From positions 1-44,156 of the IMG/VR virus record IMGVR_UViG_3300030104_002354: DNA of 44,156 nucleotides; one strand, written 5' to 3'. The notes beneath the pieces were generated by a model. The model had not been told where the DNA came from, did not search any database, and worked only from the letters and a program-made list of their open reading frames with translations. Position 1 is the stretch's first letter; each line of letters begins with the position of its first letter. This stretch comes from a virus. Positions 1-44,156 of the stretch are shown here, in pieces. The position numbers and the translations under genes are program-made.

Positions 1-4
1 GAAA

Positions 5-39
5 AAACCCTCTCAGGTTGGCTATACCTGACAGGGTTT
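5..39 (-). terminator. Hairpin at left edge, terminator-like for leftward transcripts
   Basis: A 14-bp stem with one mismatch (5-18 pairing with 26-39) and a 7-nt loop. The run of A at 2-7 becomes a U-run for leftward transcription, so it looks like a leftward rho-independent terminator. In the rightward direction there is no T-run. No leftward gene lies immediately to its right, so it may instead protect the early promoter from read-through or belong to sequence beyond the window. Confidence 0.45.
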
Positions 40-65
40 GAAAATAAACATCACAAAGGTATAGT
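38..65 (+). promoter_or_regulatory. Putative sigma70-type early promoter
   Basis: TTGAAA (38-43), 16-nt spacer, TATAGT (60-65). The same -10 and spacer length recur at 40808-40835. The -10 ends only 5 nt before the ATG at 71, so transcription would begin at or next to the start codon (a leaderless mRNA), unless another promoter is used. An AAAGG at 55-59 could serve as a ribosome site for a longer transcript. Confidence 0.4.
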
Positions 66-70
66 AGCAC

Positions 71-2563
71 ATGAGTAATGCAAATTTCATCCCTAATATC
101 CCGTTAAATTGGTCTACTTGTCCGATATATGCAAAGGGTGTATTACTTCCTAAGAAAAACGAGACCGATCCAGATGCTTTTGCTGGCGGTAAATCACCTT
201 TAGGCAAGGCTTGGAAATTAAATCTTAATGTAGAAGAGTCTGCGTTAATGATTGAAAAACAGCCAGAAGTTTTTAAAGCTATCGGTGTTTTTACTGGAGT
301 TAAGTCAGAAGGTTTAGTAATTTTCGATGTTGATAGAAACTTAGGTGCGATAAAGAAGAAGTGGGGTAAGGATCTAGAAGAAGCACCCGTAGTTATTTCA
401 CCTAAGAAAAATGCTGCTAAATATTTGTTTATTATTCCAGAAGAACATTGGTTAGAGGTTGAATCTCTTAGCCACACTGCTGCTGAAAATGAAGGATGGG
501 AAGTTTTATGGGGTGGTCAGGGTGTAATTGCTGGTGAGTACTACACAGGAGAAGGTAATTACGAAATAGAGGGAGACTTAAATAACGTTCCAGTTGCACC
601 TGAATGGTTGATTGCTCGCATGAAAGAGCAGTACAGAAAGAAACATACTGAGGTAGATATTAAATATGTAGATAACAGGTGGTCTAAGAGAAGTAAAGAG
701 GAAAAAGTTGCAATTATATCTAGTTGCTTAAGTGTTATTGGATATAAGGGGCCAGAGCAAGAAGACTATTGGTGGGAAATAGGGGCAATGATTAATAATG
801 AGTTAGACGGAGAGGAAGGTTTAGATCTTTGGAGAGAGTGGTCTAAAAACGATCCAGATTATAAATATGTTTGGGAAAATGGGGAAGATCCTTGTGCTGA
901 CAGGTGGTATAGGACATGGAGGAATGATGGAACTAGGTTAAATATGGGTAGTTTGATAAGACTTGCGGATGAAAAAGATCCAGATAGAAAAAGATTAAAG
1001 CAGAATGGTTTAGATAAATTAGTAGAGGAAGTTTCTGCTATTCCTCTTAGATTTAAGGAAGAGATTCCTGATGGTCCAGATGTTATTAAAAGCTATGTAG
1101 AGATAGATAACGATCCAGTAAATGAGAACCCTGCTTATAGAACACAGGCACTACATAAATTAGCTATTGAAAGTAAACATAGAAGTGCTGCTGATATAGA
1201 AGAGTTGGCAGAAGCACATGAAATGTTTGAAAGAACTAAAGGTAATAAGACTAAATGTATAGATGATTTAGATGATAGTCCTCTTGAGTACACGATACCT
1301 GGCCTACTTCCTAAACCTTGGACGCTCTTAGTACATGCTGATGGTGGAACAGGTAAAACAGCTATGTGTATGACTATTGTTAAACATATAGTAGATGGTA
1401 TTCCTTTTGAGGTTTATGGAGATACGGTACACGTTCCAAAAGGTAAGGTCTTATGGCTTAACGGTGATCAAAATGAAAGGGTTGTAAAAAGACAATTTGA
1501 TCAGATAGGTATAAAAAATACGAGAAATGTTCATGTAGAAGAAGAGTGGGACATACAGTGGTACACAAGATTTAGTAAGAGACAGAATAAACATAAGTAT
1601 GATCTTGTAATTATTGACAGCTTAGATGGTTGCAATAACAGCACTCCTTATAGTGAAAATGCTAGGGAATATGCTTTCCCTCTTAAAAAACTTGTTAGAA
1701 GGAACGGGAGTGAAAATGGATTCCACCCTTGTTCTCTAATTGTTATCCATCACAACAACAAGGATGGTTCAGAAAGAGGTACTACAGCTATTAAAAACGC
1801 TGTTGATGAAAGTTGGAATATGAGAAAAATGGATGAGGTAGAGATAGGAGAAGTGCGTAGTAGAGGTGTAATCACAGGAGGTAATACACGTTCCGTGCAA
1901 GTAAGAAAATCTAGGGATGATAGATCAGATGTGAAAATGTTATTTAACCTGCAACTGGACTACACATATAAAATATCCAGTTACCCAGAAGCAGAAGAAG
2001 GTGTTCAATTTGATTGTCCTAACGCTTTCTCCAGAGCTTTACTGAAAGTTATGAGAGACAGTGGTAAATCTTGGACTAATAAGAAACTAACCCAAATAGA
2101 TATAGGAGGAAAGCATAATGAGAGAGCAATTAAGTACGCAATAGAAAGATTAAAGGCCCAAAAATTAGTAGAAGAGGTGGACGGTCCAAAAATAAAAGGA
2201 AAGAGAGGGGGTAGACCTGCGAAGTACTATAAAGCTCTTAACGTTCCAGTGAAAAAAGGTACTTCTTCTAAGGGTGGGTTAGAAAGTGTGTCTAAACTAA
2301 AAAATACAGATACTGGAACGACTTTCAACGACAATTCAAATTGTCAAAACCCTACTTTTGTCGAAACTCCCGAAGTAAAGACAGGTTTCGACAAACAAGA
2401 GGTTTCGACAAAACCGATTGTTGTTGAAAAGCCTTCCACTGGAACGAAAGAGAGTTTTGACACAAAATCTACGGGACAGGGGGTTAATGAATGGGACATG
2501 TGGAAAGTCGAGCCTAAAGAAGTCTTAGATATGGTTGTAAAAGATCAAATTATAGATATATAG
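71..2563 (+). CDS. Bifunctional primase-polymerase / replicative helicase (RepA-like)
   Basis: Replication protein of 830 aa that probably primes and unwinds phage DNA. Residues about 1-190 match the N-terminal Prim-Pol domain, with the acidic pair in FDVD (D86, D88). Residues about 205-300 match PriCT-2 (EIGAMINNE, then LWREWS). Residues about 405-600 are a RecA/RepA-type ATPase with Walker A ADGGTGKT (423-430), Walker B DLVIIDS (511-517) and the RepA-like HHNNKDG motif (560-566). About 645-720 is a winged-helix-like segment (RAIKYAIERLKAQKLVEE), followed by a polar, low-complexity tail. The usual His of the third Prim-Pol motif is not seen; K117 (NAAKYLF) sits near its place. It is first in the rightward early operon, with the DNA polymerase two genes downstream. 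It is the only helicase or primase I see, so it should serve both roles. Confidence 0.88.
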   Translation: MSNANFIPNIPLNWSTCPIYAKGVLLPKKNETDPDAFAGGKSPLGKAWKLNLNVEESALMIEKQPEVFKAIGVFTGVKSEGLVIFDVDRNLGAIKKKWGKDLEEAPVVISPKKNAAKYLFIIPEEHWLEVESLSHTAAENEGWEVLWGGQGVIAGEYYTGEGNYEIEGDLNNVPVAPEWLIARMKEQYRKKHTEVDIKYVDNRWSKRSKEEKVAIISSCLSVIGYKGPEQEDYWWEIGAMINNELDGEEGLDLWREWSKNDPDYKYVWENGEDPCADRWYRTWRNDGTRLNMGSLIRLADEKDPDRKRLKQNGLDKLVEEVSAIPLRFKEEIPDGPDVIKSYVEIDNDPVNENPAYRTQALHKLAIESKHRSAADIEELAEAHEMFERTKGNKTKCIDDLDDSPLEYTIPGLLPKPWTLLVHADGGTGKTAMCMTIVKHIVDGIPFEVYGDTVHVPKGKVLWLNGDQNERVVKRQFDQIGIKNTRNVHVEEEWDIQWYTRFSKRQNKHKYDLVIIDSLDGCNNSTPYSENAREYAFPLKKLVRRNGSENGFHPCSLIVIHHNNKDGSERGTTAIKNAVDESWNMRKMDEVEIGEVRSRGVITGGNTRSVQVRKSRDDRSDVKMLFNLQLDYTYKISSYPEAEEGVQFDCPNAFSRALLKVMRDSGKSWTNKKLTQIDIGGKHNERAIKYAIERLKAQKLVEEVDGPKIKGKRGGRPAKYYKALNVPVKKGTSSKGGLESVSKLKNTDTGTTFNDNSNCQNPTFVETPEVKTGFDKQEVSTKPIVVEKPSTGTKESFDTKSTGQGVNEWDMWKVEPKEVLDMVVKDQIIDI

Positions 2564-2578
2564 CGATAGAGTATTACA

Positions 2579-3046
2579 ATGAATAACACATACACGGACT
2601 ATTTTATGTCAGAAGAATCTGGTGGTCTTAATGAAAGACCACAGAGCAATGCTTCTAGGTTACAGAAGCTTTCACATATACTTGCTCAATCGATACCAGT
2701 ATTAACTGAAAGTGCTTTAGTGCATGAAGGTAGAATAAATGATCTAGACGGTAGACAACAAAAAACTGAATTACAAGTAGCTCGCTTAGCTGAAAAAGAG
2801 AAAATAACGGAATATATGACAGTTAGAGCTTTACAGAATATTACAGGAGCAAATTGGGATGTAACTCGTAAAGGAGAGATAGGTAAGGAACTCTCTAACC
2901 TATGTAGAACGTACAAAATAGAAAGAGGTTCTGCTTTTGATAAAACTTACGGTACTGTTTACACTTACCCTCCATTCATTTTGAAGTTATGGTTGGAGCA
3001 AAATAGATATTACGTTCCAGAGGAGTTAAGGGGTTCATATGAGTGA
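2579..3046 (+). CDS. Hypothetical protein, coiled coil plus possible DNA-binding domain
   Basis: 155 aa. Residues about 25-80 are helical and charged and likely form a coiled coil. The second half (MTVRALQNITG, then GKELSNLCRTYKI, then YPPFILKLWL) has the pattern of small anti-repressor or KilA-type C-terminal DNA-binding domains: a helix, a 'GKELSNLCR' helix, a beta hairpin ending in YGTVYTYP, and a final helix. This is a resemblance by eye only. It lies 15 bp after the PrimPol-helicase and overlaps the next gene by 8 bp, so it is an operon member and may assist replication or early regulation. Confidence 0.7.
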   Translation: MNNTYTDYFMSEESGGLNERPQSNASRLQKLSHILAQSIPVLTESALVHEGRINDLDGRQQKTELQVARLAEKEKITEYMTVRALQNITGANWDVTRKGEIGKELSNLCRTYKIERGSAFDKTYGTVYTYPPFILKLWLEQNRYYVPEELRGSYE

Positions 3047-3293
3047 TAAGTATGTACGCATCTGTGCTTACACATGTAATTATGGTGAAGAAGAACCCTT
3101 AGCTTCTGTCCGTTTTACAAGTATCGGAGAAGACGGAAAAGTAAATGCAGTCGAGCAAGTTCATTACTGGAACGAACAGTATTGCAATGGTCATATAGAA
3201 AATGCTTTGGCAAGCGGTTTTGAAATATGCCTTATAACTAGATTGAATAAAAGGATTATGAGAAAGAGAATGAAAGAATGGTCTAAAATATAA
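3039..3293 (+). CDS. Small hypothetical early protein
   Basis: 84 aa, overlapping the previous gene by 8 bp, with a good ribosome site (AGGAG at 3021-3025 and AAGGGG at 3028-3033) before the ATG. The sequence has several Cys residues and a basic C-terminus (KRIMRKRMKEW). I do not recognise a family. It sits between the replication protein and the DNA polymerase. Confidence 0.65.
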   Translation: MSDKYVRICAYTCNYGEEEPLASVRFTSIGEDGKVNAVEQVHYWNEQYCNGHIENALASGFEICLITRLNKRIMRKRMKEWSKI

Positions 3294-3332
3294 TAGTGTG
3301 CTACATTAACAAAGTAAACTTTAGGTTAATCC

Positions 3333-5168
3333 ATGACCTCATTTCAAAAGTACTCTGTCTTTTATGGGATAGAGAATCTACATCGCTTAAATACTTGCAG
3401 TAGTATCAGTTTCGATACTGAAACGACCCAGTTACAACCAAAGAAAGGTGGTTTACGGCTTATTCAGTTAGGTTCTTACACAGCTAAAACAATCGTTGTT
3501 ATTGATTGTTTTGATCTAGAAGAAAAAGACTGGGATCAGTTAGATAAATTTTTTAACAACGGTTGCCGTTTTTGGTTGGCTCATAATGCTGTGTTTGATT
3601 TGGGCTGGTTACAAGAACAGGGAATCTATGTAAGAGGGAATGTTAGGTGTTCTTTTATCGCTAACAAACTCTTATATAACGGTGTACCTCACGCTAAACA
3701 TTCATTGGATGCTCTAGCTAGTAAACATTTATCTGTTGAATTACCCAAGGAACAACAAAGATCTGATTGGTCCAAACCTGAGTTATCTAAAGAACAGTTA
3801 GAATATGCAGCTACGGACGTAGAAGTGTTGCTTGAACTAGATCAAATTCTTGATCAAAAGTTATCTAAAGCAAACTTAAAAGCTAGTTACACACTTGAAT
3901 GTCAGGCTTTGCCTGCTATGGCTCAAATGTGGAGGATAGGTTTACCTTGGAACGCACAAGCTTTACAAACTTATAAAGAAGATAAAGCTTTTGATGTGCA
4001 ACACATGGGAGATGAGTTTATACGAGAGTTAGATAATTCTCTTCCTGAAGAAGAGAAACTTCCTAGAAATGAAGATGGTACTTTTAACTTAAGGCCAAAA
4101 GATACAGGCGCTATTCGTTTAGGTACTAAAAAATATGCTGGCTTTAATATTAAAAGTTCTAAGCAACTATTAAATAAACTTACACTTATACTTGGCTACA
4201 CTCCTACAGATAACAACGGTAAACCTAGCGTAGGTAAAGAAGCACTAAGAAGGGCGGCTGCGGATTCTGAAACGATCCAGACATTAGTTGAGTGGAAGAG
4301 GAAAGAGAAGAGGAGACAGATGGCACAAAGTATTCAAGAAAAGATGGCTGATGATGGGTTTGTTCGTGCTTCTTATATGCAGTTAGGTGCAGAAACAGGA
4401 AGAATGAGTTCACTTAAACCTAATAATCAGCAGATTCCTAGAGATAAAGAGTTTAGAAGTTGTGTTGAAGCTCCTGAAGGTTGGAAAATAGTTGACGCAG
4501 ATTTTAGTCAGATGGAATTACGTTTAGCTGCTGCTCTAGCTAACGATACAAATATGATTCAAGCATTTAAAGAAGGGGCAGATTTACATGATTACACAGC
4601 CGAGAAGATGGGATGTGATAGACAGATAGCGAAATCCGCTAATTTTGGATTGCTGTATGGCGCAGGTGTAGAAGGGTTAAGAAACTATGCTGGTGCTCAA
4701 GGTGTTCTTATGTCACAGGAACAAGCAAGGAGTGTTAGAGATGGATGGCTAAATACATATTTTGGTATCAAAGAGTGGCAGAAAGAGAATCAAGATGAAG
4801 TTCGTTCCACGGAAGACAATGAATGGCCTGAGATAAGAGTGCCTGTAACCAACATGCGTAGGTACTTAAAAGGTGATTTGAATAGGGTTACGGTTAGATG
4901 TAATACACCAATACAGGGTGCAGGGGCAGCTATATTGAAATGTGCTTTAGGGAATATATGGCCTGAAGTGCATAAAGCTGGTGAAGATGTTGTGAAGATT
5001 GCTGCTGCTGTTCACGATGAGATACTTCTTTTAGTCAAAGAGGAGTACGCTGATGAATGGGCAACATTACTAAAGGGGATCATGGAAAGTGCTGAATCTT
5101 TGTGGTTAAAAGATGTACCGTCTTTAGCCGAGGTAAAGATCGGAAACACATGGGAGGAAGTACATTGA
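3333..5168 (+). CDS. DNA polymerase I (family A) with 3'-5' exonuclease
   Basis: Phage replicative polymerase of 611 aa: a DnaQ-like proofreading domain fused to a Pol A palm, without the 5'-3' exonuclease of cellular Pol I. Exo motifs: FDTET (D28, E30), HNAVFDLGWL (N85, D89) and YAATDVEVL (D162). Polymerase motif A is DADFSQMELR (D390). The O-helix RQIAKSANFGLLYG carries R430, K434, F438 and Y442. Motif C is HDE (561-563). F438 aligns with E. coli Phe762, the ancestral state, not the Tyr or Leu variants common in marine phages. The family and fold are established; the role as the phage replicase is inferred from context. The ATG at 3333 has a weak ribosome site. Confidence 0.95.
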   Translation: MTSFQKYSVFYGIENLHRLNTCSSISFDTETTQLQPKKGGLRLIQLGSYTAKTIVVIDCFDLEEKDWDQLDKFFNNGCRFWLAHNAVFDLGWLQEQGIYVRGNVRCSFIANKLLYNGVPHAKHSLDALASKHLSVELPKEQQRSDWSKPELSKEQLEYAATDVEVLLELDQILDQKLSKANLKASYTLECQALPAMAQMWRIGLPWNAQALQTYKEDKAFDVQHMGDEFIRELDNSLPEEEKLPRNEDGTFNLRPKDTGAIRLGTKKYAGFNIKSSKQLLNKLTLILGYTPTDNNGKPSVGKEALRRAAADSETIQTLVEWKRKEKRRQMAQSIQEKMADDGFVRASYMQLGAETGRMSSLKPNNQQIPRDKEFRSCVEAPEGWKIVDADFSQMELRLAAALANDTNMIQAFKEGADLHDYTAEKMGCDRQIAKSANFGLLYGAGVEGLRNYAGAQGVLMSQEQARSVRDGWLNTYFGIKEWQKENQDEVRSTEDNEWPEIRVPVTNMRRYLKGDLNRVTVRCNTPIQGAGAAILKCALGNIWPEVHKAGEDVVKIAAAVHDEILLLVKEEYADEWATLLKGIMESAESLWLKDVPSLAEVKIGNTWEEVH

Positions 5169-5317
5169 TAGAAGTATCTAAAAACGATAAAGGTTGGTAC
5201 TACAAGAAACAAAAGCAAGTAGGATACTACAGCAGTCTTGCTGAAGTAATGGTTCATGCCTACCGAGAAGAGTGCCCGACTGATAGTGATGGAACGTCTG
5301 AACAGCGAAATAGTTAA
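5165..5317 (+). CDS. Small hypothetical protein with TTG start
   Basis: 50 aa if translation begins at the TTG at 5165, which overlaps the polymerase stop codon (TTGA) and is preceded at good spacing by GGGAGGAAG (5151-5159). In-frame ATGs further upstream would place the N-terminus deep inside the polymerase gene and are less likely. The core (KGWYYKKQKQVGYYSSLAE) looks like a small beta-strand-rich domain. No family recognised. The coupling to the polymerase gene suggests co-translation. Confidence 0.55.
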   Translation: MIEVSKNDKGWYYKKQKQVGYYSSLAEVMVHAYREECPTDSDGTSEQRNS

Positions 5318-5465
5318 AGCTCAAACTAGTGATCTTCAAAGAGCCGCAGACTTTTTAGAGGGAGCAAGAAAAGTTCGAGCAGGTTCTAAAAAACAAAGAA
5401 GATTGTCTAGAGAAGCCCACAGAGATGCTCACCTTAGAAAAGTCGATAGACCAATTTCGTGGTAG
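5256..5465 (+). CDS. Small basic hypothetical protein
   Basis: 69 aa from ATG 5256, or 58 aa from the in-frame ATG at 5289; neither has a clear ribosome site. The sequence is helical and rich in Arg and Lys (GARKVRAGSKKQRRLSREAHR), consistent with nucleic-acid binding, but I do not recognise it. It overlaps its neighbours on both sides in different frames, typical of compressed phage early operons. Confidence 0.5.
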   Translation: MPTEKSARLIVMERLNSEIVKAQTSDLQRAADFLEGARKVRAGSKKQRRLSREAHRDAHLRKVDRPISW

Positions 5466-5763
5466 AGTAGTACAACGGCTATCTGTATTAATGGCTTTGA
5501 AGCACGGAAACAAAACTTATATGCAGTTATTACTAGACCCTAATAGGGCAGATCTAGTAGCAACTGAAGCAGAAAAAGAAGGTATCAGACCTTCTGCATG
5601 GGTAAGAAAAGTTATCTACAACAAGTTAGAAACTAGCTTACCTAGTTCTGTATATAAAGAAGCTGAAGCTAAAGACGAAGTTGTATGGAGAGAATCTGTA
5701 AGGAAAAGAGTTGAAGGCCGTTCCAGTGCTCCAGAAAAACCCCCTAAATCAATTACACAATGA
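5425..5763 (+). CDS. Ribbon-helix-helix domain protein
   Basis: 112 aa. Residues about 32-65 (MQLLLDPNRADLVATEAE, then IRPSAWVRKVIYNKLE) match the ribbon-helix-helix fold: a short beta strand, a helix with alternating hydrophobics, a turn, and a second helix with the typical S/T-A-W-V-R-K start. Such proteins dimerise and bind operator DNA, so a transcriptional regulator of early genes is likely. The C-terminus is polar and Pro-rich. Its stop overlaps the next start (ATGA). Confidence 0.7.
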   Translation: MLTLEKSIDQFRGRVVQRLSVLMALKHGNKTYMQLLLDPNRADLVATEAEKEGIRPSAWVRKVIYNKLETSLPSSVYKEAEAKDEVVWRESVRKRVEGRSSAPEKPPKSITQ

Positions 5764-5954
5764 CTTATCATTCTGCTGTTACTTCAGAGAACGCACCATC
5801 TAAACCCAGACTAAGATTGCACCTTTTCTGGGTGTGTTACCCGAGACAGGAAGGTAAAGATATGCGTTATTCAGGTTACACAAAGGAAGAGGCAACGAAA
5901 CAAGCTAAAATTAATAACCCTACTGCTTCAGTACTTTGGAAGAGAGAACTGTGA
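5760..5954 (+). CDS. Small hypothetical protein
   Basis: 64 aa, starting in the ATGA overlap with the upstream gene and ending in a GTGA overlap with the downstream gene, so it is probably translated by coupling. The centre has an aromatic strand (LRLHLFWVCYP) followed by YSGYTKEEATKQAK, which resembles small beta-beta-alpha 'WGYT.EEA...A' domains. Function unknown. Confidence 0.6.
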   Translation: MTYHSAVTSENAPSKPRLRLHLFWVCYPRQEGKDMRYSGYTKEEATKQAKINNPTASVLWKREL

Positions 5955-6172
5955 CTTCTACAACATCAGCACCTAAATTTAAATTAGATGATCAAGTAAA
6001 TAAAAAGAAAAATACAGGTGTTTTTCTGGCAATAGGATCTGCTGTTGGAACGATCATAAAAGTCATAGAGAAACATAACGTAAGAGGACGTATTTGTTAC
6101 TACTACAGTGTTAAATGGCCTGACGGTAGAACATCGGAACACGCACAACACATACTAGTTCCAGCACCGTAA
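5951..6172 (+). CDS. Small SH3/KOW-like hypothetical protein
   Basis: 73 aa from the GTG at 5951, which overlaps the previous stop (GTGA) and has GGAAGAGAG just upstream at 5938-5946. An extension to a TTG at 5936 is possible but not needed. The pattern FKLDDQV, then GSAVGTIIKVIEK, then YYYSVKWPDG, ending ILVPAP, is that of a small SH3-like or KOW-type barrel often found in phage early proteins. The fold is inferred; the partner is unknown. Confidence 0.6.
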   Translation: MTSTTSAPKFKLDDQVNKKKNTGVFLAIGSAVGTIIKVIEKHNVRGRICYYYSVKWPDGRTSEHAQHILVPAP

Positions 6173-6175
6173 ATA

Positions 6176-6391
6176 ATGAATCAAACTCAGTGTCCTTGTC
6201 CTAAGTGTTCCAAGCTTAGGACTAGAGTTGTGCTCACTAAACGTTCCAGTGATGGCATAACAATTAGACGCAGATGGTGTACTGCGTGTGATCATCGTTG
6301 GTATTCAGTTCAGTATCCCGAAGTTGCGGTAGATAGTACTGAAATAAGATGGGTAAAAACAGGATCTAAAGCAGAGTTTGTACCCTCATAG
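6176..6391 (+). CDS. NrdR-like zinc-ribbon protein
   Basis: 71 aa with two Cys pairs, CPKC near residue 8 and CTAC near residue 35, separated by VVLTKRSSDGITIRRRW. This matches the zinc ribbon at the N-terminus of the transcription repressor NrdR (CPxC, then S.DG..IRRRR.C.aC). The NrdR ATP-cone is absent, so it is not NrdR itself. Likely a small nucleic-acid-binding or transcription-modulating protein. It is last in the early operon; its 3' end overlaps the leftward gene that follows by 6 bp. Confidence 0.65.
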   Translation: MNQTQCPCPKCSKLRTRVVLTKRSSDGITIRRRWCTACDHRWYSVQYPEVAVDSTEIRWVKTGSKAEFVPS

Positions 6392-6676
6392 TTTTAGTAC
6401 TTTTCTTAGCCAGTTTTTATACGAAGGTTGTTTTACAGGTTTCTGTAAGCAAGCAATTTTAGCTTTGCATTTTGCTATTTCGGTTAAGCAGTTAGCTATG
6501 AACTGTGTCTGATGAAAGTAGTGTCTTTCTATTGCTTCGCAGTGTCTTACTAATTGCTCTTTTGAGGCTTCTTCGCTATACCATCTTATTTTCTTTTCTA
6601 GCTCTAATTCTTGTTCAATGCTGGCAGGTTCCATTAGTTGATCTAACAGAATAAATTGCTCATCCAAGTTCTCCAT
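6386..6676 (-). CDS. Hypothetical helical protein
   Basis: 96 aa, leftward, last of a four-gene set (7006 to 6386). Almost entirely helical: ELELEKKIRWYSEEASKEQL, then VRHCEAIERHYFHQTQFIAN. The pattern of a short helix, 'S.EQL', then a longer helix with spaced aromatics recalls small cyanobacterial and cyanophage helical proteins (NblA is one of that general shape), but I cannot claim homology. Its start lies inside the end of the upstream gene (17-bp overlap). Confidence 0.6.
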   Translation of the reverse strand: MENLDEQFILLDQLMEPASIEQELELEKKIRWYSEEASKEQLVRHCEAIERHYFHQTQFIANCLTEIAKCKAKIACLQKPVKQPSYKNWLRKVLKL

Positions 6677-6824
6677 CTAATTGTTTTCTCTTAGCTTCTA
6701 ACCCAGTGTAGATACCGTGCATTGGATTGTCAGGTAAATGGCGACCATCAAGAATGTACAGACGTTCCATGTCTAAAACTCTTTGGCGATCTTCTTCTAG
6801 CCAGTCTCTTTTATAAAAGCTCAT
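6660..6824 (-). CDS. Small hypothetical protein (54 aa)
   Basis: Starts MSFYKRDWLEEDRQRVLDME, contains HLPDNPMHGIYTGLEAK and ends in ELG. It begins in an ATGA overlap with the upstream gene (6821-6824), and its end overlaps the next start by 17 bp. Helical N-terminus, Pro-rich turn, helical C-terminus. No family recognised. The tight coupling on both sides argues that it is real. Confidence 0.6.
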   Translation of the reverse strand: MSFYKRDWLEEDRQRVLDMERLYILDGRHLPDNPMHGIYTGLEAKRKQLDGELG

Positions 6825-7006
6825 TGTAGTGTAGTAGTTGAATTGGGGTATAACCTTGCTTGTAAGAAGTTTACAGCTTGATCGTCAAGTGTATTTGTAG
6901 TCTGTTTTGATGCTGCCTTTAGCAGATCTAATAACAGCTTCTTACCTGCTTCACTTCGCAAAAAAGCGTATAAAACAGGTCGAAAAGGCTTAAGTAATTT
7001 TCCCAT
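6821..7006 (-). CDS. Small hypothetical amphipathic protein
   Basis: 61 aa from the ATG at 7006; a GTG four codons upstream (7018) is an alternative start. For the ATG, GAAGAG about 11 nt upstream can act as ribosome site. The N-terminus is basic and hydrophobic (GKLLKPFRPVLYAFLRSEAG), followed by an amphipathic helix KKLLLDLLKAASKQ, without a full membrane span. It could be membrane-associated. Function unknown. First gene of the small leftward operon. Confidence 0.55.
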   Translation of the reverse strand: MGKLLKPFRPVLYAFLRSEAGKKLLLDLLKAASKQTTNTLDDQAVNFLQARLYPNSTTTLQ

Positions 7007-7079
7007 AAATAGACTCACTCTTCACAATCTTATATAAAACCGCTACATTTGGCTTAGTGATCCCCATCACAACTACAAG

Positions 7080-7119
7080 ACCTCCCTAGATTTGCACAAT
7101 AAGGGGGGTTTTGTTGTCT
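7080..7119 (+). terminator. Rho-independent terminator, rightward
   Basis: An 8-bp stem (7080-7087 with 7102-7109), perfect with one U-G wobble in the rightward RNA, and a 14-nt loop. It is followed by TTTTGTTGTCTTT. It can end read-through from the 0.07-6.4 kb early operon after it crosses the small leftward genes. Confidence 0.65.
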
Positions 7120-7145
7120 TTGCCTATAAAGAATTTAACAAAGTC

Positions 7146-7250
7146 ATGGAGCAAAAAAGTAGATTATGCTTTTGCCCACACTGTCTTGAAATAAGACGAC
7201 AACAAACAAGGGCTACTTACTTGAATAACAAACTAAAAGTAGTAAAGTAA
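7146..7250 (+). CDS. Possible 34-aa Cys-rich microprotein
   Basis: An ATG at 7146 opens 34 codons with the N-terminal cluster CFCPHC (residues 8-13), then a basic stretch (RRQQTRATYLNNK). The Cys/His spacing suits half a zinc site. There is no strong ribosome site. It lies between two rightward terminators, so it would be its own small transcription unit; alternatively the interval is non-coding RNA. The region 7010-7400 contains nothing else I can call. Confidence 0.3.
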   Translation: MEQKSRLCFCPHCLEIRRQQTRATYLNNKLKVVK

Positions 7251-7319
7251 AAAAGTACCTTACTAGCCTTGCAAGTAAGTTATTGGACCCCTCGCAGTGG
7301 GATGCGATGTTAGGTAAGA

Positions 7320-7353
7320 CCCTCTAACTCACACTTAGAGGGTTTTGCTTTTT
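7320..7353 (+). terminator. Rho-independent terminator, rightward
   Basis: A perfect 8-bp stem (CCCTCTAA at 7320-7327 with its complement at 7335-7342) and a 7-nt loop, followed by TTTTGCTTTTT. It is the second rightward terminator in 270 bp, with no large rightward gene between them, which points to a short transcript ending here. Confidence 0.75.
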
Positions 7354-7404
7354 CCCAGTGCTTAACCAAAGTCTGTAACTCTTTAATTCTGGCCTTAGCC
7401 CTTT

Positions 7405-7593
7405 CTATCTCTTCCTCCATCCGCTTGGATCTCTCTTAGTTACTTCTAATCTAGCAACGTCTTTCTCTACAGCATTTAAACGATGAAATATTTCTCGAAA
7501 GTTACCTTGATTACGATTGGAACGATTCGCTAAAACCATTAACGCTCCAGAAATAGCTGCTCCTATAAGTGCTGCAAGTAGTTCTTGAGGCAT
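7405..7593 (-). CDS. Small membrane protein with coiled coil (possible lysis accessory)
   Basis: 62 aa. An N-terminal hydrophobic helix (ELLAALIGAAISGALMVLA, about residues 4-22) is followed by a basic and then heptad-like segment (FREIFHRLNAVEKDVARLEV). One TM plus a coiled coil is the layout of small inner-membrane spanins and of many phage holin-like proteins; this is a guess from topology. AAAAGG about 7 nt before the ATG is a fair ribosome site. It is divergent from the holin-like gene at 7640. Confidence 0.6.
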   Translation of the reverse strand: MPQELLAALIGAAISGALMVLANRSNRNQGNFREIFHRLNAVEKDVARLEVTKRDPSGWRKR

Positions 7594-7639
7594 TTTTAAC
7601 CTTTTATGTGTAATCTTAAACTACTGTTTCTATTTTTCT

Positions 7640-8077
7640 ATGGCTGAAAAGCAAACCCCTGAAAGTAACTCTGATAAAAAAGGCCCGATAGGTAAGCTAA
7701 AAGATGCTTTACTTCCAGATCAAGAAGAATCTGCTGCAATCATTAGTACATTTGTAAGAATTACAGTCTTGGCTTGGTCAGGTGCAATTTTGACTTTGAA
7801 TTACGTTTCCATTCCAGGTATTCCACAACAAAAGATAGACCCGACTTTCATAGCTTCAGTTTTTACAGGGGTACTTAGTTCTCTAGGAATCCAAACAGCA
7901 TCTAAAAAAGGTGATGGAACTTACAAGGCAGATGAAGAAAGAAAGAAAGCAGAAGCAGCTAATGGTTCAGTTACAACAGTAAGATTTGAGACAGGAGTTA
8001 AGATTATTCCAGTACAACCACGCATCGATCCTATTTCTGGTAAGGAAGTAGATCCACAAACAGGCAAGCTCACATGA
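7640..8077 (+). CDS. Two-TM membrane protein, putative holin
   Basis: 145 aa. A charged N-terminus is followed by two membrane segments, about residues 34-55 (ISTFVRITVLAWSGAILTLN) and about 68-87 (PTFIASVFTGVLSSLGIQTA), then a charged, cytoplasmic-looking tail. Size and topology fit a class II-type holin. No endolysin gene is recognisable nearby, so the role is inferred. It begins a rightward four-gene operon; its stop overlaps the next start (ATGA). Confidence 0.6.
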   Translation: MAEKQTPESNSDKKGPIGKLKDALLPDQEESAAIISTFVRITVLAWSGAILTLNYVSIPGIPQQKIDPTFIASVFTGVLSSLGIQTASKKGDGTYKADEERKKAEAANGSVTTVRFETGVKIIPVQPRIDPISGKEVDPQTGKLT

Positions 8078-8574
8078 AACGCTTCATTCCCCTTTTGCTT
8101 TTATTAGCAGCACCAGCTAACGCAGACATCTCTATCAAACACACAGCATCAGCCAGTTTAAAACTTGACGGGGCAGGAGTTCAAGCCATCAGAGTTCCAA
8201 GTACTTACGCAGTCTCTGGTAACAACATGAAAGTTACTACTGGAGAACACTTCGGTAAGTTGACAGCCCCAACTGCAACCGCCGCAGCAATACTTGATGT
8301 TGGTGCTATGGAAGTTAATACAGTTGGATCTGCGTTCTCATACTCAGAATCGTATTTACAAGGTGACGCTATTCCTGCAATAGGAAGTGGTGTGGATGTC
8401 ACCGCAGGAGTCGTGCCAGACATGCCAGCTTTTGGAAATCTAACAGTTTCTTCGGGCGGGGTCGCTGGAAATCTTGCAGGTTCTGTTTTGAGTTCTGGCG
8501 TAATTTCTATAACAGCAGGATCGGCTGGATCTGCCGCAGTCTCACAATATAGTTCAGAAATTACCGTTAAATGA
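8074..8574 (+). CDS. Exported protein of unknown function (1 of 3)
   Basis: 166 aa with a clear signal peptide: MKR, a hydrophobic core (FIPLLLLLAAPA), then a likely cleavage after ANA (about residue 18). The mature part is rich in Gly, Ala, Ser, Thr and Val and looks all-beta. It contains VGSAFSYSESYL, which closely parallels AGNAFSFTETLS in the next gene, so the two may be divergent paralogues. Exported proteins outside the virion are uncommon in phages; a periplasmic, surface or lysis-time role is possible. Confidence 0.65.
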   Translation: MKRFIPLLLLLAAPANADISIKHTASASLKLDGAGVQAIRVPSTYAVSGNNMKVTTGEHFGKLTAPTATAAAILDVGAMEVNTVGSAFSYSESYLQGDAIPAIGSGVDVTAGVVPDMPAFGNLTVSSGGVAGNLAGSVLSSGVISITAGSAGSAAVSQYSSEITVK

Positions 8575-8580
8575 TACTTA

Positions 8581-9027
8581 ATGAGTAAAATATATAAGTT
8601 ATTATTGCTCATATCCTTTGCAGGCACTAGCGTTTCTGCTGTTCCCGTCGTCCCAACCTTCTCGACGGGAACACTTAATTCCCGTCAGGAAACTAAAACT
8701 GTGGTCACGGAATCTATAACTTCGGTAGATTATAGATCTGGCTATGAATACGTGGTCTCTGGTCATAACATCGAACCACTAAATACAAATACTATTTCAC
8801 CTAAAGCTGTATTAAATGCACCTCAAACAGTTGACAACATCACATTTTCATGGACATCCGTAGATGTAACACCAGCAAACAAACCCGACTGGGGAATAAA
8901 AACGGCTGGCAACGCTTTCTCCTTTACAGAAACTCTATCCAATCCTGGCCTTTCAAACGTAACAACAATAAACCGAACCACAACAACAGACTCTATTGTG
9001 GAATCGGTATCTGTCTTTACTCAATAA
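8581..9027 (+). CDS. Exported protein of unknown function (2 of 3)
   Basis: 148 aa with a signal peptide (MSKIYKLLLLISFAGTSVSA, cleavage after VSA about residue 20). The mature part is Thr, Ser and Val rich and probably all-beta. It shares the motif (G/N)AFS(Y/F)(S/T)E(S/T)L with the upstream gene. There is no clear ribosome site, but it starts only 6 bp after the upstream stop, which allows re-initiation. Its end overlaps the signal-peptide-coding part of the third gene. Confidence 0.65.
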   Translation: MSKIYKLLLLISFAGTSVSAVPVVPTFSTGTLNSRQETKTVVTESITSVDYRSGYEYVVSGHNIEPLNTNTISPKAVLNAPQTVDNITFSWTSVDVTPANKPDWGIKTAGNAFSFTETLSNPGLSNVTTINRTTTTDSIVESVSVFTQ

Positions 9028-9701
9028 CATTTAGTCAGCCAGTATTTGCAAACGCTACAACAATAGCCTCTCCTCAAGCAACAAGTAGCGGGTCAGTGAT
9101 TAACCAGGGAATACAAGTCCAAAGTGGTACGTTTATGTTTCAAGAAGTAGGTGACGGAATCCGTTGCAGTGGAACGACTCTTACGATAAATCCCTTTATT
9201 TCAAAAGTGAATACTTGGAAAGATCCATTTGAACCAACGTACCAGGAAAATGTATATGACGACAGTACAGATGACAATGGTAATTTAATAAATCCAGGTG
9301 GAATCTTATATACAAAACCAATTAGAACTGGACAAGCTAAGAATAATCTTTCATTTAACTATGGCATAACTGCAACCGTGGCAGTACCACTAGATCGCCG
9401 CATGACTAACAGGTGCGTGGCTGCTATGAATACCCGTGTTAAATATTTAGAACAAGCTTATAAAGCTAAAAAATTAGATTACGCTCTTGGACGCTTAAAG
9501 GTATGTGCCGAGCAATTAAAACTCGGCGTTGTTTATGCAAAAGACAGTCCTAGTTATGTTGTCTGTGAAGATGTAAGGCTAGTCAATCCTCCTAATACAT
9601 TGCCAGATCACACTCATAGTATTGAAGTTACTTCCGAGACAACCTCTGTTCCTTTTTCCTTTCAGCGAGGGACTTTACAGGAGGTTTCTTCCCCCGAATA
9701 G
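9003..9701 (+). CDS. Exported Cys-containing protein (3 of 3), start codon unclear
   Basis: About 230 aa. The frame is open from 8850, but the part before about 9000 lies under the previous gene and does not look like protein. At about 9003 it reads as a signal peptide (IGICLYSITFSQPVFANA). No ATG, GTG or TTG occurs in frame between the ATG at 8850 and that segment, so initiation may use ATC (9003 or 9009) or ATA (9024); a sequence error or frameshift is also possible. The mature part has a helical region (RVKYLEQAYKAKKLDYALGR) and conserved-looking Cys (GIRC, NRCV, KVCAE, VVCED). Function unknown. Its 3' end overlaps the convergent gene by 74 bp. Confidence 0.5.
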   Translation: MGICLYSITFSQPVFANATTIASPQATSSGSVINQGIQVQSGTFMFQEVGDGIRCSGTTLTINPFISKVNTWKDPFEPTYQENVYDDSTDDNGNLINPGGILYTKPIRTGQAKNNLSFNYGITATVAVPLDRRMTNRCVAAMNTRVKYLEQAYKAKKLDYALGRLKVCAEQLKLGVVYAKDSPSYVVCEDVRLVNPPNTLPDHTHSIEVTSETTSVPFSFQRGTLQEVSSPE

Positions 9702-10467
9702 CTAACAACTTTTTAGTAATCTTTTTAGAGAATGATTTAACTTGCCCTTTGACTTGCTTTTGAAAGAACTTTGCTATGGGCTGACCAATCACCGTAACAC
9801 CAATGACTGACGTAACAGCAATCACAGATGTATTTACTAAAACCGTAGGTTGTGGAGCGTAATTACCTGCAATTTCTATAGGACTTAAACCTTCCCATAC
9901 TGTTTCACATTTGTTTGTAACTGGATCTCTTTTCCAGCCTTTTATTCTTGCAAGTCCTCCTTTACCTAACGAACCAACAGGAGTTTTAGCAAGTGTATCT
10001 AATGGTGGGCATGGAAGTATATCCGCAATAAACTGTCCATCAATATCTGGAACTTTAAAATCTTGTTGCCCTACATTGGTATCTCCCTGCTCGTCATTTT
10101 TGCTATCCTCTTTTTCCACTTCCTTTCTCTTATTCCTTTTTGATTTCTTTGGCAAAACAGGAGCAACAATCTTAGGAGTTGGAGGTTTTATTTCTTCTTG
10201 CTGCTCAGGTTCAACAGCAGAAAACCCGTCCCAGTCAACAGCCATACTTTCAAGTGTTGGTACGTTTCCATCGCAAACATAGAAATTTCCAGCAGGATCT
10301 GAAGTAACTAAATTCTTATTTTTTAACGTCCTAGCCCTTACACAGCCAGGCATTTGAATAATCGGAAAACCTATATTTGCTGGTATTAAAGGCTCAGGTA
10401 TAGAGATTATTGTTGTATCTATCGAAGCTTCAGGTATTTCTTGAACAGAAATATCTTCTATTTCCAT
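9628..10467 (-). CDS. Hypothetical protein with membrane segment near C-terminus
   Basis: 279 aa, last gene of the leftward late region. The N-terminus is acidic and Pro/Ile rich, then there is a Pro/Lys-rich linker (KKSKRNKRKEVEKEDSK), a domain with several Cys (LPCPPLDTL, NKCETVW), and one hydrophobic segment about residues 207-232 (LVNTSVIAVTSVIGVTVIG) before a very basic tail. It follows the previous gene with no gap. Probably membrane-bound or a minor virion protein; family not recognised. Confidence 0.6.
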   Translation of the reverse strand: MEIEDISVQEIPEASIDTTIISIPEPLIPANIGFPIIQMPGCVRARTLKNKNLVTSDPAGNFYVCDGNVPTLESMAVDWDGFSAVEPEQQEEIKPPTPKIVAPVLPKKSKRNKRKEVEKEDSKNDEQGDTNVGQQDFKVPDIDGQFIADILPCPPLDTLAKTPVGSLGKGGLARIKGWKRDPVTNKCETVWEGLSPIEIAGNYAPQPTVLVNTSVIAVTSVIGVTVIGQPIAKFFQKQVKGQVKSFSKKITKKLLAIRGKKPPVKSLAERKKEQRLSRK

Positions 10468-11025
10468 TTAGCAGTCGTTCCATTGTCCTGCAAGATCACT
10501 TGCAACATTTCCTACTTGTTTTCTAGCCTGACCAAAGAAAATACCTGCTAATACTGGTCCAACAATAGGAACCCCTGCCAAAGCTGGTGTCACCTGAACC
10601 GATCCAGCATCAGCAATCATTTGTCCATTACTTCTACCTTGAGCTTGTTTTTCAATACATTCAATCTGTTTTGCTGTAAGTGTCCCGCCCTCTCCTTTAG
10701 GGAAAATTGCAAACTGAGCAACTGATTCTTTATGTATATGTTTTTTCTTTACACCACCATTAAATGTAGGTTGTTCTGAATCTTCGTAGAACAACATTGT
10801 TTTTGGATCGTGTTGACGGCTTGCAAAACTCCACTCTTCTGCACCATCAGCACCAGTCTCACTTCTAATTTGAATACTGCTGTAAGGAGTACTGGAAAGC
10901 TTTGCTATGTCAGGGATGCCTCCATCCTTACGAGCCAGCAAAGAAAGACTCATAAAGTTTGTGGCTATCAAACCACCGCCCAGAACAAGAGAAGTTAGGC
11001 CGTTAAATGACTTGAATTGAATCAT
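10468..11025 (-). CDS. Hypothetical membrane protein
   Basis: 185 aa with a hydrophobic N-terminus (residues about 8-30, LTSLVLGGGLIATNFMSLSL) and a second hydrophobic stretch about 145-170 (TPALAGVPIVGPVLAGIFFG). The middle is polar. It is coupled to the upstream 67-aa membrane protein by an ATGA overlap and abuts the downstream gene. The four small genes 11368 to 9628 form a unit after the fibres and may act in lysis, exclusion or virion completion. Not recognised. Confidence 0.6.
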   Translation of the reverse strand: MIQFKSFNGLTSLVLGGGLIATNFMSLSLLARKDGGIPDIAKLSSTPYSSIQIRSETGADGAEEWSFASRQHDPKTMLFYEDSEQPTFNGGVKKKHIHKESVAQFAIFPKGEGGTLTAKQIECIEKQAQGRSNGQMIADAGSVQVTPALAGVPIVGPVLAGIFFGQARKQVGNVASDLAGQWNDC

Positions 11026-11225
11026 TTAAAAGGAAGCACAGAGCCAGTTGATGATGGAACGCTTGGTATTGATGGCATCGCTCCTTTAACAAGAGAAGGC
11101 AATTGCTTTTGCACTTCAGTCATTATGGATTCTGTAATCTTGCCACGCTGAAAGTAAGCCAACGCACCAACAGATACAGCCAACACAATTGAGGCTGTAT
11201 TTATGTAAGTAAGAATTTTAATCAT
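11022..11225 (-). CDS. Small single-TM membrane protein
   Basis: 67 aa with a TM helix at about residues 8-25 (NTASIVLAVSVGALAYF), then a polar helix and a Pro/Ser-rich tail (SIPSVPSSTGS). ATGA overlaps link it to the genes before and after. The topology recalls small phage i-spanins or holin partners, but there is no sequence proof. Confidence 0.6.
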   Translation of the reverse strand: MIKILTYINTASIVLAVSVGALAYFQRGKITESIMTEVQKQLPSLVKGAMPSIPSVPSSTGSVLPFK

Positions 11226-11368
11226 CCAAGTTCTTCTATATTGGCCTGAACTAGTTCTGCAACTTTAGTATTTAGCTTAACGTCAATCTCTTTGTACTCT
11301 TTGGCCTTTTCTTCTAATTGAAGCTTAAGATCTTTAACTTCTTGTGTAAGTTGATTGCGATCAGCCAT
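11222..11368 (-). CDS. 48-aa coiled-coil protein
   Basis: Runs from MADRNQLTQEVKDLKLQLEE to a C-terminus ending EELG, with clear heptads throughout. Its stop overlaps the next ATG (ATGA). It follows the large fibre gene by 68 bp. Short, purely coiled-coil proteins next to fibre genes can be trimerisation chaperones or spanin-like parts; this is inference only. Confidence 0.55.
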   Translation of the reverse strand: MADRNQLTQEVKDLKLQLEEKAKEYKEIDVKLNTKVAELVQANIEELG

Positions 11369-11436
11369 AAAAATAATACATTGCTCCCAAATTATAAACC
11401 TACTGTCTATCCCTGACCTATTCGGCCAGCACTAAG

Positions 11437-14043
11437 CTACGAATGAGCATAATAGATATAATTTTGCGACCCTTGGTTTACATTGGTTGAGTTTGTTTTT
11501 ACCGTAAACCCTGTACTTGATATATCTAAATAATCAAAGTCATTATCTTGAGTGTAGGTAGCACTTAGATAAAGTTGCTGGTCAACTCCTGGTGATTGTA
11601 TTCCTCTAACAGTATCAAACACAACCCATTGTCTTGTAGCGTCCTGTTCTTTTATGATAATGAATCTTGGCTGAAATCCACAATTCACAGTGACGTTGCT
11701 TGTGTCAGATCCAGCATATCCACCAATAGAACTTATACCGTCAACGCTGGCGAAGAGCATGGCTATGTAATTATCACCATTTTTGTTGTAAGGATCACTG
11801 CTACCAATCGTATAATGAGTTGATGTAGGTATAGTTTTATAACCCCCAGTATCTTGCATTACTGAATCGTAAGTATTTAATCTTAAAAACCTTTCTATTG
11901 CATTATTACCGCCACCATTTAAACCCTTATGCCATACATGCCAAGGCTCCGTAGCACTTCTACTCTTAGTCCAAATCATCTCTGCTGATTTTGAAAGGTT
12001 GTGTGGTATCGAACGATTAGGTGAACCATCCCCTTGATAGGCAATACAGTCAAAACCAGCGCTGCGTTTCCACATGTGCGAAATTAGAGCAGTTCCTTGT
12101 TCCGTTGATCCCCAACCAACATTGCTATCCCAAGTAACAGTAGAATCAGAAACCTCAACATAAGTTTCATTTGGTGCTAACCGTGATAGTCCAGTAAGTC
12201 TTGCCCCAGAAGTCCATTGAACATTAGCGTTGTAGTTTTTACGGATCATAAAGTCAACAGGGAATCCACTATCAAAGGTAGGAATAGTTGCACTACTATT
12301 ACCCGTATCCATAGCGAATACACCCGTACCAAGTGAGGGAGGCTTGCCAACGTATCCATCTGGCCTTCTGACCGCAATGTAGAGCCATTTACCTCCATCA
12401 CTGTTTACGCCACTACTTGTACTAATTAAATTAAAACCAGTTGGCGTAAATTCAATATGATCCGCATCAGCTTCTACTTGACTATCATTAGCCCGTAAAT
12501 TCGCATCATCTCCACCAGTAACGACACCTCGAATAGAATCATACATATACCAAGCACCTGAAGAATCAATCCTTTTTATCATTAAGAACTGAGGCTCCCA
12601 CCCGATATTTACAGCTAAACCTGCGGAGCCTGTTCCAACATAACTACCGCACTTGATTACGCCTTCCTGACTATCTCCAAAGACAAAACCAGCAGGGTCA
12701 TCGAAGGGTGAAGCGGTACTTGCTGTTGGTGAATTAGTAGCGGTAATCGTACCAGGCGTTACAGTCGAACCAGTGACAGAACTATTATTACAGCACAAAA
12801 GTTTTGTGTTTGTTATGTTCGTTAATGGCTCAGTTGATGGTTTAAACGATGATGTATAAACAGCGGAATGGACTACTCTTACATTAGAGATTCTGCCATC
12901 AAATTGTCCATTAGACACCCTACCTATAGAGAATGGTGTTCCTGTTGGCGTTATTGACCCTGATATTGTTCCAGATTTTACTAAGAGTCCATTAACAAAT
13001 ATTTTAAAACCATTAGAGCCATCATGTACCAAAGCCAAGTGATACCATTGTCCTTTTGTTAAAGTTACGCCAGTTGTTTCAATAACAACGCTGCCATTGT
13101 AATAATAAAATATAACCTCTCCAGTACTTTTGGTGCCAAAGCTCCAATATTCTGAAGTTGTTGTTGGATTAGATACACCAAGAACACTAGAACCGCCGTT
13201 TGCGGAAGAACTAAAAGCATCTGCATTCATCCAATATTCAACTGTAAAGGCTTGGGCTTGTATGCCATTAAAGTCGGAATTACTTGGTTGCGATATGTAA
13301 TTACTACTACCGAAATCAACAGACCTTGCAGTAGCGGCTGTGGACTCACCTCCTGCGAATAGGTAACAAATATATGATGCACCATCAGTATTTAACGCTC
13401 CGTTTGATCCAACTGAAAAATGTGTAGACGTGGGGTTTTGATACCATATGCCTGAGTATCCTGAATCTCTAGCGTTGGTATGACTTAACCGCACACGATA
13501 GTTATATTGATCTGTATTTGTATCTCCAAAATCTCTGTGCCATACAAACCAACTACTAGCACCCCATGTAAAAGTACCTTTAATTATCATCATCCCTACA
13601 TTCGTACCAAGTGAATGGGCTATTTCACGATTAGTAGAATTTCCTGTGTATTCAACAATATCGCAAAACCCTGGAGCTTTCCTCCATATCCAAGTAGCAA
13701 AGGTATGATTAGAGTTAAAATTAGTCCAACCATCACCACCCCCAACTGAAAAACCATTATTATTGAAAGAAGTTATAGCTGTACTAGAAGTTGCGTTACC
13801 ATCAGTTGAAGTAGTTTTTAAAATCTTTGTTTTACCTCTTTCAGTATCAAAAATAATCCCCGTACTGTTCATTGTTCTATATTTACTCCAAATCAAACCA
13901 CCCTCATTAGCTAAGTCAACTCCAACATCAAAAGTTTGTGCTGAACTAGAGCCTGTATAAACGTAATTATTAAATACTTGATCAACATATATAGGATCTG
14001 CCTTTGCCCCTACCCCAAGTAACATTTGTTGAATAGGACTCAT
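11437..14043 (-). CDS. Tail fibre / adhesin with DUF7483-like repeats and a LamG domain
   Basis: 868 aa. Three DUF7483-like modules, each with the IVEYTG or CIAYQGDG start, the 'HSLG/HNLS' loop, 'PxFxxIK', WxVxH and DGxxYIxxLFA features, lie at about residues 125-235, 465-570 and 665-868. Between the first two is a concanavalin A/LamG-like domain (about 238-405: SVDFGSSNYISQ, then FTVEYWMNADAF, GQWYHLALVHDG, RISNVRVVHSAVY). Such modules bind glycans, so this is likely a receptor-binding side fibre. N-terminus MSPIQQMLLGVGAK is typical of fibres of this type. It lies at the distal end of the late region. Confidence 0.8.
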   Translation of the reverse strand: MSPIQQMLLGVGAKADPIYVDQVFNNYVYTGSSSAQTFDVGVDLANEGGLIWSKYRTMNSTGIIFDTERGKTKILKTTSTDGNATSSTAITSFNNNGFSVGGGDGWTNFNSNHTFATWIWRKAPGFCDIVEYTGNSTNREIAHSLGTNVGMMIIKGTFTWGASSWFVWHRDFGDTNTDQYNYRVRLSHTNARDSGYSGIWYQNPTSTHFSVGSNGALNTDGASYICYLFAGGESTAATARSVDFGSSNYISQPSNSDFNGIQAQAFTVEYWMNADAFSSSANGGSSVLGVSNPTTTSEYWSFGTKSTGEVIFYYYNGSVVIETTGVTLTKGQWYHLALVHDGSNGFKIFVNGLLVKSGTISGSITPTGTPFSIGRVSNGQFDGRISNVRVVHSAVYTSSFKPSTEPLTNITNTKLLCCNNSSVTGSTVTPGTITATNSPTASTASPFDDPAGFVFGDSQEGVIKCGSYVGTGSAGLAVNIGWEPQFLMIKRIDSSGAWYMYDSIRGVVTGGDDANLRANDSQVEADADHIEFTPTGFNLISTSSGVNSDGGKWLYIAVRRPDGYVGKPPSLGTGVFAMDTGNSSATIPTFDSGFPVDFMIRKNYNANVQWTSGARLTGLSRLAPNETYVEVSDSTVTWDSNVGWGSTEQGTALISHMWKRSAGFDCIAYQGDGSPNRSIPHNLSKSAEMIWTKSRSATEPWHVWHKGLNGGGNNAIERFLRLNTYDSVMQDTGGYKTIPTSTHYTIGSSDPYNKNGDNYIAMLFASVDGISSIGGYAGSDTSNVTVNCGFQPRFIIIKEQDATRQWVVFDTVRGIQSPGVDQQLYLSATYTQDNDFDYLDISSTGFTVKTNSTNVNQGSQNYIYYAHS

Positions 14044-14081
14044 AATTAATCTCCGTGTTGTGTGTTAGTTAGTAGGTACAT

Positions 14082-17000
14082 TTATGACAACCCTGCACCT
14101 GAAATGTAGGCCACACTTGCACTTGCAAACCAGATAGTAGCCATTCCTCTTTGTGCAAGCGTACGATTCGCATCTGTAGCATCGGCGGTGTTGTATAAAG
14201 TAACGCCGCTACCTTTCGTGATTGTTTGGTCCGATCCACTGTTATTGATAATTGTTACGGCATCACCAGCAGAGAATACTGAGTTATTAATAGTGACTCC
14301 ACCAGTTGAAATATAAATAGCTTTACCAGCATCGGCTGCAACTGCTACATAAGCTGATGACTGAGCATTAGAAGGTATAGATCTTAAATTTCCTTTGCCA
14401 TCGGATACCGTTCCAGCAAACGTGCATGATTGATCAGGATTAATTGTTAAAGCAGTTGTATAACTAGCACCTGTCCTGAAGAGAAGAGCACCAACATTAT
14501 CAAAATAAAAATTTCCAGTCTGGTTTTTAAGTTCAAAGTGACCTGATTGGTGCTTTATATAAGCTCCAGTTCCAGAGTCAGAACCAAATATTGTTTTCTT
14601 ACCTTCAGCTAAATTTATGTCTCCAGCAAACGTGGCGTTATTTGAGCCGTCTAAAGTTAACCCGTTTACCCAAGATCCTGTTGAGTAGTTACCTATATTT
14701 AAATTACCGCTTGTATCTGCTTGTAATCTCCATTTATCAGCATTGTCATCTCCCTCATCTGCGAACAAATTAATAACTCCATTACCCGCTTCTGGCCCTT
14801 GAACAGTTATTCCGTTTGAATCAGTGAGAAAAGTTTTGACGTTATTGTTAAATAGCTCTACGGCTCCGTCAGATATAAAATGAGCGATCTGTTCTCCATC
14901 CTCAGATTCAAAATCAATCCGAGTTGATTGAAGATATATTGTTCCAGTAGTATCTTTTACTATTAAATTACCAGTGGTATTTTGTATGATGCTATTTGTC
15001 CCATCATGATATATAGATAAATCTGACGCTCCAAAAGTAGCCTTAGCATTATCTGCAAATTCAAGAGCGTCGTCTGACTTATCCCAGACTACATTTCTAC
15101 CCGAAGTTGCTCCTTTTAATTCTAAATCACTATTAATTTCAACTTCATCTCCGTAAAAACGAACTCCACCAGAAATTACTTGTATTCGTGTAGCACCCTG
15201 ATACATGTAATTTGTTTCTCCGTTTGTATCAAAATCAATGGTTTCATATTGAGCAGTTGCACCAGTATTAACTTTTACTCTTGCAGATGTATTTAAAGAA
15301 TTACTTAAAGTGACTATGGGAGCCGCTAATATTCCTGTTCCTGGGCTAAAAGTAAGAGTAGATTCTGCTTCTAAAGTATTTGCCGTTCCTGATCCAGTAA
15401 TAAGTCGGTTATTTGCGTTGTTATTGATTGTTGTCCCACTAACTGTCTGCCAACTATTGTCACCTCTTAAGAAAGTTGATGAGCTTGCCGTACCAGAACT
15501 TCCTAAACGTCCTATTGCAACAGTCCCTGAGCTTAAATTATCTGCATTAGATGAAAAAGCTTTGACTGACTGTTGACTAGGTACTTTCGTAGCCGAGTCT
15601 GTTGCCATATTGTCTTCATCTAGAAGATCAGCAGATATTGCGTAATTATTAGCAGATGCGGCTATTGCGTTTAGCTTTGTATGATCTGCATCAGTAAAAA
15701 CATTGCTATCAGTAGCAGCTTCAACGGCAGCCCTGATTTCTGCGTTTGTCTGATCTCCAGTAGCTGATGCTTCAATGGCAGCTAATTTAGATTTTTCTGA
15801 ATCTGTATAAGCATTAGTATCTGACTCGGCTTCATAGGCAGTCTTTATTTCAGCACCTGTCTGGTCAGCGGTAGCACTTGCTTCTATTGCATTTAATTTT
15901 GAATGATCTGAGTCCGTAAAAGTATTTGAATCTGAAGCCGCCTCAACCGCCGCTGCTATTTGTGCTGCTGATATTGCCCCAGTATTTCCATTAACAGAGA
16001 GAACAGCATCAGTTGGAGTTCTAAGCAGCGTAAAGTCTGCCATCGTTCCAGCCGATCCACTGTTTCTTACATAAGACTTGTTCTCATCGGTACGAACAAC
16101 AATGTCACCTTCTTGGGTTGTGAGTCCTAATTGCGAACTTTCGTTTGCAGCCTCCTGAACTGTTGTTAAGGCTAAAGACGTTACTGAGAATTGCGTTCCA
16201 GATAATTGAAGACCTGTTCCAGCCGTATATGTTGTATCAGAACTATTGGCATCAACGTATGCTTTTACACTCTGCTGACTAGGAACTTTAGTCGCTGAGT
16301 TTGTCGCCATATTATCTTCATCAAGCAAATCAGCGGAGATAGCGTAGTTATTAGCAGAAGCAGCAATCCCTGATAACTTTGTTTTTTCTGCATCCGTATA
16401 TGCGTTTGTATTTGATTCACCTTCGTAAGCTGATTTAATTTCAGCACCAGTTTGATCAGCCGTTGCACTGGCTTCTATTCCATCAAGTTTTGTCTTTAAG
16501 GTATTAGTAAAGTTGTTCTGGCTAAGTTCTCCGTCCTGTACTGAATAAGTTGTATTTGTAGGAGTACCCCAAGAAGTGTTTCCACTAGCATCAGTTGTTA
16601 AATATTTACCATTCTGAATATCATCTGGGAATGTAATCGTATAACTTGCACCAGCACTATGGGCAGGTGATTTTATTTTTATGCCGTGACTATTTTGAGA
16701 ACAATTAAGCTGGATCGTTCCATCATTGCTACTGCCGTCACCTTTAATTTCTACAACACCTGAACCATGTGGATTCAGTTTTATATTTCTGTTACTTGTA
16801 GCCGTTTTTATTTCGCTTGTTTGAACGTCTAAGTCGCCACCCAATTGTGGGGTTGTATCCCCAACAACGTCTGTAATTCCTACATTTGCACTTGCAGCAA
16901 TACCATCAAGCTTATTTTTTAATGCATTAGTAAAAGCATTAGTATCACTTTCAGCCTCGTAAGCTGTTTTTATTTCCGCGCCTGTTTGATCAGCAGTAGC

Positions 17001-18695
17001 TGACGCTTCAATAGCATTTAATTTACTGTGATCTGCATCAGTAAACACGTTGGAGTCACTAGCCGCTTCTACTGCTGCTCTTATTTCAGCATCAGTTTGA
17101 TCCGCTGTAGCAGAAACCTCTATTGCTGCTAATTTTGATTTTTCTGTATCTGTAAAGGCATTGGTATTTGATTCCGCTTCATAAGCTGTTTTTATCTCTG
17201 CTCCTGTCTGATCTGCTGTTGCACTAGTTTCGATACCGTCAAGCTTTGTTTTTAACGCATCAGTAAAATTATTTTGAGATAATTCTCCGTCTTGAACACT
17301 GTATGTAGTGTTGGTATCTGGAGGTACTGCCCACTCCATACCATTAGATGTATAACCTAAAAACTTGTTAGTACCACTTGGAGCTGCATGAATATCTAAC
17401 TTAGCCTCTGCAATTGTATCGTCAGCTATTTTTGAATTTGTTACAACACCGCTATCAATAGTCCATGTGTTGTTACCTGATCCCGAAACAACAATATCTC
17501 CTTTATCTCCACTGGTAAGCCCTAAGCCGTCTTGACCAGCAGGACCAGTCGCTCCAGTTGCACCTTGAGAACCAGTCGCACCAGTATTACCTTGCGGACC
17601 TTGAGGACCAGTTGCTCCAGTTGCTCCTTGTAAATAAGAAGTAGCACTTCCCCATGCACCACTAGCTTTTGGACCGTATATTTGATCATTTGTTGTATCT
17701 ATATAGAAATCTCCATCAACTCCAAGTCCTGAGCCAGGGACACCAGAGCCATTTAGGATTGTTTTTCCGTCAGCACCTGCTGGACCAGTAGAACCTGTGG
17801 AACCTGTAGCACCTTGAATACCTTGAGAACCTGTGGCACCAGTTGTACCTTGGATTCCTTGTGGTCCAGTAGCTCCTGTATCTCCTCTAGGAATTGTAAA
17901 GTCAAATGTTGCTGCGCTAGACGAACCACTGTTTGTTACAGAAGCATTAGAACCTGCACTTCCTGTACTTGTGCTACCGACCGCTACGGTTGCGGCTGCC
18001 CCTGTTGATCCTGTATCGCCTTTGTCTCCAGTTCTCGCAAAAGTTAAAACAATATCTTCACTTGCACTAAAAGAAGTCGAACCAGAAACATAAGCACAAG
18101 TTACTTTGTGGTATCCAGTGGCTTCAGTTGCCGCTGAAATTGTAAACAGTGCAAAGTCGTTAGGATCAGTTTTATTTGATACTTTAAAATGCCCTTTTAT
18201 TGTCGAAGTAGAATCATCAATTGTCCGTAAATAAGCTTGGACATCTGTTCCACCGTCATCAGTATCGTCTATGTATAAAAGAGTAGCCGATGAAATATTT
18301 GCGTTGTTAAATCTTGCTTTACCTGTACCTGGATCACTATCAGCAGTAGAAGTATCAAAGGTATAATCAAAAGTCGCACCACCAAAAGCTCCTGTAGCAC
18401 CTGTATTTCCAGTCGCTCCTTGGATTCCTTGCGGACCCTGCGCTCCTGTTGCACCCGTGTCACCTGTATCCCCCTTATCTCCTTGAGTACCTTGTGGGCC
18501 AGTGCTTCCAGTAGCTCCTGCTGGACCTTGCGGTCCCGTTGGCCCCGTTGGACCTTGCGGTCCTGTGTTTCCCTGTGGACCTGTCGCACCCGTAGCTCCC
18601 GCTGGTCCTTGAGAACCTGTCGGACCTTGCGATCCGGTTGGTCCTGCTGGTCCCTGTGGACCTTGGGTCGTAATCTTAACTACGGAGTTTGACAT
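14082..18695 (-). CDS. Giant collagen-like tail fibre with SATADQT repeats
   Basis: 1537 aa. The N-terminus begins with Gly-X-Y collagen repeats (about residues 12-108), with further GXY blocks at about 275-310 and 360-395. The middle (about 480-1090) carries tandem units of about 37 aa with the signature SATADQTxAEI, and duplicated blocks LLDEDNMAT, then [10 protein letters not shown]. The C-terminal part is a beta-rich fibre shaft with the ending seen in marine phage fibres ([11 protein letters not shown], then [11 protein letters not shown]). It would form a long trimeric fibre for host contact. The repeats are recombination-prone and can change fibre length. Confidence 0.85.
15640..17290 (-). 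repeat. Tandem degenerate repeats inside the collagen-like fibre gene
   Basis: About six full units of about 111 bp encode 'KL(D/A/N)(G/A)IExSATADQTxAEI...' at three clusters (about 16.9-17.25, 16.38-16.5 and 15.66-15.96 kb). A longer duplicated block (LLDEDNMAT to SQQSVKA) appears at about 16.26-16.37 and 15.55-15.65 kb. Protein identity is high while third bases differ, so the copies are old or selected at the protein level. Confidence 0.7.
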
Positions 18696-18730
18696 GGAAG
18701 ACTCTTAATTAACAGGGTGACAAGCAAAAA

Positions 18731-19072
18731 TTAGGCTGTATAACCTTCATCCATATAAATGATACCTTCTAACCAATATTCTTTCAGCCCTGAACTATGA
18801 CTGAGTAAAATATCATATCTATACTCATCAGCAGTAAACTGTGCTGTTTGCGTATCAGAAACGGTCCAGTTGAAAGTACCTCCCGTTACGCTTGTTATAT
18901 CAATAGTGACATCTGCTGCTTTAGAGGTTCTTTCAGGGTTCCAGATTTGAGAAGTTATTGTGTACCCAGTTAAATTAACAGCATTGTTGCCCGAATCTTC
19001 GAGACTAACGCCAAACGTATGATCTGACCTCCGTTGGATAGTAAAATCATAAGTTTTAGGTGCTATCGCCAT
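18731..19072 (-). CDS. Putative baseplate/tail beta-sandwich protein
   Basis: 113 aa, all-beta pattern: YDFTIQRRSDHTF, then VNLTGYTITSQIW, FNWTVSDTQTAQF and EYRYDILLSH. It resembles the N-terminal domain of baseplate upper proteins (DUF2479/BppU-like: a requested-value strand, 'NLTGyti..qi', then 'G.y.ydi'). It lies between the fibre genes, so it likely forms a fibre attachment or adaptor element. The exact family is unsure. Confidence 0.6.
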   Translation of the reverse strand: MAIAPKTYDFTIQRRSDHTFGVSLEDSGNNAVNLTGYTITSQIWNPERTSKAADVTIDITSVTGGTFNWTVSDTQTAQFTADEYRYDILLSHSSGLKEYWLEGIIYMDEGYTA

Positions 19073-19133
19073 TGTCCTAAAAGTTTTCTATATTTTAACA
19101 ATACCTACAACAATATCCTGTATCTAAAAAGTT

Positions 19134-20210
19134 TTACCAACTAAGGACAACAATAATTCCTTTTACTCCTTCTGGCCCTTTAGCATTTGAGTTGCTCCAA
19201 GCTCCATCACCGCCGCAGCCTGGTCCTTTACCCCAAAAAGTACCACCACCTGAAGACCTCATGTCAACTGCAGCTATTCCACTAGCTGTAGCACCTGTGT
19301 AGTTATTAATAGTCTGAAATTCTGCTTTCTCTCCGTATATGTTTATCATTCCATTCTCTCCTGTTGCAGGCCACCCAGGTCTACCCATGTCTGAAGAGGC
19401 TGCACTGCTCATATAAGCACCTGCGGCTTTTGTACCAGCCTTACCAGTGATAGTTACACCAGTACCCGCAGGATCAAACACACTGTCCTCTCCATCATTA
19501 GCCGTAGTGTTATAGTTCGTAGTTTCAGCTCCACCTTTTCCAACTGTACAATCAGCATAAGCACCCATTTCTGTTTTGTTATAAAAACGAATTGCTGTTC
19601 CAGCACCGCCGCCGCCTGGACTTCCCCAATAGTTACTGTCATGCGCTCTGACTCCACCAGCTCCGCCCCCACCACCTGTGCAAATTACTAAGAAGTTTGA
19701 TTTTCCAGCTTCAGGAGTAAACGTATGCGTTGTCGTTGAGCCTGTTTTTTGCTGTGCGTGTCCACTAGCAACAGTAATATCGTTTCCAAAAGCTTCAAAT
19801 TTTGCTCCACTAGCTAACGCTAACCAAGCCGCACCAGAATAAAACTCAAGATGATTAGTACTCTGTGTATTTAATCTAAGATCACCCTGACTTAAAGCAC
19901 CTCCACTAGGTCTATTAGCATCATTTCCCGCAGGCAAGGTAATTGATTTACCTGTAAAGTTTGGATCTTCAGCAGGTGCTAAACCAAGATTTTCAGATAA
20001 TGAACCTAGTGTTATCCATCCATTATTGGCACTATTTCTAATTTTTAATTTGTTGTTAGTCGTATCAACCCAGAGTTTGTAAGCAATCGTTGTTGTTGGT
20101 GCTGCTGGTCCTGAATTAGTAGTTTGTATATCTCCTAAAATCTGATTTAGTTCTGTTCTAAATACAGACCCACTTACATTGTCGATAGTGTAATCTCTTA
20201 GATTAGTCAT
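19134..20210 (-). CDS. Tail fibre protein with Gly-rich tip
   Basis: 358 aa. The N-terminus (NLRDYTIDNVSGSVFRTELN) is a typical attachment domain. It is followed by fibre repeats (KLWVDTTNNKLKIRN and GDLRLNTQSTNHLEFYSGAAW) and a Gly-rich C-terminus (CTGGGGGAGG at about 185-195, then SPGGGGAGT, ending KGIIVVLSW). The Gly-rich end resembles the polyglycine-sandwich adhesins of T-even gp38-type proteins. Its start overlaps the gpJ-like stop by 4 bp (ATGA), so it is made together with the tail tip. Likely a receptor-binding fibre. Confidence 0.75.
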   Translation of the reverse strand: MTNLRDYTIDNVSGSVFRTELNQILGDIQTTNSGPAAPTTTIAYKLWVDTTNNKLKIRNSANNGWITLGSLSENLGLAPAEDPNFTGKSITLPAGNDANRPSGGALSQGDLRLNTQSTNHLEFYSGAAWLALASGAKFEAFGNDITVASGHAQQKTGSTTTHTFTPEAGKSNFLVICTGGGGGAGGVRAHDSNYWGSPGGGGAGTAIRFYNKTEMGAYADCTVGKGGAETTNYNTTANDGEDSVFDPAGTGVTITGKAGTKAAGAYMSSAASSDMGRPGWPATGENGMINIYGEKAEFQTINNYTGATASGIAAVDMRSSGGGTFWGKGPGCGGDGAWSNSNAKGPEGVKGIIVVLSW

Positions 20211-23200
20211 ACTGATACCTGATTACCAAAGCCAGAAGCTCCCCAAACAAATGATCGAGCATAGCTACTGTCATTAGCTGTATTCTTAAATGTTACTTCA
20301 AAACCTGTGCGAGTAATATTATCTATTTCAAAATAATCGCCGTCCTCTCGATTGAGTGCCACTTGCGTAACAAAAACGCTAGGCGGTTCATAAAAACCAT
20401 GAGCAAAATTAATTTGATATGGTCCTGAACTTGTTGTTACTGCATTAGTAATGCTTTCAGTTCTATGTTGAAGTTCAAGAGTAACGCCAAGTCTTCTAAT
20501 AGCGATATTTTGATCAACATTTGTACTTGTTAATTTAGCTCTAAACTGCAAACCTCTAGCCCTTACCAAACCATTCACTATCTGTTGCCAATTACCCCAA
20601 GTTGGTGATGAACTAGGGTTATCATTTGTTGCTCTATATTCAACGACAGCATTGCAATCACTAGAAGTTAAAGCAACCTCATCGTCTATTAAACCCCAAG
20701 TATTAATCAAAGCAGTTTTACTATCCCATAAACTTTCATCATCAAACATAAAACTAACTAACTCTCTCTTTAAATTCACGTCATAAATCTGAGTTAAATC
20801 CACAGAATTAGCAAAAACATATTGTCCGCTAGCAGCAGTTTCATTACTAGAAACCGACAATCTTAAAGAATCTAAAGTTGAATCATATGCTGTATTTGTT
20901 TTGCTACCTGCAAAATTAGCTGTATGTTCGTCAACAAATTGAACAAATAAACGATCAGTAACAGAAGGCATTACAACAGTCGCTTTTGTTGCATCCCAGT
21001 CGGCTATCAAGTTTGAAGAAGGACCAGTAGAGATACGGCCTCCATCGTCTTTAAATTTAATCAAGTACGCATTTAATCCAGGTAGTAAAGGTACTTCTGC
21101 ACTAGTAGTGTTTCCATCTTTTTCTAAAATAGTAGTTGCATCAGCCCATCTAGCTGAGCCGCTTGTGGATTGTGCAATTAAAACTTTCCCACCAATTAGT
21201 ACATCTTTTTCAGTACTTTGATCCCACTGGAGTAAACCTCTGTCTTGATCTATAGGAGTCAAAGTGACACCAGTAACATCAGTTGGAGGTGCTGTTTTTC
21301 CTATCGCTGTATGTGTTTTAGTAGCTGGATTTACTGATCTTAAACCTGATGCACTAACGCTATAAACTTCTATCTCATAAGTCCCAGCAACAACATCTAA
21401 TATCTCAATTTGCTTAGTCTTTTCTGCGGTTCTTGATTGCCAATCATTGTTGTTATATCTAAATCGAACATATCCATTAGCGGTGTCATTTGTCCACGAA
21501 ACTATAATTTTTACCCTTGCATTTCCTAAATTTTCATAAATCAACTCTGTTGTTTCAATTCCCGCAGGGGTAGAAGGAGCTACATTTAAGTTCGTAACAT
21601 TTCGTGTAGTTAATGATATTCCACTTTCAATATTTGAATATTTAGAAGAATTATAAGAAACAGCAGTTACAGCATAATTAATACCATCTTGTTCTTCTAC
21701 TGATACAACACGCCAAGTAGAAGTTTGTATGCTTGAATTTTGATAAATCCATAATGTATTTGCATTAGGCGCAGAAGAAAAACCAGAATTTAAACTAATA
21801 ACATTAGATGAAATACTCCCTATAGGTTTAGTTTCAACCGAACCATCTGAAAGAATAGCTGAAAGAGTAGGACTATTAGAAGCTACTAAACCTGTTGCAT
21901 CATCGACTGTGATAGCTGTAGTTGTTGCACTTTTTATCCTTCCTGATTTCCTAGAACCTGCCCTCATTTCATCAGCTATTTCTATGACTTGACCTGGCCT
22001 ACATACAACACCTGCATCTATAGAAGTAACAAAAGAACACGTCTCACGTTCATTATTTTCTGTATATAAAAGCCATTCTCCTAATCTTCGGGCTTGACCT
22101 CTACTCGTACAAGCAAAAGCATCAATGTTCCTAACAATTGACCCGTATTTAGCAATATTAGTGGTGCTTTCTACTTCCTCATAAGCATAATCTCTTAATT
22201 CATTATCAAAGTATCTAACAACGGCAACAGTAGCTCTATTCTTTTGACTACTTGTTTGATATGTAAAACCTGGCTCTAAAACATTCGCAATACTAAATAA
22301 ATAACTTGTGTCTTGTGGAGCATCTTGTGTTAACGCAACTGAACCCGCTTGCCAATAAGCTTGCGCTCTAAATACGGAACATAATTGATTAATTACTGTA
22401 TAAGCTTCTTGTGCTGTTTGTATATTTACATTGCAGGCAAAACGAGGTTCAGTTCCTCCAGCTCCATTACTAATTAAAGCACTAGCGTAAACACTAGCGG
22501 CATAAAAAGAAAATTTATCTAAGTCGGCTTCGGCTAAGTAACCTGTATTAGTTGAACCTGTTCCACTCGTTGTATCAACACCCAAACCATATCTGTAAGT
22601 TGTTAACAAATCGAATAAAATCCATGCTGGATCGTTTGTGACGACTGCTGCCCCTAATGTTCCATTAAATGTTCCTGAATAAGCAAGACTTCCATCAGCT
22701 CTAACAGTTGCATTATGAGGAACTTTAACTTTTATCCCCTTGATTAAATATGTTCTTTTAGGGATGCTTGTAAATTGTTCTGCATCAAGTCTTAGACCAA
22801 CTAATGCAGAATTTAAATAAGCTCTTGGATCATAAATAATTTTAGTGTAGGTATTCCATTGAAATGCGTTTGTTAACTTTGGGTCGGTTGAATCATCTGT
22901 AATTCTTGTAACTTTTATATCGACAGGGAAAGCACCATCTAGTTTCAACACATAATCTCGTTGATACAAATCACCTGTTCTACCTTTTATTTTCCCATTA
23001 TCACCAGATACTTTAGTTTGATAACTACCCCCTGAATATTGAACAGCAATTTCTAAATCAATTTCACTCCCTTCAATATCACCATCATCAGTAATTTTTT
23101 GTAATTGTGGTACAGATATTGTTACTTTTACTGCATCAATAGCGGGGTCCGATGCAGTTATTTGTACTATCTTTGGTGTAGCTTTGTTAACAGTAGAAAA

Positions 23201-23506
23201 ACCTGTATTCACTACAGTTGAAGTATTTTCAGTTAAAGGTATAACTGTTTGAGACGATGTGCCTGTTCTTTCTGCATACGAAACATCCTTAAAGTTAAAA
23301 GTACCGTTTGCATTTTGCAAAGGTGTATCGTTTAAAAATATTGATTTCGCACCGTCTACTAAACCACCAATTTCACCTTCTGAAAGAAGATCAAGAACAC
23401 GACCAAATTGTTTAGATTCAAGGTTATCTTTCGCTGTGGAAGTTGAGCCACCGCCACCGCCGCCTTTACCGCCACCACCACCCGAACCAATAACTAAATT
23501 TGTCAT
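20207..23506 (-). CDS. Tail tip / central fibre protein, lambda gpJ-like
   Basis: 1099 aa. After a Gly-rich start (GSGGGGGKGGGGGG), residues about 24-60 (AKDNLESKQFGRVLDLLSEG, then IGGLVDGAKSIFLNDTPL) match lambda gpJ. Further gpJ landmarks are ALVGLRLDAEQF, GGTEPRFACNVNIQT and FACTSRGQARRLGEWLLYT, followed by fibronectin-like domains (about 650-840). It closes the tail tip and contacts the host or its receptor. The C-terminal domain is unlike that of lambda, as expected for a host-specificity region. It overlaps gpI-like upstream and the fibre gene downstream by 4 bp each. Confidence 0.92.
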   Translation of the reverse strand: MTNLVIGSGGGGGKGGGGGGSTSTAKDNLESKQFGRVLDLLSEGEIGGLVDGAKSIFLNDTPLQNANGTFNFKDVSYAERTGTSSQTVIPLTENTSTVVNTGFSTVNKATPKIVQITASDPAIDAVKVTISVPQLQKITDDGDIEGSEIDLEIAVQYSGGSYQTKVSGDNGKIKGRTGDLYQRDYVLKLDGAFPVDIKVTRITDDSTDPKLTNAFQWNTYTKIIYDPRAYLNSALVGLRLDAEQFTSIPKRTYLIKGIKVKVPHNATVRADGSLAYSGTFNGTLGAAVVTNDPAWILFDLLTTYRYGLGVDTTSGTGSTNTGYLAEADLDKFSFYAASVYASALISNGAGGTEPRFACNVNIQTAQEAYTVINQLCSVFRAQAYWQAGSVALTQDAPQDTSYLFSIANVLEPGFTYQTSSQKNRATVAVVRYFDNELRDYAYEEVESTTNIAKYGSIVRNIDAFACTSRGQARRLGEWLLYTENNERETCSFVTSIDAGVVCRPGQVIEIADEMRAGSRKSGRIKSATTTAITVDDATGLVASNSPTLSAILSDGSVETKPIGSISSNVISLNSGFSSAPNANTLWIYQNSSIQTSTWRVVSVEEQDGINYAVTAVSYNSSKYSNIESGISLTTRNVTNLNVAPSTPAGIETTELIYENLGNARVKIIVSWTNDTANGYVRFRYNNNDWQSRTAEKTKQIEILDVVAGTYEIEVYSVSASGLRSVNPATKTHTAIGKTAPPTDVTGVTLTPIDQDRGLLQWDQSTEKDVLIGGKVLIAQSTSGSARWADATTILEKDGNTTSAEVPLLPGLNAYLIKFKDDGGRISTGPSSNLIADWDATKATVVMPSVTDRLFVQFVDEHTANFAGSKTNTAYDSTLDSLRLSVSSNETAASGQYVFANSVDLTQIYDVNLKRELVSFMFDDESLWDSKTALINTWGLIDDEVALTSSDCNAVVEYRATNDNPSSSPTWGNWQQIVNGLVRARGLQFRAKLTSTNVDQNIAIRRLGVTLELQHRTESITNAVTTSSGPYQINFAHGFYEPPSVFVTQVALNREDGDYFEIDNITRTGFEVTFKNTANDSSYARSFVWGASGFGNQVSV

Positions 23507-24129
23507 GCTTCTACCTCGATTTGTTGTGTGTCAATTGCCGCTGAAATAACGACAGAACCAACTAATACTTCTGAACCATAGACGATAGGAACAGCAACGC
23601 CCGCACGACTTGTATTTTGTATTCCACTAAAACTAAAACTTCGCCTTGGATCTTGCTCTGAAGAAGGGACAGTTGGAACAGGCGTTAATAATCCAGCTAT
23701 CCCACTAAGAACCAAACCAATACCAATATTTCCAGCCAGTGCATAAGCAGAAAAAGTACCAGCAGTTGCAGCACCAAAGCCAAGGCCACCACCAGCTCCA
23801 AAAACAGCAGTTGAACCTGGAAGCATTACAGCAGCCGTAATCAAAGCAGCACCTAGTATTATTTTTCCTACATTACCCCCAGCCCCACCAACAACAGGGA
23901 CAATAGAAATATCACTCTGCCCTGTTGGATAATTCAATTCTTCTTCTGATAACTCCCAACTGCCAGCCGAAACTTTATATTGCTGATCAAACATGTGTTT
24001 TTCTATTCCTTTAAAGTTAACGCACAAGAATCTCATTACTTGAGCTACATTATTTACTTCTGCTTCTAAGACACGTTCCCCTACGAATTTAGCTAATTCG
24101 CCGTATAGTTTTATTTTACGCAAACTCAT
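23503..24129 (-). CDS. Tail assembly protein, lambda gpI-like
   Basis: 208 aa. The N-terminal ubiquitin-like region (KIKLYGELAKFVG, then VAQVMRFLCVNF) and the Gly/Ala-rich middle (GGAGGNVGKIILGAALITAA), followed by a PIVYGSEVLVGS-type end, match lambda gpI and related tail-tip assembly proteins. It acts with gpK and gpJ in building the tail tip. Start and stop overlap the neighbours (14 bp upstream, 4 bp downstream), so its stoichiometry is probably set by coupling. Confidence 0.85.
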   Translation of the reverse strand: MSLRKIKLYGELAKFVGERVLEAEVNNVAQVMRFLCVNFKGIEKHMFDQQYKVSAGSWELSEEELNYPTGQSDISIVPVVGGAGGNVGKIILGAALITAAVMLPGSTAVFGAGGGLGFGAATAGTFSAYALAGNIGIGLVLSGIAGLLTPVPTVPSSEQDPRRSFSFSGIQNTSRAGVAVPIVYGSEVLVGSVVISAAIDTQQIEVEA

Positions 24130-24823
24130 AACGAATCCTCTTTCCTATACATTTTAGTAGCCATTCGTCTAATAAATCACGACTCGACAAACGACTCTGT
24201 AAATGATGTAAAACCATTTGTCCTCCGAGGTACAAGCCTATGTGATTCAAACCAGGAGATCGCATACTCATTAACAATAAATCATTCTTCTGTAACTCTT
24301 CGTCAGGTCGTAATTCTCTAAAGCCTGTATCAGCAAAACAACGATCAAAACAAGGATCTTTTATAAACTCATCTGAACTTATAGGTCTATCCCAATCCTT
24401 TAAATCTATATCTAATTTCTCTTTATAGTAATCACGGCATAAAGACCAGCAATCGTTAACACCCCATACCCATTTTCTACCTATCAAAGGTGCTATATAG
24501 CCACATGGTTCGTACTCAACCCATTGTTCTAAGTTTGGTTGCACTACATACCATTTGAGTTTTGTTTTTTCACAAGCAACCTTATCTGCCATAGACAGTT
24601 CTGGTGAAGTTACTGGATGGCTATGGATAATGGCTGTTATTTCTCCTGTATCTTCTGCTTTTGCCCAATCTTCTGGGTCAATAATAAACATATCTTTTGG
24701 CTTGTCTGCCAAGTTCTTACAGGAAAAATACTTTTCTTTCCCTTTAGTAACAACTAATAAACCACAAGATTCGTAAGGATCTTCTCCTTTTGCGTGAGCT
24801 AAAGCTTTATCTTTCCAAGTCAT
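24116..24823 (-). CDS. Tail assembly protein, lambda gpK-like (JAB + NlpC/P60)
   Basis: 235 aa, two enzymatic domains. The JAB/MPN metallopeptidase (about 1-105) has E18, the HSHP motif (67-70), S77 and D80, a full JAMM set. The NlpC/P60 peptidase (about 115-235) has C125 in GVNDCWSLC, H194 in NHIGLYLG, and H206 or H207. Members process tail-tip proteins or cut peptidoglycan at entry. It is the only peptidoglycan-hydrolase-type domain I recognise in the window. It starts within the TAATG junction with gpL-like. Confidence 0.9.
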   Translation of the reverse strand: MTWKDKALAHAKGEDPYESCGLLVVTKGKEKYFSCKNLADKPKDMFIIDPEDWAKAEDTGEITAIIHSHPVTSPELSMADKVACEKTKLKWYVVQPNLEQWVEYEPCGYIAPLIGRKWVWGVNDCWSLCRDYYKEKLDIDLKDWDRPISSDEFIKDPCFDRCFADTGFRELRPDEELQKNDLLLMSMRSPGLNHIGLYLGGQMVLHHLQSRLSSRDLLDEWLLKCIGKRIRYEFA

Positions 24824-25377
24824 TAAGAATAGAACGATCCAATGCCAGGAAACTCAGTAGGCAATACTTGTCTTTTTGGTAAACGAACACCCATAACATC
24901 TATTTTTGCAGCCAGTTCAAACTCAACAATCTCTCTTGTTTCTACTGATTTACGATCAATTACATAAATCTCATCTGGGAATAAGGCAGAACTATCAGGA
25001 GTGTAAGGACTATTACCACCAGAAAAATTAGCAGCATCTAAATATCTTAAAAGCGTTCTTCTTCTTGTTACTTTTGCCCCTTCTAATCCCATAGGTAGCG
25101 TTAAAAGTAACGTTGTAATTGTTCCTAAAATATTACTAATTCTAAGTCTTGGTCTTGGTAGTTGCTTGCCGTTGTACTCAAACCCCTCCGCTTCTATAGG
25201 CATTTTTGTATAGGCTTGACCAGCAAAAACAATACTTCCATTTGCATTTTGACTTGCTCCAGCATGAAAACGATATACAGTACTAGCTCCATGAATTACT
25301 GAACTTAACTCAAGAATAAAAAGCTCAATAATTGCACTAGGGTTTGCCTTCTGTAATTCACTAACAGGTACAGCCAT
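24823..25377 (-). CDS. Minor tail protein, lambda gpL-like, lacking the Fe-S domain
   Basis: 184 aa. The order of motifs (ELFILELSS, RFHAGA, GQAYTKMPIEAEGFEYNG, LPRPRLRISN, TRRRTLLRYLD, PDEIYVIDRK, VEFELAAKIDV, LPKRQV) matches lambda gpL, which sits between gpM and gpK at the tail tip. Lambda gpL is longer and has a C-terminal domain with four Cys that bind a 4Fe-4S cluster. Here the protein stops about 17 residues after the LP(R/K)RQV site and contains no Cys at all. The truncation is natural: the stop and the next start form TAATG. Confidence 0.88.
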   Translation of the reverse strand: MAVPVSELQKANPSAIIELFILELSSVIHGASTVYRFHAGASQNANGSIVFAGQAYTKMPIEAEGFEYNGKQLPRPRLRISNILGTITTLLLTLPMGLEGAKVTRRRTLLRYLDAANFSGGNSPYTPDSSALFPDEIYVIDRKSVETREIVEFELAAKIDVMGVRLPKRQVLPTEFPGIGSFYS

Positions 25378-25718
25378 TACGCTTCAAAAACCTCTTGAAA
25401 TGTTGCTCTTATAGTTGCTCTATTTAGGTATGGAATAGTTTTAGTCCAAGAGGGACATATATATTTACCTGATGAACTTTCTCCAGGTGGTGTCCAAGTA
25501 AAGCAATCAGAATCACTAGCTCTTGCATCTAAAAATGTTTCGATAGTGTCTGAGTCAGTTTCAGAAACATTAAAAGTAAGTCTATAAACTTTCGGATTTT
25601 GATTCATACCAAACTGAATCCTTGCTTGATATCCATCTCCAAATTGAGTCGTTCTTGTATTAGGTTGCGATGTTTTTGTAACACCGTAAGCAGAAGATAT
25701 AGAAGGAAAAGTTGCCAT
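25377..25718 (-). CDS. Minor tail protein, lambda gpM-like
   Basis: 113 aa. Family features: a short N-terminus, RTTQFGDGYQARIQFG (residues about 21-36), YRLTFNVSE, and a FTWTPP site about residue 73. It is located directly after the tape measure and before gpL, as in lambda. It links the tape measure end to the tip complex. Its stop overlaps the gpL-like start by 1 bp. Confidence 0.85.
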   Translation of the reverse strand: MATFPSISSAYGVTKTSQPNTRTTQFGDGYQARIQFGMNQNPKVYRLTFNVSETDSDTIETFLDARASDSDCFTWTPPGESSSGKYICPSWTKTIPYLNRATIRATFQEVFEA

Positions 25719-25721
25719 AAT

Positions 25722-28382
25722 TTACGCTGCAGAAAGGAGTCCTCCAGGTCTTTTTTGTCTTGCAATTTCTTCTGTCACGGCTGATGAAATTGCTCTCCCT
25801 AGCATAGCGGCTTGTCCTTCATTGCCTTGAACTTCTGAACCAGAAGCATCTACGTTAACAACAATATTTGCTCCTCCCATTGCGTTATTAGGAACAATAT
25901 TACCGCTAGAACCTGGAACAAATAATTCCGGACCTCTTTCTCCGACAACATAAGGATTTCCCCTTGATACTGGGCCACCTGTTGCTCTAGTTCCCCAAGA
26001 CTGTGCCTCCCAATCATCAAAATCTCTGCCCTTAAAATCTGTACCAGTAGACCCTCTTCCCGTAAAACCACTAGTTTGATTTACATTTCCAAACCATTGA
26101 AGACCTATTCCTAATATTTTCATCTGTATTTGTTTTGCAATCATTTTCGCAGCCATGTCTAAGAACATATCTGCTGTTCTTTGGAATAAGTTCCCTAATG
26201 CTTGTCGGGCTGACATCGAACCACTGACTATTCCTCTAAACGACTCTCCGAAAGCATCACCAACTACTTGTGCTGTCTGCGTCAACCTAAACAAAGGAGT
26301 CTGCATCATCTCTATCTCGTCTCTGACAGTTGCAATATTTGTAATTAACTCCAGCCTAAATGCTCTATTTAGCTCTTCTCCTAACTGTCTAGCTGCGTCT
26401 TGTTGACTAGTACCCAGTAGATCTTCCATTCGTTTATCTCTTATGTCTTCTCCAGAAACAGCACCAAATTTACCCTTACCTGGCTCTAATCCAGTAAATC
26501 TCCTTAATATAGGTAGTCTGTTAATCGTCTTACCTACAGACATAAATTTGTCAAAATTACTAACTTGATCCTTTGTTCCTGTTACATTCTTCTTCTGAAC
26601 CTCTAAAATAGCGTCTTGTAGTTTTTTCTGTACTTTTAAACTTCCTTCTGTCTTTATTAGATTTAAAAGTTGATCAGCTTTACTTCTACCTATCTTCCCT
26701 TCAGCAGCCTGTATATCTGTAACTAACTGCTTATTAGTCTTTAAACCCTTTACTAAGTTAAAAGTAGCTTCATCTCCAAAAGCTACGAGAAGAGACTTTC
26801 TAACCGAAGCATCAAAAGCAGCAAAACTCTTAGCGGCATTAAGAGCTTCTTCTTTTGTCATATTCAAACTCTTACCTAATTGTCTAATATCCTGAGCAGT
26901 AAATACAGAAGAACCCCCTGCTGCCAATATAGATTTGTTAACCTTATCTATTTCCTTACGAAACTGTATAGCTTCCGCTACTTTAGAAGCAAGAGCAGAT
27001 GTAATTATACCTCCAGCAAAACCACCTCCAGGGGTTAATGCCTCTCCTATTCCAGCACCAACAGCACTAGCACCTGCCACTCCAGCACTTTGACCAAATA
27101 AGAGGGGAAAACCACCACTAATCATGGCACTTTGAGCTATTCTTCCTAATTTTCCTCCACCTCCTTTAGCTGCACTGGTTCCGCCGCCGCTAGTAACTCC
27201 TCCACCTACTGAACCGCTTGCTTTTTTAGTAGCTCTAGTTGCTTTTGCATTAGCCATATCTACTTCTCTAGCCAAGTTATTTAACTGCTCTTGATCCTGT
27301 GCAGTAATAGCTTTTTCAAGTTTTAATTCAAAGTTAGTTGTGGCTAAACCTTTCTTTTGTAAACGGAATAACGTTTTCTTGATACTATGCTCTTTATTTA
27401 AGAAAGCTTCTTTTGTTCTAAAAGCTTTTGCTTCAGTTTGATTCATTGTCTTTATATTTCTAGCTCTGTACTCCTCCTTCTTAGTAGATAGCTCTAGAAG
27501 CTCTAATTCTCTGGCTATATTTCCAGCATTACCGAAACCAGAAGCATTTCGTGTCTGTCCCATTGAGGTAGATATTGCTCCATACTGCTTTACAAGACCC
27601 TGTATTCCGTTTTTAAATCTGTTTATTTCAGGAGTATTTATTCCATCAAAAGAAGAGAGTAACGTTTCTAGTACCTGTCTTCGTCTAAGAAGATCGGTAT
27701 GTTTTGCTGCAAACGTACCAGATGTTTTACGTTGGAGATCTATAGGTAAAGAAGCCCCTGACTTTGGTATTGCTGGAGGTTTCGGTCCTCTACCTGTATA
27801 AATAGGGTTGCCTAGTGAATCTACAGGGCCGTACATCCTCTGACCATGTGGCCCTTTTCGTTGTCTATTTTCCAGCTTTCTTGCTTGCTCTATTCTTTGC
27901 TTTACTTGTTTATCTTTTTCTACACCTTGTTTGATTATCGTATCGAGTATTTTATTTTCCGCTTCTATCTCTTTGGTTAATTGTTTTATTTTTTCATCTG
28001 CTTTTTGAAACTGTTTTTGATTCGCTAAGTCGTGTATATCTTCTAATTTCTTTCTTTTACTAGCAACATTTAAACCGTAGGAAGCTAAAGCATTAACTTG
28101 TCTAACTAGCTGTCCTTGTTTAGATAGTTGAGCGTTCTTTTTATCCGTTGCATAAGCTTTTCTTCTATCTTCTACGTCTTGTTGTCTTTGCTCACGTATA
28201 GCTTTAGCTTTTTCTCTGGCTACTGCTCCTCCTCCCGTTCCACCAGTTGCTACTTTTACAGTTTTTCCTAGTTCATTCTTTATCTTATTTTTTAAGTTTC
28301 GTAAGTCCTGACTGAACTGACGAGTAGCTAACTCAATATTTACGGTATAGGTTGCTCCTCCGTCTGCCACTAGATCACCCAA
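25722..28382 (-). CDS. Tape measure protein (lambda gpH-like)
   Basis: 886 aa. Residues about 1-380 are long, charged coiled coil (NLKNKIKNELGK, REQRQQDVEDRRKAYATDKK). About 385-460 is Gly/Ala-rich and hydrophobic (GGGTSAAKGGGGKLG, VAGASAVGAGIGEAL). The C-terminal part has the tape measure end VVGERGPELFVPGSSG (about residue 825) and a final helix. It sets tail length and is ejected with DNA; at the usual ratio of about 0.15 nm per residue a tail near 130 nm is expected (inference). It follows the tail chaperones directly, as is typical. Confidence 0.92.
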   Translation of the reverse strand: MGDLVADGGATYTVNIELATRQFSQDLRNLKNKIKNELGKTVKVATGGTGGGAVAREKAKAIREQRQQDVEDRRKAYATDKKNAQLSKQGQLVRQVNALASYGLNVASKRKKLEDIHDLANQKQFQKADEKIKQLTKEIEAENKILDTIIKQGVEKDKQVKQRIEQARKLENRQRKGPHGQRMYGPVDSLGNPIYTGRGPKPPAIPKSGASLPIDLQRKTSGTFAAKHTDLLRRRQVLETLLSSFDGINTPEINRFKNGIQGLVKQYGAISTSMGQTRNASGFGNAGNIARELELLELSTKKEEYRARNIKTMNQTEAKAFRTKEAFLNKEHSIKKTLFRLQKKGLATTNFELKLEKAITAQDQEQLNNLAREVDMANAKATRATKKASGSVGGGVTSGGGTSAAKGGGGKLGRIAQSAMISGGFPLLFGQSAGVAGASAVGAGIGEALTPGGGFAGGIITSALASKVAEAIQFRKEIDKVNKSILAAGGSSVFTAQDIRQLGKSLNMTKEEALNAAKSFAAFDASVRKSLLVAFGDEATFNLVKGLKTNKQLVTDIQAAEGKIGRSKADQLLNLIKTEGSLKVQKKLQDAILEVQKKNVTGTKDQVSNFDKFMSVGKTINRLPILRRFTGLEPGKGKFGAVSGEDIRDKRMEDLLGTSQQDAARQLGEELNRAFRLELITNIATVRDEIEMMQTPLFRLTQTAQVVGDAFGESFRGIVSGSMSARQALGNLFQRTADMFLDMAAKMIAKQIQMKILGIGLQWFGNVNQTSGFTGRGSTGTDFKGRDFDDWEAQSWGTRATGGPVSRGNPYVVGERGPELFVPGSSGNIVPNNAMGGANIVVNVDASGSEVQGNEGQAAMLGRAISSAVTEEIARQKRPGGLLSAA

Positions 28383-28396
28383 TTAATAGTATTAGT

Positions 28397-28600
28397 TTAG
28401 CGTACGTTCTTGTATTGAGACTTTCTTCGAGCATCTTCGTATGCTTTTTCTTCTCTTTCACCTTTTAATTCAAGATATGCGCTCCATGCGTATAGCTCTT
28501 CTGTTGTCATCGTAGTTGCTATTTCTTTATGCGTTTTGCCTAGTTTTTCAGCTATTGCAAATTGGAGATAGAGGTAACTATTCTTCTCCAGTTGTGCTTT
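28397..28600 (-). CDS. Tail assembly chaperone, gpT-like frameshift extension
   Basis: A frame with no ATG near its start that reads YLYLQFAIAEKLGKTHKEIA, then MTTEELYAWSAYLELKGE, and ends KNVR with a stop at 28397-28399. It matches the gpT part of lambda G-GT chaperones ('A..lG.....l...lt..E...W.Ay.......e..d.r'). It is open back to a stop at 28601-28603 and overlaps the upstream gene's end (28578) by 23 bp. The frame is +1 (equal to -2) relative to that gene, so the product should be made as a fusion by ribosomal frameshift within 28578-28603; five A's (28598-28602 on the complement) are the likeliest slip site. Confidence 0.7.
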   Translation of the reverse strand, partial: KAQLEKNSYLYLQFAIAEKLGKTHKEIATTMTTEELYAWSAYLELKGEREEKAYEDARRKSQYKNVR

Positions 28601-28958
28601 TTACCGCATCTGGGTCAACCTCATCCCCCAGATCTTGCATCTTAGCCATGATGTCTAGCAGAACACTTAGAGGAACTTCTCTTCTTAAAGCTGGTCTGTC
28701 TGCTTCCGTAAATAAACTTTTACCTGCACTATCTTGTGCTTTTTCGATAATTACTTGAAGAGCAAAGTCAAGAGTTCCTTCCTCATCTCCTTTACCCATC
28801 GCTCTTAGTGTGGTATTTATCTTGTCTCTATCAGCGATAGTTATAGGGGACCAAAATATTTTTAGTACCAGTTCTTCTCCCTTATAAATAGCGTAACTAC
28901 TACGATTTTCGACATTGTAAGCTTTTTTCAGCTTGTCTATAGCACGTTCAGCAGCCAT
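28578..28958 (-). CDS. Tail assembly chaperone, gpG-like
   Basis: 126 aa, upstream of the tape measure, with a helical core (LDFALQVIIEKAQDSAG, VPLSVLLDIMAKMQDLGD) and an acidic end (DEVDPDAVKSTTGEE), as in gpG-type chaperones that coat the tape measure during tail assembly. A second frame beginning at its 3' end encodes the gpT-like part. The leader at 28959-28988 has no clear promoter. Confidence 0.75.
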   Translation of the reverse strand: MAAERAIDKLKKAYNVENRSSYAIYKGEELVLKIFWSPITIADRDKINTTLRAMGKGDEEGTLDFALQVIIEKAQDSAGKSLFTEADRPALRREVPLSVLLDIMAKMQDLGDEVDPDAVKSTTGEE

Positions 28959-28988
28959 GTAAATCTGTATGTACTCTTGTAGTATAAC

Positions 28989-29630
28989 CTATAAGTCTAA
29001 ATAAGCTCTTGGTTGGTAATTGTAAGACTGACCTGAACTACCTACATTTCCCGTATAGTTCTTACTCTTAAACGTTGTCTTTCTATCTGTCTTCCGTATA
29101 ACAAATTTTTTGGAACGGAAAGCTCTATTAATATCTCTCATTAAGTACTGTGTATCGTTCAAATAAATCCTGTACCAACTAGGTTTTGGGTTTATTTTTG
29201 GAGTTAAGTTTGCAGTCCTACCATGTTGAGCATACGTTACTTTTTTACCCCTAGTATCCATTATATTTTGAAAATGATGGATCTTTTCTCCCCAGAAACC
29301 TGTTGCAAATAAAGCGTATTCAGAAGCGTTACCTATATACAAAGTTTGAGCTATAGGCACTACAGAGAACTCAGGTCTTTCTCTTCTTCTAGGTCTGCGA
29401 GCCGCTTGAATGGCTTCTTTATCCCAGAAAGGAGGATTGGGATCTCTCTCTATCTCACCTCCTTGAACTGGTGCAGTACTAACTACCCAACTCTTAGCAA
29501 AGCTACCTGTCCACCACGGTCCTTTATCTTGCAAAGTATGAACGATCTCTTTTGTCGCCTCTGTTCTTGCTTGTCTTACAGCAGTTTCTATATCATTAGC
29601 AAGACTATTTAAACTCTTTTTTCTAGGCAT
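28989..29630 (-). CDS. Head-tail joining / tail completion protein (HK97 gp10-like)
   Basis: 213 aa. The N-terminal helix (LANDIETAVRQARTEATKEI) followed by DKGPWWTGSFAKSWVVS and IGNASEYALFATGF matches the HK97 gp10/lambda gpZ type of tail completion proteins ('tPv.TG.lr.sw', 'N...YA.....G'). The C-terminus is basic and Tyr-rich. It starts inside the end of the tail terminator gene (8-bp overlap). It would act at the head-tail interface. Confidence 0.7.
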   Translation of the reverse strand: MPRKKSLNSLANDIETAVRQARTEATKEIVHTLQDKGPWWTGSFAKSWVVSTAPVQGGEIERDPNPPFWDKEAIQAARRPRRRERPEFSVVPIAQTLYIGNASEYALFATGFWGEKIHHFQNIMDTRGKKVTYAQHGRTANLTPKINPKPSWYRIYLNDTQYLMRDINRAFRSKKFVIRKTDRKTTFKSKNYTGNVGSSGQSYNYQPRAYLDL

Positions 29631-30051
29631 TGGCTGTAAAGCTACAGTTAACTGTACTTAAATAATGGCTGTTATTTTCGTTGTTAACAAAAGACGGTCC
29701 AGATATTTCTGAGACACGGGGAGAAACAGAGTATGTGTCTTCGTAAGTAGAAGCATTTATAGAAATTAGACCGTCTATGACAGCTTGAGATACAGCAGAA
29801 GACTCAGCAGTTCCAGTATCTTTGGGAGTCATTATTCCACAAGTTACACTACCACTGTAGTAGGTTTGTGCTGCCCCTTGAGGTTGGTAAGTAGAATTAT
29901 CGAAGTCTATACTTACAAGAACGTACTTTTTTGTTCTGCCTGGAGTTGTAAAAGGAGTATTGTCGAATACTACTGTAACTCTCGGTTGATTCTCTTTTAA
30001 AGAGGTTTTTATAGCAGCTTCTAGGGCTGCCCTAGCATTAACTAAAGTCAT
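29623..30051 (-). CDS. Tail terminator protein (DUF4128/gpU-like)
   Basis: 142 aa. N-terminal helix (ARAALEAAIKTSLKE), then strand patterns VTVVFDNTPFTTP, KYVLVSIDF and SGSVTCGIMTPKDTG, and a C-terminal strand pair. This is the alpha/beta pattern of DUF4128 tail terminators, which cap the tail tube and bind the connector. It overlaps the upstream start by 1 bp. Its position between connector and gp10-like genes supports the call. Confidence 0.75.
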   Translation of the reverse strand: MTLVNARAALEAAIKTSLKENQPRVTVVFDNTPFTTPGRTKKYVLVSIDFDNSTYQPQGAAQTYYSGSVTCGIMTPKDTGTAESSAVSQAVIDGLISINASTYEDTYSVSPRVSEISGPSFVNNENNSHYLSTVNCSFTANA

Positions 30052-30434
30052 TAGAAAACCACGTCTATACGGAAAAGATACTCCTGACCGCCCTTAAGTG
30101 TCCTTATACTCGTTATTTTTGCAATTCTCGCAGAACCAGAAAAATTTAAAGTAATTTCATCTTGAAGAAGAGGTTGGTTGTCTCCTATCAAATCAGGTGT
30201 GATGTATAACCTAGCTGTATTTTCTTGATAACCAGCTTCCTCATTGGAGTTAACAAACTCGACAGGTACTTTTATTGCATAGTCTGTTTTAACAGCCTTA
30301 ACACTTCCCGTTGCCGTGTTGTATGTACCCATAACTTTACGAGTGTATGTAACACTTGTATCTAGAGATTTTCCGAGGTCAGATACAACCTGTTTTGCGA
30401 TTGCTTTAAATGCTGTGTCTAATGCTCCAGCCAT
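30051..30434 (-). CDS. Head closure / connector protein
   Basis: 127 aa with an all-beta pattern after an N-terminal helix (FKAIAKQVVSDLGKSL): VTYTRKVMGTYNTATGS, AIKVPVEFVNS, RLYITPDLI. A barrel of about this size between the adaptor and terminator genes is typical of head-completion (stopper) proteins such as SPP1 gp16 or lambda FII. Assigned mainly by position and length. Confidence 0.65.
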   Translation of the reverse strand: MAGALDTAFKAIAKQVVSDLGKSLDTSVTYTRKVMGTYNTATGSVKAVKTDYAIKVPVEFVNSNEEAGYQENTARLYITPDLIGDNQPLLQDEITLNFSGSARIAKITSIRTLKGGQEYLFRIDVVF

Positions 30435-30436
30435 GA

Positions 30437-30967
30437 TTAACCTCTAACTACCCGAACTTGATAGCTGCCACTTCCACCAAGACAATAAGCACCAAGATAG
30501 GACTGCAACCAAGGATAAACGTCAAAAACATTGTTAATCGTTCCAACACCTTGACTATCGGTGTTGTATTTAACCTCCATATCCCCTATCTTGACCTCTT
30601 CGTAAGTTCCGTCAGTACCTTTGTTACCAGTTATTGCATCTGTCTCGTTTGCTAATGATCTTGCTAGTTCATACTGTGCATACTTAATACTGTTTGGAAT
30701 TGCGGTACAAGCAAGCTCAACATTATCTATTTCGTAGTTATTTCTAGGCCATTTTAATGATTGAGACTCGTCACAACGATCACCGTAAAAATTAAGACTA
30801 TCAATCCATCTAGTAGCAGATATTAAAGCTCTATTTTTCTGGTCGTCAGTTTTATTGTCCCAAGTAGTTGAATCTGGAACGGTTTCAAAATAAGTGTTTG
30901 CTTCAGCTAAAGTCACATAGCTATTAGCTGTTGCTGACTTCAACGTGGCAACGATAGTTGCAGCCAC
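30437..30967 (-). CDS. Head-tail adaptor, DnaT_2-like
   Basis: 176 aa. The pattern SYVTLAEANTYFETV, TTWDN, NRALISATRWIDSLNFYGDR and SLKWPRN is that of the phage 'DnaT-like' family (pfam DnaT_2), helical proteins that sit between capsid and connector genes and serve as head-tail adaptors. The DnaT name is historical and no replication role is implied. It is the first gene after the capsid terminator, with its own promoter. Confidence 0.75.
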   Translation of the reverse strand: MAATIVATLKSATANSYVTLAEANTYFETVPDSTTWDNKTDDQKNRALISATRWIDSLNFYGDRCDESQSLKWPRNNYEIDNVELACTAIPNSIKYAQYELARSLANETDAITGNKGTDGTYEEVKIGDMEVKYNTDSQGVGTINNVFDVYPWLQSYLGAYCLGGSGSYQVRVVRG

Positions 30968-30992
30968 AATCCCTAGAATACATTTCCCTTAT

Positions 30993-31021
30993 ATTGTAGC
31001 GTCATAAAAAACCCCCACCAA
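30993..31021 (-). promoter_or_regulatory. Putative promoter for the connector/tail region
   Basis: On the leftward strand: TTGGTG (31016-31021), 17-nt spacer, TACAAT (30993-30998), then AAGGGAAATG before the adaptor gene. The -35 lies within the loop and stem of the capsid terminator. It would restart transcription of tail genes at a level separate from capsid. Confidence 0.5.
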
Positions 31022-31038
31022 ATAAATGATGAGGGTTT
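31006..31038 (-). terminator. Strong terminator after the major capsid gene
   Basis: Leftward RNA: an 11-bp stem (31028-31038 with 31009-31019, two G-U wobbles), an 8-nt loop (31020-31027), then six U (31006-31011). It stands 30 bp after the capsid stop and should end or attenuate the head operon. Confidence 0.8.
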
Positions 31039-31067
31039 ATTCCATTCCCTATTGATTTAATTATAAA

Positions 31068-32150
31068 TCAAGAGATGGTTGTTGTGTCTAATGGTGTGTT
31101 AACTGTGATCTGAACAGCAGGGATCAAATCAATGTCATAAGTAGCAGACCACTTGTTAGCAGTAGCTAAGTTTGCATTGGTCGGGTTGTCACTAGCATCA
31201 GTCCACTTAGTACCCATTACGTGATACGCAGTGTGGTAGTCAACAGAAAGTACATTTTGTTTCGATAAGATGTTCCTATCAGCCTCTATCCGAAGATCCT
31301 GCTGAACACCTTCCATAATTGTGCCGCCTTTGAGTAGGTAGCAGTAGTACTCAGTGATGTGACCTGTGGAACCAGGAGCAACAGTGTTAACAGCTTCGTC
31401 AACGATGACTTTACAGCCAGCAAATTGACCAACTTCTTTAGCACCGATTCCAACTCCGCCGCCACCCCACTGGACACCTGTTCCAGTTGAAAGTGCAGAA
31501 GTAGAGAAAGTTAACATTCCTACCTGATATAGGTAGTAAGCAACTGATGGATGAACAACCAAAATATCTGGCTCTTCACCACGCTCACCCAACTTATTAC
31601 GAGCTTGGGCAATAGTAGAAGCTGTTAAATAGTTAGCTTCACCAGCACCTGAACCAGCAGCTTTCGCAACGTCAAGTGCGTTACCTGCAAGAGCAGTACC
31701 GAATAAACCAGCAAGTTGTGAGAACAAACGAGCGTTGTTTAACTTGTTGATTGCATCAGCTAACTGATTACGGATAGCCAACATTGGATCTTCGCCAGCA
31801 GCCAAGACAGCCATGTCATCTACAGCGTATGCGAAACCTCTGTGGATGATTGTTGCAATCTGGGTTGCTGTACCGATCTTCTGTGGTGTTAAGTAACCAG
31901 CAGTTGAGGTTCCCCAGTTGGCCGCCCCAGTCATCACCTCTTCAGTTGGTGCTACAGGGTTGAACTCAGGAACTTGGATGCGTGTACCACCTTCCTTGGA
32001 ATCAAGGAAACTGTTTCTTACAACAGCACCACTTTTAACGAATTGGCTACGCTCTTTAATTGCCTCTTGGACATAGCGAGCCAAATTATTTCTTTTTACG
32101 ATGTCTGCTAAGAGAACACCGCCAGAGTAATTCTGAAAAGGAGCAGCCAT
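31068..32150 (-). CDS. Major capsid protein (HK97 fold)
   Basis: 360 aa. It has the layout of HK97-fold coats without a long N-terminal delta domain: an N-arm (LLADIVKRNNLARYVQEAI), an E-loop region with VQVPEFN-type sequence (RIQVPEFNPVAPTEEV), a P-domain with TAYAVDD-like FAYAVDDMAVLA, and an A-domain with PDILVVHPSVAYYL and CKVIVDEAV. It follows a separate scaffold gene; no maturation protease is seen. A good ribosome site (AAAGAGG) precedes the ATG, and a hairpin lies further upstream. Confidence 0.88.
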   Translation of the reverse strand: MAAPFQNYSGGVLLADIVKRNNLARYVQEAIKERSQFVKSGAVVRNSFLDSKEGGTRIQVPEFNPVAPTEEVMTGAANWGTSTAGYLTPQKIGTATQIATIIHRGFAYAVDDMAVLAAGEDPMLAIRNQLADAINKLNNARLFSQLAGLFGTALAGNALDVAKAAGSGAGEANYLTASTIAQARNKLGERGEEPDILVVHPSVAYYLYQVGMLTFSTSALSTGTGVQWGGGGVGIGAKEVGQFAGCKVIVDEAVNTVAPGSTGHITEYYCYLLKGGTIMEGVQQDLRIEADRNILSKQNVLSVDYHTAYHVMGTKWTDASDNPTNANLATANKWSATYDIDLIPAVQITVNTPLDTTTIS

Positions 32151-32182
32151 GTGGCCTCTTTAAAATTTACGGTTTACTTTGC

Positions 32183-32199
32183 CTAAGTCACGGACTTAG
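32183..32199 (-). other. Hairpin in the leader of the capsid gene
   Basis: CTAAGTC (32183-32189), ACG loop, GACTTAG (32193-32199) forms a perfect 7-bp stem. TCACGGA occurs within it and again at about 32216-32222. There is no U-run after it, so it is not a simple terminator. It could be an RNA processing or stability element between scaffold and capsid, allowing more capsid mRNA. Confidence 0.4.
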
Positions 32200-32232
32200 A
32201 AATAACATCATCAAATCACGGATTCTTAGATG

Positions 32233-32937
32233 TTACTGAGATGCCTCTTTTTGCAGCACGGCTGCTAAATCAGGGTCTTGATTAGATAATATCATTTGTT
32301 GCGTTAAATTGCCCGTCTTCCAAGGGTTTTCAGACCCAGGAGCAACATTAGATGTTGGACTTGGCTTTGCACCCATGCCAGCCGCATTACTAGCCTTAAA
32401 GTGATGTTCCCATCCACTTCCAGGGTTCTTCAAATTGTTAACGTAAGTACCTAAATCTTGTTCAACACCGCCATTTAAAATAACAGTTCTACCATCACTG
32501 CTTTTATGCAATTTATCTTGCAAAAGTGATAACGTTTGACCTGCATTAATCGCTCCAGCATTACTTAAAGCAGCTAGAGCCGTTGTACGTGTTGCCTCCA
32601 TCTGCTTCTGTTCTTTTGCCGTTTTTAACTCATTTTCTAGTTCTGCTATTCTTCTGTCTTTTTCTTGGGCTGTTTTGTTTGCGTCTTCCCAAAGAGGCTT
32701 ATACATACCCTGATCTTCTAAGGCTTTTTTACGATCATCGTAATACTCACCTATTTTACTTTTAGCGTTTTGGAACGCTTTTTCTTTTTCCGCTAATTGC
32801 TCTTTTAAAGCTTCAAATTCAGCTAAAGGAACAGTAGGAACTTCGGGTGCAGCAGGTGGTGTAGGAGTTTCAGGGGTAGCCACGGGCTGTTCTTCAGAAG
32901 TCACGGACTCCTGCTGAATAACTCTTTCTTCAATCAT
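32233..32937 (-). CDS. Capsid scaffold protein
   Basis: 234 aa, acidic and Pro-rich N-terminus (TPETPTPPAAPEVPTVP), a central coiled coil about residues 43-120 (FEALKEQLAEKEKAFQNAKS, KDRRIAELENELKTAKEQ), then a Gly/Asn-rich C-terminus with PENPWKTG-like SENPWKTGNLTQQ. Position directly before the capsid gene and this composition are typical of scaffolds that guide procapsid assembly. No protease domain is visible. Confidence 0.8.
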   Translation of the reverse strand: MIEERVIQQESVTSEEQPVATPETPTPPAAPEVPTVPLAEFEALKEQLAEKEKAFQNAKSKIGEYYDDRKKALEDQGMYKPLWEDANKTAQEKDRRIAELENELKTAKEQKQMEATRTTALAALSNAGAINAGQTLSLLQDKLHKSSDGRTVILNGGVEQDLGTYVNNLKNPGSGWEHHFKASNAAGMGAKPSPTSNVAPGSENPWKTGNLTQQMILSNQDPDLAAVLQKEASQ

Positions 32938-32939
32938 AA

Positions 32940-33065
32940 TTAATCAGTTACAGGTGCTTTAGGTGTCTCGACTGTCTCAGTTTTTACGACAGGCTTCTTT
33001 TTTGGTGGCTTTGGTGGACAAGCGGGAGGATTTAAGTCCTCGAACCTCATTTTTTCGATTGGCAT
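32940..33065 (-). CDS. 41-aa Pro/Lys-rich protein
   Basis: MPIEKMRFEDLNPPACPPKP is followed by KKKP and a Thr/Pro-rich tail. It lies between portal and scaffold with its own ATG and stops 2 bp before the scaffold start. Many marine siphophages have such a tiny Pro-rich gene in this place. Function unknown. Confidence 0.5.
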   Translation of the reverse strand: MPIEKMRFEDLNPPACPPKPPKKKPVVKTETVETPKAPVTD

Positions 33066-33089
33066 AGTAAATAAATGCTCTTCCCTACT

Positions 33090-33118
33090 ATTGTAGTGTA
33101 TTAATTAGAATCAGTCTC
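33090..33118 (-). promoter_or_regulatory. Possible promoter before scaffold/capsid
   Basis: Leftward TACAAT (33090-33095) followed by AGTAGGGAA, as in the promoter at 30993-30998. The -35 at 17 nt is poor (GAGACT). It lies at the end of the portal gene and would raise scaffold and capsid transcription. Confidence 0.35.
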
Positions 33119-34543
33119 TGTTGCATCAGGAAGAACTTCACCTTGAACTAAAATATCTCTGAATTCTTCCCTATCTATAACTTTTTGGTCGAAGAGAGAG
33201 GTTAAAGCTGTTATATCTTGTCCAATAAGCCTTTCAATATCAAAATCACGGCTAATCTTGACTTCTGGAGGTGCAATTCCTAAGTAAGAGGCAGATAAAT
33301 TGAACACTTTTTGTAACTTTTGCTCTAATTCTAGAGAAACCATCGAAAGCATTGAATTTGTATCTACACGGTCTAAACGTCTTGCATCGGCTGATTCTGC
33401 AACAAACTTTTGTTGTGATAATGTACTAATTCCTAAAGTCGCCATTTGAAGCTGTAATTCTTGTATTTCGTTAGTCTGAGCTTCAAAAGCACTGCTGGCT
33501 GGTTCTACATAGTAGACTTTATTTCCTGGTTGAGTTGCCATCGCATAGTTAACACTAATAGTGGTGTCTTTTGTTTGATCATCCCACCCTTCTAGTACCA
33601 ACATTGGTTGAGACGCAACGTGCAAACTATGAATTAAGTCAGCTTGACGTTGAAAATGAGCCAAATTTAAGTACGCAATATCTAATAACGGTGGTTTGCT
33701 AGTTAAAGTGTCTGTTTTACCTGAATAAATACTAACTAAAGGTACTTCTCCTAAAGAAAACGCTCCAGAATCAACTAATTCATAGTCTTTTTCATTTTCT
33801 GGTCCATCAAAATTACCTGCATAAGTCGTGTCTTGCAGATTAATTAGGTCTTTTTTAGGTGAAACCTTCCGATAAATACTAAATTTCCCTGGTTCAATTA
33901 CTCTAACTTGATCAAATACTTGTTCACCAAATTCTCCTGAAGGTACAACTGCTTTTTCAGCAATTCTTACCTGTATCATGCTGCCATAATTAACTTCTCT
34001 GTCTAATCTCCAGCCATAAATGTTTGTTGGATCAATTTCTATCCAATATGGTCTTCTATTTTGCGCTCTTTCTTCTGCCAGACTTAACGCCCCTGTTGGA
34101 GCAGGGTAATCGACCAAAATATGACTCTGACCGTAAGTCAAAGAACAAATAAGCACCCTTCTTGCATATTCGTCTAGATCTGACCCGCATCCATCAACAT
34201 CTTTTGCAAATATATCTGTCCAATACGAATCACCTATCAAAGTAATAGGCTTTCTCATTATTAAACCTGTCGCTGCTCTGATTAATCGCTGCGTATATGG
34301 TGAAAATACTGCTCGATTAACTCTAGATAAATAAGCTGTGTAATCCTCCCGTGGCTCAAGAGGAAGAAAAGCTTCTGAATTATCTCTTAAATATTCAGTT
34401 CCATTTGTGACGGCTTTCATAATTTCCCACCCCTTTACCATGTCCATTACTGCACGAGTGCGAGTAAACGGACTATCTGAACCACCTACACTAGTAGAAC
34501 TGGTTACGTTGGTACGAATTGGGCCAGGAACGGAGTACGTCAC
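33101..34543 (-). CDS. Portal protein (DUF4055-type)
   Basis: 480 aa. Features of DUF4055 portals: WEIMKAVTNGTEYLRDN, FLPLEPREDYTAYLSRVNRA (about 57-76), PYTQRLIRAATGLIMRKPI, LDEYARRVLICSLTYGQSHI, and the clip/stem region with PLLDIAYLNLAHFQRQADL followed by a wing helix with LQMATLG. Forms the dodecameric ring through which DNA enters the head. It lies downstream of the terminase block and tail-tube-like gene. Confidence 0.88.
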   Translation of the reverse strand: MTYSVPGPIRTNVTSSTSVGGSDSPFTRTRAVMDMVKGWEIMKAVTNGTEYLRDNSEAFLPLEPREDYTAYLSRVNRAVFSPYTQRLIRAATGLIMRKPITLIGDSYWTDIFAKDVDGCGSDLDEYARRVLICSLTYGQSHILVDYPAPTGALSLAEERAQNRRPYWIEIDPTNIYGWRLDREVNYGSMIQVRIAEKAVVPSGEFGEQVFDQVRVIEPGKFSIYRKVSPKKDLINLQDTTYAGNFDGPENEKDYELVDSGAFSLGEVPLVSIYSGKTDTLTSKPPLLDIAYLNLAHFQRQADLIHSLHVASQPMLVLEGWDDQTKDTTISVNYAMATQPGNKVYYVEPASSAFEAQTNEIQELQLQMATLGISTLSQQKFVAESADARRLDRVDTNSMLSMVSLELEQKLQKVFNLSASYLGIAPPEVKISRDFDIERLIGQDITALTSLFDQKVIDREEFRDILVQGEVLPDATETDSN

Positions 34544-34573
34544 AGTTCTTTCCTTTTAGTTGTTAGCCCTAGA

Positions 34574-34990
34574 TTAAGCACCGTTTGTTATTGCTCCAGA
34601 TGTTTGGAACCCTACGCTAATTGTCTGTAAGTCTCCTATTGTTGTTCCCATATCCACGCTAGTAACAATACCGTAGAAACTAACTTTTTTAGTACCTGAA
34701 GTATCTAAGAAAAGCTCAAATTGAGCATCTCCAGCATCTTCAGTTGTTAGAGCGTCTGATAATAATTCAGCAGTTTCATCTCCAGAACTCGCTGTATATA
34801 GAAATTCAACAGAACCACTGCCAGAAATTAAAGATCCGACATAGCTGCGAGCAGTAGCTCCGTGTGCTGTGCAATCTAAAGTATCTTTTGAAATGCTAAG
34901 ACTCCATCCTGTAGTAGAAGCAATAGCAGCAGTTGTTCCTGATCCGTTCTTGAACTTAACGGAGCCTTCTTCGCCACGATAGAAAGCCAT
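34574..34990 (-). CDS. Tail tube-like (major tail) protein
   Basis: 138 aa, all-beta: GSVKFKNGSGTTAAI, TTGWSLSISKDTLDCTAHG, SGSVEFLYTASS, FELFLDTSGTKKVSFYGIV and IGDLQTISVGFQTSG. The strand order and the 'W.....d.ld.T..g' feature match small tail tube proteins of siphophages. It is placed between TerL and portal, whereas tail tube genes normally follow the tail terminator; no other tube candidate is seen near 28-30 kb, which supports the call. Confidence 0.65.
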   Translation of the reverse strand: MAFYRGEEGSVKFKNGSGTTAAIASTTGWSLSISKDTLDCTAHGATARSYVGSLISGSGSVEFLYTASSGDETAELLSDALTTEDAGDAQFELFLDTSGTKKVSFYGIVTSVDMGTTIGDLQTISVGFQTSGAITNGA

Positions 34991-35023
34991 GAGCTAAAAT
35001 AAAAATAGACTATTGCTGATAGT

Positions 35024-35173
35024 CTAACTTGTACTGTCTACTTTTACAGTACTTTTTGCAGAAGGTTTTGGTTTTTTAGCCATATATTGCTCGCATCTGT
35101 AATCCCATAAAGCGGGATTTCTCTTTCCCTTCACAGCTTCTACTGCATCCAACTGTTCTTTTGTTAGTTCCAT
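35024..35173 (-). CDS. Small hypothetical protein
   Basis: 49 aa from the ATG at 35173, preceded by GGTGA at a good distance. An upstream in-frame ATG (35212) would overlap the previous gene and is less likely. It reads MELTKEQLDAVEAVKGKRNP and ends in a Lys/Pro/Ser-rich tail. The helical start and basic tail suggest DNA or capsid association. Function unknown. Confidence 0.55.
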   Translation of the reverse strand: MELTKEQLDAVEAVKGKRNPALWDYRCEQYMAKKPKPSAKSTVKVDSTS

Positions 35174-35177
35174 AAAG

Positions 35178-35450
35178 TCACCATTTAGTTTTGTCAGCCC
35201 AGTATGCTGCACTCATCTTACCCTTTGCAATATTTTTTGCATGTCTAGCCTTAAATGACCTCTTTCTGGCTTTGTCCTTCTCACTTTGTGGGTTTTTTCC
35301 TGCACCACTAACGCCTTGCTGTCCAAAACGTATCAATTTTACTTGATCTCCTTGCTTTGCTAAGACTGCATGAGACTTAGTTGCATGACCAGGTGTTCTT
35401 TTGGGTTTGTTATACCCACTAAACTTTTCTTTACCTCTTGTAACTGTCAT
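35178..35450 (-). CDS. Basic conserved phage protein (DUF6321-like)
   Basis: 90 aa, very basic: GYNKPKRTPGHATKSHAVLA, VKLIRFGQQGVSGAG and SFKARHAKNIAKGKMSAAYW. This pattern is familiar from marine and aquatic phages and corresponds to DUF6321 as far as I remember. Function is not established; the charge suggests DNA binding or packaging. Coupled to the upstream gene by an ATGA overlap. Confidence 0.7.
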   Translation of the reverse strand: MTVTRGKEKFSGYNKPKRTPGHATKSHAVLAKQGDQVKLIRFGQQGVSGAGKNPQSEKDKARKRSFKARHAKNIAKGKMSAAYWADKTKW

Positions 35451-35647
35451 TTTTTCTTCTTTTTAGCTGTTTTTTCCGACTTCTTAAAATCTGACGCAGT
35501 TGGAGCACCTTTATCTCCAGGTTTTCTCATCTTTTCTCCACTACCAGCCGCAATACGTTTCTTTTTTGCCGCAATATTCGCATATAACCCTTTTTTCTTT
35601 TTAGGTCTTCCTTTTTTACTTCCGTAGCTTCCTTTTCCAGTTGGCAT
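35447..35647 (-). CDS. Small lysine-rich protein next to terminase
   Basis: 66 aa, about one third Lys: KKGRPKKKKGLYANIAAKKK, GSGEKMRKPGDKGAPTASDF and a KK tail. It is common beside the terminase in marine phages. Probably binds DNA; the role is unknown. It starts 4 bp after the TerL stop and overlaps the next start (ATGA). Confidence 0.65.
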   Translation of the reverse strand: MPTGKGSYGSKKGRPKKKKGLYANIAAKKKRIAAGSGEKMRKPGDKGAPTASDFKKSEKTAKKKKK

Positions 35648-35651
35648 GGTT

Positions 35652-36905
35652 TTAGTAAATTCTGTACCCAGTCTGCCCTAAAGTTTCAGGTTTTGCCAAG
35701 TTGAACTGCTGTAAACATAGGTAGCCGAAAGCGTCAAAAGCGTGATCAACACCAAGATTTTTATTAGGTAAACCTGTGTTTGGTGCATAAGTCAGAGTTC
35801 TCAGAGATTTTATTAGTTCCTTGCATCTTGGATGAATATACGTTCTTCTGTCTCCGCTTGCATCCAGTAAAGCAGTGTTAACGGCTGTTATTTTGTCTCT
35901 TATTTTCCAAGGGGCACGGGGACTTGAAACATTAAAACCACTTCTTCGTAAAATACTATGGTCAGTTGCTCCTACTCCAGAAGTTTTTCTTGCTCCGCCC
36001 GTGGGATCAGGACATGCCACTATTCTGCGTTCCACGCCGTATCTTCGGGTGACTTCTTCGGCAAAGTCCCATGTGGTTGCCCCACCTGTGAGCGTGATTT
36101 CGTCAAAAACATACAATGTATCCGAATCTTTAACAGCGCATACGGCTGACATTGGGTCAACGTTAAAGTCAACACCTAAAAGTATGGGAGCTACGCTTAT
36201 ATCTTTTGCTTTTTGGGAGATGTTTTCGTCAGAGAAAGAAACTGCGACTAAACCTGTCAGATTTTCAAAGCTGGCTTCAAATTCTTGGCGAAATGTGCGT
36301 TCGTCTAGTTGGGCACGGGCAGCTTGTACTTCGTCTGCTGGTACGTTGCCCCCTTCTATTGTAGTAAAACTCCAGCGTTTCCAGTCGCCTGTTTCATCTT
36401 CGGGGACGTAGCACCATAAATCGTAGAACCAGCTTGCGGTTCCATCGGGTGTGGATATGAAGAGGGTCCAGCCTTGTTTGTCGGCTAGGGCGGGACGGAT
36501 TACCTCGAACCACACTTCAGAATCCATGAAGGCTGCTTCGTCTAGGACTACACCAGCAAGACTTCGACCACGAAGAGCCATTGCGTTTTCTGTTCCTTTG
36601 AGTTCGATGGTGGAATCGTTGATGAGTTCTATTTTTAGGTCGCTTTCGTTTTTATTTTTGATCCACTCGTTAGGGACTAGGCGTTTTATTTCTTTCCATG
36701 CGATGTCTTTTGCCATACGGTAGGTCGGAGCGCAGTAAAAGTAGGTTTCTCCTGGTCTGTTTATTGCTGCTTTTAGTAATTCGATGCAGGAAAGATATGA
36801 TTTTCCGAAGCGGCGACCAGCTACTAGGACACGGAATCTACTTTCGCTATTGAATACTTCTCCCTGTGCCCAACGTAAACTTAAAGGTACTGTTTTTGTA
36901 GTCAT
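35652..36905 (-). CDS. Terminase large subunit
   Basis: 417 aa DNA packaging motor. ATPase: Walker A AGRRFGKS (29-36), Walker B GVVLDEAAF with D122 and E123, coupling motif STPDG (151-155). RuvC-type nuclease: D246 (GVDFNVD), D300 (ACPDPTG) and D387/D391 (DHAFDAF). It pumps DNA into the procapsid and cuts it. First gene of the leftward late region. The intergenic space before it (36906-37004) is shared with the divergent small-terminase candidate. Confidence 0.95.
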   Translation of the reverse strand: MTTKTVPLSLRWAQGEVFNSESRFRVLVAGRRFGKSYLSCIELLKAAINRPGETYFYCAPTYRMAKDIAWKEIKRLVPNEWIKNKNESDLKIELINDSTIELKGTENAMALRGRSLAGVVLDEAAFMDSEVWFEVIRPALADKQGWTLFISTPDGTASWFYDLWCYVPEDETGDWKRWSFTTIEGGNVPADEVQAARAQLDERTFRQEFEASFENLTGLVAVSFSDENISQKAKDISVAPILLGVDFNVDPMSAVCAVKDSDTLYVFDEITLTGGATTWDFAEEVTRRYGVERRIVACPDPTGGARKTSGVGATDHSILRRSGFNVSSPRAPWKIRDKITAVNTALLDASGDRRTYIHPRCKELIKSLRTLTYAPNTGLPNKNLGVDHAFDAFGYLCLQQFNLAKPETLGQTGYRIY

Positions 36906-37004
36906 GTAGTACAGACTAACAGTTTTAGTTGGTTAATACACTTATAAATTAGACTAAATCGGTGTTTTGACGTTATCATTTAAATATTGTTATTGGATTA
37001 GTCC
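36906..37004. promoter_or_regulatory. Divergent intergenic region between TerL and the TerS candidate
   Basis: 99 bp, AT-rich, and must carry promoters both ways. Rightward candidate: TTGACG (36967-36972), 18-nt spacer, TATTGG. Leftward candidate: TATAAG with a weak -35. ATGTAGTACA begins at 36904 and recurs at 37637 and 37746. No strong operator palindrome seen. Confidence 0.35.
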
Positions 37005-37442
37005 GTGACTGATTCTGTTATTCGTAATAAAAACGGACAGTTTTGCGTTCCAGGGAAAGAAAATGAGGCTGTTGGTAGGAGGACTGATGCTGTTGTGGAG
37101 GCTAGGAGACAAAAGTTGTATAGGAGGCAGTTAGAGGGTTTAACTGTGAGACAGTTAGTTTTGGATCATCAGGCGAAGGAAGGGATTAGTCGGGATACTG
37201 CTTGGGCAGATTGGAGGAAGGTGAAGCAGTGGAATAATGAGGACTGGGAGACTGACAGGGAGAACTTGTTGCCTAGATTGCAAGCAATGAGGATTAGGCT
37301 TTTTGAAAAGGCTGTGAGGAAAGGACAGTTGCAGACTGCTGCTCAGGTGCTGGATTCGTTGGGGAGAGTGATTGGGGAAAGTGTGGAAAACGTAAATATC
37401 AACGCTCCACAATTATCGATTCAGGTAGAACCAAAGAATTGA
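37005..37442 (+). CDS. Small terminase subunit candidate
   Basis: 145 aa from a GTG start preceded by GGATTAG. The N-terminus has a basic tail and a helix-turn-helix-like region (LEGLTVRQLVLDHQ, ISRDTAWADWRKVK). The C-terminal half is a long helix pair (RLQAMRIRLFEKAVRKGQLQ, TAAQVLDSLGRVIGES), as in TerS and related phage HTH proteins. Its position, divergent to and adjacent with TerL, supports a packaging-recognition role, but sequence proof is weak. The base use is more G-rich than in nearby genes. Confidence 0.6.
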   Translation: MTDSVIRNKNGQFCVPGKENEAVGRRTDAVVEARRQKLYRRQLEGLTVRQLVLDHQAKEGISRDTAWADWRKVKQWNNEDWETDRENLLPRLQAMRIRLFEKAVRKGQLQTAAQVLDSLGRVIGESVENVNINAPQLSIQVEPKN

Positions 37443-37624
37443 TACGCAAATTTTTGGACCTATTGGGTGAGCCTTTTGTTTATCGCTCTCCTGCCCCCCT
37501 ACAAGGATACTACAAATTTTTAAGGTACTTAACGTGTAAACAACTGGGAGTCCTTGCGGGAACTAGAACTCATCTGTCAAAAGACAAATTAATTGCAAGA
37601 ATATTGACAGATATGGAACGTTAG
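37439..37624 (+). CDS. Small SAP-like protein
   Basis: 61 aa from a TTG start that overlaps the previous stop (TTGA), so translation is coupled. LTCKQLGVLAGTRTHLSKDK, then LIARIL, matches the SAP helix-turn-helix pattern ('l.v.eLk.la...gl..s..K.eLi..l'), which binds AT-rich DNA. It may help the terminase or replication. The gene overlaps no other and ends before the inverted-repeat region. Confidence 0.5.
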   Translation: MIRKFLDLLGEPFVYRSPAPLQGYYKFLRYLTCKQLGVLAGTRTHLSKDKLIARILTDMER

Positions 37625-37680
37625 TGTAGTATAAGTATGTAGTACATAAGAAACTTATTCACCAAAATATATTTAAGTAG

Positions 37681-37726
37681 TGGGGGGTTTGAAAAAGTTG
37701 GCGACATTTTCGAGTCATACCCCCCA
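37681..37726. other. Large hairpin in the intergenic region after the TerS candidate
   Basis: TGGGGGGTTTGA (37681-37692) pairs with 37715-37726 with one mismatch; an inner GAAAA/TTTTC (37691-37695 with 37707-37711) extends it. No U-run follows. Nearby inverted repeats: TACTGTA/TACAGTA (37736-37742 with 37752-37758) and ACGAC/GTCGT (37791-37795 with 37811-37815). The 282-bp gap 37625-37905 holds these, the terminator at 37857-37884 and no convincing gene. A pac, cos or origin role is possible. Confidence 0.45.
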
Positions 37727-37856
37727 TGTCTACTCTACTGTAGTTATGTAGTACAGTAATGACATAGCTACCTCGACAACATACGTCTACACGACTGTCT
37801 TTATAAACGGGTCGTCTAACTATTGTAGTAGTTTAGTAAAAATAATTGCAGACATT

Positions 37857-37884
37857 AAAAAATCCCCACTTGTGAGGTGGGGAT
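37857..37884 (-). terminator. Terminator of unit 38364-37906
   Basis: A 10-bp GC-rich stem (37862-37871 with 37875-37884, one wobble) and a tight loop, then A-run 37857-37862, which gives U's in the leftward RNA. It may also act rightward for the TerS/SAP transcript. Confidence 0.75.
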
Positions 37885-37905
37885 ATAAAAAATTTTAGTA
37901 GTTAA

Positions 37906-38103
37906 TCAACCGTAGATAGTTTTATAACAATAGGAACTGCTCTCACGTTCCAGACATCTTTTCAGGTGTTGCTGATCTTCGATATGGAATGAGTAAGAAC
38001 ATACGCCAAAGAATAGAACAGATAGAATTACCATACTAGACAGCATAATATTCTCTTTTCTGCCTGTGGCTTGCCTTCTTTGTGTTCTTTGTTGGTAGTT
38101 CAT
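37906..38103 (-). CDS. Small single-TM protein
   Basis: 65 aa. A basic N-terminus (QQRTQRRQATGRKEN) is followed by a hydrophobic helix (IMLSSMVILSVLFFGVCSYS, residues about 19-38), then a polar part with two Cys (KRCLERESSSYCYK). It could be a small inner-membrane protein or a signal-anchored periplasmic one. It is 33 bp downstream of the next gene in the same unit. Function unknown. Confidence 0.55.
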   Translation of the reverse strand: MNYQQRTQRRQATGRKENIMLSSMVILSVLFFGVCSYSFHIEDQQHLKRCLERESSSYCYKTIYG

Positions 38104-38136
38104 AAGTAATTTACAGAGTTAGTACGGTAGAGAGAC

Positions 38137-38364
38137 TTAAAAACTAGAGATAATTGTTGCGGTCGTTCCACTAGTTTTGGTGTACTCAATAGTTCCAGTA
38201 GAACTTACTAAAACATCTGTGAACCACTTCTGAATAGACACTGTGACCTGTTGGCAGTTGGAAAAGTCAGCAATAAATTTTACTTTGTTGGGTTGGTCTC
38301 TGTAGTGCTTAGCAAATACAACAGATGCGCCAGCAGGTAGAGACTCAGCAAGTTTAGAAATCAT
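38137..38364 (-). CDS. Small hypothetical protein
   Basis: 75 aa, alpha/beta mixture: PAGASVVFAKHYRDQPNKVK, then FIADFSN, VTVSIQKWFTDVLVSST and EYTKTSGTTATIISS. No family recognised. It is the first gene of a unit with its own promoter (38393-38420) and a leader nearly the same as that of the 39067 gene. No ribosome site in the leader. Confidence 0.55.
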   Translation of the reverse strand: MISKLAESLPAGASVVFAKHYRDQPNKVKFIADFSNCQQVTVSIQKWFTDVLVSSTGTIEYTKTSGTTATIISSF

Positions 38365-38392
38365 TTGAAATTGTGGATGAATTTACTATTCT

Positions 38393-38420
38393 ATTGTAAC
38401 ACAGTAGAACAGACACGCAA
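38393..38420 (-). promoter_or_regulatory. Promoter of unit 38364-37906
   Basis: Leftward TTGCGT (38415-38420), 16-nt spacer, TACAAT (38393-38398). It starts 2 bp after the terminator of the previous unit. The stretch from TACAAT to the ATG closely matches that of 39096-39067. Confidence 0.55.
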
Positions 38421-38422
38421 AT

Positions 38423-38448
38423 AAAAAAGGGACTGTAAAAAGTCCCTT
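38423..38448 (-). terminator. Terminator of the 39067-38483 gene
   Basis: AAGGGACT/AGTCCCTT (38427-38434 with 38441-38448), loop GTAAAA, then an A-run 38423-38428 giving leftward U's. Confidence 0.8.
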
Positions 38449-38482
38449 AAAATCTATATTTTAAAATGTAGTAACTGACCTT

Positions 38483-39067
38483 TTATACTATCCTAACAAG
38501 TTCGTTATAGATTTTTCTATCCTCAAAATCACAACAATTAAACTTATACTCCTCACCTTTTAAACCTTGCTTTATTACCTTATTCAAAACATTCAATAAA
38601 ACTTCATTACAAAGAATGTAAGCAAGTGAACTTCTAAACTCAGAACTATGTGAACACTGAGTCATAAAATCCTTAGTAATTGAAGCTACTTTTAAAAAAT
38701 CAATATTAATATCATTCGCCATCAATACCGATACATTAGAAGCATCAAAAGCAAACTCTGATTTTTTATACTTATAATTTTCACATCCTTTCCACATAAG
38801 AGGATCACCATACCTAACATCTAGTGATTTTTTATTAGCAGATACCATGTGATCAACTAATAATTGCGGTATGTCCTCACTTTTAATCTTACATTCATTG
38901 TGAATATCAGAAATATCTTGCCTAGCTATAAAACTACTTTTAGTTTCAGACCTTCTAAACTCTAAACAATCAAACTTAGTTCTATTATCTAAGTGACTTT
39001 GAGTTTCTTCTAACCAATAGGTAACTATTAAATTAATAGCGTCATTAGTTGCAAGATAACAAGACAT
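38483..39067 (-). CDS. Hypothetical protein (MSCYLATNDAINLIV type)
   Basis: 194 aa. The N-terminus MSCYLATNDAINLIVTYWLE is like a set of cyanobacterial and cyanophage proteins of unknown function that begin 'MSCF..s..hI..lv'. The rest has several Cys (C49-type sites and a CC pair near the end, FNCCDFE) and helices. Single-gene unit with its own promoter and terminator. Confidence 0.6.
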   Translation of the reverse strand: MSCYLATNDAINLIVTYWLEETQSHLDNRTKFDCLEFRRSETKSSFIARQDISDIHNECKIKSEDIPQLLVDHMVSANKKSLDVRYGDPLMWKGCENYKYKKSEFAFDASNVSVLMANDINIDFLKVASITKDFMTQCSHSSEFRSSLAYILCNEVLLNVLNKVIKQGLKGEEYKFNCCDFEDRKIYNELVRIV

Positions 39068-39095
39068 AATTGAAATTTGGATGATTTACATATCT

Positions 39096-39123
39096 ATTGT
39101 ATCACACTAGAAAGGATAATCAA
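39096..39123 (-). promoter_or_regulatory. Promoter of the 39067-38483 gene
   Basis: Leftward TTGATT (39118-39123), 16-nt spacer, TACAAT (39096-39101), followed by AGATATGTAAATCATCCA and AATTTCAATT just before the ATG. Confidence 0.6.
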
Positions 39124-39126
39124 TAA

Positions 39127-39151
39127 TAAAAAAGAGCCTGTAAAGGCTCTT
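39127..39151 (-). terminator. Terminator of the 39581-39216 gene
   Basis: AAGAGCC/GGCTCTT (39132-39138 with 39145-39151), loop TGTAAA, then an A-rich run 39127-39133 giving leftward U's. Confidence 0.75.
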
Positions 39152-39215
39152 AAATCTATATTTAAAAATGTTGTCAATGACTTTCTATACTACACTAACA
39201 AATTAAAATGATGAT

Positions 39216-39581
39216 TTATTCGACTTTCAATTGATTAACTAAAATATCTTTTCTATCTTTTTTATACTTATTTATCTTTTCGGTTACTTTCAAAAGTAAT
39301 TTTTCACCCTTTTCTATTTCATCATCTAATTTGATTAAATCAACTATGCAAGATCCGTAATCATAAAAAGATTCTTTATCATCTACAAAATCTAGAAAAT
39401 TTTCTAAATCATAATAATCGCACATTGTCTGATCATTGTATTCATCATTTGGCGTTCCATCATTTGAATACATTTTTGAATATTCCTTTTCTATCCTTTT
39501 AAATGATTTTTTAGCAATAACAATGTATTTTTTAGCGTGTTCTTTGAAATACTTTTTGGCAAAAGGATTTGAATTGTTCAT
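39216..39581 (-). CDS. Hypothetical charged helical protein
   Basis: 121 aa, rich in Lys, Asp, Glu and Tyr. The N-terminal basic helix (AKKYFKEHAKKYIVIAKKSF) is followed by an acidic Tyr/Asp-rich middle (NDEYNDQTMCDYYDLENFLD) and a C-terminal coiled coil (EKGEKLLLKVTEKINKYKKD). Not recognised. The AT-rich codon use is stronger than in the structural genes. Single-gene unit with its own promoter and terminator. Confidence 0.55.
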   Translation of the reverse strand: MNNSNPFAKKYFKEHAKKYIVIAKKSFKRIEKEYSKMYSNDGTPNDEYNDQTMCDYYDLENFLDFVDDKESFYDYGSCIVDLIKLDDEIEKGEKLLLKVTEKINKYKKDRKDILVNQLKVE

Positions 39582-39607
39582 AGTTCTATGAGTGAGAAAC
39601 TAAAGTC

Positions 39608-39636
39608 ATTCTAGGCTATCTAATGTAATACGTCAA
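39608..39636 (-). promoter_or_regulatory. Promoter of the 39581-39216 gene
   Basis: Leftward TTGACG (39631-39636), 17-nt spacer, TAGAAT (39608-39613): the best sigma70 match in the window. It lies 6 bp after the terminator of the DUF932 gene. Confidence 0.65.
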
Positions 39637-39642
39637 TAAAAT

Positions 39643-39669
39643 AAAAAAGGGACTGTATTAGAGTCCCTT
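39643..39669 (-). terminator. Terminator of the DUF932 gene
   Basis: AAGGGACT/AGTCCCTT (39647-39654 with 39662-39669), loop GTATTAG, then an A-run 39643-39648. The stem sequence is identical to that at 38427-38448. Confidence 0.8.
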
Positions 39670-39694
39670 ACTTATTATTATCTAATTAATGTAG

Positions 39695-40780
39695 TTATCT
39701 AGTAAGTTGTAAGCACTTTTCTCTTGCTATATCTATTCGATTACCACAAGGGCCAGCTATTAAAGATTGATACCTATTCATTGCATTTTTATTCTCATCT
39801 AATATTCTGCCTTCACTATGTGTCTGTTGATAGGTGAGTGCATTAAACGCTCCATAGAGTGAAAAATCATTATCTCTATAGTAGTTATTTTTTACTTCAG
39901 ACCATTCCTTGTCAATATCAGAGATATTTTTGTTTCTTTTCTCTTTAGTGTACTTATCTTTGACCTGACCTTTTAATTTATCGGCTAGTGAGTGCAAAAA
40001 TATATCTCTCAATGTATCAGTGCCTTTTAACTCAACTTTTTTCATGGCTCTAAACTCTTCAATGGATTCTTGTAAATCGTGACTATTTTGTGCAATATAA
40101 GAGGGTAGATGTTTGCTCCAATTAACAATATTTTGAGAATGTTTCATTGTAAGTTTATTTTTAGACTTGTTAATACGTCCCATTTGATTGAAGCAGAAAA
40201 GCCTAAAATCTATGATTATTACTTTATATGAATGAGTATTGTTAAATGAGTTGACAAAAATCATTCTGCGCTTGATTTTATCGTTAGGTGTCACCTCTCC
40301 GATATTGTCCTTCATAGAACATGAGACAAATGAGAAGGCACCACCTTGCCCATTAATCACGTTCTCGACTTGTAAGACTTTCTTATTTTGCTCGATAATA
40401 TCTAGAGTCCTCGAATTATTTAAAGGTCCATACGTTCCAGATACACAACTTAAGACCTTACCAGTTCTACTGTTTACAAGTGCTTTGGCGTTGGGAACAT
40501 CTATATAACCATTAGATTGAATAGTGTCACATTTAGCAGTATCAGCAACTAAGGGAACTTGATGAACATCAAAAGTTAGTCCAGTATCCCAAAATATCTG
40601 TTCATTGGTTTTATTGTCTGTAACTGTCGTACCAATAAGACTCTCATTACCTTTTCTTTGATAACCTAACCTTTTAAAGTCAGCACTTCTATTTTGACTC
40701 TCTACCATAATAGGATTTGATTTTGAATAGACAGTATCTATTTCAGTTTGATAGTGTCTCTCGTTGTTAATAAAAGTCAT
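39695..40780 (-). CDS. DUF932-family (phage/plasmid-like) protein
   Basis: 361 aa. The features VPNAKALVNSRTGKVLSCVS, YGPLNNSRTLDIIEQ, GGAFSFVSCSMKD, RRMIFVNSFNNTHSYKVIII and HSQNIVNW follow the DUF932 pattern ('a.vr.dtg..lg.V...Y.p..n.e.f', 'G..f.l..l', 'l...ns.dgs.a....t..rvvC.N'). Such proteins are widespread in phages and plasmids; function unknown, possibly linked to DNA metabolism. It lies in its own transcription unit with a sigma70-type promoter. No ribosome site: TTCATCC directly precedes the ATG. Confidence 0.75.
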   Translation of the reverse strand: MTFINNERHYQTEIDTVYSKSNPIMVESQNRSADFKRLGYQRKGNESLIGTTVTDNKTNEQIFWDTGLTFDVHQVPLVADTAKCDTIQSNGYIDVPNAKALVNSRTGKVLSCVSGTYGPLNNSRTLDIIEQNKKVLQVENVINGQGGAFSFVSCSMKDNIGEVTPNDKIKRRMIFVNSFNNTHSYKVIIIDFRLFCFNQMGRINKSKNKLTMKHSQNIVNWSKHLPSYIAQNSHDLQESIEEFRAMKKVELKGTDTLRDIFLHSLADKLKGQVKDKYTKEKRNKNISDIDKEWSEVKNNYYRDNDFSLYGAFNALTYQQTHSEGRILDENKNAMNRYQSLIAGPCGNRIDIAREKCLQLTR

Positions 40781-40807
40781 GGATGAACTTTGTGTATTAC
40801 ATTTCTA

Positions 40808-40835
40808 ACTATACAGCAAAAAGTAGATAAGACAA
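40808..40835 (-). promoter_or_regulatory. Promoter of the DUF932 gene
   Basis: Leftward TTGTCT (40830-40835), 16-nt spacer, TATAGT (40808-40813), 28 bp before the ATG. Confidence 0.55.
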
Positions 40836-40881
40836 TCTAAAAAATCAAATGTTAGTAAAATATCACAATAGAGATTTTTAG

Positions 40882-40939
40882 CCTTTTATATGCTATATAA
40901 AAAGAATATTCCATAATCTATAGAATATTACAATATCAA
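40882..40939. other. AT-rich palindrome cluster in divergent intergenic region
   Basis: Two imperfect inverted repeats: CTTTTATAT...ATATAAAAAG (about 40883-40904) and AATATTC/GAATATT (40915-40921 with 40933-40939); the octamer GAATATTC (40914-40921) is itself a palindrome. They lie in the 274-bp divergent region 40781-41054, which otherwise holds only promoters. Candidate operator or origin. Confidence 0.4.
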
Positions 40940-41054
40940 AACATTTAACTAGATAATCCTATCTACTGTGTAACAATATAAGAGTCTGTTAGTTCTCGTT
41001 ATTTTTACGGGAATTACGGATATTTTTTAAATCGTTCCATTAATCACTCAAATT

Positions 41055-41630
41055 ATGGGCTTAGATATGTACCTTGATGGTGTTTTCAGTAAGAGAGCAT
41101 ACTTTCAAGAAGATCGATCCGTTCCTATGGATGATCCTATTCAGAGTGAGAGCTTAAAGCTTGCACTTGCTTCTATAGGTTTCCCTGATAACGTTCCACT
41201 AGATTTTTCTTACAGGCATTTTGAGGTTAGGCTACCTCTTGCATCTTGGAGAAAAGCTAATCAAATACATAACTACATAGTTAGGGAAATCGGTAAAGGT
41301 ATAGACGACCAGAAACCTATTTATTTAACTGATGAACATTTAGAGCAAATTTTAGATGTTATTAGGGAAGTAGGGAACGATCCAGTGAAAGCCAAGAAGC
41401 TCCTACCTCCTGTTGAAGGTTTCTTCTTTGGTAGTCAGGAAATTGATTCTTACTATTGGCAAGATTTAGCCTACACAAGAAAGACTCTAAAAAAGATTCT
41501 TGAATATCAAAAAGTACAAGCTCATATTTATAAAGAAGCTGAGTTAAAGGAATATCAAAAAGATAGGAAGGATAGAACGTTCCCTGATCCTAAAGGTTTT
41601 GATTCTTTTAGATATAGGGCCAGTTGGTAG
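41055..41630 (+). CDS. Conserved phage protein of the MGLDMYL family
   Basis: 191 aa. MGLDMYLDGVFSKRAYF and WRKANQIHNYIVREIGKGID, then EIDSYYWQDLAYTRKTLKKI, are hallmarks of a phage protein family found in many hosts, always starting MGLDMYL with a WRKANxIHxW site. No function is established. It is first in the rightward 41.0-42.9 kb operon. A CGTTCCA lies just upstream at 41033. Confidence 0.75.
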   Translation: MGLDMYLDGVFSKRAYFQEDRSVPMDDPIQSESLKLALASIGFPDNVPLDFSYRHFEVRLPLASWRKANQIHNYIVREIGKGIDDQKPIYLTDEHLEQILDVIREVGNDPVKAKKLLPPVEGFFFGSQEIDSYYWQDLAYTRKTLKKILEYQKVQAHIYKEAELKEYQKDRKDRTFPDPKGFDSFRYRASW

Positions 41631-41632
41631 GA

Positions 41633-41995
41633 ATGGATAAACAAGAAGGGATAGAGTTTATTGAACAAGCTCTATTAGATAATCTAAAAATTAAAAATAA
41701 GCATATCCGTAGAGATGTAACGACTGAGTTACAAGAAGATTACGGAATCAGCTCTACCACTTCTTACGAGTGGTATAGAGCTGCTTATCAAAACTTTAGA
41801 ACAGACAAGGTAGAAACTGAGGGTGGATACAAAGCGATCCATCCATCAGTTTTGCTTAGGGATGCTGAGGATATCATGCTATCGATTGACTCTACTGAAG
41901 AGCCTGAGAGATACATGAAAGCTCAGCAACATTATGCAAATTTATTAGGCAAATTTAAGCACTTAATTATGTTCCGTTCCAATGAAACACACTGA
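41633..41995 (+). CDS. HTH protein, possibly terminase-small-subunit-like
   Basis: 120 aa from ATG 41633; a TTG at 41624 with AGGG just before it would add three residues and overlap the previous stop. A helix-turn-helix is seen at about 25-55 (IRRDVTTELQEDYGISSTTS, then YEWYRAAY). The second half is helical (EEPERYMKAQQHYANLLGKF). The pattern resembles DNA-binding small terminases or early regulators. Its location in an early operon argues for a regulator. It overlaps the next gene by 14 bp. Confidence 0.6.
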   Translation: MDKQEGIEFIEQALLDNLKIKNKHIRRDVTTELQEDYGISSTTSYEWYRAAYQNFRTDKVETEGGYKAIHPSVLLRDAEDIMLSIDSTEEPERYMKAQQHYANLLGKFKHLIMFRSNETH

Positions 41996-42158
41996 TTTTT
42001 TAATACGTGTAGAGCATACGCAAGCCTACACAAAAGAAGCTCTTACCCAGATACTAAAAAGATCTGGGATTAGTGGACTTAAGGTTACTATTCTTGATGC
42101 TGAAAATGCTGGAGATAGTAACGATCCACGTAATTATTCACCCTACATAGGTCACTAA
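41982..42158 (+). CDS. 58-aa hypothetical protein
   Basis: Starts MKHTDFLIRVEHTQAYTKEA in the overlap with the previous gene, then LTQILKRSGISGLKVTILDA and a short acidic end. The strand-helix-strand pattern (FLIRVEHTQ, helix, KVTILDAEN) suggests a small ferredoxin-like fold. Ends 1 bp before the next ATG. Unknown function. Confidence 0.55.
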   Translation: MKHTDFLIRVEHTQAYTKEALTQILKRSGISGLKVTILDAENAGDSNDPRNYSPYIGH

Positions 42159-42159
42159 A

Positions 42160-42396
42160 ATGAACGATCCACAGATTATTCATCCCTTTTGTCAGGTACA
42201 TTATTCTGATGTGCCTAAGCTAGTTAAAATTCTCTATATGGTTGAGACTTTTTGTCCTGAATTTGCTGCTACATGGGACAGCGTAGATTCAGGGGATCAA
42301 GCAACTTGGGAGGAGGTTAAGAAGCTTGTTTTAGATATTGGGGAGGATGCACGTACCATCAAAGAACATCTTAATTGGAGTGAGAAAAATGAATAA
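42160..42396 (+). CDS. Small acidic hypothetical protein
   Basis: 78 aa, helical, with VPKLVKILYMVETFCPEFAA and ATWEEVKKLVLDIGEDARTI. It starts 1 bp after the upstream stop and overlaps the next start by 8 bp. Not recognised. Confidence 0.55.
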   Translation: MNDPQIIHPFCQVHYSDVPKLVKILYMVETFCPEFAATWDSVDSGDQATWEEVKKLVLDIGEDARTIKEHLNWSEKNE

Positions 42397-42550
42397 TAGG
42401 AATTACTCTGAGTCTGAAATTTTTAGGCAAGCTGAGAATGACTTGTTTAATAATTCTTTTTGGAATCAAGAAGATGAGCCGGAAGATGACGAGCCATCAG
42501 ATGATGAAATGATGTCTGCTTTTGGTACTAAGTGGCATGACGGGTTATGA
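42389..42550 (+). CDS. Small acidic hypothetical protein
   Basis: 53 aa from ATG 42389, preceded by GGAGTGAG at a good distance; an upstream extension into the previous gene is unlikely. Very acidic second half (EDEPEDDEPSDDEMMSAFG). Such acidic small proteins can mimic DNA, but this is only a possibility from charge. Its stop overlaps the next ATG (ATGA). Confidence 0.5.
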   Translation: MNNRNYSESEIFRQAENDLFNNSFWNQEDEPEDDEPSDDEMMSAFGTKWHDGL

Positions 42551-42744
42551 AACAACCAAGATACAAACTTGAGCTAACTCATAAACAGTTAGCTGAGATT
42601 GAGGACTTCTATGAAGAACGTTCCAAAATATCTTTAGGTAATGGGGTTAATAGAGAAGATTTGGCAGATGCTTTTGATGCACTGGCAAGAATTAATCGAC
42701 TTTATTCTGATAATGCAGTTGAAATGTGGGGTGAGCAAGTATGA
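42547..42744 (+). CDS. Small helical hypothetical protein
   Basis: 65 aa: YKLELTHKQLAEIEDFYEER, then NREDLADAFDALARINRLYS. All helical. Coupled on both sides by ATGA overlaps. May pair with the following ribbon-helix-helix protein, but there is no sequence proof. Confidence 0.55.
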   Translation: MKQPRYKLELTHKQLAEIEDFYEERSKISLGNGVNREDLADAFDALARINRLYSDNAVEMWGEQV

Positions 42745-42926
42745 CTAAAATTACTATTGATGGAGTTACCTTTATTGAGCAGAAAAAATCTACTGCTATG
42801 AAAACAGTAGGGGCTAGATTACCTTTGGAAGTGATTGAACTGTTAGAAAAAAGAGCTAAAGAATTAGGAATAAATAAAACTACGTTGATGCGTTTTTATA
42901 TATGTAAGGGTCTTAAGTTTGGTTGA
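42741..42926 (+). CDS. Ribbon-helix-helix (CopG-like) regulator
   Basis: 61 aa. KTVGARLPLEVIELLEKRAK, then LGINKTTLMRFYICKGLK, is a standard ribbon-helix-helix: a beta strand (VGARLP), helix A, a turn, and helix B beginning TTLMR. Likely represses early promoters as a dimer or tetramer. It is last in the operon; its 3' end overlaps the convergent exonuclease gene by 14 bp. Confidence 0.7.
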   Translation: MTKITIDGVTFIEQKKSTAMKTVGARLPLEVIELLEKRAKELGINKTTLMRFYICKGLKFG

Positions 42927-43761
42927 GGGTTAGAGATTGCTGGTACTGTTCGTTACGTTCCAGAAACCATACCTCGGCGGCTCGTAATTCGAGTTCGCTG
43001 AGGATTTTTATTTGTGGGGCACCACTACGTCTAGCTATGATTACTGCTCCTTTTTTAGGGCGGAGTCCGATTAGGGATTTTAAAGCTAGGCTGTACGCTC
43101 CAAGTTGGCAGCAGAATTGGTCGATGATGGATTCGCTACGTGCGTCTTTTGCGGTCTTCCAGTCTGCTATGAAAGGGCCGTCTCCGTCTATGTCTATTAG
43201 GGCGTCCGCTGTACCTGCATATCCGTGTTGTTCGTTGTAGACACTAAATTCTGAGGCGTGGATGGCGGTTACACGTTCCAGGATGAAAGACCGTAAGCCT
43301 CTGGCGTAGCCACTGGCTGAGAAACCAACCTTCGGGGCGTTCTCTGCTGCCTTTTCAAGTGCCCATTTTGTGACTTTGCTAGGGCACCGTTCAAGTCCGT
43401 CCGATCCAGTCTTCCATACTCCTCGGTTGTTGCCAGCGTTTCGTGCCAGCTTTGCACCAGTTTTGAGAAGGTATTCTGCATGTGAGTGTGCAAGTTCTCC
43501 ACGTTTGCAAGCAATGTCCCTTTCGGTGTAACTGTTTGGTCTTTGTAGCCAACGTTCCAGTGCATCTTTTTTATCTTGGGGTGCTGTTTGACTAAGGATA
43601 TGAGTTACTGAATGATATACATTTTTCTTTGCATCTCGATATATCCTGTGTGGGTATAAAGTTTGAGTGTCGTCTCGTTCCAGTTTCCAGTTTCTTAGGT
43701 CTGCTAGAGCGTCTTGTTTGTCTAGCGTACCCATTAATGGTTCATAAATACACGTTCCCAT
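42913..43761 (-). CDS. PD-(D/E)XK exonuclease (RecB/Cas4-like)
   Basis: 282 aa. RGELAHSHAEYLL (H92 with an upstream RG) and the core E171, GYAGTADALIDI (D186), IADWKT (D200, K202) and QLGAY (Q219, Y223) make a complete PD-(D/E)XK site. Phage members digest DNA ends for recombination, replication or host DNA breakdown. A second ATG (M10) gives an alternative start at 43734. The gene looks GC-richer than its neighbours. It lies next to an ssDNA-binding-like gene, which suggests a recombination/repair pair. Confidence 0.85.
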   Translation of the reverse strand: MGTCIYEPLMGTLDKQDALADLRNWKLERDDTQTLYPHRIYRDAKKNVYHSVTHILSQTAPQDKKDALERWLQRPNSYTERDIACKRGELAHSHAEYLLKTGAKLARNAGNNRGVWKTGSDGLERCPSKVTKWALEKAAENAPKVGFSASGYARGLRSFILERVTAIHASEFSVYNEQHGYAGTADALIDIDGDGPFIADWKTAKDARSESIIDQFCCQLGAYSLALKSLIGLRPKKGAVIIARRSGAPQIKILSELELRAAEVWFLERNEQYQQSLTLNQT

Positions 43762-43783
43762 AATTAATATATAGCAAAAGGAC

Positions 43784-43813
43784 TAAAAAAGAAAGGGGTC
43801 TGTGCGACCCCTT
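43784..43813 (-). terminator. Terminator between SSB-like gene and exonuclease
   Basis: AAGGGGTC/GACCCCTT (43793-43800 with 43806-43813), loop TGTGC, then A-rich 43784-43794 giving leftward U's. A TATATA box before the exonuclease ATG (about 43768) hints at a separate promoter. Confidence 0.75.
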
Positions 43814-43819
43814 GTTTAT

Positions 43820-44156
43820 TTAAGCTGCTGCTTTGAAAGGATCTCCTCCATCTAGTAAGCGTCTTAAATCGAAACCTTTTTCCTGAGTTTCTTTCCATGC
43901 AAGCTCAATGGAAGCTGTAGCACCTTTCTTTCTAGGAACAGCATTAAGGCTGTATCTAGTTTCTTTAGCTTGTCCTGTTCTCTTTAGAACTAAATCAATT
44001 TCAGTCATACAGTCTCTGTAATCTTCCATCTGACTTATCTCATCTAGTGCTTGAGTTATCGTTGACTGATTCCATTCAAGTACTTGGACAGAACTTGTGT
44101 TGTAGTTATACACAGGTACAGAAGAAGCCATCTTTATAGCATCGCTACCCGTTCCA
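43820..44156 (-). CDS. ssDNA-binding-like protein, 5' end cut by window edge
   Basis: 103 aa from ATG 44131, but the frame stays open through GTGSDAIK to the edge, so the start is probably outside. SSVQVLEWNQSTITQALDEI, then TEIDLVLKRTGQAKETRYSL and AVPRKK, resembles the C-terminal part of phage ssDNA-binding proteins ('kvleitq.ti..al......yDi.i.rtG.gl.T.Y...p.pkk'). Those are longer and have an N-terminal OB or zinc part, which fits a truncation here. It would protect ssDNA made by the replication genes and the nearby exonuclease. Confidence 0.55.
   Translation of the reverse strand, partial: GTGSDAIKMASSVPVYNYNTSSVQVLEWNQSTITQALDEISQMEDYRDCMTEIDLVLKRTGQAKETRYSLNAVPRKKGATASIELAWKETQEKGFDLRRLLDGGDPFKAAA

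Follow-up and report, generated by a model that had tools for sequence, protein, structure and literature searches.

The question raised by this viral DNA is why one 7-base word, CGTTCCA, recurs so often along it and what might read it. The window, the whole stretch of 44,156 nucleotides that was analyzed, carries 43 exact copies, 30 on the + strand and 13 on the − strand. Expected counts under Markov orders 0 to 5 are 3.6, 2.5, 4.2, 5.6, 10.1 and 30.0, with order 5 alone approaching the observed number because it already includes the 6-mers. The maximum among 200 order-1 simulations is 7 and the reversed word occurs 9 times; chance and base composition are ruled out as the cause by the Markov expectations and the simulations.

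Abundance and form of the motif

The roughly ten-fold over-representation claimed in a sequence-only reading of the same DNA holds against Markov orders 0–3 (43 versus 2.5–5.6), the third-order model predicting 5.6 copies and not about 40; its copy number of 42 becomes 43 on recounting. The concentration that it described in the arms is also seen, with 34 of the 43 copies at 0–11.1 or 36–44.2 kb, whereas the region 16,716–29,111, said to be empty, contains one copy at 28,236. CGATCCA is frequent as well, as had been suspected (16 versus 2.6 expected at order 3), and the full form of the motif is CGNTCCA (TGGANCG on the other strand), with 73 sites in the window, 55 on the + strand and 18 on the − strand.

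Enrichment is a family trait, present in 13 of 13 related records and in all 72 tabulated loci around the phage exonuclease gene (from the best 80 of 544 relatives, 8 under 6 kb being left out). The motif-bearing loci span 29% to 58% GC, with weaker enrichment at high GC. The sequence-only reading had looked to relatives for an enriched word kept in position; the enrichment is found, and the positions are only partly kept, turning over among relatives while site number and orientation persist.

Coding DNA of the window contains 69 copies of CGNTCCA compared with 13.8±3.1 after synonymous codon shuffling, and the excess over such shuffles holds in 10/10 genomes. Protein coding and codon usage are ruled out as the cause by these shuffles and by the regional analysis, bearing out the earlier view that protein sequence does not explain the motif. 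All three codon phases are occupied in the window, as had been said of the reading frames, with phase 2 the commonest in ten pooled genomes (211/371 antisense and 144/248 sense sites), a phase in which substitutions at the motif's free base alter the amino acid. Within the exonuclease gene the protein sequence raises the expectation (75.2 favored and 11.4 opposite sites expected in the first kb). A second word of similar appearance, CCATTCA/TGAATGG, was set aside, since away from the exonuclease gene the encoded protein largely accounts for it. The exonuclease protein carries repeated Leu-Glu-Arg and the primase tail carries Thr-Gly-Thr; the DNA signal may shape both of these segments, which are encoded over sites.

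The polar domain and its genes

The sites lie among the following features of the window.

1..2281, + strand: left half of the polar domain, covering the upstream DNA and the greater part of the primase-helicase gene
71..2563, + strand: primase-helicase, the proposed reader of the motif (domain matches, covariation)
2314..2446, − strand: the first sites in reverse orientation, within the disordered-tail segment of the primase gene (Thr-Gly-Thr)
3333..5168, + strand: family A DNA polymerase, probably dispensable for the motif
35652..36905, − strand: terminase large subunit (terL)
37005..37442, + strand: gene in the terS position, named by position only, with no PHROG match; the one-way domain ends hereabouts
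37800..44156, + strand: right half of the polar domain, all CGNTCCA sites on the + strand (limits suggested by the profiles of relatives)
41033..41039, + strand: CGTTCCA copy outside the predicted genes, beyond the ORF calls, as had been reported for non-coding DNA
42913..43761, − strand: PD-(D/E)XK exonuclease, MGME1-like, with 6 CGNTCCA sites (sequence and fold similarity)
43820..44131, − strand: SSB-like protein, cut by the record end (weak PHROG matches)

The end of the left half at 2281 was placed just ahead of 2314, where the first reverse site lies, at about the switch point of the relatives. In the relative L002 the genes of both window ends are adjacent, with ~350 bp between them that are absent from the window, so the two arms of the sequence-only reading would join into one in a circular or permuted genome. 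A new feature is a polar domain of ~8.5 kb that spans the exonuclease, SSB-like and primase-helicase genes and ends near terS/terL. The favored orientation is 6- to 10-fold enriched in the domain and the other stands at about half of expectation, and the polarity is the same regardless of the direction of gene transcription: over genes of either strand the favored orientation gives 518 sites versus 81.8 expected and 369 versus 36.3, and the disfavored orientation 13 versus 31.2 and 16 versus 29.1. Outside the domain both orientations are enriched. In the window the + to − counts are 27:0 inside and 28:18 outside.

Site density is highest in the exonuclease gene, as profiled in relatives (85 loci with hand-entered exonuclease starts from 105 fetched, reduced to 72 non-redundant loci, a different set from the 72 tabulated above). 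The sites are ~120 bp apart within that gene and the others are scattered genome-wide, with no tight array in a single place as expected of origin iterons, which were rejected.

Of the roles proposed from sequence, a polar DNA-level signal for replication, recombination or packaging is supported by a polarity independent of transcription and by a domain that runs between the primase-helicase gene and terS/terL. No support is found for a Chi site of the host or for a host repeat of the HIP1 kind. The same polarity bears on two further explanations. Sites for a repressor, regulator or DNA-organizing protein spread across the genome, stoperator- or nucleoid-like, would suit a short, asymmetric word in many copies, and the same 7 bases form the half-site of a Streptomyces TetR operator, TGGAACGNCGTTCCA (SCO7222; excerpt of PMC3511530). 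The phage sites are single half-sites almost all within genes and their polarity is independent of transcription, which makes this explanation improbable, and stoperators and operators were rejected on these grounds. The target of a DNA-modifying enzyme is conceivable from the bipartite CG-NN-CCA core, which could suit a methyltransferase; it predicts neither strand polarity nor a domain stripped of one orientation, no methyltransferase was found among the family matches of the window proteins searched (part of the ORFs), and we consider it very improbable.

Host genomes and the replication module

The phage family probably infects marine photosynthetic bacteria and would consist of cyanophages, as suggested by structural relatives and by one gene with 436 matches among phage records, every one of which is named Synechococcus, Cyanophage, Prochlorococcus, "Marine" or uncultured; a scan for relatives of the portal in host assemblies found none. 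A host RecBCD Chi site collected by the phage would fit the detection of RecC-family proteins in 8 of the 10 host-type genomes (the actual host being only inferred) and the Chi-like TGG within the motif. However, CGTTCCA, which the sequence-only reading had proposed to seek in candidate hosts, is not enriched in the ten Prochlorococcus/Synechococcus-type genomes and falls below the reversed control in all ten, CGNTCCA words are no more frequent than expected in two of these genomes, and six of seven other cyanophages are without a clear excess. A related word, TGTCCCA, is mildly over-represented in Synechococcus RCC307 (38 versus 23.4). A host signal as the source of the motif is disfavored, and the collected Chi site in particular appears highly improbable.

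Within the phages the motif co-occurs with the exonuclease, the SSB-like protein and the primase-helicase. Siblings with the same capsid genes and another replication module largely lack the motif in that region (41 of 44 loci tabulated, 3 under 5 kb left out), although 3 of 17 sibling loci carrying a different module retain a 3- to 6-fold enrichment. This amounts to a natural experiment in which the capsid lineage is constant, the replication module is swapped and the motif is largely lost. A KOPS-like packaging guide, by which the terminase would orient or select DNA, would account for a one-way domain that stops near terS/terL, and KOPS-like phage sites have been proposed from a small terminase bearing FtsK-gamma (excerpt of PMC8190038). 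It is improbable, as the motif goes with the replication module and the motif-poor siblings have portals 84–100% identical and large terminases 85–86% identical. The terminase and portal are themselves unlikely readers, since the same lineage of each occurs with and without the motif (one listing behind this covers loci of at least 7 kb), and so is the DNA polymerase, none being detected in the motif-rich G029. A separate profile search gave no hit.

Candidate readers and known systems

The closest fold and sequence relative of the window exonuclease is MGME1 (E 9e-17, E 2.5e-8). It is a PD-(D/E)XK protein with Q-x3-Y, and Asp-186, Asp-200, Lys-202, Gln-219 and Tyr-223 are invariant in 11 sequences and would be catalytic. 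A phage-private Chi-like site would be read by this exonuclease or a complex containing one, the oriented sites stopping or switching a nuclease that runs from a terminase-made end near terS toward the replication genes. The domain adjoins terS/terL and the sites are densest within the exonuclease gene; read from the terS side, TGGANCG would presumably match the polarity of Escherichia coli Chi. Chi of lambdoid phages is concentrated between the replication genes and cos (excerpt of PMC3784561), a comparable placement, and lambda exonuclease pauses at GGCGA (excerpt of PMC7496540). On the other hand MGME1 is a single-strand exonuclease and not a resector of duplex ends, Chi gives no reason to expect wrong-way sites to be avoided, the peak does not leave the exonuclease gene in G003, where the distance to terL is shorter, and the motif variants follow the primase better than the exonuclease, leaving the Chi-like site unlikely.

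The preferred reading, given less than even odds, is that CGNTCCA is the recognition sequence of the phage replication machinery, most likely the primase-helicase, for strand-directed initiation. The protein comprises a weak Prim-Pol, PriCT-2, a RepA/DnaB-like helicase, a probable winged helix and a disordered tail. The PriCT-2 and helicase matches are clear; the Prim-Pol match scores 22.4 bits against a Pfam cut-off of 22.8, which the relative L276 exceeds, and the 50 best fold matches include no PrimPol structure. The adjacent SSB-like protein has weak PHROG matches (best E 0.0013, for the L002 protein of ~203 amino acids).

Variants of the motif agree somewhat more closely with the primase clade than with the exonuclease. 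Sites with G at the third base number 56/819 with primase clade I (44 of the 56 in one group, B) and 1/231 and 1/334 with clade II, Fisher values of 1e-5 and 9e-8 overstating the significance as the loci are related; groups C and D share the common exonuclease type despite this clade-linked difference. The high-GC group F2 has 40 third-base-G sites but is only 1.4-fold above expectation, and its sampled primase (L070) is nearest to group H. L267, with an H-like primase and the common exonuclease, has 8 copies of TGTCCCA versus 0.9 expected, and group C (clade II) has no excess of that word.

With the primase-helicase as the reader and directed DNA synthesis as the output, both suggested by the covariation and the polarity, selection would maintain many copies genome-wide and, within the ~8.5 kb domain, would keep sites on one strand and remove those on the other. 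Priming or helicase loading would then take place on one strand only, as in an extended one-way initiation zone. More tentatively, the motif may be a virus-private, genome-wide directional code, a dense signal read by the viral replication complex, with wrong-way sites purged in the domain to set the direction of synthesis or processing across the replication genes as far as the packaging site.

Chi and KOPS, polar over-represented motifs, are bacterial chromosome signals; here a phage lineage appears to own such a motif, with a bounded one-way domain and no enrichment in host-type genomes. Topic searches judged by title found no paper title describing such a phage motif. The motif makes it testable which way replication, recombination or packaging runs in a large group of uncultured viruses that are probably marine cyanophages.

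HIP1 of cyanobacteria, which the sequence-only reading had offered as a precedent, is a very abundant short palindrome in host genomes. Abundance of a short word is common to both, but the phage motif, phage-only and polar, has no such symmetry, and its counts in host DNA do not exceed expectation; a HIP1-like host repeat is unsupported. KOPS of FtsK is an oriented short motif in many copies (excerpt of PMC8190038), located on bacterial chromosomes. The phage motif is likewise oriented, short and many-copied but is located in a phage, and the window proteins searched yielded no FtsK-gamma domain. Lambdoid Chi is also short, polar and over-represented between the replication genes and the packaging site (excerpt of PMC3784561), but Chi is the signal of the host. 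The phage motif shows no excess in host-type DNA, and within the domain its wrong-way copies are depleted. The SCO7222 operator has an identical half-site, which it carries twice, as a palindrome, in the interval separating two genes (excerpt of PMC3511530), whereas the phage sites are single and mostly genic. The PrimPol of phage NrS-1, which has an attached helicase, recognizes an 8-nucleotide sequence, 5'-TTTGGTTA-3', and also 5'-GTGG-3'/GTGA (excerpts of PMC8718748 and PMC7102993), a precedent for the preferred reading, in which the proposed recognition sequence is likewise 7–8 bases long. The NrS-1 helicase belongs to superfamily III in place of the RepA/DnaB-like type, and the NrS-1 genome has only two copies of the sequence (excerpt of PMC7102993) compared with dozens and a polar domain here.

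Form and abundance of the motif

The window covers the whole virus record (44,156 bases), and its most over-represented 7-mer is CGTTCCA, with 43 copies (30 on the plus and 13 on the minus strand) compared with 2.5 to 5.6 expected under Markov models of orders 0 to 3 and with 9 copies of the reversed word used as a control. This bears out the over-representation claimed in the sequence-only reading, whose description of the word holds in general, although its count of 42 overlooked the copy at 28,236. Varying CGTTCCA and CGATCCA and their flanks one base at a time in ten genomes shows that C1, G2, C5, C6 and A7 are fixed, the third base is more commonly T, A or C than G, T is preferred at position 4 and there is a mild preference for G after the final A. 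CGNTCCA (TGGANCG on the other strand) is therefore used as the working motif. The coding DNA of the window contains 69 such sites compared with 13.8±3.1 after synonymous codon shuffling, and the motif exceeds the shuffles in all 10 genomes tested, the weakest being the related phage G004 (71 versus 34.9±4.5). Another word, CACTAGC, occurs 12 times on the plus and once on the minus strand between 8625 and 31190, mostly in late genes, where CGTTCCA is rare.

Related phages and host-type genomes

The lambda-type tail genes indicate that the phage is probably a siphovirus. Its portal is 36% identical to that of cyanophage S-2L and 32% to that of KBS-S-2A, and a single-cell virus fragment matches 39% of it at 90%. 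The gene at 8850-9701 has 436 phage-record matches, all named Synechococcus, Cyanophage, Prochlorococcus, "Marine" or uncultured. These names and the portal relatives make marine picocyanobacteria the likely hosts; a scan of host assemblies found no portal relatives.

The enrichment recurs in related phages, where the sequence-only reading had proposed to look for it: CGNTCCA is above its reversed control and strand-biased in 13 of 13 related records (least so in G008, 17 to 9). CGTTCCA or CGATCCA heads the 7-mer list in nine of ten genomes, and in G004 CTGGAGC, a word overlapping the motif, stands first and CGCTCCA next. No clear excess is present in six of seven other cyanophages (S-2L, S-H1, P-SSP7, MED4-117, MED4-184 and part of PSS2) or in two single-cell virus fragments, and KBS-S-2A has a weak CGTTCCA excess (15 versus 5.2, split 3 to 12 between the strands). 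AATCCTA, possibly another phage-specific word, is over-represented in MED4-117 (20 versus 4.9) and MED4-184 (18 versus 4.8).

A search in candidate host genomes, also proposed earlier, gave the opposite result: every one of ten Prochlorococcus-, Synechococcus- or Cyanobium-type genomes has fewer copies of CGTTCCA than of the reversed control. Nine of these have similar counts in the two directions (16 to 33 in the other), and across 400 kb of Synechococcus RCC307 and 392 kb of a Prochlorococcus single-cell genome none of the four CGNTCCA words rises above its third-order expectation. A host signal is disfavoured by these counts. A host Chi may exist, since RecC is encoded in 8 of the 10 genomes, but CGNTCCA is probably not that word, making this one of the less likely explanations.

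The polar domain and its genes

The window genes relevant to the distribution of sites are as follows:
71-2563, plus strand, primase-helicase
35652-36905, minus strand, terL
42913-43761, minus strand, exonuclease
43820-44131, minus strand, SSB-like protein

The record ends within the SSB-like gene, and in the relative L002 about 350 bp separate the sequences matching the two window ends (43820-44156 and 1-70).

The domain was profiled in 72 non-redundant loci aligned at the exonuclease gene start; over the first kb from that point, sites of one orientation outnumber those of the other by 431 to 2. Site density is maximal in the exonuclease gene (408 versus 53.8 expected after synonymous shuffling) and falls off over ~3 kb. 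The one-way region extends on one side to about -3.05 kb, in the tail-encoding part of the primase-helicase gene, and on the other to ~500 bp before terL (54 loci, with 217 to 9 in the 3.5 kb leading up to that point). In the adjoining 250 bp the count is 0 to 39, probably from a single conserved site recurring in many related loci, and fully mixed orientation starts ~250 bp inside terL. Opposite sites at the primase edge fall mostly in two conserved alignment columns (68 of 90), so that the edges are clear but have few independent sites behind them.

Within the domain, favoured-orientation sites exceed expectation 6.3-fold in genes of one strand and 10.2-fold in genes of the other, with the opposite orientation at 0.42 and 0.55 of expectation, whereas outside all four values are 2.9- to 7.0-fold. 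Transcription direction is thus rejected as the cause of polarity, because the same orientation is favoured whichever strand the gene is on. All four lineages examined show the favoured-orientation enrichment (2.3- to 10.8-fold); the opposite orientation is clearly depleted in W/B/E, the largest set (0.25 and 0.32), and little or not at all in the smaller sets (0.47 to 1.02). The window itself has 27 to 0 sites inside and 28 to 18 outside, with the limit at 2,281 chosen just ahead of the first reverse site. CCATTCA/TGAATGG likewise has a one-sided excess around the exonuclease gene (179 versus 38.4 in the first kb, loci L218-L341); it occurs also in phages with other replication genes and not in host-type DNA, and much of its excess beyond the exonuclease gene is explained by protein sequence.

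Individual sites turn over. Across 99 distinct exonuclease proteins, 28 alignment columns take up all 553 favoured sites (5 sites are opposite), 4 of the columns being filled in more than half of the sequences, and in 59 primase genes 239 favoured sites occupy 51 columns, none above half occupancy. Number and orientation are better kept than positions.

All 72 tabulated loci with an exonuclease 57-98% identical to that of the window are 3.9- to 17-fold enriched with the same polarity (1,482 to 330 sites), and 24 loci of a divergent group (~40% identical) have 456 versus 74.5, the weakest being 2.2-fold. Seventeen loci of the same terminase/portal lineage with another module (RusA, a different exonuclease and in several a Sak-type annealing protein) have 66 versus 37.5, three of them (L328, L332 and L338) being enriched 3- to 6-fold. 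In four full records with this module, two from these three loci and two more, sites are few around the replication genes and commoner in genes on the tail and fibre side, some of them with as much as 93% identity to their window counterparts, which we read as mosaic exchange and which is also evidence against a strict link between motif and module. L035, L060 and L323-L341, set against the window, show that a single capsid/terminase lineage can carry two or more distinct replication-recombination modules, which is a clear example of modules being swapped.

In twelve comparison sequences, searches at E up to 10 gave no homologue of the window's exonuclease, SSB-like protein or primase, even though both exonuclease types match PHROG 298. 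No DNA polymerase was detected in the motif-rich phage G029. The three genes are found together wherever the sequence is long enough, so co-occurrence cannot separate them.

Candidate readers and known systems

The exonuclease model (mean pLDDT 88.5) has human MGME1 as best fold match, then E. coli RecE, and the profile matches MGME1 by sequence (E 9e-17); the phage enzyme is clearly similar to the mitochondrial one. The primase-helicase contains PriCT-2 and a RepA/DnaB-like helicase, with a Prim-Pol match just below the cut-off, and its model (pLDDT 73.5, pTM 0.49) has a probable winged helix and a disordered tail.

The primases fall into two main clades, against which exonuclease types are partly reshuffled. 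Of 819 sites that go with clade I, 56 are CGGTCCA, 44 of these in group B; in clade II the variant makes up 1 of 231 in groups C and D and 1 of 334 in group H, sites and loci not being independent; groups C and D nevertheless have the common exonuclease type. In the high-GC group F2 it is 40 of 351, 1.4-fold over expectation; the primase sampled from this group is closest to that of H. An extra word, TGTCCCA, is enriched in group D and part of H, and in L267, where an H-like primase is paired with the common exonuclease (8 versus 0.9); group C, also clade II, is without this enrichment. Taken together, these patterns moderately favour the primase-helicase as the putative reader. The loci in which TGTCCCA (TGGGACA), perhaps a shifted form of the motif, is enriched are L267, L274, L302, L307, L312, L316, L317 and L319.

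On the reading preferred here, the phage primase-helicase would recognise the motif for priming or loading on one strand, and the terS/terL-to-primase stretch would be a one-way zone. Its chief competitor is a Chi-like site of the phage's own, facing the DNA end made at packaging; in lambdoid phages Chi is concentrated in the corresponding position with respect to replication genes and cos. Packaging guidance, a modification target and regulator binding are less likely, though a Streptomyces TetR operator half-site has the same seven bases and shows that a regulator can read them.

Polar over-represented words are already a known kind of signal; searches of open-licence papers turned up no account of a phage-only polar word with a bounded domain disfavouring the wrong orientation. 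The MGME1-like exonuclease has as its neighbours a primase-helicase, an SSB-like protein and a family A polymerase, a combination reminiscent of the mitochondrial replisome. For recognition by the primase-helicase, phage NrS-1 provides a precedent in a PrimPol with an 8-nt recognition sequence, although, unlike the motif here, that sequence is present in only two copies in the NrS-1 genome.

Follow-up and report, generated by a model that had tools for sequence, protein, structure and literature searches.

A 3-kb block in the genome of a siphovirus-like phage probably consists of accessory units that are transcribed independently and have junctions in common, and these junctions would permit the loss and exchange of single genes among such phages of marine picocyanobacteria. 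The window, which is the whole stretch of DNA analyzed, is an IMG/VR virus contig of 44,156 bp. According to the proposed mechanism, every unit would end at its own intrinsic terminator, the following promoter would begin 3-6 bp further on, and a short leader without a Shine-Dalgarno sequence would come before the next gene. Because the junctions repeat one another and occur in several phages, recombination at or near them could delete or replace the one gene lying between two junctions, while its neighbors would keep a working terminator and promoter. The ends, namely the DUF932 gene and the two-gene last unit, would stay fixed and the middle would serve as the exchange zone. This reading is built on the predicted terminators, the repetition of the junctions, the losses and swaps of units and the position of breakpoints at unit boundaries, all established by sequence comparison. 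We infer in addition that the predicted signals work in vivo and the units are transcribed separately, that junction homology steers recombination, as opposed to selection simply retaining clean joins, and that infection benefits from the payload genes.

The phage is an uncultured, siphovirus-like phage. Genes in the window include those for a lambda J-like tail protein, a tape measure, terminase, a family-A DNA polymerase and a primase-helicase-like protein. The host, we infer, is most likely a marine picocyanobacterium, because two accessory proteins (7640-8077 and 9628-10467) have matches that are almost all from cyanophage (429 and 213 records, respectively), and because a Prochlorococcus single-cell genome contig (L125) carries syntenic terminase and structural genes, with a TerL 81% identical to that of the window. 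The best relatives in the TerL search, which were from Vibrio phages, reached merely 45%. Further TerL relatives were found in metagenome bins bearing assorted labels, and those labels were discounted as binning. A phage collection queried with 30000-44156 for near-identity gave no matches, the Rfam scan of 34900-44156 was empty and the tRNA search found none. The GC content is 31.5% at 37625-40780 and 38.8% window-wide.

The initial annotation described four leftward units in this block. Four transcription units are indeed predicted from the sequence, but they contain five genes, since unit 4 has two (Table 1). The unit 1 protein matched Pfam DUF932 at 3e-12 and TIGR03299 at 51 bits, which is under the cut-off of 110.7. 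The protein of the second gene in unit 4 contains one hydrophobic stretch, and weak matches of this gene to hexaprenyl synthase and CTXphi pIII were dropped because they fell under curated cut-offs. A role in host takeover or defense, for which the block had been considered a good place, was unsupported. The PADLOC search, made against known defense proteins, gave no match for any of the five unit genes, and DUF932 was the only Pfam function. DUF932 aside, the unit proteins gave only chance-level matches against PADLOC, NCBIfam, Pfam and PHROGs. The AlphaFold model of the DUF932 protein (pLDDT 78.6) had no match in the PDB at E <= 0.001, and the structure model of the unit 3 protein was unusably poor (46.9). 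Insertion by a homing endonuclease or transposon was also considered and rejected, the units of the window being without such a gene. The leaders of all four units were searched for a Shine-Dalgarno sequence, and none has one.

Table 1. Predicted features of the block and its surroundings, in window coordinates.
Feature	Position	Strand	Basis or occurrence
B/C-class promoter site before rightward genes from 41055	40955..40980	+	matrix score 23.5
Promoter-like site, unit 1 (TTGTCT, 16 nt, TATAGT)	40808..40835	-	consensus match only, weak
Unit 1, DUF932 / TIGR03299-like, 361 aa, fixed upstream anchor	39695..40780	-	Pfam; 86-92% in relatives
Terminator A, end of unit 1	39647..39669	-	strict scan, folding; kept where relatives keep the A junction
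Promoter A, unit 2 (TTGACG, 17 nt, TAGAAT)	39608..39636	-	consensus; conserved in L002, L004, L007, L008
Unit 2 gene, 121 aa	39216..39581	-	in L002, L004, L007, L008; not L003, L005, L006
Junction B 3' flank, with a repeat at C	39152..39213	-	sequence comparison
Terminator B	39132..39151	-	strict scan, folding; paired changes preserve stem in relatives
Promoter B (TTGATT, 16 nt, TACAAT, extended -10 TGTG)	39093..39123	-	consensus, conservation, matrix
Leader of unit 3, resembles leader at C	39068..39092	-	without Shine-Dalgarno
Unit 3 gene, 194 aa	38483..39067	-	family common to L003, L006
3' flank of junction C, overlapping unit 3 gene end	38449..38500	-	sequence comparison
Terminator C	38427..38448	-	strict scan, folding; 8-bp stem identical to that of A
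Promoter C (TTGCGT, 16 nt, TACAAT, extended -10 TGTG)	38390..38420	-	conservation, matrix; absent from consensus list
Leader of unit 4	38365..38389	-	without Shine-Dalgarno
Unit 4, first gene, 75 aa	38137..38364	-	every close relative, at 47-55% aa identity
Unit 4, second gene, 65 aa, fixed downstream anchor	37906..38103	-	all close relatives, 71-83%
Terminator D, end of unit 4	37862..37884	-	strict scan, folding, paired stem changes

All four leftward terminators proposed in the initial annotation are present as hairpins with U-tails. A strict terminator rule found nine sites on both strands of the 44-kb window, where 0.65 would be expected from first-order Markov sequences, and four of the nine fall within this 3-kb block. 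Between 10 and 37 kb there is a single further leftward strict terminator (31011-31036), which bears out the proposed contrast with long operons elsewhere. The hairpins of A to D fold at -11.6 to -13.6 kcal/mol, with z values of -3.0 to -4.4, and nearly all shuffled sequences fold worse. The 8-bp stem said to be shared by two terminators is that of A and C (AAGGGACT/AGTCCCTT). In relatives, the stem of B occurs as AAGAGCC/GGCTCTT or AAGAGGG/CCCTCTT and that of D as ATCCCCTAC/GTAGGGGAT and ATCCTCTAC/GTAGAGGAT, with pairing preserved in each; these paired changes were read by eye. The tight spacing between U-tail and promoter was likewise found, at 3-6 bp in A, B and C. Together, the predicted terminators and promoters support the view that the units are expressed separately.

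A plain -35/-10 consensus scan of 34000-44156 found 31 sites, compared with 28.8 in shuffled sequences. Consensus matches were thus at chance level, so the earlier promoter calls carried no weight by themselves and comparison with relatives was needed. By that comparison, promoters A, B and C are conserved. Promoter A (TTGACG/A, 17 nt, TAGAAT) is retained in all close relatives that retain unit 2, and promoters B and C, which follow TCTAsTGTGnTACAATAGA, are also retained in relatives. The -35 elements at B and C are poor (for example, TTGCGT at C). A matrix made from B and C scored 39.9 at B, 38.8 at C and 23.5 at 40955-40980 on the plus strand. Since B and C are the training sites, the plus-strand site is the sole independent hit; elsewhere the best score was 11.4 (antisense of C), and the maximum in shuffled sequences was about 9.

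Junctions B and C form a pair of paralogous repeats, each about 140 bp long and made up of a 3' flank, a predicted terminator, a promoter and a leader. Read from the gene end to the next ATG, each has first the flank (TTTAATTTGTTAGTGTAGTATAG...ATTTTAAAATATAGATTT), followed by the stem and then TTTTTTATT; next come the promoter and, last, a leader of some 24 nt (GTAAATCATCCAAATTTCAA). Within the same genome B and C are 65-77% identical, and shuffled sequences gave a mean of 53% and a maximum of 60%. Junction A has its stem in common with C and has a different promoter. A short RNA starting from the 3' flank, with TTAGTGTAGTATAG as its -10, was considered and dropped because there is no -35.

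Only seven close relatives are known, all of them metagenomic contigs, and this was counted against the reading of exchange through shared junctions. In all seven, a DUF932 gene (86-92%) and the last unit are present and the TerS-like and TerL genes flank the block as in the window; units 2 and 3 alone vary. It had been proposed to check in related phages whether single units were inserted or lost at the junctions, and such changes were found for these two units. The block is not strictly conserved, as unit 2 was lost and unit 3 was swapped among the seven. Unit 2 is missing from three (L003, L005 and L006), and each loss has a different breakpoint. In L003, terminators A and B are adjacent, separated by the final codons of the lost unit 2. 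In L005 there is a hybrid junction of terminator A and a B-type promoter. In L006 the tail of unit 2 is attached to the DUF932 stop codon, so that the DUF932 gene is now terminated by B. The slot of unit 3 holds three unrelated genes: one encoding 193-194 aa in the window, L003 and L006, a second encoding a protein of 176-186 aa in L002, L004, L005 and L008, and a third encoding 127 aa in L007. When the window is compared with L004 or L007, identity across junction B ends 0-3 nt before the ATG, is lacking in the unit 3 gene and returns at the flank or terminator of C. Because single genes were lost or swapped exactly at the junction signals, the locus looks like a standardized socket for accessory genes.

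These relatives also bear on the explanation that the block is in practice one operon, with hairpins that are weak, antiterminated or RNA-processing sites and with promoters that boost distal genes. The junction between units 2 and 3 in L002 would fit such an operon, as it has lost its terminator and kept its promoter, and so would the poor -35 elements of B and C. Paired changes, however, preserve stems with U-tails, and wherever a close relative has lost a unit, the flanking genes are still separated by one or more terminators and one or more promoters, so we consider the single operon unlikely. The missing terminator in L002 was also counted against the reading of separate units.

A wider set of 61 distinct DUF932-to-TerS stretches was also compared. 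In nearly all of these loci the unit strand carries between one and four strong terminators, and the genes between DUF932 and TerS fall into 30 families plus 17 singletons. Across independent contigs, the unit families appear in many different orders. Ends of high-identity blocks were intergenic in 61.7% of 449 breakpoints, compared with 33.4% expected, and 91.3% were intergenic or no more than 30 nt from a unit end, compared with 46% expected and a maximum of 53%; the 449 breakpoints are not independent, because a single event shows in many pairs. L120 and L122 come from different metagenomes and show 99.9% identity along 4,493 bp, as far as the stop codon of a swapped gene; at this join the common sequence is just 8 bp (ATTAATTC).

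The L006 and L120/L122 joins are located at stop codons and not in the terminator-promoter repeat, have only short matches, and were counted against exchange through shared junctions. Illegitimate recombination followed by selection fits such joins equally. The junctions would then be merely expression signals, units would come and go through random, illegitimate recombination, selection would retain the joins that preserve genes and signals, and the likeness of the junctions would reflect duplication and common regulation instead of a role in exchange. Phage mosaics generally have their joins at gene borders, which also suits this explanation. On the other side, the L005 hybrid and the unit 3 swaps have their limits inside the repeated junction, and many combinations of unrelated genes have junctions in common. 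We regard random recombination with selection as a serious possibility, though one we would not favor; as it overlaps with exchange through shared junctions, the likelihoods of the two do not sum to one.

Recombination in the phages could also be mimicked by assembly, if the repeated junctions led assemblers to misjoin different phages. The genomes are all metagenomic and their junctions are repeated, as such an artefact would require. It is nevertheless highly improbable for several reasons. First, identical arrangements occur in contigs from separate metagenomes. Secondly, the same unit families stand in many orders across independent contigs. Lastly, the 8 bp common to L120 and L122 are too short for misassembly.

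Exchange through shared junctions invites comparison with the promoter early stem-loops (PeSLs) of T4-type myoviruses (Arbiol et al. 2010; Comeau et al. 2014, via PMC4503421 and PMC3950731). As described in the latter two sources, PeSLs combine a terminator stem-loop and a promoter, are repeated among small genes in a variable region and have a proposed role in gene shuffling. By these descriptions, the block resembles PeSLs in several ways. First, a terminator stem-loop and a promoter form one intergenic motif at A, B and C. Secondly, the motif copies are similar within a genome, the identity of B and C lying above the shuffled maximum. Third, genes are gained, lost or exchanged at the motif among related phages. 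However, the phage here is siphovirus-like, with a lambda J-type tail, a family-A DNA polymerase and another host, the repeat adds a 3' flank and a leader without a Shine-Dalgarno sequence, and the motif is confined to one locus of the genome. Since the phage is not T4-type, the block is said to behave like a PeSL system and is not classed as one. If this is true, terminator-promoter sites of gene swapping are not confined to T4-type phages and arose or spread in another group, one whose hosts are probably the most abundant marine phototrophs. It would also yield a catalogue of exchanged small accessory proteins as candidate host-interaction genes, and the losses, the hybrid junction and the near-identical pair would form a natural series for testing the part played by junction homology. 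A stronger version, offered tentatively, is that of a dedicated exchange locus in an uncultured siphovirus-like group of picocyanobacterial phages, with fixed ends, standardized junctions of terminator, promoter and shared 5' leader, some 30 or more interchangeable small gene families, swaps driven by junction homology and an origin independent of PeSLs.

Other systems share some of these features. The archaeal virus HGTV-1 has a repeated promoter-like and inverted-repeat motif before many ORFs, for which regulation or shuffling was suggested (PMC3950731). Those PeSL-like motifs carry archaeal TATA-box signals, whereas the window has bacterial-type -10 elements and intrinsic terminators, and losses and swaps were seen in relatives of the window. 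The SAS and ESAS of cluster K mycobacteriophages are conserved repeats that directly precede start codons in genes from different families; half have an upstream inverted repeat, seemingly not forming RNA hairpins, and the SAS resembles a Shine-Dalgarno sequence (PMC3203893). The position near start codons is common to both systems, but the terminator-promoter pair is found in the window only, its leaders are without Shine-Dalgarno sequences and its hairpin is preserved by paired changes. Morons are defined as additional genes that lie among phage genes and carry signals of their own (PMC2920897). The units have a predicted promoter and terminator of their own, low GC and, in part, variability among relatives, as morons do, and the moron-like layout suggested initially is supported for units 2 and 3, which are present or absent between conserved genes. 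It is not supported for units 1 and 4, which are constant in all seven relatives, and in this block the signals are a property of the site and persist as genes change. Lastly, the ORFanage of the marine cyanophage S-PM2 is a variable region of genes of no known function in which PeSLs were judged unlikely by its authors (PMC4503421). Both regions are variable, and that of the window is dense in terminator-promoter junctions.

Elements of a similar build were found farther away. In 24 distant loci, a recurrent element stands between 17 different gene pairs and consists of a terminator, a conserved non-coding stretch of about 150-200 nt, a promoter and a similar leader. A structured RNA in this element is not claimed, as there was little covariation. 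Alignment of the first part of the element with the flank of the window's junctions beat all shuffles in some loci and not in others, and the two may be homologous. A profile comparison also pairs the second gene of unit 4 with the final gene of the distant loci, at an hhalign probability of 92%.

Two contigs from different metagenomes, L120 and L122, are identical at 99.9% across 4,493 bp and then carry different genes. The modules were exchanged very recently here, and the point of exchange is a stop codon. The related loci L082-L089, in which TerL stands at 90-92% and a DUF932 match was not found, have two strong terminators beside TerS on the strand of the leftward units. Since these loci keep two strong terminators without a DUF932 match, this arrangement of terminators may predate the DUF932 block.

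L125 (QCMG01000013.1), a 41-kb contig from a Prochlorococcus single-cell genome, has a TerL at 81% and structural genes, arranged as they are in the window. Neither the DUF932 gene nor strict terminators (hairpin and U-tail sites passing the stricter scan rule) beside TerS were found in the examined stretch of this contig. Small proteins also form a cluster in the window. The two that were tested had matches only or almost only in marine cyanophages, mostly T4-like, to which the window's phage type is otherwise unrelated.

A non-coding stretch of ~150-200 nt is conserved between the terminator and the promoter of the middle junction in distant loci (L012, L034, L039, L045 and about 20 others), with the sequence TTGAATGATTTTAAA..GTTAATGTAGTATTGCA...AGTCTTATT..TGTGAGATT. 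Many different genes are found downstream of it, and its consensus fold is weak (-5.6 kcal/mol) with little covariation.

The non-coding DNA between terminator D, which ends unit 4, and the convergent TerS-like gene is kept in the close relatives and is abundant in ACTACA/GTAGTA-like motifs, and G6...C6 is present in the window's copy. This DNA adjoins the terminase genes and is possibly a packaging site. Elsewhere, the rightward promoter-class site shares its class with the promoters of junctions B and C. The leftward and rightward blocks may be activated together.

Positions of the features discussed (window coordinates unless a contig is named)
Feature	Position	Strand	Remark
Small-protein cluster	7640-11225		
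Non-coding DNA	37600-37860		about 240 bp
Promoter-class site	40955-40980	rightward	upstream of genes from 41055
Hairpin, T-rich tails on both sides	43793-43813	both	scored as terminator each way; separates leftward genes 43820-44131 and 42913-43761
Swap position	L120:4496 and L122:4492		at stop codon
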